NCBI GenBank assembly: GCA_027603945.1
Contig: JADIIU010000001.1
Location: forward strand, 434,001 to 498,000
DNA from: Terramyces sp. JEL0728
Lineage: Eukaryota > Chytridiomycota > Chytridiomycetes > Rhizophydiales > Terramycetaceae
Direction: 5' to 3'
DNA: 64,000 nt
Part shown: one piece after another, positions 1 through 64,000 of the stretch
Position numbering within the stretch: position 1 is the stretch's first letter
Layout: every line of letters begins with the position of its first letter
The notes under the pieces: model-generated
Told to the model about the DNA's origin: nothing
What the model saw: only the letters and a program-made list of their open reading frames with translations
Databases searched by the model: none
Translations under genes and position numbers: made by a program

Positions 1-22
1 AAAAAAAATTGGAAAAAAATAA

Positions 23-1549
23 ATGCTTAATCGTCGGTTTCTGTCAACACTAAAAACCAAAGTCACAACCTTGCCAAATGGTATTAGGGTTGCATCCCAT
101 GAAACCAATTCACACTTTGTTTCCGCCGGTATTTTTGTAAATGCTGGTTCAAGGAACGAAACTACAGACACTTACGGCTGTTGTCATTTACTTGACCGGA
201 CTACATTCAAAAGCACCAGGGACTACTCCAGCGAAGAATTAGTAAAGCAAATGGAGCTATTGGGGGGTCAATTCCAATCTGAACCACATCGCGAAATGAT
301 GAGCTACCAGGCTTCTGTATTCAGCCAGGATCTACCAAAATTAATGGAAATACTTACTCAGATTGTCAGATATCCGCTTTTTTTACCTAATGAATTTGAA
401 GATGTAAAGGAAAGCACTGGGTTTGAACTCAAAGAATTGGAATGGGATATGGAAAAGAAATTACCAGAAAAACTACATGCAATCGCCTATCGTAATGAAG
501 AGAATGTGCAAGATGTCCTCGATGTAAACACATTGGGCAGATCCCAGAAAGCCATTCCGTCGTTGCTAGAAAACATTACTGTTCACAGAGTTAGGCAATT
601 CAGAGATACTTGGTTTACTCCTGGCCGCATTGTCGTTGCTGGTGTTGGAATGGCACATGAAGAATTAGTCGAATTGGCAAACAAACATTTTGGAGACATG
701 GAACCAGCGTCCCCCTCTATCTTGAAGGCTCAGGAATTATCTATGCAAAAGGTCAAATATACTGGGGGTATTCAAGTAGTAGACACTACTGATTTACCTA
801 AAAGCCCAAACCCAGATGATATGGTATTGACACACGTTCAAGTTGCTTTTGAAGGAATTGCCACTACTGATCCGGATATCTATTCACTTGCAACTTTAGC
901 TTCACTTTTAGGCGGCGGCGGTTCTTTTTCTGCTGGAGGGCCTGGTAAAGGAATGTATACTCGTTTGTATACCAATGTATTGAACAGAAATGGATGGATT
1001 GAAAATTGCAATGTGGTCAACCACTCTTATTCCGATTCCGGGTTGTTTGGTATCAGTACTGCAGTATTGTCTGATCCGGGTACACATCAACACATTCTTT
1101 CTGTTATTTGCGATCAACTAGTTATAATGACCCAACATTGCTCACAGACCGAATTAGATCGTGCCAAGAATATGCTCAAATCTAACTTGCTGATGTCATT
1201 AGAAAGCCAACTGGTAGAGCTTGAAGATATTGGGAGACAAATACTTTTATATGGTCAACGTTTGGACATTAACGAAATGTGCAGGAGAATCGACCTGGTA
1301 ACAACAGCAGATGTAATCAGAGTTGCCAGAAGGGTGATTCTCGGCGAACCAATTCCGAGCCCCTTTGAATTTAACGATGGAATTACAAAGACATGGAAAC
1401 CAAATGGTCCAACTATGCCATCAGTGTATGTTGAGGGTCCACTAACTGGCCCAAGAGATTCGCTATTAAAAATTGATAAAACTCTCGCAAAGTGGGGTTT
1501 GATGGCCCCACCTCAGAAAACACACAAAGGGTTTTTTTCCAGACTGTAA
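23..1549 (+). CDS. MAS2: Mitochondrial processing peptidase, alpha subunit
   Basis: Single uninterrupted reading frame of 508 aa. It is the substrate-binding subunit of the matrix heterodimer that cleaves presequences from imported mitochondrial proteins. The N-terminus (MLNRRFLSTLK) is a basic presequence-like stretch, followed by the M16 peptidase start TLPNGIRVASHETNSHFVSA. The place of the zinc motif HxxEH is taken by HLLDR (about residue 57), as expected for the non-catalytic alpha subunit. The flexible glycine-rich loop GGGGSFSAGGPGKGM (about residues 297-311), the hallmark of MPP-alpha, is intact. Length fits the family. No intron was found, unlike most neighbours. Confidence is high. 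Confidence 0.96.
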   Translation: MLNRRFLSTLKTKVTTLPNGIRVASHETNSHFVSAGIFVNAGSRNETTDTYGCCHLLDRTTFKSTRDYSSEELVKQMELLGGQFQSEPHREMMSYQASVFSQDLPKLMEILTQIVRYPLFLPNEFEDVKESTGFELKELEWDMEKKLPEKLHAIAYRNEENVQDVLDVNTLGRSQKAIPSLLENITVHRVRQFRDTWFTPGRIVVAGVGMAHEELVELANKHFGDMEPASPSILKAQELSMQKVKYTGGIQVVDTTDLPKSPNPDDMVLTHVQVAFEGIATTDPDIYSLATLASLLGGGGSFSAGGPGKGMYTRLYTNVLNRNGWIENCNVVNHSYSDSGLFGISTAVLSDPGTHQHILSVICDQLVIMTQHCSQTELDRAKNMLKSNLLMSLESQLVELEDIGRQILLYGQRLDINEMCRRIDLVTTADVIRVARRVILGEPIPSPFEFNDGITKTWKPNGPTMPSVYVEGPLTGPRDSLLKIDKTLAKWGLMAPPQKTHKGFFSRL

Positions 1550-1679
1550 CTCAATAAAATAATTTAGTTGAAAGGGTTGGCTTATCTTGTGGGATTTGGA
1601 TTAGTTCAAGATGGAGCTGCAAAGGTCCTGGATCCGTCCATAAAAGCGCATTTTCAAGGTAGGAATTTGCACAATTCAA

Positions 1680-2285
1680 ATGTTCAAGACGATTCTCTTT
1701 GCTGCCGTTGCTTCTGCTCATGCTCAGCTACCTCCGGGGGAAGTTGCAATCAAGCAAATAACTTACCAAGGAGATGGATGTCCGCAAGGTAGTGTTGCAG
1801 CCATCATCTCTGACGATGCAACTGTGTTCACCCTGCTCTACAGCTCATTTGTTGCAACCTCTGGTCCTGGAGTTCCAGCTGCTCAAAATATTCAGCAATG
1901 CACGGTAATTATAGATTTGAACCACGCTCACAGCTACACTTACACTGCGCTTTCACTTGACCATAGAGGATATGTCTCTGTTCCACAAGGCTTGAGCGCA
2001 GAATTAAGCACCAGTCATTTCTTCACGGCCGAGCCAAAGAATCCAAACTTTCACAGTGTTTTCGTTGGTCCGTATGATGATGACTACTTGGTAACCACCA
2101 GTAATTCAGCACCAGAACATAGTGGGTGCGCACAAAAATCAAAAGTAAGAGTAAAGTCAACTATCCGTTTGTTTGCAGGCGATACGAGCGCTTTGGCTGG
2201 TTATATTTCTGGTGATTCTTTGGACGGAAACTTAAATGACAAGTCTATCAAGCAGGCTTTCAAGTTGGATTGGAAAAAGTGTTAA
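1680..2285 (+). CDS. Secreted DUF4360 family protein
   Basis: Intronless 201 aa protein. Residues 1-16 (MFKTILFAAVASAHAQ) form a typical signal peptide ending in AHA-Q, so export through the secretory pathway is expected. The mature part has the DUF4360 signature: GDGCPQGS near the start, a central ...RGYVSVPQG and paired cysteines (GCPQ, QQCTV, SGCAQ, C-terminal KKC) likely to form disulfides. DUF4360 proteins are mostly small secreted proteins of fungi and bacteria with unknown function. The ATG at 1680 is chosen because the signal peptide starts there; the frame is open upstream only from a TTG. The MAS2 stop lies 130 bp upstream. Confidence 0.85.
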   Translation: MFKTILFAAVASAHAQLPPGEVAIKQITYQGDGCPQGSVAAIISDDATVFTLLYSSFVATSGPGVPAAQNIQQCTVIIDLNHAHSYTYTALSLDHRGYVSVPQGLSAELSTSHFFTAEPKNPNFHSVFVGPYDDDYLVTTSNSAPEHSGCAQKSKVRVKSTIRLFAGDTSALAGYISGDSLDGNLNDKSIKQAFKLDWKKC

Positions 2286-2337
2286 TCCTTAATAAACACT
2301 GGCATTTTGATAGCAAATTATTAAGCAATTACAAAAT

Positions 2338-4568
2338 TTAATTAAAAGTCAAAATTAAATCAAACCCAGTGTGGAATACAATTCCCGATTCGCAAGCCAT
2401 TAAAACCGGTACCTTTTCATCTAATAAGCTGTCGTCCATAATGGTGCTGTACTGTGCAGACCAATAGGCTTTAAAGCCCTCCATTAGCTGGACAGTGACA
2501 ATCTTATCTGTGAATTTGACATTCCTTGCTGGTACAACACCAAAATATATCCAAAAATCTCCGGCAAACATATCACCATGCAATTTCACTTGATTTCGAG
2601 CTACTTCAATCCCGGAAAATCTTGGCAACGGTCTTATTCCGTTAAATCCAGCAGTAAGGAATCCTGGTGGAAGCTTGAATGATACGGTTTCGACATCTGG
2701 ATTAACCCTAGTTACCTGTGCCAACAACTGTCCAAATACATGGTTCAATCAAGCCAAATCTTTGATCAGCAAAGCTGGAGGTGTAGAGTAATACCTCTTT
2801 GTCTTGATGGCAAAGAAAATGGTCTGGAAAAGTTGATACACTTAGAGCAATCTTTTGCAGTTGACTGATAGGGGTGTCCACTGCTTGTTTTCCGGCAAAG
2901 AATCGGCGCTCCTTTTTATCTAGATTTATTTCAATTGCTACATTTCTTGCAGCCCTTTTGACTGCCATCCTCTGTGGTCTCTACTTTGAATGTAACTGAG
3001 AGTATCCCTGATTCGACATGTTCCAAAACAACTAAATCCCCGTATTCAATTAATTCCGTCTTGCTGTGGGATTTGTTTCTGAGAAATTCCGATACCAGCA
3101 ATAACTGGTCTTCTCTCAGTGTACAAAGCAATAATTCAGGTAAAGTTGCATCAAGAGAGATCTGCAGTTGGTTCATCAAAGGAAGCAAATCAGATTTAAG
3201 CCATATTCTGAATAGACCCCATTTCAAGTCGTGGCAGGTGAACAAGTTATTGGCCACATCCAAGAATCTAGTAGACCCAGATTGGCAATTTATACGATTA
3301 AATAGTGATATGTAGTCCCCTGAATAAATCCCATCTACTTTTAATTCCTTAGTACAAATATCCCTTTGAGGAATCATGGTAGGCGGTTTTGAAATTACTT
3401 TAATTTCTTTGGTAACGACCTGGAACTCATTTTCATTGCTTTTGATTGTGAATTTTAAGGCAAAACTGCGCTGTTTATCGATTTCGGCAATGTATAGTTT
3501 TGAAAATTGTGCCAATGAGACAAGTGCAATATTGTGGACAAACAGATTAGCGACGCCAATATTTTTCAAATCAAGGATTTCGGGAATCATCGTTGAAGTG
3601 ATGTCGGCGCGATGTATTAAGGATAACTTAGTTTCTCGGGTAAAGTTTGTTGTGCGATTGTCTGGATCAAAGGCAGCATCTTTATCGAGTCTCATGATAG
3701 AAGTATGGCACTTTAACTCTTCCCAGCCTTCTCCAATTAAGTACATACACGGTTGCGGGCATAAAAATCTACATCAAATTAGATAACCTTCGTTCTTGTC
3801 GGTAAGATTTTTGAGCGACGCTTGGATATAGCAACCATAGTGAGTACTGCTTTAACGAAAATGAGGCCTGTACATAGTGCCTTTGTTAATGAATCGATAC
3901 GACAACTTTTGGATAGAGGAACTTCCAGTGTAGCAAATTTGCTCGCTAGCTAGTCCACCATGTAGCAAACTTGATCCAGGCAAGCCAATCGAACCCTCAT
4001 TCATATTGTGAGGCAAATTAAAGCTGAAATCGTCTGAATAATTAGGTGGGGTTGAATTGCCTCCAACAAAAGATAGCAATGGATATCCAAATTCAAACGA
4101 AAGCTTTCTTTCAAGGATTCCGGCTTCATTTAACTCTTGTTGATAAGCTGTTCTGTCAACTTGAGTCCCGACCGTAATTTCTGATCCTGAACAAGTCCAG
4201 CTGTCACTGAATAGTTGGGACGCGTCAAACTCTTCTTTAATATCTGCTTGGTTGTCATAATGTAAATTGAGGGTTTGTTCGCCAAGAGATAGTCTTGGAT
4301 AATCATGGTGCCATGTCATTGTGTTTTGAACAGATTGATTACTATCTACAGAATGATCATGCGTATCTAGATGTGATTCGTTCATGGATGGATCTTGAAC
4401 GGCTCGATCGAATTCAGAAATTTGGTATGGTGTCATCTTGATATGACTTTTGTCAGAAACTGGGTCAAGATTTTCTCCCCAAAATAGAATATCTTGGGTT
4501 CCAGAGAGAAACGTAGTCCAATACGATTCATCAAAGAATTCAACAGCGCTATCCTTGTGATCGTCCAT
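2338..4568 (-). CDS. CSL-family (CBF1/Su(H)/LAG-1, RBP-J) transcription factor
   Basis: Five exons joined by introns at 3881-3900 (20 nt), 3769-3787 (19), 2920-2941 (22) and 2697-2715 (19) give a 716 aa protein. Residues 1-230 are acidic, low-complexity and probably disordered. The Rel-homology/LAG1 DNA-binding part follows: SVAQKSY...RRFLCPQPCMYLIGEGW aligns with the invariant VAQKSYGNEKRFFCPPPC block of RBP-J. A beta-trefoil follows (ISLFNRINCQSGSTRFLDV, matching VFNRLRSQTVSTRYLHV; later AVDTPISQLQKIAL), and then a C-terminal IPT/TIG domain. Fungal CSL proteins bind GTGRGAA-like sites and regulate cell-cycle and adhesion genes without Notch. The identity is clear; exact exon edges rest on frame and homology. 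Confidence 0.9.
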
Positions 4569-4735
4569 ATTGAATTAAACGATTAAGAACCGTGAGATTG
4601 ACATCAATGTGTCCATTGATCGTGTGCAATTGGTAATTACAAGGGTAGAACTGCTCTGATTATCTCTTAAAGGGCTTTACCCCAACTAATGTTAGTTAAA
4701 CTGAAGATATCGGCCGCTGCAAGTTTGCTTTTTCC

Positions 4736-6054
4736 ATGCACCAAATTGATGACAGAGAAATGCCTTATGCCGAGCCAGCGCATCTTCTCGGGTTCCATAG
4801 TCCGTATTACAAGTAAGTGCAAGATAATTATTGCGAATCTCATCGCCGTTTTAGACATGCTGTCCGTTCTTTTTTGAAAGAAGAGATATTCAAGGGATTA
4901 AAGGTTGACGACACAAATCCACCAGCTTCAAAAGATGTATATAGGAAATTAGCAAAAGCGGGGCTATTGGCTGCTCGGATTGGTCCTGGAAAGCATCTGG
5001 AGCAATTCAACATTATCGGGAACATTTCTCCCAAAGGATTTGATTATTTCCATGAAATGATACTGCATGAGGAAACCCGAAGCAATGGCCTTCCAGGATA
5101 TACAGAGACGATAGGGTCAGGATTGTCGATTGGATTGCCCCCCATTATGAATTTTGCACCTGAACCTCTTAAATCACGTATTATGGACCAAGTGCTGAAT
5201 GGGGAAAAGATAATATGTTTGGCAATCAGTGAACCGGGTGCTGGGAGTGATGTTGCAGGGATAATAACTACCGCGGCCAAAACTGCGGATGGAAAGTATT
5301 ACAGAGTCAATGGAGTGAAGAAATGGATAACGAACGGCACTTTTTCAGATTACTTCACTACTGCCGTTAGAACTGGGCCTGGAAAGTACGATATCTCTGT
5401 CTTACTAATTGAAAGAAATGCTCAAGTGTCTACCAGGTCCATTAAAACTTCTCACAACTCAGCAACCGGGACGGCATACGTTACTTTTGAAAACTGTCTA
5501 GTACCAGCCAACAACCTGCTTGGAAAGGAAGGTGACGGTTTCAAGATAATCATGTACAACTTCAACCATGAGCGATGGGTCATGATTGCAGGAACATTGG
5601 CGGAATCACGATCCATAATTAAGGAATGTTTTCAGTTTGTAACCAAAAGAAACCATGTTGGAGCTGCGCTAATACAAAATCCCGTAATCAGACACAAGTT
5701 AGCAATGATGGTGCGATACTATTAACAAAGGTGTCAAAATTGGAATCTGCCCATAGTTGGCTAGAGAACATCACATATCAAATGACGTTGATGAACTACC
5801 AAGAGCAATCAGTCAAATTAGCCGGCCCGATTGCCCTCCTCAAAATTCGCTCTTCAAGGATAGCTCATGACATTTCTGATCACGCCTGTCAAATATTTGG
5901 AGTTGACGGGCTTGATCAGTCCGGAACTGGAAGTAAGGTAGAAGGATTCCAAAGAACTTACAAATTCAGAGCAATCTTGGGTGGATCTGAAGAAATACTG
6001 GCACAACTTGCCATAAAACAAGCCATGAAGAGCTTTCCAAATGCAAGATTATAA
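4736..6054 (+). CDS. Acyl-CoA dehydrogenase family protein
   Basis: Spliced from three exons (introns 4800-4823, 24 nt; 5711-5730, 20 nt) to 424 aa. It starts at ATG 4736, because MPYAEPAHLLGFH resembles the PYAEP...GF start of fungal acyl-CoA dehydrogenases. The FAD/substrate signature CLAISEPGAGSDVAG (about residue 155) and the later KKWITNG and RVNGVKKW blocks are present. The C-terminal helical domain ends with the conserved GGSEEIL. The N-terminal cytochrome b5 domain seen in many related fungal enzymes is absent. Likely role: FAD-dependent alpha,beta-oxidation of an acyl-CoA in a peroxisome or mitochondrion; the substrate cannot be told. The first intron boundary is the less certain one. 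The stop is 13 bp from the stop of the convergent gene. Confidence 0.88.
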
Positions 6055-6067
6055 GTCAATTAGTCTA

Positions 6068-6943
6068 TTAGATAACCAATGGTTTTTCTGCCGGCCATAC
6101 CAATTCTGCGATCAATAAAAATTTACCAGATTCAAGCGTAAGATCCATATCTTCTTGGTGGAAAGTCTTTACCCATTCCTCGACTGAGACAAGTCCCCTA
6201 AAGATCGCTAGCTCAGATATCATTTGGCTGGATGGAATGAACTGATGATACCTATCAACAATTTCTTCAAATGCTTGCTTCATTTCGCTCTACATTACAA
6301 ACATTTACTCTGCTTAGCAGCCCAATAGCTTTTCCGATCTTGTAGATATTAATGCAAGTAGAAGCAATCTAGGTTACAAATAACTACCAATTCATCCAAG
6401 CTGGATTCTTCCATCTGAGAGAAATCTGAATATGCTGAGCCATCAGATTCAACAATTTTTGAAGCCCAGAAAGGAAAGAACCTATCTTGGATATCTTCCT
6501 GTAAAACCAGTACTCTGGAACTGGAAATAAATGGAATGGTGTCTTTCTTCAACTCACTCTTTGGATTTGAAGCAATATTTGTCAAGTAAGAATAAACAAT
6601 CTTTTTTGGAGCCTTGTTAGTCTGTAGTACCTCTAGCATATGAATAAAAGATCCTTTGAACGATAGAAGGATTCCTGTAATGATATCCATCTCTGTTTGT
6701 TCCTTTTTAAAGAATTTCTGATAGTACGCTTAGATGAATCATCAGTTACATGAATAGTCGACTCGATCAATATCCTTGGAAAACTGACCAATTACTACCA
6801 CGCGGTAATTCATAGCTGTCTACATTAGGTTCTCTGACCTTGTTTTCCTTTTGTATTTTCCCTTTGATGATGTCGAGATATGAGGTTCTCTTTTCTAGTT
6901 GAATATCTTCAGCGACTTCAATTTCAGCCTCGTTCCCATTCAT
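6068..6943 (-). CDS. TEX47-like protein with BLUF-like domain
   Basis: Five small exons with introns at 6820-6838 (19 nt), 6729-6749 (21), 6369-6387 (19) and 6290-6308 (19) give 265 aa. A charged N-terminus (about 35 aa) leads into a ferredoxin-like BLUF fold: YRVVVIGQFS as strand 1, a helix, then MDIITGILLSFKGSFIHMLE, which matches the ITGxLLxxxGxFxQxLEG core of BLUF proteins, and later RVLVLQEDIQDRFFPFW. The C-terminal extension (CINIYKIGKAIGLL ... ELVWPAEKPLVI) is like that of testis-expressed protein 47, a sperm-associated BLUF-like protein. The flavin-contacting N-terminal Tyr/Gln cannot be assigned, so light sensing is not implied. Role unknown, possibly flagellar. Confidence 0.62.
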
Positions 6944-6983
6944 TTGTTACGCGTTAAAAGTCAAAATATTGTGATAGGGTTTA

Positions 6984-8609
6984 TTAAGCAGACAAGATAG
7001 AGACTTTACGTTCCTTAGATCCTGTAACAATATATTTAGCATCTGGACCAAAAGCGAAATCGGTAACTGGAGAAAGATGGTGCTCAAATGTGGATATCAA
7101 TTCCCATTTCTTTACTACATAAACACTATTGTTAATCCAAATTACCTCAAATTGTTTCCATGCGCAATACCAACATACTTTCCACTATGATCAAATTTGA
7201 CAGAAGGGACACCTGCAAAACTATCGGTATTTGGTAATTGGAGTGTATGGAAATCTGTTAGCTTTCTTAAATCCCAGAATTTGACAAATGAATCTTTAGT
7301 TGAACCAGTAGCAACATGGTAACCGTTTTCAGAGAAGGAAATGCTGGAAATCGCGCCAGAGTGCCCAGTAAACGAAGCAGCGACAGATTTCGATTTGATA
7401 TCCCATAATCTAACAACAGAGTCAGCTGAACCGGTTCCTAACAAAAGCCCATCTGGATGGATTTGAATAGTACTATATGCTGCCATTAGTTTCAAGTTAC
7501 CTGAATCGATTTCGGGAGTAGACACGGCAGAAATGACTTCAAATCTTTCTAAATCGACAAAATTCCACACAGCATCTTCCCCGGCAGAAATGAAATAATC
7601 ATTGGTTGGGTGGATTGCAACATCTACTACAGGACCAGAGTGGGCATTCAAACTTTTGGCTGCCTTGATTTTATAGCCATTCTTTGCCGATTCTAGACTC
7701 CAGCACTTTACGGTTTCATCAGACGAAGCTGTCAAAAAAGTATCAGTGTGTCCAATCCACTTTGCAGAATGGACGGGTTTCTTGTGAGCTTTGGCAGAAG
7801 CAACCAATTTGAAACTAGATTTATCGACTATAGAAGCACTTCCATCAGCCCCTGCAGTTAAAAGCCATTCTCTGGTTTCTCCATCTTCTAGCTTTACTTG
7901 AAGATCAATAGTATTGACTGCAGATTCTTTAGCAGTGTTGAGAGTTTTGATTGTTGCAGATTCTTGGAGGCTTGAGATATCTTCAACGGTAGACAAAGTT
8001 TCTGGTGCCTTCCTTTTTCTTCTAGTAGCAGACAATCTACAGTTAATTAAAGGTACTCTTCAGAGTTTGCTTCAATTCTGCCTACAACAGCTTGTGGTAA
8101 AGTGTCAACTTCTAGAGCCATTTCCTGGGTTTCTTGTGATTGTTCAACTGCTCCTTCTCCATAAGACGCTTTAAAATCTTGCAAACGAGCGCGAGCTTCA
8201 TCCCTCTCCTTGATAATTCTTGCGATGACTCTTTTTGCAGCATCGTTTTCGTACAGAGCGTTTGATAGTTGATTTTGCATTTCATTAAATTGTTTCTTTA
8301 ATTCAAAGGCTTCCAACATTACTGCATCAAATTCATTTTGTAAGGAGAGAAGTGCATTCGGTACAGAAGTTGCGGTTGGAGCTCTAGGTTTCACCAATGG
8401 TTCTACATCAGATATAAAAGTACTTGATTTGATTGGAGATAGATCGTCCTCAGTCATTTCTTCGTTGGTAATTGGACATACACCTTTTTCAGCCAAATAC
8501 TTGGTGATCAATCTCTTTTCAAATACATATCCGGTTCTTGAAAACACTGGCTCTTGTGGAGCTTCTCCAGAAACTAAAAATCAGCATTCTATTTACTTGC
8601 ACAGAACAT
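6984..8609 (-). CDS. PRP19: Pre-mRNA-processing factor 19, spliceosomal E3 ubiquitin ligase
   Basis: Four exons (introns 8574-8596, 23 nt; 8037-8056, 20 nt; 7126-7145, 20 nt) give 520 aa. The first exon encodes only MFCA and, once spliced, restores the U-box start MFCAISGE..PQEPVFS. The U-box (residues 1-55) is followed by the Prp19 coiled-coil/tetramerisation region (about 60-150) with VPNALLSLQNEFDAVMLE, and then by the basic linker ATRRKRKAPETL. Seven WD40 repeats follow, with HSAKW, ...DETVKCWSL and ...DSVVRLWDI visible, ending ...FGPDAKYIVTGSKERKVSIL. PRP19 is the core of the NineTeen complex that activates the spliceosome. That is fitting in a genome that must splice ~20-nt introns. Confidence 0.95.
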
Positions 8610-9515
8610 TTTTGAATTTACAGATCTGCAAAAAAAATAATTGGGGTTTTCTCATTACCAGTCCTATCTAAAGAACAATGCGGAATTCATCCAAGCTATG
8701 TGCTGAAACTCATCTAACACGGCCATTATTTATTTTAGAGAAATAGGATTTATACTCAAAACATGAAATTCAATGCTCAGATAGGTTTTAAGGTAGCCGG
8801 AGTTTATCTTCAGCGACAGAAAGTCTAAGACAAATGCCGGATATCATCACTGCATTGAATTCCAAGTTCGTCAAACAACGAATGAAGCAAACAAAAGAGT
8901 TGGATTCCTAAGGTAAGAAATGGAAAAATCATTGCATCATCGATCTTGGTGTATGTAGGTCTCATTGACTATTGTCTCTGAAGTAGCAAATATTATTGAA
9001 TAATCACTTGCAATGTTTGGCTGTGTCACTTACATTCCCAGCTTGTTGAATTGAATGTAACTTTTTTTTGTTTTTTTCTTCCATTTATTGAAGACAGGGT
9101 TAGGGTTGCTATTCATCTAGCAATCCTCCAGAATGAGTACTTCTCAGGCTTGTCATTGTAATTGACTGCGAGATATATTCAATCTCTTGCCAGTACGGGT
9201 TAAAGTCGCGACGGGTATAGACGCCTGTTTTCAATTGAGTCCCGTTATTAATTCTCCTACTCGATTGAGTACTAGTGCAATTCTGATATAAGAATCCATG
9301 ATGGGATCGCCGAACGCGCTTTCAACGAGCGAAATGTAATTGCAAGACTGCTTGCTAATATTATGCCGTTGGGGTTATTTACATTCTCGAATTCGATAAT
9401 CTCGCTACTATTCATTATTTTTATTCATACAATATGAAATTTGAACAATGGAAGAGTCCAGCACAATATGACGTTCTCATTTTATTTTGCATTGGGATAG
9501 TACAGTCCATAAAAT
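8610..9515. other. Gene-poor spacer, about 0.9 kb
   Basis: This is the longest stretch in the window without a supportable gene. Open frames are short on both strands, and no ultra-short intron joins them into a plausible protein. It carries a T-rich tract at about 9062-9080, a single GGGTTAGGG at about 9103-9111 and a somewhat G+C-richer patch near 9195-9330. I compared it by eye with U1, U2, U4, U6 and tRNA signatures and found no match. It contains the promoters of the divergent PRP19 and phosphatase genes and may contain an unrecognised non-coding RNA. Confidence 0.5.
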
Positions 9516-11106
9516 ATGATAGATCAACCAAAAGTTCTATCAGGAATAACACACGCAGCAACGATCCCCGAAGCTAAAATGACATCTATATCCAATCTGA
9601 AGAAGGACGGATCCAGGTCGTCATTGGACGAGTTGCGCAAATCAGCTTTCTCAGATAGTAAAGAATCCTTAGCTTTAAATCCAAAGTCTGTAACTGAAAA
9701 AAGTGCCAATTCAGAATTGCAGAGCTCTCCCAACATTCTCAAAAATAACACGGGAAAGTCTATTGCAGAATTTATAAATTCAGGACAAATAAAACCATTT
9801 ACAGCTCCGCATTTGGAACTTCACATCAGATATAATGACAAAAGCTCTGTAAATTTGGCACAAGCGCCTGAAGCATGGGGAAGCCATCCTTTGTCAATAT
9901 TAATAATAGATATGAGAAGTTCGGAAGAGTTCAAAAGGTCACATCTGAAAGGCGCTATAAATCCAAATTTCCCTATGCTAGTAACGAAACGCTTCAAAAA
10001 GCGTTTATACTCGAACTTTAATTTATCGAATTTCCTCGCTCCTAATTCTGAATGTTTTTCCACATTGGAAAAATGGAAACAGATGGATAAAGGGAAAAAG
10101 TGTATCCTGGTATGCAATAATGCAATGGAAGAAACTTATGATGATGATACGTGGACATTTTTAGGTTGCTTGGCAAATGGTCTCTCTGCTGATATTTGCC
10201 AAGGTGCATCTCCTCTAGTGACATATCTATACGGAGGAATGCAAGCAATATATAGTTTGCCAACGCCAAAACCTCTGTTGCAAGGCACCGATCTGGCAGA
10301 CGGTGAGTTTGATATGAAAATACAAAATAGCCCCTTGGGAATATCTGAGCTGAACCCGCCTGGTTCACCCACAATACCGTCAATATCCAAGCTGGGTTTA
10401 TCCGGAAGAGGTACCAAAGCCCTTTCTATTGATTTGACTGCAAACAAAAAAGATTTAGGACCAAGCAAAACGGTTACACGAAAACCAACATTAAACTTAA
10501 TTATTGGAGGTGCCCAAGAAAAAGAACCCCACAAATCCACTACTGAAACTATTGTAGAGACACCCGTTACCTCCCCAAACGACAATGCCGCACCTCCACA
10601 ACCGTTTTCGCGAGTCAACAAAAACATTATGGTTGGCTCGGATTTACTTCCATTGGCATCCGATGGACCAGAACAACTTTCCAATCTAGGTGTAACCCAC
10701 ATTTTAAACATGGCAGCAGAAATACCTATATCAAAGGTTGTCAAGGAGAGCGGAAAATTTGGATTAAAGTGGATTCCTGTTCTAGATAATACTGAAGTAG
10801 ATATGGACGAAGCACTGCAACAAGCGATAGATTTTATAAGTAAATTTTCCTAATCTAGGCGACGCGGTCAATGGAAATCCAAATGCAATTGTCTTTGTAC
10901 ACTGTAAAGCAGGACGCTCAAGATCGGTAAGTGCAGTTATTGGATACTTGGTGGCTAAAGAAAAGTACACGCTGAAAACTGCCTATGACTTGATGAGGAA
11001 AGTGAGAAAAGGCGTAAGTCCAAATTTAGGATTCATGGCTGCCCTTTTGAAGGTAGAGAAGGAAGCTCATGGCCAAAACTCCAAAGTGACTGAACTATAT
11101 TCCTGA
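9516..11106 (+). CDS. Rhodanese / dual-specificity protein phosphatase (MAPK-phosphatase-like)
   Basis: Two exons (intron 10840-10858, 19 nt) give 523 aa. Residues 1-90 are Ser-rich and probably disordered. Residues 120-255 form a rhodanese/CDC25-like domain (LIIDMRSSEEFKRSHLKGAI); the segment ILVCNNAMEE lacks a clear CxxxxxR loop, so this half is probably non-catalytic. The C-terminal dual-specificity phosphatase domain starts at NKNIMVGSDLLPLASDGPEQ, carries the likely general acid in PVLDNTE and the P-loop HCKAGRSRS (HCxxGxxRS). This N-rhodanese/C-DSP layout is that of MAP-kinase phosphatases. The intron lies just before the P-loop exon, so the unspliced frame would lack the catalytic cysteine. 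Probable role: dephosphorylating a MAP kinase. Confidence 0.88.
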
Positions 11107-11151
11107 ATGTGTTAATATAAATATCTCCATGAAATTTAAACAGAACAAAAT

Positions 11152-14100
11152 TTATTGAGAGAAAATATCTCCCATTTTAAGAAGACACACTTTGGTTAAA
11201 TCTATCAATTGAGCTTCTTCGTGGTATTCTTCTGTCCCAGATTCAAGCAACCACGAGCTTCCTGACATTACACTGAGAAATTCAATCAATTTGAAATATA
11301 GTTTGTACTGTATTGCAAGCGACGAGCACCAGATATACTCTTTCACTGCTGCGTCCGAGAGTTCTGAATTGAGAAAATAGTAACCTTTGGTCCGAGACAT
11401 TTGTTTAGGCGCTACACGCAATGTTTGGAGCCCTTTAAGTATATGCGTGACTTCAACATTTCGAAATCTAGAATTAAAGTGAATAACCTTGGAAGCGGCT
11501 GCTTTGCAGATTTGATACGGTCGCTAATGAACTCTGTCAACACTACTTTACACTTTTCAAAAACAATGGATTCTGCAATTCCAGCTACTCTCAACTGGGT
11601 TGCAGATGCTACGTAAGTTGTCAGAGTACCATTTTCTTTGACTGTTGCGATATCAAATAATGCCTCTATTGAGAAGATTGCAGTGTTTTCTTTCCACGGC
11701 TTTAAAATATGGGCATCTAACTTAAACGCTACATCATCAAACTCCACTTCCTTTGCTGGAAGAACACTCGGTGATCCAATCAAGGACATATTTGGTGTGT
11801 GACCTCCGCCAAGCGATTTGAAAGGCAGGGCTGGTAAAGGAGGGTTCAATTGATGTGAAGCCACTTTGGAAAGTATATTCAGTATTTCCTGACAATAGTC
11901 GGCCTCGATACCTGCATCTCCAAAGAACGCCAACATCTCCGTTTTCATAAATTTCAAGACTTGAATATCTATTGCTTCGTCTTCACTTAATTCCTCCGGT
12001 AGTAACCGGACCATAGGCTGACTGACTTGTTGTTAGATTCTGTTTAAACGAACCTGCTAGAAAGAACAAAATCTCCGCTAACGGAGATGACGCATTTATA
12101 TATTTGATCCAGTTTCCGCTTATCCATGGCTCCTATAAGATTAGAATTACCTCCTTTAGATTCTTTTAAAACTTGAAATGCTAAAGATATAATCTGTGCA
12201 CATATTTTTGCTGCCAATTTCCAAATCGGTGTGGGTTCTTTTGTCCCTGGCTGGGGACATCCATATTTGTATTTCATGGGAATCCCTAAGGATTTTATTG
12301 CAGATTCAAATGCTCCACTAGAAAGCAGCACTTTCATGTCTTCCTGTTGTTCAAATGCTAGAGGAAGTATGCCTAGACACTTTTTAGAAATTGCCATATA
12401 AGTATGCTTCTTTGGAAGGCCGGTGTTTGAAACTGGATTGGATACGTCCAAGAAACTATCATTGGTAGAGCCGAATGTAAGGAACGGAAAAAGAATGGCA
12501 TCGGAAACTGCAAACGAAATTATATCCTTTGAGTGCGGGATTGAGCTAAAATCTAATTTTCCAGAAACAAAGTCGAAAAAATAATTTTGCGTTGTAGTTG
12601 GAGTTTCTAAATCGTTCACAAAATCGGCTCTAATTCGAGTATTTGTAGCTCCAGGCGGGATTTTGGAATGATATAACAGCAGATCCTTCAAGTTATCGCT
12701 GATCCCCTGCAATTCCTGCTGCCCAACTAATGGTAAAATTGATGGGTACAGCTCAAATACTATTGAAAAGTAAATTGCCAAGCAATCCTGAGTGAATGGA
12801 CCGGAAATCAAATTAGGGTAGGTTCCATTGGCCCACTGTATCAAATTGAGATCTTTTCCATTGGACTTGTCTGCCTGATCGATAATACCTTGCCCTATTT
12901 GCACCCAGATACTGTAGAGTTCTTTCCACAAGTATTTCTGCTTTGATTGCACCTTTTCCATGTGCTCTGGAAAGTTTTTTGGGTACTGCGCCAATGTTCT
13001 TAAACTTTTTAACGCAGTAGAAGCAACGTCTTGGGAGTTTAGTAAACATGAAGACTTGATATAGTTCAAGAAGGTAATCCAGTCTTTGTCAAAATTTTCC
13101 CCCAGATCAATCAGGATAGGAAGAAAATCGACTAGCCACTTTGTGATTCCATTCAAAGTCAAGCTTTTTGATTCATCCCACTGCTTTTCAGTGTTCAGTT
13201 TCGAGCAATTTTGAGAGTTAAGGTTTTGAATTCTTTCAATCAGAGGGAATAAAACATAGGTTATGCACAATTCCCACGATTCCAAGGTAAGTCTTTGTCC
13301 GTTCATGCTAATTGTTCTGAATAGAGTCTGGTTTGCAGAATTACGAACTTCTGGCCTGTCGTCGGAACAAAGCTCAGATAGACTGTGCAACAGGTACATC
13401 CACAAACTGTCCATCGTTTTGGTGGAAAAGCTGGCTTTTGAAGGATTGAAATCCAAAAATGAAGATTTCAGAGATTCTTTCCGTAAGGGTTGTGGTGTTA
13501 CTTCAACTTCGTCGACAGGCTTTTCTTTTTCCAAATGCTGGCGCTTATTTAAAATGTAGTCGCAAATGGTCCAGAGTAGCCCAACAGCAGTTAGACTGAT
13601 GTTTAACTCGTCAGCGATAGCTCCAAATACCGACACCGTATCAATCAGCTTTGACAATCCTAGTGGGGAAAGAACAGATAGGAAGTCGGTACAGATAAGT
13701 TGTATGGATGGGAACCCCACTCTTATCAAACTGTTGTTCTTTGACGGGAAAGCGCCGTCCAGTGTTGCTGGGCTTTCGGTGATGCCTGTTGGGGAAGAAG
13801 ATTCCAGAATTGGCTTTAGGTTGCTGTCCTTCTTCTTTGGACTTGAAGATTTAACAGCCATATATATCAGATCAAAAATGAAATTCCAGCTAGCCTTGAA
13901 GTTTTGCCCGCTGTTTTGCAGCAACTTATTGACTATATCCAATCCACTCTTGCGAACATCTTGTAGCCATGGCAACTTTAAAGCCAGATTATCAGCTGGT
14001 GCAACTTCCAGATTTGGTATAGACCCTTCATTTGTGGTCGCAGATTCAAATGCCATTAAATTCAAAAGTGGGTCAATAATATGCAGTTCTACCTCTTCAT

Positions 14101-16620
14101 TTGAAAAAACTGGTTCGTTACTGGCAGAAATGAGCAATTCTCCAAAAACATAGCACGTCTGGTTACGAATAACTGCAGAGCAAGTGGAAGAATGCACTGT
14201 TTGTACAAGTTGATTTATCAGCAAATCAAAAATTGTGAAATCGCTTGGGTCTATCAATTTCCTAATATTTAATTGAGCGATTTCCAGTATCTTTGTAATT
14301 GCAAACGATTTTTCATTTGATACATCCTTGACGACAACACCTTGCGGGACGATTCCGTGTCCCGACATGGTTTCGTGCGCGAGGCGACATAGCGACCTGC
14401 AAAAATCGAGTAAAGGCTGTCTCTTCATTGTCGCAGTATTTTCGAATAGCTTTTTCAAAGAATCGCGGTACTGTACACCTTGTCCGTCAACGGGTTGGAT
14501 GTTTGGCACTTTGTTTGCATAACTCTCCATAAAAGTCAAAGTTGTTGACCTTAATCGCACACTTTCTTTTGCAGTTAAAGGTGGCAGCACTTCTCCAATA
14601 TTTGGACTTGATTCTAGTCTGCGAACAGATTTGTTTGGGGTTGAAATAAATGAGTCGTATAATTGAATTGTTTCTAGAACAGCAAACCAAATTTTTTGAT
14701 CCATTACATCGCTAAGGTTGCAGGCAGATTGGATCAAAGTGTTAAACAGCACGATATTTCTTTCAGAAAGTGTAACAGGTTGAGATCTACTGTGGAGTTG
14801 AGCAAAATCGAATGGTTCGATTTCTTTAGACGGCGCAGAAAAGTCTATGTAGCTTGGAATTTGTGAAGAAACACTGGTTTTGCATAGAGTGCCCAGGAAT
14901 GCATCTCTATAAGGCACCAACCCCAACAAACCTACAACCGTTGCAAACTTTTCAATCGCTTTTGCAGATTTCCCAAATATTGTTTCGTCCACAGAGGAAA
15001 CTGATAGCAGTGTTAATGCTGCAAATATTCCTGGAGCCACGGTGTTGGCCATTTCGATTGCCAAGAACACAGCTTCATTATTCTCGTCCTGAATCTTTTT
15101 GGCTTCGGCTTCGTCCAAGCTCCCGCCTGGTGAATGATGTATCACTGGAATGCTGAAATCATGTTGACAGTCGACAATGCTGGTTAGGATGCTATAAGCA
15201 AGGAATAAAGGATACGCATCTGGGAAAGGCGGCGGTTCCGGTTTATCCAATTGATCCAGACTATATTAAATTTATCATACCATAGGATCTTGACATTATC
15301 CTTGACACTAGATAGGAAAAATGAATCATTTCCCGACGGATCGCCTTTTTCTGGTGGATTGTAATAAAGCAAATAGTCTTTTGCTCCAAATAGCACTGCA
15401 GAAACTCCATTTACAATATCTAAATAGATATTTGCGCAGTGCTGGTTTTTGTCAAAAGTTTCAAACAAAGATCGTTGCAGCCCAGGTTCTTGAAACATTG
15501 CTTTGTAGCATTCTAGCACCAAAATCCGCTGCCACGCTGGGTAATTATCAGCATCAAGAATCTTTCCAAACATGGTCATGAATATTTCGCACGGCATTGG
15601 TATAATTGGCGAAAATTGTTTCACCATCGCTTTAATCAATCGGATAAGCCTAACAGTAAGAGGAAATTCTGCTTTTTCCGAAAATAGCTTGACAATCAAA
15701 GGACACACCTTGTCCTTAACAAGACCCAACAAATCTGGATACTAAATTAGAGCCAATATACTATCGTGAATAATTTTGGACAAGTTGAAATGATAGATTC
15801 AATGATTTCCAATCCCATAACTTTTTGTATTGAGTTCACCTTAAGAAACGAGCCCGCTTCGCCGTTGATCAATCCACATAGATCCTACGTTAGACCTTTT
15901 ATACTTGGAACAATACGAACGCGTCATTTTCATATAGCTTCAATGCGTTGTTGATTGGTTTTGAACTTTCTGTAATATCCTGCAGCTCGTTTGATCCTGG
16001 GTTGGCGCTATTTGCTTTCAGATCTACATTGAGAGCTGATTTACATTGACTGTAAAGTTTTTCGAAAGTATGCAAGACCAGTTGGCGGAACGTGGCAGAT
16101 GCGGTATTTCCTACAATGTTATTTTTGGAATCATGTAGGTGAAAACATAATAATAGCGCTTGTCCTAATAATTCGTCGTGGATTTGGTTGTAGTTCGTAA
16201 CCAGTGGCAATATAGTTTGCAAGATCTTTAATTGCAAGTCTTGCGAAGTTCCCATGATATCCGACAAAGATTTCAGAATAACCCCGATGGATGTCTCGTT
16301 AATAAAGAAATACTGGAGGAATAGCATTGTGTGAAATGAGTTTCTGAAAGCACCCAACCGAAATGGAAATCAGCTTTGGGTTTTTGGTATTGAATGAGAG
16401 CAAGAGTGGGGTAAGAGTTTCCTCAGTCTTTGACAGTTCTGATATTAACTATTCTTACCAGTCGAAACGCTTAAATTTCCTTCCTTGTAGGTTCTGATCA
16501 AATACAGCAACCGCTCAGCTGCCTACAATGAGTGAAAAATACGTCTTTGATTTCTGGATGCTTCTTTTTAGATTCGGTTGATAGGAGCATCAGCTCATTC
16601 TGCAAGAAAGTCGCCAGCAT
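11152..16620 (-). CDS. MON2: MON2-family DCB-HUS protein of endosome-Golgi traffic
   Basis: Nine exons give about 1765 aa. Introns are at 16523-16542, 16439-16458, 16295-16313, 15885-15904, 15742-15761, 15261-15280, 12022-12053 (32 nt) and 11468-11487; all but the 32-nt one are 19-20 nt. The start MLATFLQNELMLLS...KKKHPEIKDAAERLL matches the MON2 DCB start. The DCB/HUS region continues with LCFHLHDSKNNIVGNTASATFRQ and DLCGLINGE, and is followed by long alpha-helical repeats (HDS-like) to the end. It lacks a Sec7 domain, as expected. MON2 works with flippase and retromer partners at the trans-Golgi/endosome. It is the largest gene here, and all eight introns are needed to hold the frame. Confidence 0.92.
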
Positions 16621-16867
16621 TTCCTCTGAACGCGATGCTTAATTCCAAAAGGGAAAAATAGAAGCAAATTCAAAACTGCAATATTACTCACTACGACAGA
16701 TTATTTCGCTATTAGAATGCAGATGTAGTGGTTAAAATGAACGCCAAGCAAACACGCAGATGGCCCTAGATCCATATATAATAATTTTAAACTGCCAATT
16801 GATGATCTTTTATAACTGCAGGTATTAATGTATATTAACTGAATGTCCAAAAAGTTTATCCAAATAA

Positions 16868-17539
16868 ATGACAATCGCAAAAAGAATCCCCCGTCTCCCA
16901 AACCCAGCTTCAACTTGCTTTTTCCTTTGCGACCTTCAAGAACGCTTCCGATCAATCATTCATGCATGCCCACAAGTAATTCAGACGGCAAATAAAATGG
17001 TCCGAGCATCAGAAATACTCCAAATTCCATTGATTGTCACTGAACACTATCCTAAAGGTATTCCAGGAATAATGTAGCTCTCGGAAGCACCGTTCCAGAA
17101 ATTAATATCAGCTCTGCCAGTTTGGTGGCCGAAAAGACCAAATTCAGCATGTGGATTCCAAAAGTTGAAGATCATGTAAAATCGCTCAATACACAGACCG
17201 TAGTTTTGTTTGGAATCGAAGTAGTTGATAGATTAACTTAGTCGCATGTATGTATCTTGCAAACTACTTTGGATTTGTTGAGAAATGACATTGAAGTTTA
17301 TTTGGTGCTTGATGGAATTTCTTCATGCAATGAACCTGAAATGAAAGTCGCTATTGAAGTATTTTTCTTTAATTTAGCGTTTGCGTGGACATGGAGCTTA
17401 TATCACCACTTCAGAGTCGATCTTGTTCCAACTTATGGGCGATGCAACCCACAAAAACTTTAAAGAAATCTCTGGGTTAATTAAAGAAACCAAATCGGAT
17501 ACTTTACTTGGGCTCACCAAACTGATCTCTAACTTGTGA
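16868..17539 (+). CDS. Isochorismatase-like hydrolase (ISOC1/2 type)
   Basis: Four exons (introns 17058-17077, 20 nt; 17221-17241, 21 nt; 17359-17377, 19 nt) give 203 aa. The family triad can be placed: Asp in [11 protein letters not shown], Lys in AEKTKFSMW and Cys in [16 protein letters not shown]. The [13 protein letters not shown] block and the tail [21 protein letters not shown] agree with eukaryotic ISOC1/ISOC2 proteins. These are cysteine hydrolases of the isochorismatase superfamily whose substrate in animals and fungi is not settled. The second intron cuts the motif that carries the catalytic cysteine. The gene is divergent from MON2, with about 250 bp between start codons. Confidence 0.9.
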
Positions 17540-17561
17540 TTTGAATATACTTGATTTTATT

Positions 17562-19192
17562 TTAAAGCTTTGCCAATTTTGCAATTTCCGCCAGCAGCTG
17601 TTTGTCTTCATCTGTTACTCTGCGGTGAGGCAGAATAGAAGACCCTGCGGTGTGTCCAACCACATCCTTCTCCTGGATCGCCAATTCTCTGGCGATTACG
17701 TCTTTAACCCGAGGTTCACAGAAATTCCCTTGGCATTTACCCATTCCAGCTCTATAATTAGTCAATGCTACCTTGTTCTTCGTTTGACAGAATCAGTGTC
17801 TCTGCCTCCTATTGGTCTGCGAATGGCATCAACGATTTCTGCTTCCGTGACTTTTTCACACCTACAAATAATGTTCAAAGCTGGATCATCATTATCGATA
17901 GAGCCCTTAAAGGCATCAGTCTTTTTTATGATGATTGGTTTGCGGTATGGATTAAACTTTGGATTGATATGAACGTGGTCATTGTAATATTTGAAAAGTG
18001 CGCTACGAATAAGATCAGAAGCCATTTTTGCAATGGCAGGAGAGCTGGTTAATCCTGGAGAATCGATTCCTGCTACATTGATGAATCCTAGAGTGGTGAT
18101 ACTTTCCTCAATAATGAAATCACTCCTGGATGACTTGGCGCGTAGACCCGAATACGATGTAATAGCCATTGAAGCATCAAAACCGGGGACCGAGTGTCTA
18201 GCAGAGGTGATTATGAGCTTTAGAACCTCCCTTTGCGAAATGCAAGATTCCTCGGATCCTCGAGAAGTTGGACCAAGCAGCAAATTTCCATGAAAGGTTG
18301 GACTAACAAGAATGCCTTTACCCCTAATTTTTGAAGGCACAGGGAATAGTACATGCCTGGCCAAGTGTCCTTGGCTTTTTTCCAACAAAACATATTCACC
18401 CTTCCTAGGTACAATATAAAAGTTATTCGCACCAACCATTGCGGCAATTCTATCTGCCATCACTCCAGCGGCATTCACTACAATTTTCGACCTTATTGCC
18501 AAACCGAATCGTGCCATTCTCGTCAAAAAATGATTTCCAGTAGCTGAAGTTATTCCAGTTTCGTGAGTATCATTAGACACCATTTGAATATCAGTTACTT
18601 CATGCGAGAGCAAGAAATCTACCCCGTTCTGCTTTGCATTTTCAGCAAGTGCAATCGTGTATTCATAAGGGGAAACTATCCCTGCACAAGGACTATAGAG
18701 GGAGGCATATACCTGGGGGTTGACATGTGGTTCGCGAGCAATAGTTTCTTCCCTTGTGAGTATCTTTAATCCTTCAACACCATTCCTGTTTCCATTTTCC
18801 AGTAATTCCTCCAGCAAGCTTACTTCATCTTTTGAAAAGGCTAGCACCAATGAACCAATGTTCCGGAATCCAAAGTTTAATTCTTCATTTAACTGTCTAA
18901 ACATATGATTTCCCGTATGGCATAATTTTGATTTCAAAGTTCCGTGTTGGTCATCAAATCCAGCATGGATGATCCCACTATTCGATTTTGAAGCTCCTTG
19001 AGATACATCGGAACTCTTGTCAACTACGAGGACTTTAAGCTGGTATTTGGCTAATTCGCGAGCAATAGAACAGCCAATCACACCAGCACCAATGATTACT
19101 GCATCGTACAACTCAGCCTTTGGTTTGTTGCATCCTTTGGTACAATCCTTGCATTTTTCCTTGCTGATATCTTCAATATCACCACATTCCAT
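17562..19192 (-). CDS. GlpA-type FAD-dependent oxidoreductase with C-terminal BFD-like 2Fe-2S domain
   Basis: Two exons (intron 17752-17771, 20 nt) give 536 aa. A short Cys-rich N-terminus (CGDIEDISKEKCKDCTKGC) precedes the FAD-binding DAO domain with DAVIIGAGVIGCSIARELAK (GxGxxG). The C-terminal BFD-like [2Fe-2S] domain has CRCEKVTEAEI and, across the splice junction, RRTRAGMGKCQGNFC, giving the C-x-C...C-x4-C ligands. This fusion is typical of anaerobic-type glycerol-3-phosphate dehydrogenase/GlpA-like proteins of Firmicutes and of some anaerobic protists; it is not the usual fungal mitochondrial GUT2. Likely role: oxidation of glycerol-3-phosphate or a related 2-hydroxy compound. Bacterial ancestry followed by gain of a native mini-intron is my inference. 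Confidence 0.87.
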
Positions 19193-19324
19193 TTTTGGAA
19201 GAAATTCAAATCGAGGGAAAATGAAATGTTATAGAATATATTTTGCGAGCGATTAGCTACTCTTCTATTTCTCTTTTATTGCAGCTTGGCCTTCATACTT
19301 CCGAGGGGGCTTGTCTCGGTGACC

Positions 19325-20408
19325 ATGAATGAAAGCTGGTTTTACTTTTCGAAAATGGAAGAACTCCAAAGAGATTTGGACCAGTTGCAAATCGAAAACG
19401 AAAATTATCGAACCGAATTACAGAGGTTGCAAAACGAGCTGCAAAAGGAAAGATTGCGTGCCAATGAACTGGAAAAGCGGTTGGCAAGAGAGTTGTAAAT
19501 TGATTTAAACCTAGAAATAAGGAACTCCCGTTACCACCAGACCATAAGGTGTTCCATGTTCCAGTATCGTCTTCAGAGAGTATTGTAGTGGACCAAAAGT
19601 AATCTTGCTCTAATCAAGTGGAAAACCTGTAGATTCAGAAGGATATTTCAAACAGAGAGCAGTTGTTCCTAATCCACATGGCATTTACTCTATGGATTTA
19701 ACTCCTGGCAATCTTTTGGAGCGATTTCATAAACTGAAATCGGTTTACGGCTACGGGAAACTATCCAGCAGAATATTGACCTCTGTTGATGGTTACGACC
19801 CTAAAGCCAAGACCGCTATTGTTGATTACTATGCGAAAAAGATTGTTGAGAGAATCAGCAAGATTGGAAAGAACGCTGAAGAGAACAAGGAAATCCCACC
19901 ATATATCATTAACCGCTATGTAGATTACATGTTTGGAAAAACTCTTGGTTTGATCAATTTGGATGAATACATTGACTTGGCCTACAACTATAGAGACGAT
20001 ATTGTCAATCCACTAGAGCGTTTGCGCTTATTAGAACAATATGTAGAACGACAAAGCGGCACTAAAAAGATTGTCAACAAACTATTTGTAAAGGTGTTCC
20101 CTGCCCTTTCTGGTGTAACGGATAAGCTAGAGACGGCCAAGCTTCCATTGTATGATTTGGTCAATGCATATATTTCCCTTCGCCTGGCAATGCCTTTAGT
20201 ATCTCAGGCATTTCAGATCAAATTCCCTGATATGAAAGTAGGTATACCGCTTCCTTCAGACGAAAATGTAATCAAATCAGGCGGAGTGTTTGCCATCGGA
20301 ACTGCTGAAAATCCAAATCGCAGACTTGTGTTCTCGTATCTCTATCCTGGGTTTTATGAAGGAGAAAAGATTCTTGAAGTACCCGAAGTGTTGTGTTTCT
20401 CATACTAA
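19325..20408 (+). CDS. Unrecognised protein with N-terminal coiled coil
   Basis: Three exons (introns 19495-19514 and 19599-19618, both 20 nt) give 347 aa, or 337 aa if the next ATG at 19355 is used; the choice is open. Residues 10-58 are a strong heptad coiled coil (MEELQRDLDQLQIENENYRT...). The rest is a soluble mixed alpha/beta region with GIYSMDLTPGNLLERFHKLK and a helical stretch LDEYIDLAYNYRDDI. No signal peptide or membrane segment is visible. I do not recognise the family. The start is 132 bp from the start of the divergent oxidoreductase gene, so the two may share a promoter. Confidence 0.8.
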
Positions 20409-20431
20409 AGACATTTAACGAATTATTTATA

Positions 20432-21407
20432 TTAATTTACTTCCTTTCCCAACTTGGTTGTTTCTGAATCTTCCTCGTTCTGATCCTTTTCATCAAAATG
20501 AGAGGCGATATGGTCGATTATCGGCTCGCCGTGTTTGACACTCCATGATCTACGATTAGTATCAAGTACTTGAATTTTATAATCATGTCCGCATGCGCAA
20601 TCAGTGGGCGGGAGGGTACTATACCATATCTCTCCCACGGCAGTTGCATCAACTCGTGCATTATCTTTTCGTCATGCTCCAAATCTTTGCAGCTGTGGTA
20701 CTCCAGAGGTTCATCGTGTTCAAACACATGCGGCCAAGGCTTTTGGCCATGTAGCTTTTCAGCTTTACGGACAGGATAATCTTTCTTGCACAATAATGCG
20801 TTCCCGTAATTGATTACTGGGTCGTGACGGATATTCGCGTATAATATTAACTTGGTGAACATTGCCAGCGGTTTTGTATAAGGTTCCTCTGCCATCTGGA
20901 GCAGAATGGGTTTATTTTGGTCGTCATCCATCGCCAGGTCTACTCCTGACTTTCCTATTAGCATTTTTAACCCCCAATTGCGCAAAGATTTGCCAAAGAG
21001 CCAGTCCTGGTGCGCAGGTGGTAAATGAGGTGTTGATAACGCTATGAAATTCCTCGGCTTTAACCGGTCTGGGATAATATTTTCTTTGTACAATAACCCA
21101 ACCAAGCACCGGCCATATAGCCCCCCTATATTTAAATCAAACAAACCTAATGAGTGTCCCAGCATGGAGATTTCATTTATATCCTCGTACCTGCCAATGA
21201 AACTCTTAATCCATTTCAAATATCTTTCCGCACATTCCAATATTCCATCGTGGGAAAGTTTTTGGTTGCAAAGTGGTGCCTGAATGATGGTATCTTTTGG
21301 AGCTGCCTGATGGATCTTTTCGGCAATATAGTCCATATCGCTGGCATATCCGTTTACTCCATGAATCTTTTGAATTAGTTTGATTTTACCAGCAAGACCA
21401 AATGCAT
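20432..21407 (-). CDS. DUF676 (ROG1-like) putative serine esterase, single domain
   Basis: Four exons (introns 21367-21389, 23 nt; 21126-21146, 21 nt; 20550-20569, 20 nt) give 303 aa. The start ATG 21407 gives MHLVLLIHGVNGYASDMDYI, with the oxyanion HG. The 21-nt intron has no in-frame stop and is a multiple of three; removing it restores the nucleophile elbow GHSLGGLYGRCLVG. The C-terminus VKHGEPIIDHIASHF carries the likely catalytic His region. Family members (yeast ROG1, plant and animal FAM135/DUF676) are lipases or esterases acting on lipid droplets or membranes. The neighbouring divergent gene encodes three copies of the same domain, so the two form a local cluster. Confidence 0.9.
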
Positions 21408-21499
21408 TAATTTCCAGGGAGAAAGAAAAGAAACTTTGTTGGCTGTGATGGCGAACCGGGTTACACAAACGTGGTCATCTCCGCAACTCAATTGGAATC

Positions 21500-21827
21500 A
21501 TGTCAGAGTCCGCCAAGCTTAAGGATTCCTTTTTAGAATACACTATTGCTAGCACCGATACAATTCCGCTTCTTTCCGTTCAACTTGAACTGTAGTTCTC
21601 CCTTTCATTAGCCCATTGATACAGCCAGCTTTTTGGTGTGAGTGAATCTCAACAACTCTGATTGACCAACACTTGATCTTGACTGCATCCATAAGCGCCT
21701 GCTTTCGAACGGGAAAGTACCAGACATGAGCGTTGGTAGAAACAACTTAGAATCTAGCAAATGGAAACAGGCTGGCAACTCCAAATTGATATTACTACAG
21801 CAAATCCTGAATAAATTTAAATATTAA
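21500..21827 (+). CDS. Possible small unrecognised gene
   Basis: The spacer between the two esterase genes looks coding. From ATG 21500 it reads MSESAKLKDSFLEYTIASTD and on to a 20-nt intron-like segment at 21592-21611, after which LPLIQPAFW continues in frame. Near the 3' end the frame KWKQAGNSKLILLQQILNKF is open to TAA 21825-21827. The middle needs one longer intron (donor near 21639, acceptor near 21695) and perhaps one near 21738-21759, which I could not fix. I do not recognise the product. It could be a real gene of roughly 75 aa or more, or a decayed one. Confidence 0.4.
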
Positions 21828-21901
21828 TACCACCCCTTTGTGTTGCATAATCATGCTGCTTACTATCTGTGCGTTTTCCACTAATTTTTGAAAACCTTCC
21901 T

Positions 21902-24631
21902 ATGGAACAAATCAAACCCTATCGGCACTTGATAGTTCTGGCTCATGGAATGGATGGATTTGCTGGGGATTTAGTTCCTCTCAAAGAGATACTAAACAAA
22001 TATGGTGTAGTTGTAATTCCAGAGTGCAACCAGGGTCGAACAAACTCTGGTATTCAGGAAGGAGCACAAAGACTGTACGACTATATAACCCACGAAATCC
22101 AAAAGTTTAATTCGAAATATATTTCGTTGGTTTGCCACGGTTTAGGAGGACTCTACGCCAGATATGCTCTGATGTTGCTTCACAAACAAAACGTTATCCC
22201 AGGAGATGTTACACCGCTTAATTTTATTACCATCGCTACACACCATTTAGGATCTCGATATTATTACAATACGCTGGGAAAAGATCTGCAGGCGTTTGTG
22301 TTTGGAATCATCCTTGGACAGACCGGCAAAGAATTGCTGCTCAGGGACGATGAAAATAACCCTATACTACTACAAATGACAAAGCGAGAGTTCTTGGTCC
22401 CATTGGATTTGTTTGAGAAACGTGTTACATATTCCTACTGCAAAAGCAACTCTTCGTCTCAATACCGCACATCTTCACTGAAAAGACGAAGTACGCTTAA
22501 TTTATCTGGCCAGAAACCTGTCGAGTCTTCTCAGCCACATATAGTAATAGATACAGAAAAAGAAATGATGGAAGATCCAGAGGAAGATAATCACGAAAAT
22601 ACGATTCTCAATGCTCTAGAAAGACTGGATTGGATAAGAATGGCCATCGTTTCTGGAAAATCCATTTTCTCCAGTGTAGATATGTCAAAGTCCGAGTTTT
22701 GGAAAACCAAGAATGCATATCCTGTAATGCAATCTGTTGCAAGCCAGTTCGAAAGCCATTTAATTGACGACAAGGAATTGGAAAAGCCAGCGATACCTCC
22801 AAAAGGCGATGTGCATCTGGTGGTGCTGATTCATGGGCTGGATGGATTCAATACGGATCTCGCGTTTATTGGTGCTAGACTAAAAAGCCGATTTCTTGGT
22901 CCACTGTTTAAATTATTAGCTCCAGAATGCAATCATGGAAGAACTTATGACGGCATCCTGGCTGGAGCAACAAGGATCTATCAGTGTGTCCAGGAAGAAA
23001 TAAAGCAAACAAATGTGAAATTCATATCCGTCGTTGGACATAGTTTGGGGGGAATGTATGGAAGATGTCTAATAGGGCTAATGTATCAAGATGGTCTTAT
23101 TCCCAACAAAATCCAGCCAATCAATTATATTTCCTTGGCAACTCCCCATCTAGGATCTCGAGAACACGGAAAGATATTTGGAGAAAACGTTACATCTGCT
23201 GTGCTGGGAACATTTATCGGCAATACTGGTAGAGGTTGAATTGTTTTAACAAAAGAGTTAATGCTGGCAGATGGAAATGAGTCGCAAGTTCCATTTTTAT
23301 TAAAAATGGTCGAAGAGCCGTTCATCAAACCGCTCACGTACTTTGTCAAATTGATTGTATACTCTAATGTACGGCATGACGCTTCAGTTCATTATTCAAC
23401 TGCAGCAATTAGAAAACTAGGCCAATTTCGAACAAAAGTTGACGTGAGTCTTCTTTCGCTGCCTGCTATTATTCCAGACGTTGCAGAAGAAGAAATCCCT
23501 GTAGTACCCCCTTACACTGCAAACGGAAAACTCCCTTGGGAAGCTCTAATGTTAAATACGTTAATTACGCTGCCATGGAAGCGGTACGCGGTAATTCCTA
23601 CACGACCGCTTCTCGCACACATTGATATTATTATTAAATCGGAATTCCTAAATAGAAAGCACGGGTTTCCTATCATTACCCACCTGGTTGATCATTTTCG
23701 TCAACCGATTGATGGCCCGCCAGATAATATCGAAGAAGAACTGCCATCACCTGTGCAACAATCTAAGGTACACTTGATTCTACTTCTTCATGGAATAGAC
23801 GGAGTTGGCCATGACATGATTTTCCTGGCAGAAAAACTACGAGACAAATTCCCACGGCCAAATTACAAAATTTCAATTCCAACGTGCAATGATCATAAAA
23901 CAAACGACGGTATTGTTGCTGCATCTACAAGGTTGCTCAGTTGGATACTTGAAGAAACAGAAAAGAGCAACGCTGATAAAATATCTTTTGTATGTTATTC
24001 GATTGGAGGGTTATACACCCGCTACTTACTAAAAATGTTGGAGGATGAGCAAGTTATTCCAAACAAGTTACAGCCAATCTTCTTTATTACAATCGACACT
24101 CCACATTTAGGGTTTCAGCAAAGTTCGATCTCTAATACACTTTTATCGTACAAATGGCTCAAACCACTCATATCCGTCACTGGATGCGAATTAAATTTAA
24201 TTGACAGTTTCTTGACTGAAGATGGAGCAGAGCAGCACATCCTGGAATATCTCACCAATGCTGATTATGTTGAACCACTTGGGCATTTTCAATATTTAGT
24301 GTTATATGGGAACATGTATCAAGAGCGGTCCCTATACCCAACGTATTGTATTGGAACCAATCAGTACATCCCACTAATACCCCAAACCAAATTTCATCAG
24401 ATCTGCACTGTTCCCTTGACCACAAAACCAGATTATAATGACAGCAGAGAGCACAAGATGGCTTCTGTTCTTTCACAACTCGCCTGGAAACGATTTATAA
24501 TTGTGCCCGCGAAAACAATAATTCCTACTCCCCCAGATCAATATTTTATTGACAACTCTGACCATCCTCTCGCTGACCATATTGTTACTTTTATGACAAA
24601 CAATATTGATCGACCTAGGTCACCGATATAG
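21902..24631 (+). CDS. Triple-domain DUF676 (ROG1-like) esterase
   Basis: Two exons (intron 23235-23255, 21 nt) give 902 aa with three tandem DUF676 alpha/beta-hydrolase domains. Domain 1 (about 1-280) starts HLIVLAHGMDGFAGDL but has CHGLGGLYARYA where the serine elbow should be, so the nucleophile is replaced by Gly, and the C-terminal HG...DH region is also lost. Domain 2 (about 300-600) keeps HGLDGF and GHSLGGMYGRCLIG, with KHGFPIITHLVDHF. Domain 3 (about 620-902) keeps HGIDGVGHD and CYSIGGLYTRYLL. The splice junction restores GNTGRELMLADG, matching the other copies. Likely an esterase or lipase with one pseudo-domain. It arose by tandem duplication with the neighbour at 20432-21407. Confidence 0.9.
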
Positions 24632-24650
24632 GAATAAATCTTTTTTATTC
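24631..24650. terminator. Bidirectional poly(A) signal between convergent genes
   Basis: Between the stop codons of the triple esterase (+) and the coiled-coil gene (-) the 13-bp gap and its edges hold GGAATAAATCTTTTTTATTC. This offers AATAAA on the + strand and, read in reverse, AATAAA on the - strand. It parallels the element at 41262-41285 and suggests compact shared 3' ends. Confidence 0.45.
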
Positions 24651-25698
24651 TAATAGTAATTCTTTTGCCAGTAGATTAATCTCGCCATCAACCTGTTGCA
24701 ACTTGGAAAACAGTACAGATTGGGCTGGATACAATTGCTTTTTTTCTTTTCTTTCCATTTGTAAATTCTCCAACAGCTTAATCAGCAGCTCTTCATCTGG
24801 CTTAACTTTCTTTTTTTTCGTCTTGGTATTGGAGCTTGACCTTGACCTTGTTGGCGTTCTGCTTGGCGTTCTGCTGGTAGATTTGATTGGTGTTTGCGAA
24901 TTTGATTTAGATTTGAGCATTGATTCGTATTCATTCTTTAATATTCTTCGTACTTGCTGTTTTTGAGCGTACTCCATCATTTTTTCTCGTTTATTCGATT
25001 GGTGTGGTTGCGGTTTCGTTACACCCAGCCCTTTTACGTGCTCTTTCCAATTGGTAATCTGCTTGATTTGGGTCTGGAGAGATAGGATCTTTTGGTCCTG
25101 TTTGCGCTTTTCCTGGACCATTAGCATCACTGTTTCCTCTGCGCCATTGAGTTTTTTGGCGAGTGAGAGAGCTAGATTCTCTGAAGTCTGTCTCTGTTTT
25201 TCAGTCTTAGCTAATCTTTGTTTTAACAACTCTCGCTCTGCTTGTTGATGTGATATTAAATGATGTTGGTTTAGTAGGATAGTTCTAACATCAGACATTG
25301 ACTTTAGAGTTGAAGATGCCCAGTCAATCAAACGCTGGTTAGAGACAATATGTCTAGAATCTAATCTAGCCACAGACCCTCTTGCCTGTGTAAGAGCATC
25401 CAGTGTAGAATCGTAACGCGATAACAATGACTGGAGAATTGCCAGAGTAGTTTCGACATGGAATGATGGCATATCCGGGCCATTCTGATTTGGAATTTGA
25501 AAAGAGTGGAACAAATCTATTAAATTATCCAGTGGAGCTTTTAGATTTACGACATGCGATAAATCGATATCCTGTTCATCCTGCCATCTATGTAAAGTTG
25601 TCTCGCGTTTAATGCCTTGTTACCTGAAAGTCTGCTTCCAAATGTAATAATTTTGCATGTGCATCCATGCAGTTGTTGTCTAGCTTTGTATCTTTCAT
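24645..25698 (-). CDS. Unrecognised coiled-coil protein with basic Ser/Thr-Pro stretch
   Basis: Two exons (intron 25602-25623, 22 nt) give 343 aa starting MKDTKLDNNCMDAHAKLLHL. The protein is mostly helical: predicted coiled coils at about 100-205 (QRQTSENLALSLAKKLN, MVQEKRKQDQKILSLQTQ) and at the C-terminus (LQQVDGEINLLAKELLLE). A basic, low-complexity TPIKSTSRTPSRTPTRSRSS stretch (about 255-280) carries SxTP/TPxR motifs that could be kinase sites. No signal peptide or membrane segment. A cytoskeletal or flagellar role is possible but is only a guess from composition and from the other flagellar genes here. The stop is 13 bp from the stop of the convergent esterase gene. Confidence 0.75.
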
Positions 25699-25940
25699 TT
25701 CAGAATTGTGAAAATGACATCACCCATAGCAACGGCCTATGTAGGAAGCTGCCTGTTACGACGCTAGCGAGCAACTTGCTGTCGTAATCTTAAACTTTTG
25801 ATAGCTCGACCAGGTTTGATTTTCATGCAGTGACAGCCAAACCAACCGAAATTAAATATCGATTTGCACATGCGGGTATCATTGAAATATTCTTTATTGC
25901 GATAATTAATCCACTGATAACTGCAGAATTTCCACTCAAA

Positions 25941-26876
25941 ATGTCAATCTCAATTTTAAAAAATTTCAAACCTGTTGGAAATACAATTCTACTCTTCATT
26001 TCAAACCAGTTCAATAAATCACAAATATATGAGTTGCACAAACAAATATATTCGGAATTCAAACCACAGTATTTAATTGGAGGAGTAATTGATTCACCTG
26101 GCGTTCAAATCACATCCCTCAATGCCAAAGGATTCTATTCCCCTCCTGGAATAACTAGGAAACAAAAGAGTGTTGGTAGGTGGCATAATGATGCAGACGG
26201 GACTTTGGTTCACGACTCCACAAATTTTGTTTCTATTTCCAAGAGCAGTCAAGATATAAATTCAACGGTGATTCCAGATATAGAATTTAAAGGAGGTGTG
26301 TTTTCTCTCTCTGATAGCGAGCCTTACGATTTAATGCGTTATTTAACTAACCAGCGGGTGGGATTGGTTGCCAGCCGTACACCGTTCATAAACGCACTAC
26401 CGTTTACATTATTCTACAACGATGAAATCAAGAGCGCAGGATCAGTCGGGATAGTACATCCAAATTCCGATCAAATACAAATTTCCCACCAATTAAAGCC
26501 AATATCAAAGGAATTTACGATAACCAATTGCCTTGGGAATTTGATTTTGAATCTTGATTCTCTGTCAGCGTCAAAAACCCTTGTTGGAGCTTACAAGAAC
26601 CAGCCGAATCAAATGTATTGTAAGATTACCCAGGAAAACAAATCTGGATTTTTTAAGATTCTTGGTGGTGACTTGACAAAAGGAAGTATTGCTATAGATA
26701 CAATGATGGATTTGAAACCGGAAAGTCGTATCCAGTTTATGATTGGCGAAGGAATTTCGAAATTGTCGTTCATGGATATGAATCTGGAATCTGAAGTTGG
26801 AATATACTGCGGTGGTGAAGATGTACTAGATGGATTCCAATTTACAAACGTTCCAACAGTTTCTTTTAAAATATAA
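25941..26876 (+). CDS. FIST-like sensory domain protein
   Basis: Intronless 311 aa reading frame from ATG 25941 (MSISILKNFKPVGNTILLFI). The frame is open further upstream (about 37 codons) without an ATG, so an unseen 5' exon is possible. The pattern resembles FIST N/C domains: LLFISNQFNKSQIYELHKQI...YLIGGVIDSP, central INALPFTLFYNDEIKSAGSVGI and a C-terminal block ending IGEGISKLSFMDMNLESEVG. FIST proteins are proposed ligand-binding sensors; eukaryotic forms include FBXO22-like proteins and fungal mitochondrial proteins. The assignment is from overall pattern, not from a diagnostic motif, and needs a profile search. Confidence 0.55.
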   Translation: MSISILKNFKPVGNTILLFISNQFNKSQIYELHKQIYSEFKPQYLIGGVIDSPGVQITSLNAKGFYSPPGITRKQKSVGRWHNDADGTLVHDSTNFVSISKSSQDINSTVIPDIEFKGGVFSLSDSEPYDLMRYLTNQRVGLVASRTPFINALPFTLFYNDEIKSAGSVGIVHPNSDQIQISHQLKPISKEFTITNCLGNLILNLDSLSASKTLVGAYKNQPNQMYCKITQENKSGFFKILGGDLTKGSIAIDTMMDLKPESRIQFMIGEGISKLSFMDMNLESEVGIYCGGEDVLDGFQFTNVPTVSFKI

Positions 26877-26997
26877 TCTTATTGCGAGTTTAAATTTCTA
26901 TTTGATTTGGGCTAGCTTTGTCGTCTAGACTGTTCTTTAGTAATCCAGTGTCGACGGTATCACCAAGCTTCTTAACTCCGAAAAAGCGAATCACAGA

Positions 26998-27882
26998 ATG
27001 AATCCTGAAGACCGACTATTAAATGCAGTAAAATATTACATACAGTCAATAGGACATCCAAAGCCGTTCCCAGACCTGGAAAATGTTCCTTCTATTGGCC
27101 AATCAGTATTTACTTTCGACACAGTTTGCATTGAAGTGGGTGAGCAAATTGTTATCTCCAACGAATCGAGACATATGCTCACACTTGACATATTTGGATT
27201 TCTGGATATGATGCAACACTGCGGGAGGTTCGGATCGACTCCGTTATCCATATTTTTATCATTTGGAGATGAGAGTTTTTGTTACACACCAATTTGTTCC
27301 ACTTCGTTTATGGTAGAATTAATGTATGAAGGGTATCTGCCTATATTTCAAGGAGGGTTAATTCCAAAGCTACATGCAGAACGATGCTTAATGATCCCAG
27401 ACTTGCATATTCCTAAAAAGGCTTACAAGAATAGGAAAAAGTATAAATTAACTATCAATACAGATTTCGATGGAGTGGTCAGCGGTGTCGACGAGCAACA
27501 TCATTCGTGGTTCAAAAAATCTGTTTATAAAGGATTGGTAGGATACCAGCATCCATATTTTAAATTCTACAGCATCGAGCTGTGGAAGAATGATGAATTG
27601 GTTGCAGGGGACTTGGGATATACCGTAGGCAGTGTATATACTTCGATGACGGGGTTTTATAGGGAAGATGGAGCAGGAACGGTCCTCTTGACAGCGATAA
27701 AGAGAATGCTCGTAAAAGGAGGGCTTGTCCTATGGGACTTGGGAATGGGGATGAAGTACAAGATGGCGATGGGTGCTAAGTTGTATTCCCGAGCTATGTT
27801 CTTGGCACATTTAAGGCGGAACAGAAAAGATGTAAAGCACTTGCAGACAGATTCCCTGGAACAGTTATTTGCAAAGATGTAG
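26998..27882 (+). CDS. Leucyl/phenylalanyl-tRNA-protein transferase (Aat) homologue
   Basis: Intronless 294 aa. Residues 100-290 match the bacterial L/F-transferase (Aat) fold: GYLPIFQGG near the start, then HSWFKKSVYKGLVG, FYSIELWKNDELVAGDLGYTVGSVYTSMTGFYRE and GLVLWDLGMGMKYKMAMGAKLYSR, corresponding to the HSVEVW...LVGGLYG...GESMF...LIDCQ blocks. Aat moves Leu or Phe from tRNA to N-terminal Lys/Arg of proteins, marking them as N-degrons. Homologues occur in some algae, plants and protists but are unusual in fungi. The N-terminal 100 residues do not look bacterial. The target proteins in a eukaryote are unknown. Confidence 0.8.
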   Translation: MNPEDRLLNAVKYYIQSIGHPKPFPDLENVPSIGQSVFTFDTVCIEVGEQIVISNESRHMLTLDIFGFLDMMQHCGRFGSTPLSIFLSFGDESFCYTPICSTSFMVELMYEGYLPIFQGGLIPKLHAERCLMIPDLHIPKKAYKNRKKYKLTINTDFDGVVSGVDEQHHSWFKKSVYKGLVGYQHPYFKFYSIELWKNDELVAGDLGYTVGSVYTSMTGFYREDGAGTVLLTAIKRMLVKGGLVLWDLGMGMKYKMAMGAKLYSRAMFLAHLRRNRKDVKHLQTDSLEQLFAKM

Positions 27883-27920
27883 GATGTGGATCAAAATAAA
27901 TTTGTATAAACAAAATCATT

Positions 27921-28144
27921 TCAAAGTATCCATTGATATTCCATGGCTAACCAATTCACTATTTTTAAACAAATAGTGAATAACTGGTGGACACACTCCT
28001 CGAGGGATCCAAATCTCGATTCGTTTAGTCCAAGTGACCATGGGGAAATTTAAAATTCTCCAATATACAAGAATCCCTATTGTTGCAGATTGCAGAATTT
28101 GTAACTTGTATGAATGTGCCCTTTCTTTCGACCGATTCACTCAT
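27921..28144 (-). CDS. Possible very small gene
   Basis: From ATG 28144 the frame MSESVERKGTFIQVTNSAIC runs 44 codons to a stop. Removing two intron-like segments, 28015-28038 (24 nt) and 27959-27984 (26 nt), would extend it to 57 aa ending at 27921. Both segments have GT...TAAA...AG but are longer and less typical than the accepted introns. No family was recognised. It may equally be the 3' region of a neighbouring gene or non-coding. Confidence 0.22.
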
Positions 28145-28304
28145 TGGAAACCTAGTGAGGCGGAGATACCGAAGGGCGTTTGAGAAGTGTTGCTCTTCAA
28201 TAACCTGGAGGCTCGGTCTTCACAAATCCGACCAGCCAAAGCAGATTACTGTTCAAAGTTGAAAATTTTCAAGAAAAAAAAATGAAATAACAGAGTCACG
28301 TGAT

Positions 28305-29054
28305 CTACTTTTCACAAATATCCAACCAAATAGTAAATATCTCAAAGAACACCGCAGACAATTTGTCCTTTTGTTCCATCGCAACGTCCACTGCCCTATC
28401 AATTGATTTTTTCAGTGCGTCTTCTGACATGCCCATCAATCTATCTTAGTTTCAATTACTGTGCTGCTTGAAAATCAATCTTGTTCAAAAAGAACACTCT
28501 ACACTGGTTCAGATCGCAATCTTTGTCGTTCTGGAATTCTTTGGTGATGTCATATAGAGATTCAAATAAATCTATGTTAGCAATCGTCTACTGTAGTTTG
28601 TTAAATAGCTGACAAAGTATTTCCTGAACAACCCGACTTCTGTGGGCTGCATCGACAGCACTAGGTTTCGGATATTCATTGCGGTATTGTCATTCTTGTA
28701 TATTATCGCGTTACAAAACAGTTCAAAGGTTATGCTGGGAATATCAGGCGATACTAGTTCTGCGAATTGATGGACTTCGAATGCTGAATAATTTGATAAA
28801 TGAACAATATCCAGCAATTTCATCGCAAAGCACTTGCGGTTATACGGAGTTGCGTTGATATACTGGTATTCCCTCCCTAGAATATGCTCTCCTCGATTGG
28901 CCTTGTCAAAATACTGATGTAGAAACAGAACTTTGTTTACCGGTTTTTTCAGTCTAATTAAATGGAGCGCATCTTGAATGTAATACTCCAGAGAGTGCTT
29001 TATGATGTATTCAAATGATGTCTGATAGACTTTTGCAGAGTCAAAGCTGGCCAT
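28305..29054 (-). CDS. TPGS1-like protein (tubulin polyglutamylase complex subunit 1)
   Basis: Three exons (introns 28572-28591, 20 nt; 28441-28459, 19 nt) give 236 aa. The N-terminal block SFEYIIKHSLEYYIQDALHLIRLKKPVNKVLFLHQYF resembles the start of TPGS1, in which a short helical region is followed by a PxxFLxxYF motif. The rest is helical (IRNLVLSMQPTEVGLFRKYF, LFESLYDITKEFQND). TPGS1 anchors the TTLL1 polyglutamylase that adds glutamate chains to axonemal tubulin. A flagellar role fits the presence of DNAAF11 at 35-36 kb. Similarity is by pattern and moderate. Confidence 0.5.
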
Positions 29055-29190
29055 GTTGGTCGCGAAAAGTACTTTTTCGTGGAATCAATCGTCTTGTATG
29101 ATTACCCTTTCCAATTATCTGCCCATTCTTTTGATGTCTGGTTTGTTGAGTTAGTTTGACAATTTGGAGAAAAACCTTGAAATTTACATC

Positions 29191-30356
29191 ATGAATCTTG
29201 AGCAGCTAACGCAAGTTCCAGCCAAAGACAAACCAGCAGCTTACAAGCATTACATCCAGACAATCCTAGCAAATCAACCACTCGATCAAATCAAATCATT
29301 TCTGCACCATTCGATCCAAGACAGTTTAGGACTTGTACTTTCCCGACAGATTTTCAACGACTTTATCGCTACATTTGATTCAACAAGGGATAAAAGTATT
29401 TGGGTTTATGCTCTTGAACAACTATCGTCTCGTCAAGTTCCATTTGAAGAACAAATTTCAGTGATTAGGGAAAAATTGGCTGATATCTACCAGGAAGACG
29501 AAAACTGGCAAGAAGCTGCAAATGTATTACAAGGAATCCCAATGGAATCAAGCTCAAGAACGATTTCCGAAGATTACAAGATCAAGATTTATTTGAGAAT
29601 TGTGCAATTGTTGCTGGAAGTTGAAGATAACGTTAGTGCCGATGCCTATTTGAATAGGTAATTTTGTTTAATGGTAGAGCTACGTTATTGAACCCCCAGG
29701 ATAAGCAAATGGCTATATTGTTGCTCGCATTGCAGGCAAGATCGCTGGACTTTAAGAGGCAATTTGTGCCTTCAGCATTAAAATATTTGGAGCTGTCATA
29801 CATGGTGGAAGTTGACATCGGAGAACGATTGGCCGCCCTAAAAAGTGCGATTACATGTGCTATTTTGGCAGGAGCTGGACCCCAAAGATCAAGACTTTTG
29901 GCAACGTTGTACAAGGATGAACGTGTCAGAGAATACAGTGAGATGAAAGAAGGCGGAGTTGCAGATATTCTGGAAAGAATGTATTTGGGAAGATTGTGTA
30001 ACGATCAGCAAGTTGCTGAATTCAGAAGCACGCTAAAAACCCATCAGCTTGCCCAACTAGCCGATGGATCTACAGTTCTCGATAAAGCAGTAATGGAGCA
30101 CAATCTATTATCAGCATCCAGACTTTACAATAACATTACTTTCCGCGAGCTGGGCAATCTGCTCTCGATTTCTCCTGAACAAGCAGAAACTGTCGCTAGA
30201 AAAATGATTTCAGAAAAGAGAATGTCTGGGCAGATTGACCAAATTGATCAGTTGATTTACTTTACAAAGACCAATCCATTGGAAACTTGGGATTCCCATA
30301 TTGCTGGGTTGTGCCACCAATTGGATGGTATTGTCGGTGAAATATGGAGAAAGTAA
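29191..30356 (+). CDS. CSN4: COP9 signalosome subunit 4
   Basis: Two exons (intron 29658-29677, 20 nt) give 381 aa from ATG 29191 ([20 protein letters not shown]). The N-terminal TPR-like helices carry [32 protein letters not shown], the region that is nearly invariant in CSN4. The splice restores AYLNRATLL. The C-terminal PCI/winged-helix domain contains [22 protein letters not shown] and [20 protein letters not shown]4 is a structural subunit of the complex that removes NEDD8 from cullins. The stop codon lies 77 bp from the stop of the convergent RhoGAP gene; the spacer has AATAAA facing both ways. Confidence 0.94.
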
Positions 30357-30433
30357 CATATGCCTAACTTAGATACCCAGACTGGAAAGGAAACGCTGTC
30401 TAATATAACATTAAATAAAACTGTTTGTTTATT

Positions 30434-32694
30434 CTATGAATCGGTTTCAAAAATATGGTCAAACTTTGAAATTACAATTTCAATAATTTTGCTTTGGTGT
30501 TTTAGATCATTAGGGTCAGGGATACCGCCAGAATCTATTAAAGTAGGTCCCCAAACGATACCAAGGTTCGCGGGGCTCATTTTGTTCTCGCTGTCCAGAG
30601 CAGCTACTTTTGACAAGTGGAGTGTGAGGTATTTAAGAGTTGCATAGTTTGCATCGTGTAATTCATTAATAATTTCGTGAATATGGATTAGTTTTGAGGT
30701 TGGTTCTTCAATCCCTAATATTAAAAGCAAATTACTTGCTGCATCCAGCAATCGTTTGTAAGCAGCTCTTGGGAATAGCGGGTCAGCCAATTCTCTAAAG
30801 AATAGCTTCAAGACACCAGTTACCGCATGGACATCTTTAACGATATTTTCCAAAGGGAAATTAGGCTCCTTGTCTAAGGATTGCTTTGCTTGTTGAATCT
30901 CTGACCCGCTTCCAGAAAGTCTATACAATCCTTCTTGCCCCAGTCCACTGGCCTCAATGTACTCGATACAATTCATTACCAGCCTTGGAGTAGGTTCTTG
31001 TGTTGGATGGGCTTCCATTAAGTCAACTAAAGTAGCGCCAAAATATTTGTTTGCAATTTGTGCTTTGGGTGAATATGATGTTGGCGTAAGAGGTACGTTT
31101 GGCAAGCTGGTGTGGGTTTTCTATTGTTAAACCAGAAATACGTATGGGACATATTGGTGATCGGATTTGTTTACAGGTTGTTTTCTGCTCAAAGAGTAGT
31201 GGTCAAGGAATCCTTGGAAATCTTGAGAATTGTCAATCGCCTCAACCCTTTGCAATAATCCGACTTGCATTAATCCAAAATTACTTTCACTAGTTTGATC
31301 TAGAGGACTAAGAGTGGTGGCTTCCACCATGACGAGCGACTCAACGCATTTGGCGTACTTTACCAAATACTTTTGAAGTCCGTCATCACAATCTGCGTTG
31401 GTTTCTTTGAGCAACTACAATTAATCGTGAACTACTCTAACATAACGAGGCAAATGGTTTTGAAAGTACTGCTGGCGGGCTACATTTGCTTTTTGCAACC
31501 ACATTTTATAGTTTTCATTTGCAGAAGAGGCTTTATGGCGAGCTTCTTCCTCACTACGAGGTCTTTTAACTTCTTGCTGGATCCGATTTTTCAACATCAA
31601 GAATGGATTTTCTTTCGGTCCGTTGTTTGACTTTTTCGCAAATGGATTGACGTGAGCATCGGGGTTTTGGGCCCTTTCCCAATCTTCCGAAGAAGATTCA
31701 AACTTGGACCGTGCTTTTTCCAGCCCAGCTTCAATGTCGAGCAATTCCTTGTGTTGTTTTGCAGCCCCATCCTTCAACTACCGTTAGGATATAGGCGATA
31801 CCTGCTTGCGGCTTCTTTCAGTGTTTTTGTATAAAACTTGAATGTTATCTGCCATTTCTGATATCGAAGAAGCAAATTGAAGCCGTAACTCTCCAAGACG
31901 GTGATGCATTTTGCCAAAGTCATTCCAATTAGATTCATATGAACCCCCTTTTCCTTTTTCACCAAACTGGTTTACTTTCTGGAAAGTACCCAGCCTCATC
32001 ATTTGGTGAGCATACTCTGTCTCGACCTGTGCTCTCCTTTTCAAAAAAGCTGAAGCGTCTTTTGCACTGACCATGCTTTCTTTAACTCTATTAAGCAGCA
32101 ATTGAAACCCATCCTAGAATTACGCTCTAGTTACTTCATAATCGCATAAAAGCTTGATGACTTGGTCTTCCCTCTCTTCAGCTTCTTCGGCGTGCAACTT
32201 TGCCATTGAAACTTCAAATTCCAGCGGAGACTTTGCAGTTGCCTCTGCAGAAGACATGCGTTGTGGCAATGGAGGTCTTGGACTGGTACTTGAAAGTGGG
32301 CCAGCGCTCTGTCTTGAAGGTATTTGAACTGACAATGGTGACGGCTTCTTATCAATCGATAGAGCTTTAACTGTCGACTCGATATCCTTTGTTGCCAAAT
32401 CAGTCCCGAATAAATATGAACCAACAATAGACTGTCTCTTTAAAGTATTTTCAAAAGATTCTTCGGCTGCAGTCGATACTTGCGGAATTACTATATAAAT
32501 CCAAAAATACCTTCCTCTATTGGCAAATGGCTGGTAGATTCACTGACGTTCAAGTATCCAGAATATAGTTTGCTTTTCTGCTTTTCTTCTTCCAAATATG
32601 AGCGTGTAGAATATGAATCTGTAAACTCTGCGTCTTCGCTGTTGGAAATCCTTGGTGATGGCGGTGCTTTATCCCTTCCTGAAATCATTTTCAA
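30434..32694 (-). CDS. F-BAR / RhoGAP protein (Rgd1/Rga7-like)
   Basis: Six exons (introns 32491-32510, 32114-32134, 31778-31801, 31415-31435, 31121-31141; 20-24 nt) give 717 aa. An N-terminal disordered part (about 1-170, with PSPLSVQ and PPLPQR) is followed by an F-BAR domain (about 175-470) with AFLKRRAQVETEYAHQMMRL and LRLQFASSISEMADNIQ. The C-terminal RhoGAP domain has FGATLVDLM, EGLYRLSG (arginine finger), LKLFFRELADPLF and MSPANLGIVWGPTL. Such proteins bend the plasma membrane and switch off Rho GTPases at growth or division sites. An in-frame ATG two codons downstream could also be the start. Confidence 0.92.
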
Positions 32695-33167
32695 AAAAGT
32701 TTAACATTTCAAAGCCATTTTGAACTCTTGGCTAATGTGGCGTTTTGCTAGCTGGTAAGTGATCCAAAAGACTCTTAGTTTCAAGGGGAAATCAGGGAGT
32801 GATCAGCGAACTGGATACGCCTTATAAACGCTTGCTAACGTTATGCTACAGTACTAGTTTCTCATTTTATGCATAATTAGCTTAGTGGTAGCACAGAGGC
32901 AAATGACCATCAAAGAAAAGGATTTTATCTTTATACTGCCATTCAACGCTATGCGAATGAGTGCTGGAATAAATATAGCTAGGCGTTGAGTTTGATGGAC
33001 TGAAGCCATCCGAGAAGCATAGGAAACAGCGCACTCTCAGAAATGCGATTGCCTTTCAGTGGTATTTTTATTTGGAATAGTTGCTGGAGAGCAATAGTAA
33101 CCAAATAGCTGTGAGATTATATATCCACGTGAGTCTGAAAATCGAGAAAAAAAAGTTGGAATTGAAA
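32695..33167. other. Intergenic region with a tRNA-like box pair
   Basis: This 470 bp spacer separates the divergent RhoGAP and MHR1 genes. No protein-coding exon could be joined here. At about 32870-32955 there is a perfect A-box match, TAGCTTAGTGG, followed about 60 nt later by a weaker B-box-like ATTCAACGC. The flanking GCATA/TATGC could pair as part of an acceptor stem, but a TPsiC stem and an anticodon arm cannot be drawn. It may be a decayed tRNA or a tRNA-derived element; it is not called as a tRNA gene. Confidence 0.35.
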
Positions 33168-33938
33168 ATGTCAGTAACAACAAACATTTACCTTTTTCGC
33201 AATATGATTACCAACAAAGTACTGGTGAGTCCAAAATTCAACATGCAAAATTCAGTTTTAAAGCAGATTGGAGAGCACCGCAATCAATTAAAAATCAGAC
33301 CAGATCATTGGGTGCCATTCGCAGTTGTTTCTGGGATAAAAAGAGTTCAGACTGTAGCAAATATCATTCAAAAATGCACCAAATTAATTCCAAGACCGTT
33401 AGGATACTACCGCCTACCACTTGCCAATCCAGATGCAGAACATTCTCAATTTCCCGGATGGAAGATTCCAGAGGCAGTTACAGACACTACAACCAAATTA
33501 TCCGATGCCTTGAATAATGAAAATGTTTTGGAAAAGGAAGAAATGCAGCCAGAGGATGTCATTACCATTCACTGGGAAAGGGATGAATATCAATACATTT
33601 CCGCCAATTGGCCGTTATTCATTCAGCACGAGAAATTGCAATTAATCAGGAATAGATATCCTGTTGTTCCTGGATTTAATAACAAAACCAGATCCGATAT
33701 CTTGACTGCAGAAGAACTTGAAATCAAGGCTAGCGTTCCTGTGCCTACACCCAAATTGAAAGATTTCTTGAAAAAGCCTAGCACATGGAAAACAAAGAAC
33801 GAAATGCCCCCACCAGGAACCAAGATTCACCGCTATGGTTCAAAATGGGGCAAGAGCTTCCCGATTTTGAAAAAGGACAACACCGAGAAATTCAAGAAAC
33901 TAAGAGAATTGAAATTATTGAAAAAGAATAAAAAGTAA
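33168..33938 (+). CDS. MHR1: Mitochondrial ribosomal protein mL67 / MHR1
   Basis: Intronless 256 aa from ATG 33168 (MSVTTNIYLFRNMITNKVLV). The hallmark start IYLFRN...VLVSP, then LKIRPDHWVPFAVVSG and later HWERDEYQYISANWP match the fungal Mhr1/mL67 family. The C-terminus is basic (KFKKLRELKLLKKNKK), as is usual for ribosomal proteins. In yeast the protein is a large mitoribosomal subunit component also linked to mitochondrial DNA recombination. It is a fungus-specific family and so is useful for placing the organism. Confidence 0.85.
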   Translation: MSVTTNIYLFRNMITNKVLVSPKFNMQNSVLKQIGEHRNQLKIRPDHWVPFAVVSGIKRVQTVANIIQKCTKLIPRPLGYYRLPLANPDAEHSQFPGWKIPEAVTDTTTKLSDALNNENVLEKEEMQPEDVITIHWERDEYQYISANWPLFIQHEKLQLIRNRYPVVPGFNNKTRSDILTAEELEIKASVPVPTPKLKDFLKKPSTWKTKNEMPPPGTKIHRYGSKWGKSFPILKKDNTEKFKKLRELKLLKKNKK

Positions 33939-33973
33939 ATATTGTTTCAGCGAAACGCCTCCAATTTTTTCTT

Positions 33974-34306
33974 ATGAATGAAGAATTGGAAATGCAGCAT
34001 CAAGAAATTCCTATACCGAATGAGCTGCAGGAACAAGCAGAATCAATAGAAACAGAATACGAAGAACAATATGACGACCCAGAACCGTACACTTTGTTTG
34101 CAACTGAGGAAACCCCATTGTTGCTTGATTTCACAGAACCTCCGCCAGAATATGACGATAGCGATCCATTACCCACCTACCAGCAGGTACAGCAAGAAAA
34201 CGGGTATTATGAAGACGACAGGATGGATTGCTCCTCATTCATTTTCCTAATAATAATGTGTGCCATAGTAGTTGTTACAATTTTACCTGTAATGATACCA
34301 AACTAA
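33974..34306 (+). CDS. Small tail-anchored membrane protein with PPxY-type motifs
   Basis: Intronless 110 aa. Residues 1-80 are acidic and contain PPPEYDD and PLPTY, which look like WW-domain binding PPxY motifs of the kind recognised by Nedd4/Rsp5 ubiquitin ligases. Residues 84-108 form one hydrophobic helix (SSFIFLIIMCAIVVVTILPV) close to the C-terminus, which predicts a tail anchor with the acidic part in the cytosol. A role as a ligase adaptor on endosomal membranes is an inference from these two features. The gene starts 35 bp after MHR1 on the same strand. Confidence 0.7.
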   Translation: MNEELEMQHQEIPIPNELQEQAESIETEYEEQYDDPEPYTLFATEETPLLLDFTEPPPEYDDSDPLPTYQQVQQENGYYEDDRMDCSSFIFLIIMCAIVVVTILPVMIPN

Positions 34307-34369
34307 TAAATTGTATATTATTTTATTTCAATTCTTGGTTCTTGGATTTGAAGAATGTGTAATGCAGTG

Positions 34370-35063
34370 TTATTTCTTCAACGTCCTTCTGAGGTTAGCT
34401 ACAGTTACCATCCATGGATCTGTAGAGAACTCTGGGTCAATGAAAAAGAAGACGGGCATGTCAATCTCATCTCCTGCCTGCAGCATCTGTTCCTCAAAGC
34501 AAAAGCATTGGATCTTGTTGAAATACTGCGCGGCTTTGTACGGTATAACGGAATAGGTTGATATCCCTATTATATCTTCCTTTGTAGGGTTCTTGGCTTT
34601 GAAAAAAGTAAGAGCAGTTTCCCTGTATAAGTAATATTTACCCAGGAACGACTGTAATCCGTTTAACTTCTGGGGTAAATGACCACGGCATTTCGTCAGA
34701 AACGCTAGAGTCAAAATGTATCTTGATTGGTCTTGCATACTTTGTTGGCGACAATTCCTTCAGATCAAATTTAGTCCCTGCACCAGTCTTTGGTGTTCCA
34801 TCGTATCCCGTAGTTGTACCTGAATAAAAATCAAATTACAGAATAATTGGTACAGCGGGACTGCTGCAAATGAAGCTCCAAGAAAAAAGATTATTATTGA
34901 CACTCCATAATTTACTGTTGTTTGAATTGATTTTGCTGGGTTAGAAAATTGCACCTTTGTCTGGATGAATTCTGGACGAATAGAATTGCGGTTTGATTAA
35001 TGGTTTTTGGAATTGGCTGATAAATAATGGAGATTTATGAATTGCTCTCGTTAATCGAAACAT
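34370..35063 (-). CDS. COX11: Cytochrome c oxidase assembly protein COX11
   Basis: Four exons (introns 34936-34954, 19 nt; 34820-34839, 20 nt; 34623-34641, 19 nt) give 211 aa. The first about 50 residues are a basic mitochondrial presequence. One membrane helix (VNYGVSIIIFFLGASFAAVP) leads into LYQLFCTTTGYDGTP, and the intermembrane-space domain has GETALTFFKAKNPT and the copper motif CFCFEEQ (CFCF) with MPVFFFIDPEF. COX11 inserts copper into the CuB centre of COX1. Three introns removed from a 700 bp gene give a textbook COX11, strong support for the mini-intron model. Confidence 0.96.
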
Positions 35064-35256
35064 TTTTGAAAATTTAAAAAATTTTAGTCAATTCCGCTCA
35101 TTTATTAGAATTGAATGATTTCATCTCTTGTTTCTAATAGATGTTATTCTTTGACGGAACTGCCTGGTTTCTCAAGCCTTACTTTGCTGGACTGATAGCA
35201 CTTTTAAATACTTTGTGTGATTCACGTGTTTATAAAATGGAACAAGAACGACTTTA

Positions 35257-36562
35257 TTAACAAAGGGGAGGAACGTCAGGGTCATCGACAAAATCAGTTT
35301 CAACCCTTCTTAGCCTCGGCTTCTCAAAAATCTTTCCCTTCTTTTCATTAACGATATTCTTGTAATCTACACTACCAGCAAGCACAAACTTTTCAAATCT
35401 GCCTCTTACTTTTCTTGGTTCCTCCTTCTTGACCGGCTTGATATCAATCTTTTCTTTGCCTGCTTTTTCCAAATCGATTATCCCTGAAAATGTGCTTCTG
35501 GTGACTGTTATTGCTAATTGGCCAGTTAGTTTACTTCGTTCCAAGTACTGCGAATCGGGGTTTACTGGATATTCAAACAATAATTGAAGGATTTTTTCTT
35601 TGATTGAAATGCATACATAGGCAGGCTGTACATCTACTTTAATCAAGCTGGTATCCAAGTATTTCGATATGTCCACAGTCAATTTAATCCATTCAGCAGT
35701 CACTTGCCAGTCAAACAACCATTTCCCCTCGTTTTTTTGATAAATCCTTCCATCTGGCCCAACCAAGATCTTTTTCTTTGGCTCCTTCTTTTCCAAATGC
35801 TTCTTGTCTTTATTTCGAAGTAAATCCAATTCTCTAGCTGCTTTTAACCGTTCTTCAGGGGAATGTCCTACCAACTGGTTTTGGAACTCTGCTTTTTTAA
35901 GTTCTAAACTAAGGGTTAATTGTGGTTACTCTGCATCTGGTTCTTCTTGTGGTAGCTCTTGGTTTGATATTTCATCTTTTTCTACTTTTAATAGTCTGTC
36001 TCGAATGGATTTGTATTGCTGGTTAGCCAAGATTCTTTCTGATCGCTTGATTTCCTGTCCATCCAGAGTCTGCATCAGTTTATTGTACCTGTAATTGCGG
36101 TAGAGTTGCGATAACAAAAGATCTGTATCCTTCAATGTCTGTACAAGGGTTTCCAGTGAGGTACAACTGTCGCAACATATCATTATTCTTTAGGTTTTCC
36201 AGACAAACCAAATCCTCAACGAAATTTACAGTCAAATCCAGTTTCTCTAAAGATTCACATCCTTCCAAATTCTCTATTTTTGTAATATTGTTCAATGAAA
36301 GTTGAAGATATTTCAAGGCTTTCAACTTGTTTAGGTTTTCTGTATTAATAGAGAGTACCGATTTTCAGTATTTGATTACACTGCAAGTACAAGATTTCCA
36401 AGTTTCTACAGTATTTATCCAAGTTTTCGATTTTTTCTATATCAAACTGATGGAGCGAGACTTCTTTTAGAGTAGTGAGTTCGCCATCGTTGTGTTCTGA
36501 TCGTCTTCTTAGCAGCGCTTCGTCGACTATTGATCAGTCTGGAATTTACTTTGTTGTACCAT
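35257..36562 (-). CDS. DNAAF11: Dynein axonemal assembly factor 11 (LRRC6/tilB)
   Basis: Five exons (introns 36527-36549, 23 nt; 36340-36358, 19; 36070-36088, 19; 35909-35929, 21) give 407 aa. It starts with the family block [16 protein letters not shown]...[18 protein letters not shown]. Leucine-rich repeats follow ([46 protein letters not shown]) with the LRR cap [21 protein letters not shown]. Then comes a helical linker and a C-terminal CS-like domain ([19 protein letters not shown]...). DNAAF11 helps preassemble axonemal dynein arms in the cytoplasm, so the organism very likely makes motile flagella. Confidence 0.94.
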
Positions 36563-36627
36563 GGTTTCGTTTTGTGAAAACGCGTCGCAACAAAATTGAA
36601 TTTGTCTGACAGATAAATGCGTTTTAT

Positions 36628-37350
36628 TTAGTTTTGAAAGTGCGGCCTTGGAATATCATAACCGGATTTTGTAGAGCCATATCTTATACCACCCAGCCGT
36701 GAAACAACATTGTATTTGCCGATATTAACAGTACCATCTTCATCCAACACGGAATCTTTAGCATGAATCATTACAATTTCACCCAGTACCACACCAGCGC
36801 TAGTTTCTCCTTTTGCATTAGTTAAATAATTGATTGTATTTAATCTGCATTCAAACGAAACGGCACTCTGCTCGACTCTTGGTGGTACAACAACATGGCT
36901 CTTCAAAGCAGTTAGTCCAGACTGTTCAAGTTCCGAAACATCATAAGGGAGATTACCAGATGTGTGATTCGCGCTTTCTACAAACCATTCCGACATCATA
37001 TTAACCACGAATTCCTTGTTTTGAATAATATTTTTCAAGGTATCTTTTGGTTCTCCGCCTTGATAGTTTATACTAACTACCAAAGTTGCAGGATCGTGAC
37101 AAACTACATTGAAATAGCTGAATGGGGCTACATTGATAATACCGGTTTCCTTGTTGATTGTAGATATTAGTGCGATTGGTCGGGGTACTACTGATGAAAT
37201 CAAGAATTTATATATTCTAGATTTTTCCATTGTATTTGGATTGAATTGCTGAAAAGCTCCTTCCATTGGCGGCTGGGTAGTTCCGACTTTCCACGAAGGG
37301 TCTGGAGAGTTGGTTTTGGTGAATATCGATTTAGACATTTTTGCAAACAA
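36628..37350 (-). CDS. Flavin reductase-like (FMN-binding split barrel) protein
   Basis: Intronless 240 aa. The core has SSVVPRPIALISTINKETGIINVAPFSYFNVVCHDPATLV, the standard start of flavin-reductase-like split-barrel proteins (DIM6/NTAB type), followed by DTLKNIIQNKEFVVNMMSEW and the closing GEIVMIHAKDSVLD. The C-terminal YNVVSRLGGIRYGS is also typical. FMN binding is expected; the substrate or partner oxygenase is unknown. Two starts are possible, ATG 37350 and ATG 37338 (MSKSIFTKT). Confidence 0.88.
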   Translation of the reverse strand: MFAKMSKSIFTKTNSPDPSWKVGTTQPPMEGAFQQFNPNTMEKSRIYKFLISSVVPRPIALISTINKETGIINVAPFSYFNVVCHDPATLVVSINYQGGEPKDTLKNIIQNKEFVVNMMSEWFVESANHTSGNLPYDVSELEQSGLTALKSHVVVPPRVEQSAVSFECRLNTINYLTNAKGETSAGVVLGEIVMIHAKDSVLDEDGTVNIGKYNVVSRLGGIRYGSTKSGYDIPRPHFQN

Positions 37351-37468
37351 TTCTAAAAATATATTTCTGGTTCAAATCATTGTGGTCAACTTAAACTTAC
37401 AATCTCGAACAATGCCAATAGAACACAGGTATGTATATCGCTGATACTTTAACAGGTTCGTTTATTTA

Positions 37469-38443
37469 TCAATATCGGTACACTTGACTCCATTTGTCAT
37501 GAATGAAATCTCCAAAGCACTGGGTGGTGATTTCCGTCTCTCTGGTTCCTTTAAATCCTCCTTGAGACTGATCTTTGTAAAACGACAAATTGCCAGATTG
37601 GAATGCAGGCGTTTTACAGTTGTATGAGGGATATGCAAAGTAAACAAATGAAGCACGTTCTGTTTTGGTAGATACTACCCGATGGTATGGTGAAAGGCAG
37701 GATCCATTTGTCGCCATAGCTAGAAAATCTCCTGCGTTAACAATAAACCAAGGGGAAGGATCTGTTTCTCCCTCCGGCATTGCAGGTATACTATGCCAAG
37801 TAAGTTTTCCATCTGCCTCGCTCGCTATTTGCAACGCAGGTTCATACTCTGATGCTTTTATGAGAGTCAAGAAACCCCAATCTGTATGCGGCGACGAACC
37901 AATCGATTCAGGCTCGCTGCACGCAAAGTATTTGAATATTCGCATTAGAGAAATACTGTATCCTCCTTCTACAATTTCAGTCCATGATTCTTCAGATTTG
38001 GTTAAAAGAATGGCAAGTAATTTGGAGATTTGCAGCGTAATTCTATTGCATACCTTGTAGAACTCTTGTAGATTTGTTTTGTCCTTTAAATCAAGTGAAT
38101 CTGGCCATTTGTTGTCTCCTTCCAGCTTATTAGTTGGAGGTGTTGTCAAAGTAGCTCCATAGGAGAATGCTTCCTTCATTTCTGTTAGATCTGACCCAGA
38201 CTCTCCTCCTAGCCGAATAAATCCACGGGTAAATCCTCCTGGGCGGATGGAAAGATGTTCTTTATCCTTATTAGATGTACGAAACAAGCCAGATGCACTT
38301 TCAAAAAGGCGAGTGTGATTCTTGTAACCTGTTTTCACATAGAATGCTCCGTATTTCGATATCGCTTCCCTCAATGTGTCTAGCGTATCCAGAGTTTTTT
38401 CTGGTTTTGTCAAGTCTATTTTTGGGAGTTGGATTGCAGACAT
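37469..38443 (-). CDS. 2-oxoglutarate/Fe(II)-dependent oxygenase (isopenicillin-N-synthase-like)
   Basis: Intronless 324 aa. The N-terminal DIOX_N part (IQLPKIDLTKPEKTL...) precedes the double-stranded beta-helix, where the iron ligands are SPHTDWGFLTL (HxD) and SPYHRVVS (distal His), and TERASFVYF supplies the Arg that binds 2-oxoglutarate. Family members hydroxylate or desaturate small molecules; fungal copies act in secondary metabolism or detoxification. No metabolic cluster surrounds it. The start is 93 bp from the start of the divergent FN3 gene. Confidence 0.9.
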   Translation of the reverse strand: MSAIQLPKIDLTKPEKTLDTLDTLREAISKYGAFYVKTGYKNHTRLFESASGLFRTSNKDKEHLSIRPGGFTRGFIRLGGESGSDLTEMKEAFSYGATLTTPPTNKLEGDNKWPDSLDLKDKTNLQEFYKVCNRITLQISKLLAILLTKSEESWTEIVEGGYSISLMRIFKYFACSEPESIGSSPHTDWGFLTLIKASEYEPALQIASEADGKLTWHSIPAMPEGETDPSPWFIVNAGDFLAMATNGSCLSPYHRVVSTKTERASFVYFAYPSYNCKTPAFQSGNLSFYKDQSQGGFKGTRETEITTQCFGDFIHDKWSQVYRY

Positions 38444-38536
38444 TTGGGAAAATATTATTCATTGTGGAATTCAAAGTCAGACTGCACTTCAAATTTGAAC
38501 GAGGAGATTTTGAAAATTACGTAGTGTTCTCCCCTA

Positions 38537-41266
38537 ATGACTGACGTTCACGAGGATTTGGAAGCAGCAAAGTCAAAGATATATGGAGTCCCAAATCCAA
38601 ATAAAGCAAAGCACTATAAAAAGAACCATATATTACCTCCGGTAGAAGGGGGAGACAACCATTCTCGCGCCAATTCTGCAAACAAGCCCGTCAACAATTT
38701 GGTTGACTTGCAAGCAATACAGGGAAAGGTAGATAGAATGCGTGCATTGCTAAGAGAAAGAGAGTTGGAAAATAATAGATTAAAGATGGAGAATTCAATA
38801 TTGAGACAGGTAGTTTTCGATTTACCGCAGCGCGAAAGGAGACACCAAAAAGACATTGACGAATTGGAAGAAACCACACATGATGCGCCAAGAATTATCA
38901 AAACGTTGAGAGAGGAGATACATAGCCATAAGGTAAATTCCGGAATAATTCCAGGCGAAAATACGGTCATATTTTTGCCAGATTGGGGACGACTCTAGAG
39001 TAATCAGACAGATGCACGAAGAAAGATCAAGATTGGCCGAAGAAAAACGTAAACTGGAACAGATAATAGCGCAAGGGAAATTAGTGGGTAAAACAAGGTT
39101 AATTTCAGAACAAAGTAACCTTGCTGCCGATTACGAGAAAATCACAAAGAAATATACCGCTCTGGAGGCTTCTCATAAGGTACATGCCAAGTTAAACTCA
39201 GGACACCCTAAGGAATTTGGAATTGATTGAGAGAAACTTGTCAACTGATAACAGACAACTAAGAGGAAAGATTCATTTCTTAGAAAGAGAGAAATTGCTA
39301 TTCAACGAGCAAATCGAGAAGCTGGAAGATAACATTAAAGTAATATTTATTTTATTTTAGGAAAGAGAGAAAGATATCGCTTCACTCTCAATTTATCGTT
39401 ACAACGCTATTCATCGCAAAGTTGATGTGTGCAAAGCTTGTGCAAAACGACAAAAGGATGAAGCCGAAACTAAACGAAAGAATGAAATAAGAGGTAGCCG
39501 TTTATTAAATGTTGAAAAATTGCCAAGCTTTGAAATTAAAGATGTGCATGTAGTTTCAGCAACTTCAGCCGAGGTGCTTTTCCAATTTGGCGCCGAACCT
39601 CCTGCAGATGCGCAATACGAGTACTCTTCAATGATTCTAAAGTATTCGGATGACCCAGCAATGGTCGACAGACTTTCGAAAAAGAAATTGGATGTCGCTG
39701 CTTTCCAAAAGTCTCTCAAAAAACCAGTACTGATTGAAGAATTGATACCTGGAAAAGTTTACCACTTTAACATTACAGTAGGACATGATGGGGTTTATGG
39801 ACCTCCATCCAAACCATTTTCAATTTTAGTTGACGTCCTGCCCAACTCTCCTACCTCAGTAACTGCAGAAATAGTTGAAAATCCTACAGCCTTCAAAATT
39901 TCATTTGAAGAACCAGGATCAAACCAAGGATCAGAGATTCTGCGCTACAAAGTGTATCATTCGAGCACACCGGATTTCAAGGAAAAATTTCTGGCTTTGG
40001 ATGTTCCCAAAGATCAAGTCGAGTCAGATAAGAATCATCGACTTGGTATTGTGCTTCCAGATCCACATTATACTGTCCCATATTACTTTAAAATATCTGC
40101 TGTAAACTCCATGGGGGAAAGTCCACTTGGCGAGCCTAGCCCTGTAGTCCTCATAGGTATATTTGCTATTAATTTCAGATTTCCCGCCAAATGCTCCGTT
40201 GAAACCAAAAGTAAAACGAGCGTCCTCTTCTACCATACAGATTGCAACATCTTGCGGGATCGGAAAGTATTCTCCCCCAACATCATTCAAGGTTTCAATG
40301 TATAAAGTGAACAAGGACGTTGAACCACCAGAATTATTCGATATGCAGGAGTTTACAGTGTCCGCCGTTAGCACCTTCTCTGAGCACAAAGAAATGAATC
40401 TGACAATTGACATGCTTGCTCCAGGCACGACTTTTAAATTCCAAGTAGTCGCGCTAAACTCTGTGGGTACGTCCCCCGAGAGTGAGTGGAGTGATGAAGT
40501 TGATATTGGTAATTACCAAGTAATTTAGAACACCTAGTTCCAGCTCTTTCCGGCCTATCGGTTGAAATATTATCTCTCGATTCTATTCTCGTAAAGCTTC
40601 CATCTTCTGCAGAAATTATCAAGCCAACGATCATTGGGTACAAGGTTAGATGGTACATTTCACATGATATGCACGATCTAGTTGGACAGTCCGATTTAAT
40701 TCCAGTGGTGGAAAATAGTTACACGATATCAAATTTAATTCAAGGAGGAACATATTATATAATAGGATGTTACGTTGGCGAAACTGAAGAGGGAATGTCC
40801 TGTTTCCCGATATATACGCCACTTGCAGGTAGATGATAATTAATCTTTAGCATCAGTTGCATTGCCCCCTTCCCCTGTCCCTGAACCACACACTGGAGAT
40901 TCGCAAACTTTACCAGAGATAGATGATAGCACCAGTTCAAATGGCGCGCTTCGAAAAAACAGTCTGCACAGTTCAAACTTGTCTATTAACCAAAGAGTTG
41001 CAAATATGCATCACGGTATGCCTGCCTATCACGAGCCTCCGATTGAACACCTCTCGAGACAAAATAGCAAACCACACCTGGAAGCTATTTCTAGACAGAG
41101 CAGTTTCAAGAATTCAACGGATGAATTAAGCAACAGCAGCAAAAACGATTTGAGAAAAAAGAAAATTAACAGAAGAAAGTCGGAAGTTCGGATTGTAGAC
41201 CCGGTATCCCGCCAGGGAAGTTTGCCGCACCTATTACATACGAATAGTCACAAACAATTGAGTTAA
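38537..41266 (+). CDS. Coiled-coil protein with three fibronectin type III repeats
   Basis: Eight exons (introns at 38933-38954, 39088-39108, 39180-39201, 39340-39360, 40157-40178, 40509-40528, 40829-40850; 20-22 nt) give 859 aa. Residues 55-300 are coiled coil (VDRMRALLRERELENNRLKM, LAEEKRKLEQIIA). About three FN3-like domains follow (NSPTSVTAEIVENPTAFKISF; PNAPLKPKVKRASSSTIQIA; VPALSGLSVEILSLDSILVK), each ending in YxFxVxAxNxxGxS-type strands. The tail is Ser-rich with repeated HLSRQNSKPH, ISRQSS and VSRQGS, i.e. RQxS basophilic kinase sites. No signal peptide, so this is an intracellular FN3 protein, possibly cytoskeletal or flagellar. The 21-nt intron at 39088-39108 has no in-frame stop. 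Confidence 0.82.
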
Positions 41267-41285
41267 TAAAATTTTATTTCGCTAC
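41262..41285. terminator. Shared palindromic poly(A) signal between convergent genes
   Basis: The 14-bp palindrome AATAAAATTTTATT spans the 7-bp gap between the stop codons of the FN3 gene (+) and the TTC16-like gene (-). It presents AATAAA on both strands and overlaps the minus-strand stop codon. It could serve as the poly(A) signal of both transcripts, which would then overlap at their 3' ends. The function is inferred from position and sequence. Confidence 0.5.
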
Positions 41286-43079
41286 TTTTAGATCCGACAT
41301 TGATGTTCTCGGTTGCAATTTTGGAGCTTTGATTTTTCCCAAGCGCGGTGTTTCTTCAATTAATGGGACATGAACTTTTGGACCTTTTGCAATTAGATCT
41401 TTCATGAATTTCTTTTCTCTAATCGTGTTTGGCCCGCCTTCTTCTGGCGGCAGTTTTGGCAAACGGTCAACTGGTATTGTAACATTATGGTACAATAGAG
41501 CACTTTTTGGATATTTTTGTTGAGGATGGTTTTCAACAAAGGCGTTCCTGATCCTCTCAAAGAATGATAGATTGCGAATACTGCCTTGACTTTTAAAAGG
41601 CTGGAATTCGTGATTGGTGGGAAGTTTGGAATATAGGGACAATAAAGCATGCGCATGCGGATGGCTTGGGTTGCAAGCAATGCAAGTTTCCAAGCTTTCT
41701 TTCATTCCTTCTAAATCCTGTTTCAAATTAAAGTTACCTGGACGTAAAAGCAGCATCTTGCCCTATCGAAATGTAAATCTGCAGACCCATCGATATACTC
41801 TAAAGACTGCGAGTCAAAAACAACTACCTTTTCATAATTTTTTATCGCCTGTCGATAATTCTCTTTTTCGTACGCTTTCATACCCAAAGTGATATAAATA
41901 TTGGCAAATCTCTTGTGTACATCCATATCCTCTTTGTTGTTGGCTTTAACGTTTTCCAAATCCTGTAATGCTTGGCTGTATGCTTCCAATGCAAGGTATG
42001 ATTCTGCTCTGTTTTTCCTTATAACAGAATCATTAGGATTGAAATTTAGAGCGATGGTGAATCGTTGTACTGCTTCCAAATAGCTTCTGTCCTTGTATAA
42101 ATCTATAGCAGCTTGGTTGTGGAGGGTAGAAATATGATTCTTAATCTCTTCTTCTCTTTCGCCGTCACGACTCTGATTTCCAAGCACCTCCATTAAATCA
42201 ACCAATCCGCTCTCATAATTCGATTGTTCTCCCAAAATTATCCCCCTGAATAAACTACAATGAACCTCAACATTAATGTACTCCAATCTTCCGGATCCAA
42301 TTCGACGGCTTGATTCAAATACCAGACTCCTAAATTGTAATCTTTTCGCAGAATCTGCTCGGATGCTTTGTTTTTGAAATCAACTGCATACTCCAATACG
42401 TTCCTTTTTAGCAATTCTATTTCCAGATGATCTGGCTTCATTCCAACTGCATCTCTCAAGTCCAAATTTGCAAAGAATATATTTTTTTGAAGATAGTACA
42501 GCTTTGAGCGTAATATATACACATCCGCATCGGTGCAGTGATTATTGATAATTTCAAACAATTGATGCATACTTTCATCTAAATCTCCTGTTGCCAGCTT
42601 TGATATGGCCCTTGAATTACGATAATATTACAATCTCAACCTCGCAGAATCCTCTTTGAATTTTAATTTCAAGACTGTTTCGAAAATATCTGATGCCTCC
42701 TTAAACCTGCTTTGGTCAAACAAGCATTGTCCCCAAATGTATAAAGCCGAGGCGTATCTCATGTTGACAACATATCTCATATCCCCAGTGTAGTTGAAGC
42801 TTGCAGCTTTTAGCTTTGAGTCTTGCAGTAAAATGTACTGTCTGTAGTTTAAAATTGCGCTGTCAAAATCAGTCAACTCTAGATAAGCTTCCGCCCTGTG
42901 CCAGTAATAGGATGGTTCATCTATTCAGAAAACTAGTACCTGGCTGGACAAATATTGCCCGAGTAAAACAGGCAATGGCTTGAATATAGTTTTTTGCGCT
43001 GAATAAATTAGACAACCCCTGCAAATTGCTTGGTTAGGAAAACCTACTGTTCTTCCGCAGACTTTTCTGCAAGCATCAT
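41274..43079 (-). CDS. TPR protein resembling TTC16
   Basis: Six exons (introns 43029-43047, 19 nt; 42921-42939, 19; 42611-42631, 21; 42246-42265, 20; 41718-41737, 20) give 568 aa. It opens with a TPR (LQGLSNLFSAKNYIQAIACFTRAIFVQP, EPSYYWHRAEAYLELTDFDSAI) and continues with TPRs through residue 400 (YLEAVQRFTIALNFNPNDSVIRKNRAESYLALEAY, KRFANIYITLGMKAY). The C-terminal about 120 residues are basic and not TPR. The repeat layout and the IRKNRAESYL block are like TTC16, a little-studied protein of ciliated organisms. A flagellar role is inferred. Its stop is 7 bp from the stop of the convergent FN3 gene. Confidence 0.68.
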
Positions 43080-43432
43080 TATAGATATTGAGGCGCGCTC
43101 AACGAAAACAATCCTGTGGAAGCAAAACGCTTTATCCAAGATTTTCGAGGTGCATAATAGCCCGATGATTAATACTTTTTTAAAATCGCATTGTTACCTT
43201 GAGGGGTTCCATGCCGTAAAGAACACAAGGGGGTGATGAAACCCAAAATTTGTTTGGGGCTTGTACAGGCCATTCTCTAACATCAAGCCTCTGGAGCCTC
43301 GTTATAAATAGCAAATCAAGCACAATCAAACTTGCGTATTTATTTTCAAGGTAAATATCTCAAATAGGTGGCTTGAACATTCGCCAGCATTTTTTTTATA
43401 GAACAGAAAACTCATCTTTTAGACATTATTTG
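43080..43432. promoter_or_regulatory. Divergent promoter spacer
   Basis: About 350 bp between the TTC16-like gene (-) and the PSP1 gene (+). A TATA-like GTTATAAATAGC lies near 43301, about 130 bp before the PSP1 start. No further exon of either gene could be joined with confidence, although a short ATG-led frame (MEPLK) on the minus strand near 43213 precedes an intron-like GTAACA. The stretch is otherwise unremarkable. Confidence 0.3.
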
Positions 43433-45129
43433 ATGCCATCCCCTGTAGAAATTAAACAAAGTAATCTTTCATCTAAATCAGATTCACCAATGTCTGAACA
43501 GAAAACTGAACTCCCACATATGAACGTCACCGCAGAAGCATGGAAAGTGGTAGGAAGTCCTGCCAGAAGGGCATCCATCAATCCAGAAACCCAGCCAGAT
43601 TTATCGGAATTAACTTCTCCTGATTTCACTGCAAGAGCAAGAGCTGCTTCAATCCCTGGATTTTCATTTCAAGTTGAACACCACGATGGACCGCCACCAC
43701 CTGGATTGGGGGAAAGCTCCAGTCCTACATCTGCAAATCCTGTAGTTGCGTACCCTTCGACTTGGAACGGAAACAACGGATCTATTTGGTCTACTGGTGC
43801 AAATGGTTCACCAATTGTAAGCGCCAAACTAACGCTAGGTAAATGATAATGTGCGAGATATTTTCTCTAATGCCAACGCAGCTGATGCTCCTGAAATTTC
43901 TATCATGACCGAGGAAGAATACAATGCCATGCCAAAAGGTCGTTCCCGTTCAAAGTCGTCTTCGGCGATTTTCGATGCTGAAGAAGATCCTTTTGATCCA
44001 AAAGCAATGCCTGACATGAGCTCGATTTGGACAAATCCCGGAAACCAGGGACAAAATCTCCTTCACAGAAGAGCATCTACTCAGCCATCGCAACAGACTC
44101 TCATGTGGGAAGCTCTTCGTGCTGCACAATTGGCAACTCCTGATGATATGAACGGTGTCAATACAGACGAGCTTATGGAACGTTTCAAGCAAGAACAAGC
44201 AGCAAACCTTCGAAGATTTTCAGTTGCTCCTTCCATGGTAAACAGATTCATGGCCAGGTAATCCATTTTTAACGGCAGAAACGTCGACCCTGCCCCAGAA
44301 GCCAGCTCAGTATTGCAAGTCCCTACCAACTTTGACCAAGTTCGCCGTCGTCACTCAATGGCTGGGCCAATGTTTGATCGCAAATTGAATACCAAATTCT
44401 TGAGTGAAGGGTTTGAAGCTTTGGGTTTGAACGATGCCTCCCAGCAGCTTGAAAGAATCGACGACTACTTTGAAAACACAGAGTCCAGAACCAGAGCTTT
44501 CGTGGAAGCTGGAAAGAACTTGCAGGCTATCCAAGACACACTCACACCGGTTACTCCATCCCCTCTCCCATCAACCACCTACAGATGGCCTTTGTACGTA
44601 GTGGAATTCAAAGCTGGAAGAACCGACTACTTTTACATTCCTGAAGACAGCGAAAATTTGGTATTGAATATTGGCGATCTTGCTATAGTCGAGGCTGACC
44701 GTGGTAAGGATTTAGGCAAAGTAATTGAAACCAGTATCAACTCTTTATCGGAATTGCAAATGTACCAGGCCACCCATCAAGACCCTCTTGTCGATTCCCA
44801 TAATGCCGTTGGAAAAGAAATCCAGCCTAAGCGTATATTTAGAATCGCCGAGCCATCTGAAGTTGCCATGCTTCTCTCCAAATCGCAAGATGAAGCTAAA
44901 GCAAACGGAGTTTGTCAGATCAAAATCAGACAAAAGAAACTTCCTATGGAAATCGTAGATGCAGAATATCAATGGGATCGTAGAAAGCTTACATTCTACT
45001 TTGTAGCAGATAGACGAATTGATTTCCGCGAACTTGTCAGAGAGTTGTTCAAAATCTACAAAACCAGAATTTGGATGTAAGTTGTTTTTTAATTTTAGGT
45101 GCGCAGTCAACCCTCTCACTCCTCAATAG
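43433..45129 (+). CDS. PSP1: PSP1 C-terminal domain protein
   Basis: Four exons (introns 43839-43857, 19 nt; 44258-44278, 21; 45077-45098, 22) give 544 aa from ATG 43433 (MPSPVEIKQSNLSS). Residues 1-330 are low complexity with RRASINPE and RRFSVAPS-like phosphosites. The C-terminal PSP1 domain has YVVEFKAGRTDYFYIPE, RIFRIAEPSEVAMLLSKSQD, KLPMEIVDAEYQWDRRKLTF and YKTRIWM. The last intron adds a 9-residue tail (CAVNPLTPQ). Yeast PSP1 was found as a suppressor of DNA polymerase alpha mutations; the domain is shared with bacterial and trypanosome proteins. Its biochemical role is unclear. Confidence 0.85.
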
Positions 45130-45244
45130 AAGCAAGACTAGAACCTGTATTATTATTGCTCTCTAGATTATTATTGCCTTATTGCGTTTAAAATATAAGA
45201 AATTTTTAGTTGTTCCAAATTTTTGTCCAGACTTTCAAGATCTA

Positions 45245-47428
45245 ATGTCAGACTCTGAAGTTGAAGAAATAACACTCTTGGAACCTCTAAATTCTCCGCC
45301 CAAGAAAACAGATAAGCGAAAAACTAGAGCAAGCATTGGGAATTTCACGACAAACTACAAATCTTTTTCTTTCAGAGATAAAGTGTATTCGATTGGAGAA
45401 TGTTTATACATAGAAAGTGACGAAGCTGTAAATGAACCGAATTTGATTAGAGTCACAGAGATTAAAACAGTCGAAGAAGGAGAACCAATTATCAATGGTG
45501 TATGGCTGAGAAGCTGGTACGAAAAGGAAAAGTTTGGCACAAAGATTAAAACCCTAAAAGAATATCTGGGGGTACAGAGAGACGAGGTGATCTTAACCAC
45601 TGAGGACGATCCCATCATACCGGATACCATTGTTGGAAAATGTAAAGTTGTAGCAAAGGAAGAGTTTGACCAGAAATTTCCAAAAGGATTCACGACAAAC
45701 AAGTCTGGGTTATACGCTGCAAATGGGGATGAACGATATTATTACTGCTACAGGAAATGTGTATCTCTTACAAAAAAGAGGTTCGAACAGGTAGATTGGA
45801 ATAGCTCTCTGGCGGGTGCAGCAGCCATATATCCCAAGGTTGAAAAAACCAAAACCAAACGGCCTTTAGAAACTAGCAAGCCAATCAAAAAAGTGAAGTC
45901 AGGAAACGACCCGCACCAAAAAGTATATATTGCTTAATCCAGGTAAATCGAGAAGTCGAATCTGAAATTTCAGAGAGTGAATCTGAAATGGAACAGGATT
46001 CAGATGATTTTAACGACGCTGGCAATGTTTCAGAGTCTGACGAAGGATCAGGGGAAGAATCAGAGCAAGACATCCCAAGTGAACCAGAATCGGAAGATCT
46101 GCCTAAAAAACGCGTTGCTAAAATCAAAGTGCTGAAGAAAAAGATACAGGGCAAAGCTAGAGTTATCAGGAAAAGAATCGCACCGGTTAGTTTAAGCAGT
46201 AGAAGCGTTTCCAAATATTCAAATGGAGATACATTTCAAAAAGCAAGTGAAAGGTTGCATGTTTCTGCGGTACCTGATGTCCTTCCTTGTAGAGAAAATG
46301 AATTTGATGAGCTATACACTCACGTAATAAGCGCAATTGAAGACTGTTCTGGAAGTTGCATTTGTAAGCTATTTTTCATCTAGATATTTCTGGTGTGCCA
46401 GGAACAGGTAAAACAGCGACAGTAAAAGCCGTTATTAGGTCACTGCAGGAATCTGCAAAAAATGAAGTAAATCAATTTAATTTAAGGATATAAATGACTT
46501 TGATTTTATTGAAATAAATGGAATGAAGCTGACCGAACCAAAGCAGGCATACAGTATTCTGTGGAAAGGACTAACAGGTAATCAAGTATCACCAACGCAT
46601 GCTGAAAACCTCTTGCTTACCAGATTCAAGACCCCTAGTCCAAAACGGCAAACTTGTGTGGTGTTAATGGACGAATTAGATTTGCTAGTGACCAAAAAGC
46701 AAACAGTGGTATACAACTTTTTTGATTGGCCCAACCTCGCGCATTCCAGATTAATTGTTATCGCTGTAGCAAATACTATGGATTTGCCTGAACGCATGCT
46801 TTCCAACAAGGTCTCTAGTAGATTAGGGCTGACTAGAATGACTTTCCATCCGTACAAACACACTCAATTAATTGAAATTGTGAAATCCAGATTGGAAGGA
46901 CTGGAAACCTTTAGTCCAAAAGCAGTAGAATTTTGTGCGCGGAAAGTTGGGTCAGTGTCTGGAGATGCAAGACGTTGCTTGGACATTTGCCGCAGAGCTG
47001 TGGAAATATTCATGGAAACACGGGATGGGAATGAAGTTAACGAAACACACATCGACCTGGCTATTAAAGAAATGTTTAATTCTGCCGCGATTCACAGCGT
47101 CCAACTCTGCAGCCAACAGCAGCGACTATTTTTAGTGTCTTGTATCAAAGAATACCGCAAAACTGGCCAAGAAGAATTGCAGTTTGGGAATATTGTCGAA
47201 GAGCACCATATCCTTTGCCAGACCTTTAATTTCAAACCGCCAAATACCACCATGCTTTGCAATCTCTGTACACTGCTTGGAATGAGTCAACTGCTTTTAA
47301 TCGAAAAGCCAAAAATTGGTGACCCAAGTCAGAAAATCAAATTGAGTGTTTGCGAACAGGATGTGTTTAGCGGGATCAAGAAATCTGGGGACGAGAGACT
47401 CATCAAAGTTATCGATCGTATGCAATAA
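45245..47428 (+). CDS. ORC1: Origin recognition complex subunit 1
   Basis: Four exons (introns 45923-45942, 46364-46383, 46467-46486; each 20 nt) give 707 aa from ATG 45245 (MSDSEVEEITLLEP). A BAH domain (about 45-210) has FRDKVYSIGECLYIESDE and RYYYCYRKCVS. An acidic linker rich in SESE leads to the AAA+ ATPase: CIYISGVPGTGK is Walker A, restored by the second intron; VVLMDELD is Walker B; IAVANTMDLPERML is sensor 1. A winged-helix domain completes the C-terminus. ORC1 starts DNA replication at origins. The third intron splits the P-loop region from DINDFDFIEINGM. Confidence 0.95.
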
Positions 47429-47559
47429 AGTATTAGCTTGTCTTAATATACTGCTGATTAATAACTAGTACCCCCGTCGCTTTATCTCACTCATACCGCA
47501 CCCTGCCTCTTTGAAAAAAAGCATTTAAATACCGGTACCGCTCTGCAATAGTTGGTACA

Positions 47560-48225
47560 ATGTCTCTTCCTGGTAACGATGACCAGGCTGCTAGACGAAA
47601 GCAGATGCGCCGCGGAATTATAAAAATGATCATGATGAACATTGTATTTCCAATCATCATCTACTCCATCTTGGAAGGCCGGGTTTCGTTGGTACTGGCT
47701 TTAGCACTCTCTGGCATTCCTCCTGCCATCGAAGGATTGCAAAATATTTGGAAATACAAAAAGGTGGATGCTATTGCTGGCATTGTCATTGTTTCCATCA
47801 TATTTTCTATCGTGGTTGTCCTCCTCACTGCTGACGCCAAACTAATTCTCTTGAAAGATTCAATTCAAACTGTATTCTTTGGCATCGGGTTTGGCGGTTC
47901 AGTTTTCCTGTCAGAAAACATTATCTGGAGATACCAACGGCAATTCTCTGGTGCGGATCCAGAAGTTCAAGCAAATTTAGATCGACAGTATGCTCAACCT
48001 AAAGTTCGTGAAGTTACCAATTTCATGTGCATCGTATGGGCAGTTGGGTTTATCCTTGAGGCAGCAATTCGAATAACACTGATTTACACAATTCCTACCG
48101 ACATTTTGGGATATCTCTCGCCATTGATTCTATTGGCTGTTTTGGGAACATTGGCAGTATGGAGTTACCTCTATGTCGCTTATGCCCGAAAAAAGCATTT
48201 TGGTAAAGAACCCGACGCTGCATGA
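47560..48225 (+). CDS. VC0807-like six-helix membrane protein, copy 1
   Basis: Intronless 221 aa. Six hydrophobic helices are apparent: MMNIVFPIIIYSILEG, LVLALALSGIPPAIEG, AIAGIVIVSIIFSIVVVLL, TVFFGIGFGGSVFL, FMCIVWAVGFILEAAIRI and LSPLILLAVLGTLAVW. The motifs MNIVxPxxIY, ALSGIPPAxEG and AKLILLKDS are those of the VC0807-like family seen in many bacteria and in fungi; its function is unknown. It is the first of five paralogues between 47.5 and 58.1 kb, and closest to the copies at 55081 and 56045. Confidence 0.78.
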   Translation: MSLPGNDDQAARRKQMRRGIIKMIMMNIVFPIIIYSILEGRVSLVLALALSGIPPAIEGLQNIWKYKKVDAIAGIVIVSIIFSIVVVLLTADAKLILLKDSIQTVFFGIGFGGSVFLSENIIWRYQRQFSGADPEVQANLDRQYAQPKVREVTNFMCIVWAVGFILEAAIRITLIYTIPTDILGYLSPLILLAVLGTLAVWSYLYVAYARKKHFGKEPDAA

Positions 48226-48329
48226 TTAATAAATTCCATTTTCATTTGCTCCGCTTGCAATGTATTCTGTTTGGCGTATGATATTCATTTGAAGTCTGTC
48301 CGAAAATGTTTTCAGATTCAAATTCTTAA

Positions 48330-49740
48330 ATGACCAGACAACCCACAACAATAGACGTTCCAACGAATAAGCCTCCGTTATACAACAGCAAGAAATACAG
48401 CAGCACCAAGTCGGCCGCTAACAAAAAACTGCCGCCAGCTCTAAATGACCCGACCGACTTTATATCCCAGTTGACTTCAATGGCGACGGACGTTACTCCT
48501 AAAAGTAGTTCAAATTCAAAATTGGATTTCTTTGACATGGATCGCAGTTCAAAACGGAATTCAAAAAAGGATTTCATAAAGAACATCAGCAATATTGACA
48601 AGAATGCACTCGAGAATCAACATACGAATGACCGAGTCTACAGGAAATCAGACATAACCAAAGAGAAAGGAAAGAAAGCGAGGAAATCTCCCAAAAAGTC
48701 GCCAAAGAAATCAAATCCCTTGGATAATTTTGATTTTGAATCCTCAGGGAAAACTTCCAGAAGTGATCGTTCATCTGGAAGATTATCTACAAAATTTGGG
48801 CAATACGCAGAGTCGTCTGATGACTCTGAAGTTGAAAGAAAGCGAAAGAGAACAAAGAAAGATTCCGACAATAAAGAGTATGGAAAGGTAAAGAAGGAGA
48901 AACCAAAAATGAAGCTGGACGATCTTTTATTTGAAATACCCACAAAAATGTCCAATTTCAGCCAAGAGTTGACGCTGGATATCGCTCCAATAGCAATTTC
49001 ATCCCAAGAGGTTATTGGAAAAGACTCTGTTAAATGCCCTGCGGATCCACTATGCGGAAAAGTGTTGAAGGAACCATTCTCGAAACAACTACAGCATCTT
49101 CATGATGAATACCAGAAACTTAAAGACAATCCTCGCTCTAAAATGACAGCGCGGCATAGGTTCTGTGCTTATCACAATGCAGAGCAAGACATCATCCCAA
49201 ATGGAATAAAATTAGGATACCGACATGAAATAGACTTTAAAGAGCTGTCTGAGAGAATCCAGAAAGGAAATATAAGAAAGAGGCTGGAGAAGATCGTTTC
49301 AGGACAAATCAAGTCAAAGCTCAGAGAGTCCATCTTGGAAACCTTCAATGCTGAAGGCGCGTGGAAGGCACAAGGTATATTCGGATTTATCCAGGCAATG
49401 CAACTAAATTCTTAAAGATAGAACAAGCCCAGTGCGGATACTATGGATGGGTAAACCGAATTTTATTTAGACTGGATCGAATTTTATCTTTAAAGCACTA
49501 ATTGGCATGTTTAAAAGTCAAAAATCGATATTGACCGCTGATAGAGTATATCCACAAACAATTAATGATTACATCCAACTGGTGCTAGTGCCAGAGACAG
49601 CCTTGTGTTTGATTGCTGAGGATTTTGACTACGATCTCGACCAGCGCGACCCACTGAAGAATGCAGAGCGCATCCTGCGACAGTCGAGCGAATTTGGAAA
49701 TATTGTTCATGGCATGGACGCAAATTTTACTGATGAATAG
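48330..49740 (+). CDS. RTC4: RTC4-like domain protein
   Basis: Three exons (introns 49375-49394 and 49451-49470, both 20 nt) give 456 aa. Residues 1-225 are basic, Ser/Lys-rich and probably nuclear (KKARKSPKKSPKKS, ERKRKRTKK). The RTC4-like domain has CPADPLCGKVL, FCAYHNAEQDIIPNGIKLGYRHEIDF and, after splicing, QAQCGYYGWTGSNFIFKAL and YIQLVLVPETALCLIAEDFD. Yeast RTC4 is a nuclear protein linked by genetics to telomere capping; its activity is unknown. The last exon continues in frame only if both introns are removed. Confidence 0.85.
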
Positions 49741-49909
49741 TTAATAAACATGTAATGGAAAGTATTGCACGTGACTTCGGGGGATTTCTACCAGCCTTAC
49801 CAAGCCTGGGCTTGCAAGAAAAAAAAAGAGAAAAAATCTTTACTTTACCAAGGTAAGAGTTGGGCATGCTCAATTGATTCATCATACAGGACAGAATTAA
49901 CAATTAGAA

Positions 49910-50524
49910 ATGGGTGCCTACAAATATCTCGAAGAACTTTACAAAAAGAAGCAATCTGATGTCTTACGTTTCCTCCTCAGAGTAAGATGTTGGGAATACC
50001 GTCAATTGAACGTTATTCACAGAGCTTCCCGCCCATCCCGCCCAGACAAGGCTCGCCGTTTAGGATACAAGGCTAAACAAGGATACGTTGTCTACCGTGT
50101 TAGAGTCCGCAGAGGTAACAGAAAGCGCATGGCCAAGAAGGGTGCTACTTACGGTAAGCCAGTCAACCAAGGTGTTTCCCAACTCAAATTCCAACGTTCA
50201 TTGCGTTCAGTTGCTGAAGAACGTGTTGGAAAGAGATGTCCTAACTTGCGTGTGTTGAACTCTTACTGGGTAAACCAAGATGCCACCTACAAGTTCTTTG
50301 AAGTCATCCTTGTTGATCCATCCCACAAGGCTATCCGCCGTGATGCCCGTATTAACTGGATCGCCAACCCAGTTCACAAGCACCGTGAAATGCGTGGACT
50401 TACTGCTGTTGGAAAGAAGAACCGTGGTATTGCCAAGGGTCACAGATTCAACAAGACTATCGGTGGTGGTCGCTATGCTTCATGGCTCCGTCGCAACACT
50501 TTGTCTCTCCGCAGATATCGTTAA
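49910..50524 (+). CDS. RPL15: 60S ribosomal protein eL15
   Basis: Intronless 204 aa, full length. It begins [20 protein letters not shown] and ends [13 protein letters not shown], both invariant in eL15. The cytosolic large-subunit protein lies near the exit tunnel. Codon use looks more biased than in the neighbours (CGT/CGC, AAG, ACT/GTC endings), as expected of a very highly expressed gene, and unlike many neighbours it has no mini-intron. The upstream 170 bp contains an A-rich tract (about 49818-49838) and no gene. Confidence 0.98.
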
Positions 50525-50595
50525 AGTGTTGCTTCGATTTGTTGTTTATTACAATAAATGCTCCGTTACTATACATCTAATAACCATCAGTTTTA

Positions 50596-51861
50596 TTAAA
50601 TTTGTTCACCAGCTTCTTTTTCGGCAGCAATCTTGGCTTTTTTTTCTTTTTGTTTCTGCCCACCTCGTCTAGTCTTTTTCTTATTCTCTTCCTTTTCAAT
50701 GTCGTGTTCCAGTGCAGCTTGTCTCTTTTGTCTCAAGCTATAGTTTGGATCTGGTTGCCATCTGCTCCATTTTCGCATATGCCCAACCTCATACAACTCA
50801 AACATTTCCTCGACTGAATTAGACTAGAATTACCTTCTTCGGTTTGTACTTGATTGGCTTGTTTCAACAAAGGCACGTCGGTTACGATGCCAGTGTCTTT
50901 TGACAAGAAATCGACTTTATGGTCGCTAGAGTTATTCGCGATCCAGATGTTACCAGCTGAATCAAAGGCAAAGCTCAATGGTTCTCTTTCAAGTTTGACA
51001 ATCTTTTTTTGCTTGATGTTGGTTGGATCTGCAGTGTCAAAAAGCAGAATATAATTCAACCTGCGGTTAGTTTCAAGTACTTTTCTAGTAATACTGCAAG
51101 AGTGTGCGATTGCTGGTGCGCTTTGAGTGCAATGACGGTTGGCTTTGTATCTCCCAATTCCAATCCAGAAACAATATCCAGTTTCTGTAATAATTTACCT
51201 GTGGTATAGTTCCATACCCCCAACCAATCATCACCACCTCCTGAGATCAAGGTTTCTTTGTTTTCCAGTGTGATGATTTTAGAAACAAACACAGTGTGCC
51301 CTAGCAAGAACTGGTGGATATCGTACGTTTCTGGATACTTGTTTACTCTGATTTTTTCATCTCTATCGGATGTAATCAAGTACTTTGAATCGCTTGTAAA
51401 TGCCATGTCGGTAAGAATAGATACATGGCCAATCAAAAGCAACGCTTTCGCTCCCGGATTATCGACAGCCAGCTTGTACATATCTCCAAATTTATCAGCT
51501 ACCATGAGATACGTTGCGTCTTTAGAAAATTGTAAACCTATATTACGACTGAATTACAGGTTGCCCGTTTCAAAATCGTTCGCTTGTTTATCACTTTTAG
51601 TGTTTGCGCATCCCAAATTTGCAATTCCTTGTCATCCGATACAAATGCCAAGAGTTTCTTTCCTGGATGGTAGACGATTGTCCTTAATTGCTTCTGTGCA
51701 TGCTGTCCTGCTGGGATTACGGTGGCAGCAGCTCCTAGTCCTTCTGAAATTGTTGTGATTTTCCCAGTTTTTGATTCAAGGATAACGATTTTGGAACCAG
51801 TAACGAATAATAGTTTATCCAACCCTGTTAAAGAAATCACCAAATGATATGGAAGACGCAT
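50596..51861 (-). CDS. TRM82: tRNA (guanine-N7)-methyltransferase non-catalytic subunit (WDR4/Trm82)
   Basis: Four exons (introns 51538-51557, 51061-51080, 50814-50833; all 20 nt) give 401 aa. A WD40 propeller is visible (FVSDDKELQIWD, ITSDRDEKIRVNKYP, LISGGGDDWLGVWNY). ...SDRDEKIRV.KYP and IHQFLLGHTVFVS are the signature of Trm82/WDR4, and GHMRKWSRWQPDPNY is like the conserved C-terminal segment. It ends in a Lys-rich tail. The partner Trm8 makes m7G46 in tRNA. The introns split WD repeats but always restore the frame. Confidence 0.93.
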
Positions 51862-51897
51862 TTTTTTAAAAAAAAATAATCTGAATGCAATGATAAT

Positions 51898-54164
51898 TTA
51901 TTTGTTAATTTTCTTGTTTGCACTGATGCGAGATCGCACTAACTCTCTAATGACGTCGGCACTGCCTGTATTTGGATCTTGCAAGATGGTCTTGGTTTGT
52001 TCGCTCAATCCATTTAGCTCAATTATAGTTTCTTCCCTGCTTTTGCTGAAATCGCTAGGTTTGATGTGCTGCAAAAGGTAGTTGTTGGTTCTATGGTTAA
52101 CAAATATTACTTTGAAAGCTCTGTTATTACTTTCACGAAATCTGCTGTGGAAGTAAGGGATGAAGTTTTGTTGAGGTCTTGCATATTTGAAATTACTTGG
52201 TTTGCTGCTGATTCTAAATAATGTAATTTGTCCAAGATTGGCGATTGTATTTCAATTTTCAATCGATCCAAGTCCGAACTAATCTGGGTAATATCAAAGT
52301 TATATCTTGGTGAGGTCCGCTCCTTCTGTCCAAGTTCCTTTTGTCTCTGGGTCAATTCTGCTTCCAAATGATCAAGGTATTCTTGCCGACGTTGTAAATC
52401 TTGGTTGAAAAATTCCAAACTTTGGTATTTCAGCTCCATTTCAGCAACTACTTTTTCACGCTTTTCCAATTCAGAATATTTCGCTCTCTGTCCGTCAATT
52501 TGTTTTTGAGCTTCTTCTCGCAGTAATTGGAATTGGCGTTTTTCATTCTGCAATTCTTGGTTAGAGTACTCAAGGTCTTGGCACTTTCTTTTGTATTCAT
52601 TAGCATACTGATCCAATTCGTCTTTGTTTTGTCCGTTAAAGTTCAAGGCGTCCAATCTGCTTTGTTCCCTGTTACGGTATTCTTCAAAGCTGCGTTGTTG
52701 CAATTCAAATGCATCTTCAAGCTGAGCAAACTCTTGCTTTTCTTTGTCAAACATGCGGATTGCCTCATGATACGACTTTTCCCTTTCTTCCATTACTCTC
52801 TGTGCTTCTTTGATTTCAGCCCATTTTTGTTGATCAGTTCCGACAATTTCGATATTAGAGTTTAACTTTGTTTGCCACTGTTCTTGCATTTCCAATTCGA
52901 GTTTGTCCAGCCTTTGCTTTTCAGCATACTGAATGTTTTCAAACTGTTGCTTTTGCAACTTGAACTGTGCCTGTGCATCCTGCAACTCTTTGCGTTCTCT
53001 TTCCAGCACCTGAATAGCTTCGTTATAATGGGCAGCAGTATCTGATGCGGCAGCCTCGTCTTTTAATCTTGCGAGCGCTATTTGGTCATGCTGCAACTGT
53101 TGTTGTCCGTTTCTCAACTCTTGTTCTTCAAGCTTAAGCCATTCCTTTGCCTGGCCAAGCTTTTCTTGTTCACCATAGAATTCTTCTTGCACATGCTTTA
53201 ATTCAAGTTGGTCATGGTTAAACTTTTTATATGCTTCGCGTAAACTAGTATCTTCGGCGTAAATCCTTTGATTTTCTTTTGTGAGCTCTAGTGCATAGTT
53301 TTGCAGTCTTTCCTCTTCCAGTTGGCACCATTCCAGTTTACTTTGAAGCTCCGAAGCTATAGCAGGCGAAACTGAGGTATTTCTGCTTAGCAATTCGTCT
53401 CTGGTATTGTTATATAATTGTCGAATATGGCCAAGCTCACTATTTACAGACTGGAAAGCATCCTGGGATTCTTGCAGCTGGATGGCAAGAACTGAATTTG
53501 CCGCAACTACTTGTTGATACATGTCAGAGTAGTATTGGCACTGACCTTCCAAGGACAAATTCTGGATTTCTATAGCATCGCCATCCTTTTGCCAAGTAAT
53601 ATCGTCATTTTGATAGTTGGGATAGGACTCGTATCCAGAATTTGAAGGCTGGTACTGTTCACCTCCTTGGTAATGCTGATCAGGTTGGTATTGATCATTC
53701 ATATGCTGCTCCAAAACTTTTTCAATTTCAGAATTTGCAGGAAGTTCCTCATCGAATTGGCTGCTTTGCATCAATGGAGTGTTGGTATTTGAATTTTGAT
53801 CAACCTGTGCAGATAGTAATGGCGGCTGGGTAGGTGACTTATTTACTCCTTGCTCTATAGGTGGTGAAGCAATTTTGCTGGTGCTTCTATCAGAAACAAC
53901 CATCCTTGGCTGATTCTGCAAATCCGGCGAAATTCCAGAATTCTGTCTTTTCTCTGAAGAAATAGCTGTTGTTTCACTGACTTGTCCAATAGATTTGGTT
54001 GGAGATACCATTGTAATATTTTCCCTTTGTACCTGAATTTCAGGAACAGCGATCTCAGTTGACAAAGATTGTTCCTTTTTCTTCTTTTGAAACTTTGCTA
54101 GCTATGGTTATTCATCAATTGCCTTTGATTTTGCCAGTTGCAGCTTTGCTTCCCTGTCTGTCAT
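51898..54164 (-). CDS. Golgin-like long coiled-coil protein
   Basis: Three exons give 741 aa. The first intron (54102-54122, 21 nt) has the rare donor GC and the acceptor AG; the second (52091-52110, 20 nt) is GT-AG. The N-terminus MTDREAKLQLAKSKLAKFQK is a lysine-rich helical segment like the start of GM130-type golgins (KLAxAKKKLxxFQ). Residues 30-200 are disordered, then a continuous coiled coil runs from about 205 to 690. It resembles golgins of the Golgi matrix but carries no GRIP domain at its C-terminus (RELVRSRISANKKINK). The golgin call is an inference from the overall layout. Confidence 0.68.
54102..54122 (-). other. 21-nt GC-AG intron
   Basis: In the sense orientation this segment starts GCAATTGATG, contains AATAACC and ends CATAG. 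Removing it joins LAKSK to LAKFQKKKK, giving a continuous helix and the only in-frame ATG for the golgin-like gene. It has the size and branch-like element of the other introns but a GC instead of a GT donor, the only such case noticed in the window. Confidence 0.6.
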
Positions 54165-54393
54165 TTGATGCTTTTTTGGAGAATGTAAAAATCCAGAAAA
54201 CCTGACACATTTGGGGCAGCATGTAAGAGCTTGACAGGTTAGGAGACGAAAACTCCTGGGCTATCTGCGGAAAGTAATTCCAAGATAGTTGCGAATAGCT
54301 TGAATTTCGTTCCATGAAGCTCAACTTTTCTATATCTTGAATTGTAGGAATTCATAGCTCTGGTAATTGGAACCAGGTTTACCAAAAACGCGA

Positions 54394-55050
54394 ATGAAGG
54401 AACAACCAAAAAAGGAAGAGCCAAAACAACATGGGTTTTGCAGAAACATATTTTTGAATTTTATACTTCCAAGTATTCTCTACAGTATTTTGATTCATCA
54501 TGTATCAAATGTTGCTGCAATACTAATTTCAGCATCATTTCCAGTGATTCAATTTGTCACGGAATTGTACAAGACCAAAGAAATCGACTGGTTTTCGCTT
54601 GTGGTTGTAACATCTACTGTGATAACAGCCATAATAGCAGCTGCAAGCCAAAATCCCAACGTTGCTGATTTCAAAGACTCGATTCAAAACTATCTTTTAT
54701 CAGTCTCAATGTTCTTTTCATCGTACTGTAGAGTTGATTTCCTGGGACATTATTACTCCAAAGATAGAGTGTTTGAAGATTTACAAAACAAGGAGCAGTT
54801 GCAAGAGGATTACGAAAATATCCCCAACGTATTGACACAGGTATGGACAGTCGCGTTCTTTTTGGAAGCCTCGATCAACTTGATTCTCGCATTCACCGTT
54901 CCAAACATTCTTGTTTTTATCGTTCCAGCTCTGACGGTGATTGTCATGTCTGTTCTTTCCCTGGTTTACAAGTACCTTGTCAGCAAAGTGAAGGCTGAAC
55001 CGCGCGAATCAACAGCTACGATTGATACTTCAAGTATTTCTCAAGAATAA
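54394..55050 (+). CDS. VC0807-like six-helix membrane protein, divergent copy 2
   Basis: Intronless 218 aa from ATG 54394 (MKEQPKKEEPKQHGFCRN). It keeps the family shape (NIFLNFILPSILYSILIHHVS, ASFPVIQFVTELYKTKEIDWF, VADFKDSIQNYLLSV, VWTVAFFLEASINLIL), but many family residues differ: the ALSGIPPA motif has become SASFPVI and the Arg before QFSG is missing. It is the most diverged of the five copies and may have changed function. Six membrane helices are expected. Confidence 0.72.
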   Translation: MKEQPKKEEPKQHGFCRNIFLNFILPSILYSILIHHVSNVAAILISASFPVIQFVTELYKTKEIDWFSLVVVTSTVITAIIAAASQNPNVADFKDSIQNYLLSVSMFFSSYCRVDFLGHYYSKDRVFEDLQNKEQLQEDYENIPNVLTQVWTVAFFLEASINLILAFTVPNILVFIVPALTVIVMSVLSLVYKYLVSKVKAEPRESTATIDTSSISQE

Positions 55051-55080
55051 TTTTTGTTTTAACTGTTAAATTACATTTTA

Positions 55081-55755
55081 TTATTGAGAAACTTGGTTGC
55101 TTTGAGCTGCATACTTTTGTCGAGCAGCTTTGACGTAAAGCACTGTGGACAAAGCCAGCGTGCCCAGCACCACGACTAGCAGACATGGCGAGATATAGCC
55201 AAGCGTATCGGTAGGAATAGTGTAAATCAACACAATTCTTACACCAGCTTCAAACAGAAACCCAACAGCCCAAATAATACACAAAGTGTTTGTGGTTTGT
55301 TTTACACGAGGATCCTGCCATCTTTCATCCAATTCCTTTTGGATTTCAGGATGATGTCCAGAGAATTGTCTGTTGTACCTCCAAATCAGATTCTCTTGCA
55401 TATAAATTGAAGTCCCAAACAATATTGCCAAAAGAATAGTTTGAAACGAGTCTTTGAGCAGAATCAATTTTGGGTCTGATGTGAGTATTACTACTACGAT
55501 GGAAAAGATGATTGAAATGATTACCATTGCTGCGATGGCATCAATTTGCTTTGTTTTGTGGATGTTTTGGATTCCTTCAAGTGCTGGAGGAATACCTGAT
55601 AGTGCCAGAGCCAATACTAATGAAACTCGACCTTGGAGCACTGAATATATAACGAGTGGCAGGACAATATTCATCATCACCATCTTGTAAATACCTCTCT
55701 TCATTTGTTTCCTGGCTGCAGCTTCATCCTGTTGTCTTGAGATATTTGCGTTCAT
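55081..55755 (-). CDS. VC0807-like six-helix membrane protein, copy 3
   Basis: Intronless 224 aa. It is very similar to the copy at 56045-56761, with RKQMKRGIYKMVMMNIVLPL, LVLALALSGIPPALEGIQNI, DPKLILLKDSFQTILLA and QENLIWRYNRQFSGHHPE, and it lies head-to-tail with it. A short cytosolic N-terminus (MNANISRQQDEAAARKQM) precedes six predicted helices. The close similarity and adjacency indicate a recent tandem duplication. Function unknown. Confidence 0.78.
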   Translation of the reverse strand: MNANISRQQDEAAARKQMKRGIYKMVMMNIVLPLVIYSVLQGRVSLVLALALSGIPPALEGIQNIHKTKQIDAIAAMVIISIIFSIVVVILTSDPKLILLKDSFQTILLAILFGTSIYMQENLIWRYNRQFSGHHPEIQKELDERWQDPRVKQTTNTLCIIWAVGFLFEAGVRIVLIYTIPTDTLGYISPCLLVVVLGTLALSTVLYVKAARQKYAAQSNQVSQ

Positions 55756-55883
55756 TTATGTTTTCAAGAGGAATCTGGCCCTTTTATTGCTTGGTTTCGG
55801 TTATAGCGAAGCTTGTGCCCAGCCATGGAATTAGTTCGGATTCGCTTTTACCGAATAATCTATTTAGTTCATCAAAGAGATTT

Positions 55884-55927
55884 CTGCCCATCAAGCAAAT
55901 TATTCCTGCCCATCAAGCAAATCATTC
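55884..55927 (+). repeat. 22-bp direct repeat, two copies
   Basis: The unit starting CTGCCCATCAAGCAAAT occurs at 55884-55905 and again at 55906-55927, differing at one base (TTATTC versus TCATTC), and a third copy begins (CTGCAT) and breaks off. It lies in the spacer between two tandem VC0807-like genes. It may be a minor replication-slippage product. Confidence 0.7.
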
Positions 55928-56044
55928 CTGCATCCCCAGCGTCTTGGGATATAAATCTATTGCTTGGTATCGATTCTAGTACGGCCACTTTAACAGCTCG
56001 CTGGAATTCTTTTCTTAATTGTAATATGATGAGATTTAAATTAT

Positions 56045-56761
56045 TTATTGCTGGGTTTGATTAACGGCTGCAAACTTGCTCCTGACGTGTTTGACGTACT
56101 GAACGCTGAACAAAGCCAGCACACCAAGAATTACAATCAACAAGCACGGAGAAATATACCCCAAGGTTCCGGTTGGAATGGTATAGATCAGAATGATTCT
56201 AATTCCAGCTTCTATCAAGAACCCAATTGCCCATACGATACACAAGATATTTGTGGTTTGTTTTACTCGCGGATTCTTCCATTGTTCATCCAACTCTTTT
56301 TGAGTGTCAGGGTTATGGCCAGAAAACTGTCTGTTGTACCTCCAAATCAGGTTTTCCTGCATGAATATTGAAGTGCCAAATAGTAGACCCAATAAAATGG
56401 TTTGGATCGAGTCTTTTAGCAGTATTAATTTCGCATCAGATGTAACTAGAACCACGACAATAGAGAAAATAATTGAAATAACCACCATTACCGCAATTGC
56501 GTCGATTTGTTTGGTTTTGTAGATATTGTAGAGTCCTTCTAATGCTGGTGGGATACCTGATAATGCCAGAGCCAAAACAAGGGAAACCCTTCCTTCCAAG
56601 ATAGAGTAGATTACGATAGGGAGAATGATATTCATCATCACCATCTGTAAAATTCCTCTTCTCATTTGTTTTCTGGCTGCTGCTTCATCTTGTTCTCTTG
56701 TGGTATTTGCTAATACTGCAGTACTAGAGTTAGTTTCACTGGAATTATTTCCGTTGGACAT
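56045..56761 (-). CDS. VC0807-like six-helix membrane protein, copy 4
   Basis: Intronless 238 aa. It starts MSNGNNSSETNSSTAVLANT and then has the family core RKQMRRGILQMVMMNIILPI, SGIPPALEGLYNIYKTKQID, SDAKLILLKDSIQTILLG and MQENLIWRYNRQFSG. Its helices and loops closely follow the copy at 55081, with the N-terminus as the main difference. The start is 572 bp from the divergent copy at 57334. Confidence 0.78.
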   Translation of the reverse strand: MSNGNNSSETNSSTAVLANTTREQDEAAARKQMRRGILQMVMMNIILPIVIYSILEGRVSLVLALALSGIPPALEGLYNIYKTKQIDAIAVMVVISIIFSIVVVLVTSDAKLILLKDSIQTILLGLLFGTSIFMQENLIWRYNRQFSGHNPDTQKELDEQWKNPRVKQTTNILCIVWAIGFLIEAGIRIILIYTIPTGTLGYISPCLLIVILGVLALFSVQYVKHVRSKFAAVNQTQQ

Positions 56762-57333
56762 TTTAGTATCAGAGTTCTATTTGGGAGAAATGTTTCTGCT
56801 TTTAAGGTGCAATTCGGGAAAAGCGAGTTGCGCCATCAAAGGCTTATTTGGCGTAGGATGTGCAGGCAGTGATAAATAGATTCTCAAGCTCAATCCTACT
56901 GCATTATTTAGCATATCCGCTTGTTTCCCTCCTTCGATTGCTTGGCGCCACTGTTTGTGTTGTATGCTATTTGTATGCTTGTAATATGGCAGCCAGCGTG
57001 TTTCTGCAGACTGGAGGAACAATAATCTCCCTCATGCTATGTAGACATCCTTTATGCTGGTGGATTTCATCGGACAAATATCGTGGCTTGCAGCACCATG
57101 AAGAGATTATGGCGCTTCAAAGGTGCACCAAACAAAGGATGTTTCTATTAAAAGAAAGAATTTGTTTAGTTGAACTTGACTGGCTGAAATCTTGCTTCTT
57201 TGTGAAACAACGGCCTTTATGTTTTCTTTGGATCGGATAAAAGGCTGCCTAGCCCGAACCAGCTTGACAACGGCCGTTCCTGTGGCTCAAGTTCCTCGTC
57301 TTTATAAATCAAAAAAATCCAACCTTCAAAGTA
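56762..57333. other. Spacer between divergent VC0807-like genes
   Basis: About 570 bp with no supportable gene. Longer open frames exist on both strands (for example + from 56860 and - from 57022), but they begin at GTG or are out of context, have no homology I recognise, and are not extended by typical mini-introns. The spacer probably holds the promoters of the two flanking membrane-protein genes. Confidence 0.4.
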
Positions 57334-58071
57334 ATGACCAAAGACACAGCAATTGATATTCCCATGAAGGAGTTGAACAAGAAAGAGCCGGAAAATGGAG
57401 TGCCGAATAGTAAATATGCTAGAAAACTGCGAAATGGAATCATTCGTACTGTAACAATCAATTTTATCTTGCCGTTAATTATATACGGAATCCTGTCGCA
57501 AAAAATCGCTCTTGTATGGGCATTGATTTTATCCGGAATCCCCTCTACTCTAGATGGAATGTATTATATCTACAAGACCAGAAAAGTCGATGCACTAGCT
57601 TCGATTGTAGTTTTATCAATTGTATTCTCTATTGCAGTAGTAATTGCTACTGACGATCCGAAACTGATCCTACTCAAAGATTCTATCATGACTCTGTTCT
57701 TTTCAGCTGGCTTTTGGCTTTCTTTGTTTTCGAAGGAAGATTTGGTTTGGGGATTCTATCGCCAGCTGAGTGGTAACCATCCAGTCACTGTGCACACATT
57801 GGATAAAATGTACCAAAATTCATTTGTGCGAAAAACAACAAGGGTTATGTGTATGGTCTGGGGAACTGGCTTGTTATTCGAAGCTGCTGCCAGGATTATA
57901 CTGATTTATACAATCTCTACTTACGTCCTAGGATATGTGTCGTATTTCCTCTTCTTTGGAGCCATGTCTGGTCTCTCTTGCTGGACCTTTTGGTACATTC
58001 AAAAAACACAAGTCCTAAAAATGAACCCAGAGCAAGAAAAACAAATAGAAGAAGTAACCGAAGATGTATAA
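57334..58071 (+). CDS. VC0807-like six-helix membrane protein, copy 5
   Basis: Intronless 245 aa. The family core is clear (TVTINFILPLIIYGILSQKI, LILSGIPSTLDGMYYIYKTR, DDPKLILLKDSIMTLFF, VWGFYRQLSGNHP, MVWGTGLLFEAAARIILIYT), but residues differ throughout from copies 1, 3 and 4, so it is an older branch. The N- and C-termini are charged and soluble (KNKKEPE.., NPEQEKQIEEVTED). It converges on the next gene with 16 bp between stop codons. Confidence 0.77.
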   Translation: MTKDTAIDIPMKELNKKEPENGVPNSKYARKLRNGIIRTVTINFILPLIIYGILSQKIALVWALILSGIPSTLDGMYYIYKTRKVDALASIVVLSIVFSIAVVIATDDPKLILLKDSIMTLFFSAGFWLSLFSKEDLVWGFYRQLSGNHPVTVHTLDKMYQNSFVRKTTRVMCMVWGTGLLFEAAARIILIYTISTYVLGYVSYFLFFGAMSGLSCWTFWYIQKTQVLKMNPEQEKQIEEVTEDV

Positions 58072-58087
58072 TATATAATAATTAATA

Positions 58088-60015
58088 TTATCTTTGTCTA
58101 GAATTTGACCTTGTGTTTCTAATCTGCTGCCCTCTTTCACCTTGAACCGGAATCTTGTTGTAGTAGTAAACTGGTCTTGATGGGATTACTGCGATATTCG
58201 GTTTCTTGTCGGCAGTCCGTTCCGGTTTGGGAATAGGAATATTCTGGTTATTAACAAACACTGAATCCGTATTATAAAAGCTGTATTCGTAACCATGGCC
58301 GTGTGACGAATCTGTCCTTGGAATGCTTTCTTTTTCAAGCTTGCTGTTCTTGTGTGGCCGATCTAAAAGTACATATAATCCATGGTTGCGCAGTCTAACT
58401 AAACTCAAGATTGATTCCAGTCTCTTTCTACAAGTTCCGATTTGGTGCTTTATCGAACTGTACTTTTTCCTTATAATTTCTTGGAATAGTCGTAAATCTG
58501 TGGAATGGAAATCGATAGATATACCTGACCGGAGTTGAAAGTACAAGTATTCTGAAAAAGTAAGTTTGGCTCTTAATTCGTCTGGATTATGCTCTTTTTT
58601 CATCATGCCACAGCATTCTTTTTCTTCTTCCTTTTCCTTCTGCAATTCTATTACCAGTTGAACGTTGAACCTCTCTCTTTGTTCTACACAGCCAGACATG
58701 TAATCTCCACTAATCACCCCAATGACACCTTCTATTCCTTTCGGATCATGAAACCCTACTTTGGAATTCTTGTGGTTAGTTGCAACGTGGTGTTCTTTAA
58801 ATAACCCTATAGTACGTGATAGCAGCGGGGCTATCGTCTTTTTAGTTTGGTACTGTTCGTCCAATTCAATACCGCTGATCATTTCATAGAATACTTGCGG
58901 TGTAATTTCAATTGAAGTAAAATGAAGGAAAATATCACTAGGATCTGTTATAGTTATTCGGTAAACAGGCGGCTTCTTTTCGTAATTCAAAGATTAGTCA
59001 GTAATTACCAAGTAGTAGAAAGTAAATGTCAATTGACGGGTTTCTTCTCGTCCGTTTGGCAATATCGTTGGTACTGGAATTGTTTTTGAATGTACAGGAT
59101 CTGAAACTACTTCTTCGTCCGTATCGATATCCATCTTTTTCGTAGTTGCAGCAAATTTCCCGTTTCTCTGCAGATAATCGATATTCACATCGTGGTTGTA
59201 CAGTTCAGACGAAGATAGTAATATTGCTGGTTGGTGTATAGAGACTGTATTCATTACTTGTATCAAATTATCGTTGATTTCATCATATTCATTCTAAATT
59301 AACGAAAAAGTACTTGGATTGATTTTGTGTACTCTAAAATATCCTTCTTTACCTCTGTCCATTCCGACGGGGTTAATTCGAGTTCCATCAATTCTATTTT
59401 TCGATATTCTTTAACTATCTCAGAGAACTTTAGAGTTGCCAGCTGTTCGTTTGAGCTTATTTGCATTACAGCTTTGAACGAGTTTGGATTATTTACAACG
59501 CTATTTGATATTTGCTGAACCATATATCCAAACCTCCTAAAAGTTTCCTGGAATCCGTTTCCCGCCAGCGAAGGGAGTTTCCATTTCATCTGCTTTAGAA
59601 TGGTTTTAAACGAAAACGGATTACAGTTGAATGTCCAGTGAAAGAAAATATCATCGATTGGATCCATTATTATGATTTTATGTGCTTGTGGAAATGGCTT
59701 GTCAAATTCAGAGACGAGTATCAACCGTACGTGTTTCTGATATTCTACTGGCACTTGCTGGCCATTTTTTATTTCCAATTTTTGTACAATTACCGGAATA
59801 TCAAGTGTCCATCTATTGGCATTGAATAACGTCGATGATATACCAATTTCAGGATGCAGTTCGTGTTCGATTTCTTCGCTTTTTACTCTGGAAGAGAAAA
59901 AGGACACTGGCTCGTTGGATAATTTACTCCCAGGAACTACCACTGGTTTGGGAGGATAAATACTTTGGAGTGGGAGAACTTTGTGTATCGGCTGAACTTC
60001 AAATAACGGGTTCAT
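58088..60015 (-). CDS. Protein with two SAS-6/CCDC61-like head domains
   Basis: Three exons (introns 59294-59313, 20 nt; 58976-59008, 33 nt) give 624 aa from ATG 60015. Two similar units can be aligned by eye. Unit 1 (about 60-235): IIIMDPIDDIFFHWTF...FSFKTILKQ ... LKFSEIVKEYRKIELMELEL. Unit 2 (about 325-500): ITITDPSDIFLHFTSIEITPQVFYEMIS ... LTFSEYLYFQLRSGISIDF. The pattern (strand ending D.SDIFxxxxxI, helix pair, FxVxL, LxFSEY) recalls the XRCC4/SAS-6/CCDC61 head fold of basal-body proteins. The C-terminus is basic and disordered. Homology is inferred from pattern only. Confidence 0.5.
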
Positions 60016-60145
60016 AGTACGCGAAGAAATAAATAAAATTCTCACACTTCACAGCTCTTGTATTCAAGTAATATTCTCATAGATCCTTTTCGAATTTATC
60101 TTGCTTGCGAGCCAAATTTTTTTGCGTTGAACTTTAAACCCAATT

Positions 60146-61181
60146 ATGCTAGCCAGTGCGGAAAAAATACAGTCCCCATTCGCAGAGATTGTGTCCGTCC
60201 TGTTTATGGTCTTTTCGCTGTTTTCGGTTTTGGTGGGAGGGATATTTATGACCATCTACTGCTTGTATGCTCACTGGACAACCAGGCTATTCGCACTCCT
60301 TTACCTTACATGGATTTGGTATGACAGAAAGACAGTGGATTATGGTAGATATCAGCCAGCCTTAATCAAAAATATCAGGGAATGGCAGGTGTGGGAGAAT
60401 GTCAGATCTTACTTTTCCGCCAAGCTGATCAAGACAGCCGACTTGGATCCCAAGAAAGCATACATTTTTGCATGGTAATACTGATTTAACTCGAGCCATC
60501 CCCATGGAGTCTATTGCTTTTCGTATTTTATCAACATCTTCTTTAATCCCCGATTTTACCAAATGTTTAGTGGGATCCGCTTGTTTCAGTGTACTCTGCC
60601 TGTCAACTTCTTGATTCCGGGATGGAGAGACTATATCTTGTCTATTGGCACGGTTGGATCTTCAAAAGCAGCAATTTCCAACGCTCTAGTACCAGGCACA
60701 GCGCTAGCCCTATTTGTTGGCGGTGCCAGGGAATTCCAGCATATGAAAAGAGGTAGGCGTTTCTAACCAAGGCACTATGGATCTAGTATTAAACAGCAGA
60801 AAAGGCTTTGTCAAGATAGCTTTGGTTCAAGGCGCTTCGTTAGTCCCAGTGCTTGGGTTTGGTGAAAATGACATTTTTGACAGGGTTGATAATCCAAACT
60901 TTACAATATTACACAAGCTGGCAAAGTTGGGTAAAATGGCAGCACCTTTGTTTGCCGGTAGATATGTAGTTCTTCCTCACAAGGTCCCGCTGGTTACTGT
61001 CGGTAATTTGGCCTAATTTGTAGTTGGAGAACCAATCCATGTAGAAAAAAATGTGAATCCAACTCAAAAGGATATCGACGACCTGCACGAAAAGTACTGT
61101 CAATCGTTACAGAATATCTACGATAAATACAAGGATGAATATCACGCGGATAGAGTGAGCGCAATGAGATTCATTTCATAA
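60146..61181 (+). CDS. DGAT2: Diacylglycerol O-acyltransferase, DGAT2 type
   Basis: Four exons (introns 60475-60495, 21 nt; 60753-60771, 19; 61003-61023, 21) give 324 aa. An N-terminal pair of membrane helices (LFSVLVGGIFMTIYCL, FALLYLTWIWYD) is followed by YFSAKLIKTADLDPKKAYIFACHPHG, with the catalytic HPHG restored by the first intron. Then come PGWRDYILSIG, VGGAREFQ, NSRKGFVKIALVQGASLVPVLGFGEND and VVGEPIHV. DGAT2 makes triacylglycerol in the endoplasmic reticulum for lipid droplets, an important fuel of fungal zoospores. All three splices are needed to keep the family's conserved blocks. Confidence 0.95.
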
Positions 61182-61208
61182 TAAATTTTTGAAAATTTTT
61201 CAATCAGA

Positions 61209-61584
61209 ATGTTGAGATTAAGAACACTAAATAAAACTTTATACCGACCAAAACCAATTCTAGGAATGAGATTAGGATCAGGAGCTGCACACCATGACGA
61301 CCACCATCACCACGACGGAGAGGAACCAAGCGGACGTTTCTTGGGACTAAAAGTAATTTTCAATTAATTCAAAAGGCTGGAAGACCATTTTACTTTTGGG
61401 AACCAATTTGGTATGTAGGGTTTTATGGATCATTTGCAGTATTCTTTGCATTGGAATATTTCTCACCTAAAAAAGGGTAATTTTGAATTAAATTAGACCA
61501 AACGAGTTGGCTAGAATTGAAGCCAACAAGAGACTTGAAGCCAGAGGAGAAAGCTCTACTTCTTGGCCATTCCCTGCTAAATAA
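61209..61584 (+). CDS. NDUFB11: Mitochondrial complex I subunit NDUFB11 (ESSS)
   Basis: A short gene missed by simple frame scanning. Three exons (introns 61353-61375, 23 nt; 61477-61496, 20 nt) give 110 aa, starting MLRLRTLNKTLYRPKPILG, a mitochondrial presequence. After splicing it reads RPFYFWEPIWYVGFYGSFAV, one membrane helix, then SPKKGPNELARIEANKRLEA, the pattern of NDUFB11/ESSS (WEPIW/F motif and EA..RL tail). It is a supernumerary subunit of the membrane arm of NADH:ubiquinone oxidoreductase. The start is 27 bp after DGAT2. Confidence 0.82.
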
Positions 61585-61614
61585 ATATATTCAAATTAAA
61601 TCGGTTTACAATAT

Positions 61615-62402
61615 TCAGATTTCTGTTGGAAGAAACATTTGATCAAATGTAACCATCTCAGACACTCCATCTTCCAGATATTTAATCGCAACTTGTTTCT
61701 ATGTTACTAAAACTTACTGAGAAAACCCGAGCAATGGTAGCTTGAAAGAATTCGGTAATGTTATGGCCACCTTCCAGCCGCATTGCCCACACAGTATCGC
61801 CGATTCCCAGCTCGTTCGTCTCGTATATCTTTCGATGATTAACCATCTTTTTTGCAGGAACTTTCCATGTAGCGAGATCCAACTTGTTACTTAGCTGGAC
61901 CACGGTATATTCCTTGTTAGCAACCCAATACTTTTGTATTCTCATCGTAATCTGTAGTACGCACAAGATAGCAGCTTTCTTTTGACGCTTTGGTAAAATC
62001 TGGGACAAATGCAGCGATGACTTGGCCAATCTTGTAATCCTGCTCTACTTTTTGTTTCTTGAACAAGTTTGGCACAGTGACTTGCTCTTCCTTCTTTTCC
62101 TCTCCATCAAACATCCTCTTTAGATCGTCCTTTATCCTGTTTCGTAAATGCGAGGAATCCAGATACTTTCTGGAAATCATATTAAATTCCTTTAGAATCT
62201 CAGAATTCCCAAGTTTTGCCACCAGCGATCCTTGAGTTTGTGCATTTATTCCAGAACAGCTATCTTGCAGTTTGGATATCAACTCCCTGCATTCGGGAGA
62301 CGATGAAAACTCTTCCAAAACCAATCTTCTAACCGAGTCAAAGTTTCCGCTCCTCTTAAATTCAGTGAGGATTTCTTTTGGTGCCATATTCGTTAGATTC
62401 AT
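61615..62402 (-). CDS. SHG1/BOD1-Tudor (SGF29-like) fusion protein
   Basis: Three exons (introns 61913-61931 and 61699-61717, both 19 nt) give 249 aa. Residues 8-95 match the SHG1/BOD1 domain: LTEFKRSGNFDSVRRLVLEEF...LRNRIKDDLKRMF. Residues 120-249 look like a tandem Tudor domain of the SGF29 type: YKIGQVIAAFVPD, LGIGDTVWAMRLE, TEFFQATIARVFS and VAIKYLEDGVSEMV. SHG1 belongs to the COMPASS (H3K4 methyltransferase) complex and SGF29 Tudors read H3K4me3. A single protein holding both would couple writing and reading; this is a domain-combination inference. Confidence 0.72.
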
Positions 62403-62562
62403 TTTAAAATGAAAAAAATCGAGGGTATATCACAGATGGAATATCCGGCTGAGGATTCGCGTTTGTGTAATGACATTTTTAGTATTGTCTGTTGAGTGAA
62501 CGGCTATTGTCAGCATTTATTTACACCTGTCAACAAAAACTTGCAATACCAACAATAAACAA

Positions 62563-63128
62563 ATGAGGGATTTAGAAAGCGAACTACACCAATACAATCA
62601 AAGCAAGGCGCCTTCGCCCACAGAGCCAAGATCTTCAATATCCACATACCTAAAAAGGGTTTCCTGGTCGAAAGAAAATGACCCAGAGCGTGTAAATACC
62701 GTTAATTGAAGGAGCCATTATATAACAGCCATCAAACATTAAAAGATGATGATGATATTGAGCAAGTTAAGGTGAATTTGGATGAGACAAGCAATGCATT
62801 ACACGGCACTTTGGGGAAATTATTGCATCGCGGCGAAGATTTGGAGGAAATCCAAAACAAGTCAGGTACAATGAATCTAACAAAGACGAGCTTGGGAATG
62901 TCAGTGGAATGTTCAAGAAAAGCAGTAAAAAGGTTTATCATAAAACAATTATAGCCAAGATAGCAGTAACCTCTGGTTGACAGTAGCAAAACATTTGCAT
63001 AGTGATGTCTGCAATTACACTATTGATTCTGATAGGAGGTGCGTTTTGCTAACCTAGTTATATTGTATGCCCTTGGAGTATGGCTCAAAGGTGTGCTATT
63101 CCCAAATAAGCCTGTTGCACCCATGTAA
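62563..63128 (+). CDS. R-SNARE of the synaptobrevin/VAMP type
   Basis: Five exons (introns 62692-62711, 20 nt; 62866-62885, 20; 62976-63002, 27; 63039-63057, 19) give 159 aa. After a 60-residue polar N-terminus there is an R-SNARE helix: DIEQVKVNLDETSNALHG, GKLLHRGEDLEEI with the ionic-layer Arg in LLHRGEDL, and SDELGNVSGMFKKSSKK. A C-terminal membrane anchor follows (AITLLILIGVILYALGV). No longin domain is present, so it is a brevin-like R-SNARE for membrane fusion. The exons are as short as 36 bp, and all four introns are needed for the SNARE motif and anchor to be continuous. Confidence 0.84.
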
Positions 63129-63138
63129 CAAATTACTA

Positions 63139-63357
63139 ATGCTTAGACCACCGCCTGCACCTGCACCACCTGCACCAACAACTCCAGCTCCAGCTCCGTT
63201 GCCGCCGTTCTCTTGCCCACAAGTTTCTTGCAACTGTATGTGCCCTCCTCCTACAGTCATATATTACCCAGTGCCTCCTGGATATCCAATTCCAGGCAAC
63301 CCACTCCCAACGTCAATTCCACCACCTAACATCCCCGTTCCATCTCATTTAGCTTAA
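63139..63357 (+). CDS. Possible proline-rich small protein
   Basis: 72-codon frame MLRPPPAPAPPAPTTPAPAP..., rich in Pro, Ala and Cys (CPQVSCNCMCPPP). It begins 10 bp after the R-SNARE stop and ends 30 bp before the stop of the convergent gene. No signal peptide or family is recognised. It could be an independent small gene, an alternative 3' exon of the SNARE transcript (its frame is also open upstream to 63067) or chance. Low confidence. Confidence 0.3.
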   Translation: MLRPPPAPAPPAPTTPAPAPLPPFSCPQVSCNCMCPPPTVIYYPVPPGYPIPGNPLPTSIPPPNIPVPSHLA

Positions 63358-63386
63358 AAGGACTTGAAGAGGAATAAATTTATTAA

Positions 63387-63958
63387 TCATTCCAGTTCTT
63401 CTGGAGTGTCAATTATGTTCATTATGAAATCGAAACTCGGTTTATCCACTGAAATTACAGACAACCTGGAGCGCTTAAGCAGTGCAAAGTCTCTAAGCTC
63501 TTTATCCTTGAATTTTTGCAACTCTTTTAGCGAAATGAATTTCAGCTTCTTTTCAAACTGCACATCCACCTGCATTACCGAATATTACCATATACCATTT
63601 CGGATCTAGTTTATCTGATTTCGGGTCATAGTAGGGATGCGATTTGTCGAACGCAGTGTGATCAACATAAGCTTCCTTTACAACCCGAGCTAGCCCAGCA
63701 ATTCCAGGAACCTTGCAACTTGAATGGTAAAAGAAACACTGAGATTAAGAGCAGAGTACCAAATCATCTACCTTCATCTTTTTCATATTATTCCTTGCTT
63801 CATAATTACGGACCTACATTAGTGCACAGTACTCCTTCCCAAGCTGTTTTTTGACTGATTTCCAAGTCATCGATAGAGAATTTAACATCCACACCATTCT
63901 CTATCCTCGACTCTGGTTCTGCTTTTATCAAGTAGTAGTTTGTCGATTTTGCTTTCAT
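63387..63958 (-). CDS. THYN1: EVE-domain protein, THYN1 homologue
   Basis: Four exons (introns 63814-63832, 19 nt; 63739-63759, 21; 63570-63588, 19) give 170 aa, starting MKAKSTNYYLIKAEPESRIE. The EVE/PUA-like fold of THYN1 is clear block by block: NYYLIKAEPESRIENGVDVK, TAWEGVRNYEARNNMKKMK, CFFYHSSCKVPGIAGLARVV and KEAYVDHTAFDKSHPYYDP, then KWYMVDVQFEKKLKFISLKEL. EVE domains bind modified nucleotides in DNA or RNA. None of the first three exons alone is a convincing gene; together they are. The start is 42 bp before the window end. Confidence 0.93.
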
Positions 63959-64000
63959 TCAGAAAAAGAAAAGTTAAAACTTGAGTGATAAGTGATATCA

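Follow-up and report, generated by a model that had tools for sequence, protein, structure and literature searches.

Tiny introns of a probable U2 spliceosomal type across genes of the chytrid fungus Terramyces sp. JEL0728

Introduction

Introns of extreme brevity have been described in several eukaryotic lineages. In the heterotrich ciliate Stentor coeruleus, the passages cited here give introns of 15-16 nt, in which the branch adenosine is the 10th nucleotide of 15-nt introns and the 11th of 16-nt introns, and report that most spliceosomal proteins are kept (PMC9505925). Mikrocytids have introns of 16-17 nt, with 224 introns in M. mackini and 17-19 spliceosomal proteins, and the same source lists 18-21 nt for chlorarachniophyte nucleomorph introns and, in the passage cited, calls microsporidian introns "relatively short" (PMC10245619). 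The shortest intron of Trichomonas vaginalis is given as 23 nt, among 63 introns in total that include a second class of 56-196 nt (PMC12316389). In fungi, introns of Cryptococcus have a mean of 63 bp (PMC8476143), and Malassezia is credited with "very short introns" in a passage that states no size (PMC7426719). With sizes unstated in those passages for both Malassezia and the microsporidia, there may be a fungal precedent of similar size. Tiny introns in chytrids were the subject of no report among the literature matches listed, a weak negative because subscription literature lay mostly outside the scope of the search. On the structural side, the minimum distance from donor to branch site in the unaltered human B complex has been put at ~52 nt (Keiper et al., PMC6692369), again from the passage cited.

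In this study, we followed up an earlier note on a stretch of 64,000 nt (the window), which had claimed a region built on introns of about 20 nt in a fungus-like flagellate. That host can now be named more precisely as a chytrid fungus, Terramyces sp. JEL0728, a free-living organism available in culture; protein matches led us to reject an aphelid or microsporidian host.

Results

The intron population was assessed with a gene finder given a flat length range of 10-150 nt and no splice motif. In the 264 kb scanned it called 103 GT-AG introns of 17-25 nt, compared with 11-29 for 12 control end-pairs, and GT-AG was the only one of the 13 end pairs in excess at this size. When a motif was learned and the length range left flat, 268 of 342 calls in the 264 kb measured 17-25 nt, with one call at 17 nt, none at 18, 55 at 19, 121 at 20, 58 at 21 and 25 at 22, so that the floor lies at 19 nt; the calls below it were one of 16 nt and one of 17 nt. 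Calls of 26-150 nt (73 of 342) were not in excess of those obtained with wrong ends (254, 115, 167 and 132) or with decoy motifs (83-116), and the flat-length runs, which reached 150 nt, thus lend no support to a class of introns longer than 25 nt, such calls being at noise level. By eye, many calls above 25 nt resemble mis-joined tiny introns.

The model was then frozen and applied to 22 other loci (74 kb, partly overlapping, chosen by gene or pattern matches), where 92 of 106 introns measured 17-25 nt and the calls under the floor were two of 17 nt and one of 18 nt. Over the ~340 kb examined, about 2% of the 15-Mb genome, most introns lie within a few nucleotides of a floor that is itself under ~25 nt, at a density of ~1.7 introns per kb of coding sequence in this sample. 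At a motif score of at least 4, 289 introns of 19-22 nt were called, compared with 17.2 +/- 3.5 strings per shuffle in 40 synonymous-codon shuffles of the exons. The real exons held 20 such strings against the 17.2 of shuffled ones; at this score intron-like strings are thus not depleted from exons, and there is no sign of selection against mis-splicing. In-frame stops occur in 42 of 71 introns of 19 nt, in 93 of 147 of 20 nt and in 63 of 74 of 21 nt; the surplus in the 21-nt introns may reflect detection bias, and we claim nothing from it.

The splice signals read GTA(A)TT at the donor, [TC]TAA[TC] at the branch site and [TC]AG at the acceptor, and they are laid out like a ruler, with the branch adenosine fixed at position 14-16 and mostly 5-6 nt from there to the end. 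Of 340 introns in models capped at 30 nt, 320 have a clear branch motif (score of at least 2; the spacing count leaves out the remaining 20), in agreement with the TAAT/TAAC-like element claimed earlier. In these 320, the adenosine is preceded by 13-15 nt in 309 and by 12 nt or fewer in 2, and followed by 4-7 nt, the distance being 5 or 6 nt in 285. These splice-site statistics supply the branch-to-acceptor distance that the earlier note had proposed to derive, and they bear out its view that donor, branch site and acceptor almost touch. In the motif-free set, YTRAY is found in 76 of 103 introns, with the adenosine at position 14-16 in 73 of the 76. It stands at the branch place in 74 of 103 real introns versus 1-4 of 18-26 in four controls; AG-ending controls have it there too (AT-AG 15 of 29, GA-AG 9 of 18).

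Pyrimidines are not enriched between the branch motif and position -3 (T 0.29, C 0.24). Position 5 of the donor is T in 51% of introns and G in only 17%, a donor that poorly matches the standard U1 end. U12-type introns carry long rigid donor and branch motifs; this identity was considered and rejected, positions 4-6 of the donor GTAATT being weak and no long rigid motif being present.

Within the window, models capped at an intron length of 30 nt, in which longer introns are impossible, comprise 48 genes, of which 31 carry introns, 81 in total, close to the roughly 89 introns in 31 genes counted by hand before. Their lengths are 19 nt (18 introns), 20 (32), 21 (17), 22 (9), 23 (3), 24 (1) and 27 (1), and GTA opens 78 of the 81, as the claimed GT(A) start would have it. 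With the flat range of 10-150 nt, the window yields 86 calls, of which 64 fall at 19-24 nt and the other 22 at 26-150 nt; longer calls are at control noise over the 264 kb, in line with the statement that nearly all introns measure 19-24 nt. Whole-codon sums, which had also been cited, are forced by the gene model itself and are not an independent test. Four further introns lie outside the capped models, at 5711-5730, 4813-4833, 58988-59008 and 54102-54122.

Six intron-bearing genes of the window were compared with homologues. At 24 junctions examined, homologues covered 22, and all 22 were gapless, which upholds the claim that intron removal restores conserved protein. In the spliceosome component Prp19 (6984..8609, minus strand; introns 7126-7145, 7480-7500, 8037-8056, 8403-8423 and 8574-8596), five junctions are gapless against Boothiomyces sp. 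JEL0866 (P0122) and Globomyces (P0123). The F-BAR/RhoGAP protein (30434..32688, minus; 30715-30735, 31121-31141, 31264-31284, 31415-31435, 31778-31801, 32114-32134 and 32491-32510) is gapless at 7 of 7 junctions against one homologue (P0241), while another (P0243) is gapped beside two. Homologues cover 3 of 4 junctions in COX11 (34323..35063, minus; 34389-34408, 34623-34641, 34820-34839 and 34936-34954), 2 of 3 in ORC1 (45245..47428, plus; 45923-45942, 46364-46383 and 46467-46486) and 3 of 3 in THYN1 (63387..63958, minus; 63570-63588, 63739-63759 and 63814-63832). The acyl-CoA dehydrogenase (4736..6054, plus) has a 21-nt GT...TG candidate at 4813-4833 and a 20-nt intron with a GTG donor at 5711-5730, both missed by the automatic model W05 (5147-5725); it is gapless against 2pg0, although the alignment begins no more than three residues ahead of the first junction, and a second PDB match gaps a few residues past the second. 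In the deposited annotation, some tiny introns are spliced and others translated as protein. The deposited Prp19 protein of Terramyces sp. JEL0728 contains two translated 21-nt introns, which means that some gene models publicly available for this strain need correction.

Gene models that also have Pfam matches place introns in W12, an isochorismatase-domain gene whose 5' part is absent from the model (17149..17539, plus; 17221-17241, 17359-17377), a COP9 signalosome subunit 4-like gene with PSMD12-CSN4 and PCI matches (29191..30356, plus; 29658-29677), an RTC4-domain gene (48330..49740, plus; 49375-49394, 49451-49470), a WD40 gene (50596..51861, minus; 50814-50833, 51061-51080, 51538-51557), a DGAT2-type acyltransferase, again lacking its 5' part in the model (60563..61181, plus; 60753-60771, 61003-61023), and W46, with a COMPASS-Shg1 match (61615..62402, minus; 61699-61717, 61913-61931).

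The remaining introns come from gene models, and names given here as by eye have no family search behind them. On the plus strand these genes are W09 (phosphatase-like by eye, no family call; 9516..11106; 10840-10858, 19 nt), W14 (no Pfam family; 19325..20408; 19495-19514, 19599-19618), W16 (21950..24631; a modelled intron of 27 nt at 23229-23255, for which the motif-free run gives 21 nt at 23235-23255), W28 (FN3-like by eye; 38537..41266; 38933-38954, 39180-39201, 39340-39360, 40157-40178, 40509-40528, 40829-40850), W31 (43433..45129; 43461-43481, 43817-43838, 44258-44278, 45077-45098), W45 (no Pfam family; 61209..61584; 61353-61375, 61477-61496) and W47 (62563..63357; 62692-62711, 62866-62885, 62966-62986, 63039-63057, 63125-63146). 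On the minus strand they are W03 (2338..3746; 2697-2715, 19 nt, and 2920-2941, 22 nt), whose weak LAG1-type DNA-binding match of 21.8 bits is under the 25-bit Pfam cut-off, the uncertain W04 (3769..4568; 3881-3900, 20 nt), W06 (6068..6690; 6106-6126, 6290-6308, 6369-6387), W10 (11152..12014; 11468-11487), W11 (12044..16620; 15261-15280, 15742-15761, 15885-15904, 16295-16313, 16439-16458, 16523-16542), W13 (17562..19192; 17752-17771), W15 (20432..20895; 20550-20569), W17 (24645..25698; 25602-25623), W25 (LRR-like by eye; 35257..36562; 35909-35929, 36070-36088, 36340-36358, 36527-36549), W29 (TPR-like by eye; 41274..42193; 41718-41737), W30 (TPR-like by eye; 42238..43079; 42611-42631, 42921-42939, 43029-43047) and W37 (51898..54011; 52091-52110), with a possible GC-AG intron upstream at 54102-54122. 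W42 and W43 (58088..60015, minus) form one open frame of 628 aa through a candidate GT...TG intron at 58988-59008, with a further intron at 59294-59313; their SAS-6_N match (27.2 bits, cut-off 25) lies ahead of both junctions and therefore tests neither.

An AG end had been claimed for these introns, and this stands for nearly all of them; the exceptions are a few candidates such as the two GT...TG segments in the window. Allowing other acceptor ends also produced calls at the three non-AG acceptor loci (C1:13902-13921, C1:129775-129794 and window 58988-59008), so the preference for TG there comes from spacing and is not unique. For two of the three GC-AG acceptors, the finder likewise gave calls with donors other than GC.

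Among spliceosome parts, the genome has a U2 snRNA (140 bits) with a GTAGTA branch-pairing stretch, an SF1 gene (SF1-HH match above cut-off) and a U2AF2 gene, whose main stretch scores 251.7 bits in a six-frame search against a whole-protein cut-off of 310.3 and whose C-terminal piece scores 27.9 bits. The U2AF2 locus itself contains tiny introns. U1 was not found: Rfam gave no match, one pattern gave a match that by eye is not U1, and another pattern gave none. Nor was U6 found in the genome by Rfam, by patterns or with a typed human U6 as query, which had no match; two sub-threshold 27-bit Rfam matches are unlike U6, none of 12 ACAGAGA pattern places inspected is U6-like, and a single CCCTGC pattern place is not U6. 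The control genomes for the U1 and U6 searches were prokaryotic and uninformative, and their own lack of matches says nothing. Of the U1, U2 and U6 snRNAs sought, U2 is the one located, and the matches document the major spliceosome only in part. A search for RED_N, which had no informative control, gave no match.

Discussion

We propose that these segments are U2-type spliceosomal introns, shrunk to about the smallest size that the chytrid spliceosome can use, wherever the genome was sampled, and we put the probability of this reading at roughly 0.88. The sequence statistics and homology show that the introns exist, and the spacing, the motif and the U2, SF1 and U2AF2 genes are likewise shown here. 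The ends, motif and spacing support the spliceosomal interpretation given in the earlier note. That the introns are spliced in vivo is our inference, as are the sequence of steps and the steric cause. An intron of this kind would be a stack of minimal signals, with donor, branch site and acceptor set nearly end to end. Its first ~6 nt would be read by U1 and then by U6, and U2 would pair with ~6 nt around the branch adenosine. Neither its length nor its base composition would allow a pyrimidine tract, which leaves U2AF at most a few bases, as far as the AG, to contact. The spliceosome would use the acceptor that lies a set, short distance beyond the branch, and the 19-nt floor would represent a steric limit on donor-to-branch spacing.

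Might the segments not be introns at all? Assemblies can carry indels, so frameshifts could in principle be sequencing or assembly errors and the short segments ordinary coding DNA. Indels would not, however, share GTA...TAAY...AG, a 19-nt floor and a fixed branch spacing, and the 21-nt segments, which need no frameshift, are nevertheless missing from homologous proteins; we consider this explanation highly improbable. We give just as little credence to chance GT...AG strings selected by a finder that had learned from its own calls. The motif and coding model were indeed learned from the same sequence, control end-pairs do give 11-29 spurious calls of this size, and motif-bearing decoy models give 37-114, yet the excess was present before any motif was learned, shuffled coding sequence gave 17 strings versus 289 introns, the frozen model works on other loci, and all 22 junctions covered by homologues agree with them. 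Removal without a spliceosome, by RNA ligase-type splicing, DNA elimination or ribosomal bypassing, would suit both a donor-branch spacing far under the minimum for an unaltered human B complex and our failure to locate U1 and U6. Against it stand the GT-AG ends, a branch motif matching the pairing stretch of the U2 snRNA, and the SF1 and U2AF2 genes, and we know of no DNA elimination in fungi; such removal is improbable, if slightly less so than the two preceding explanations.

A further reading supplements U2-type splicing of tiny introns and does not replace it, namely that splicing of real tiny introns depends on an early spliceosome that has been rebuilt to pass the donor to U6 and to dock the branch without relying on the geometry of the human B complex. 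This is possible but on balance doubtful. The 13-15 nt seen here against the ~52 nt human minimum would favor it, as would the missing RED_N match. Against it, that search lacked an informative control, and Stentor, which has tiny introns, retains most spliceosomal proteins in the passages cited, suggesting that modest changes may suffice. Equally tentative is our more specific suggestion that 13-15 nt from donor to branch is a steric floor which these introns have reached, and that the 3' splice site is set by branch distance and not strictly by AG. If this were true, a spacing so far below the human estimate would oblige the spliceosome to come together in another geometry or order; the GT...TG candidates, which lie on the same ruler, suggest a 3' splice site chosen by distance.

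For U2-type introns of this size, the spacing of 13-15 nt directly challenges the structural estimate of donor-branch distance, and a chytrid offers a fungal test case for the smallest intron that a spliceosome can handle. Since the phylum of Terramyces includes many sequenced relatives, the shrinkage of introns could be dated and spliceosomes compared.

Judged by the passages cited above, the introns of Terramyces share with those of Stentor a narrow tiny size, a GUA start, a fixed branch adenosine and, in many introns, 5 nt after it. They differ in that donor-to-branch spacing is about 4-5 nt longer in Terramyces and the branch consensus strong, whereas it is weak in Stentor, and in that one host is a ciliate and the other a fungus. 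Trichomonas vaginalis likewise has its branch site near the acceptor, but its motifs are extended and rigid. Cryptococcus introns, fungal and spliceosomal as here, are about three times longer; those of Malassezia and microsporidia are likewise spliceosomal and come from fungi or organisms related to them. The chlorarachniophyte nucleomorph has nearly the same length range, but it is a relict endosymbiont nucleus of green algal origin. Mikrocytids also combine a narrow size range with a conserved motif; they, however, are reduced parasites, whereas the genome of Terramyces sp. JEL0728 spans 15 Mb and, in the sample, carries ~1.7 introns per kb of coding DNA. As these sources present them, published tiny introns belong to ciliates, relict nuclei and reduced parasites; here they fill a fungal gene set.

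Results

Genes were modelled in the first 200,000 bases of contig JADIIU010000001.1 (C1) and in the window (C1:434001-498000) by a semi-Markov gene finder whose coding model, 3-periodic and of order 4, was fitted to open reading frames of at least 900 nt and then retrained on its own calls. When introns were set by their end dinucleotides alone, all lengths of 10-150 nt being equally likely, 233 GT-AG introns were called, 103 of them at 17-25 nt; each of 12 control end pairs gave 185-246 'introns', only 11-29 of which fell in that range. This peak was already present in the pass preceding the last retraining. With learned donor, branch and acceptor motifs and flat lengths, 268 of 342 introns lay at 17-25 nt (one intron each at 16 and 17 nt, none at 18, 55 at 19, 121 at 20, 58 at 21, 25 at 22, six at 23 and two at 24); decoy motifs still yielded 37-114 calls of 17-25 nt, and the strongest introns were called without any motif. 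Since the 73 calls of 26-150 nt are no more numerous than those from the same motif with wrong ends (254, 115, 167 and 132) or from decoy motifs (83-116), no evidence emerges for a separate population of longer introns within the 150-nt limit. In the window, uncapped models made 86 calls, 64 of 19-24 nt and 22 of 26-150 nt. With introns capped at 30 nt, we obtained 81 in 31 of 48 genes, all but one at 19-24 nt, in support of the earlier note's claim of about 89 introns of some 20 nt in 31 genes at 2338-63958.

At a motif score of at least 4, the 435 exon pieces (191,811 nt) contained 20 sense and 26 antisense occurrences, and 40 synonymous-codon shuffles held a mean of 17.2 (sd 3.5), so that decoy introns are not depleted from these exons. 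Because 289 introns of 19-22 nt were called at that score against the 17.2 shuffled strings, chance could account for a few per cent of calls. The frozen model was also applied to 22 loci (74,419 nt on 14 contigs, some overlapping or duplicating each other), picked via kinase, snRNA, splicing-gene and pattern hits. It called 106 introns, 92 of them at 17-25 nt, compared with 1-12 for four controls; without the motif the figures were 39 of 81 and 1-11. On each of contigs C18, C42, C26 and C3, kinase matches form pairs that lie at two sites and score the same or nearly the same, which suggests large within-contig duplications.

The donor consensus is GT followed by A (93%), A (56%), T (51%) and T (63%), with G at +5 in just 17%. 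The branch motif reads A, T or G, then T (58%) or C (35%), T, A (77%), A, and T (61%) or C (33%); position -3 is T (63%) or C (23%), and no pyrimidine enrichment was found between the branch motif and that position. The information content is about 5.9 + 5.7 + 4.5 bits. Among the 320 of 340 capped-model introns with a clear branch motif, the branch adenosine is preceded by 13 nt in 128, 14 in 145 and 15 in 36, by 12 or fewer in two and by 16 or more in nine, and is followed by 4, 5, 6 or 7 nt in 13, 142, 143 and 22. The motif-free set agrees: YTRAY occurs in 76 of 103 introns, its adenosine at position 14, 15 or 16 in 36, 26 and 11 and at 12 or 13 in two. YTRAY stood at the branch place in about half of the AG-ended controls (AT-AG 15/29, GA-AG 9/18) and in 1-4 of 18-26 for the other four. 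Introns occur in 117 of 178 modelled genes, at 1.7 per kb of coding sequence, in phases 0, 1 and 2 in 150, 105 and 85 cases. Across the window and C1:1-200000, an in-frame stop interrupts 42/71 introns of 19 nt, 93/147 of 20 nt and 63/74 of 21 nt; the excess in the last class may reflect selection or detection bias.

Comparison with related proteins covered 22 of 24 junctions examined, and all 22 were gapless; the Boothiomyces references are themselves predictions. At the five junctions of Prp19 (window 6984-8609; 97% match to the deposited HDV01_000220 of Terramyces sp. JEL0728), the proteins of Boothiomyces sp. JEL0866 and of Globomyces pollinis-pini align without gaps; several more distant homologues have one additional residue at one of the junctions. 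The deposited 585-aa Prp19 lacks both 20-nt introns, but the two 21-nt introns are translated as protein, each adding seven residues, and the start differs at the 23-nt intron. All seven F-BAR/RhoGAP junctions are gapless against the Boothiomyces orthologue, two of them within poorly conserved sequence; the Globomyces sp. JEL0801 homologue (P0243) has gaps adjoining two others. Gapless too were the covered junctions of ORC1 (2/3), THYN1 (3/3) and COX11 (3/4), and both of an acyl-CoA dehydrogenase against 2pg0, in an alignment that begins just three residues ahead of the first junction; a second PDB match is gapped soon after the second.

Alternative acceptors were allowed one by one. TG gave five high-scoring candidates and 14 others gave 0-2 each. 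The five (window 4813-4833 (+) and 58988-59008 (-); C1:13902-13921, 33871-33891 and 129775-129794) are all 20-21 nt long, and their branch adenosine, the 14th or 15th nucleotide, is followed by 5 or 6 nt. Three of these loci are also called with other ends; spacing and homology therefore decide. Removal of 4813-4833 restores the acyl-CoA dehydrogenase as a full open protein. With 58988-59008 taken out, two models merge into a single open frame of 628 aa, whose SAS-6 N-terminal match precedes the junction and so does not test it. Three of four GC-donor candidates, GC-AG introns of 19-21 nt at C1:170544-170563, C1:171972-171990 and window 54102-54122, keep the same layout. For each non-AG or GC candidate, a base-call error is possible.

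The assembly comprises 15,016,339 bases in 231 contigs (C1, 520,119). Terramyces is placed in Chytridiomycota, Rhizophydiales, Terramycetaceae, and the mitochondrial processing peptidase at window 23-1546 is 90% identical to that of Boothiomyces macroporosus, other chytrids being next best. Five intronless models of similar sizes (window 47560-48225, 54394-55050, 55081-55755, 56045-56761 and 57334-58071) are seemingly a local family, membrane-protein-like by eye. A SNORD24 match at 8933-9012 (-) barely passes its gathering score (42.2 bits against 41).

U2 snRNA gave a single match (140 bits) containing GTAGTA; U2AF2 and SF1 genes are present, and that of Prp19 lies inside the window. With prokaryotic genomes as controls and the best candidates alone scored, U1 was not found in the assembly by Rfam model or patterns, U6 by these or a typed human sequence, nor was a gene for RED, and absence is not implied. 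The U1 and U6 results could be due to an intron within U6, to divergence, to loss from the assembly or to the limits of the search.

Discussion

We read this layout as one in which the intron signals are packed until they touch. Roughly positions 1-6 would be taken up by donor pairing and 10-16 by branch pairing, with some three bases between them. A steric floor would yield a donor-side spacing that stops abruptly at 13 nt while its upper edge stays soft, as observed. Any account of how the Terramyces spliceosome handles such introns is one that we infer. For humans, published work estimates a donor-branch minimum of about 52 nt in the unaltered B complex (PMC6692369) and finds Smu1/RED essential where that distance is short; SPF45 can replace U2AF in short introns with truncated pyrimidine tracts.

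Tiny-intron genomes as such are known (PMC10245619, PMC12316389, PMC9505925); the host here, a chytrid fungus, is unexpected. Our literature search, which covered subscription journals thinly, returned no report of tiny introns in chytrids among the matches listed. Introns are described as short, with no size in the accessible text, for Malassezia (PMC7426719) and microsporidia (PMC10245619). In Stentor, the branch adenosine is 10th of 15 nt or 11th of 16 nt (PMC9505925), leaving 5 nt after it, similar to the 5-6 nt in Terramyces. This closeness suggests that the limit between branch and intron end may be common to both organisms and that the donor-side limit may be organism-specific.
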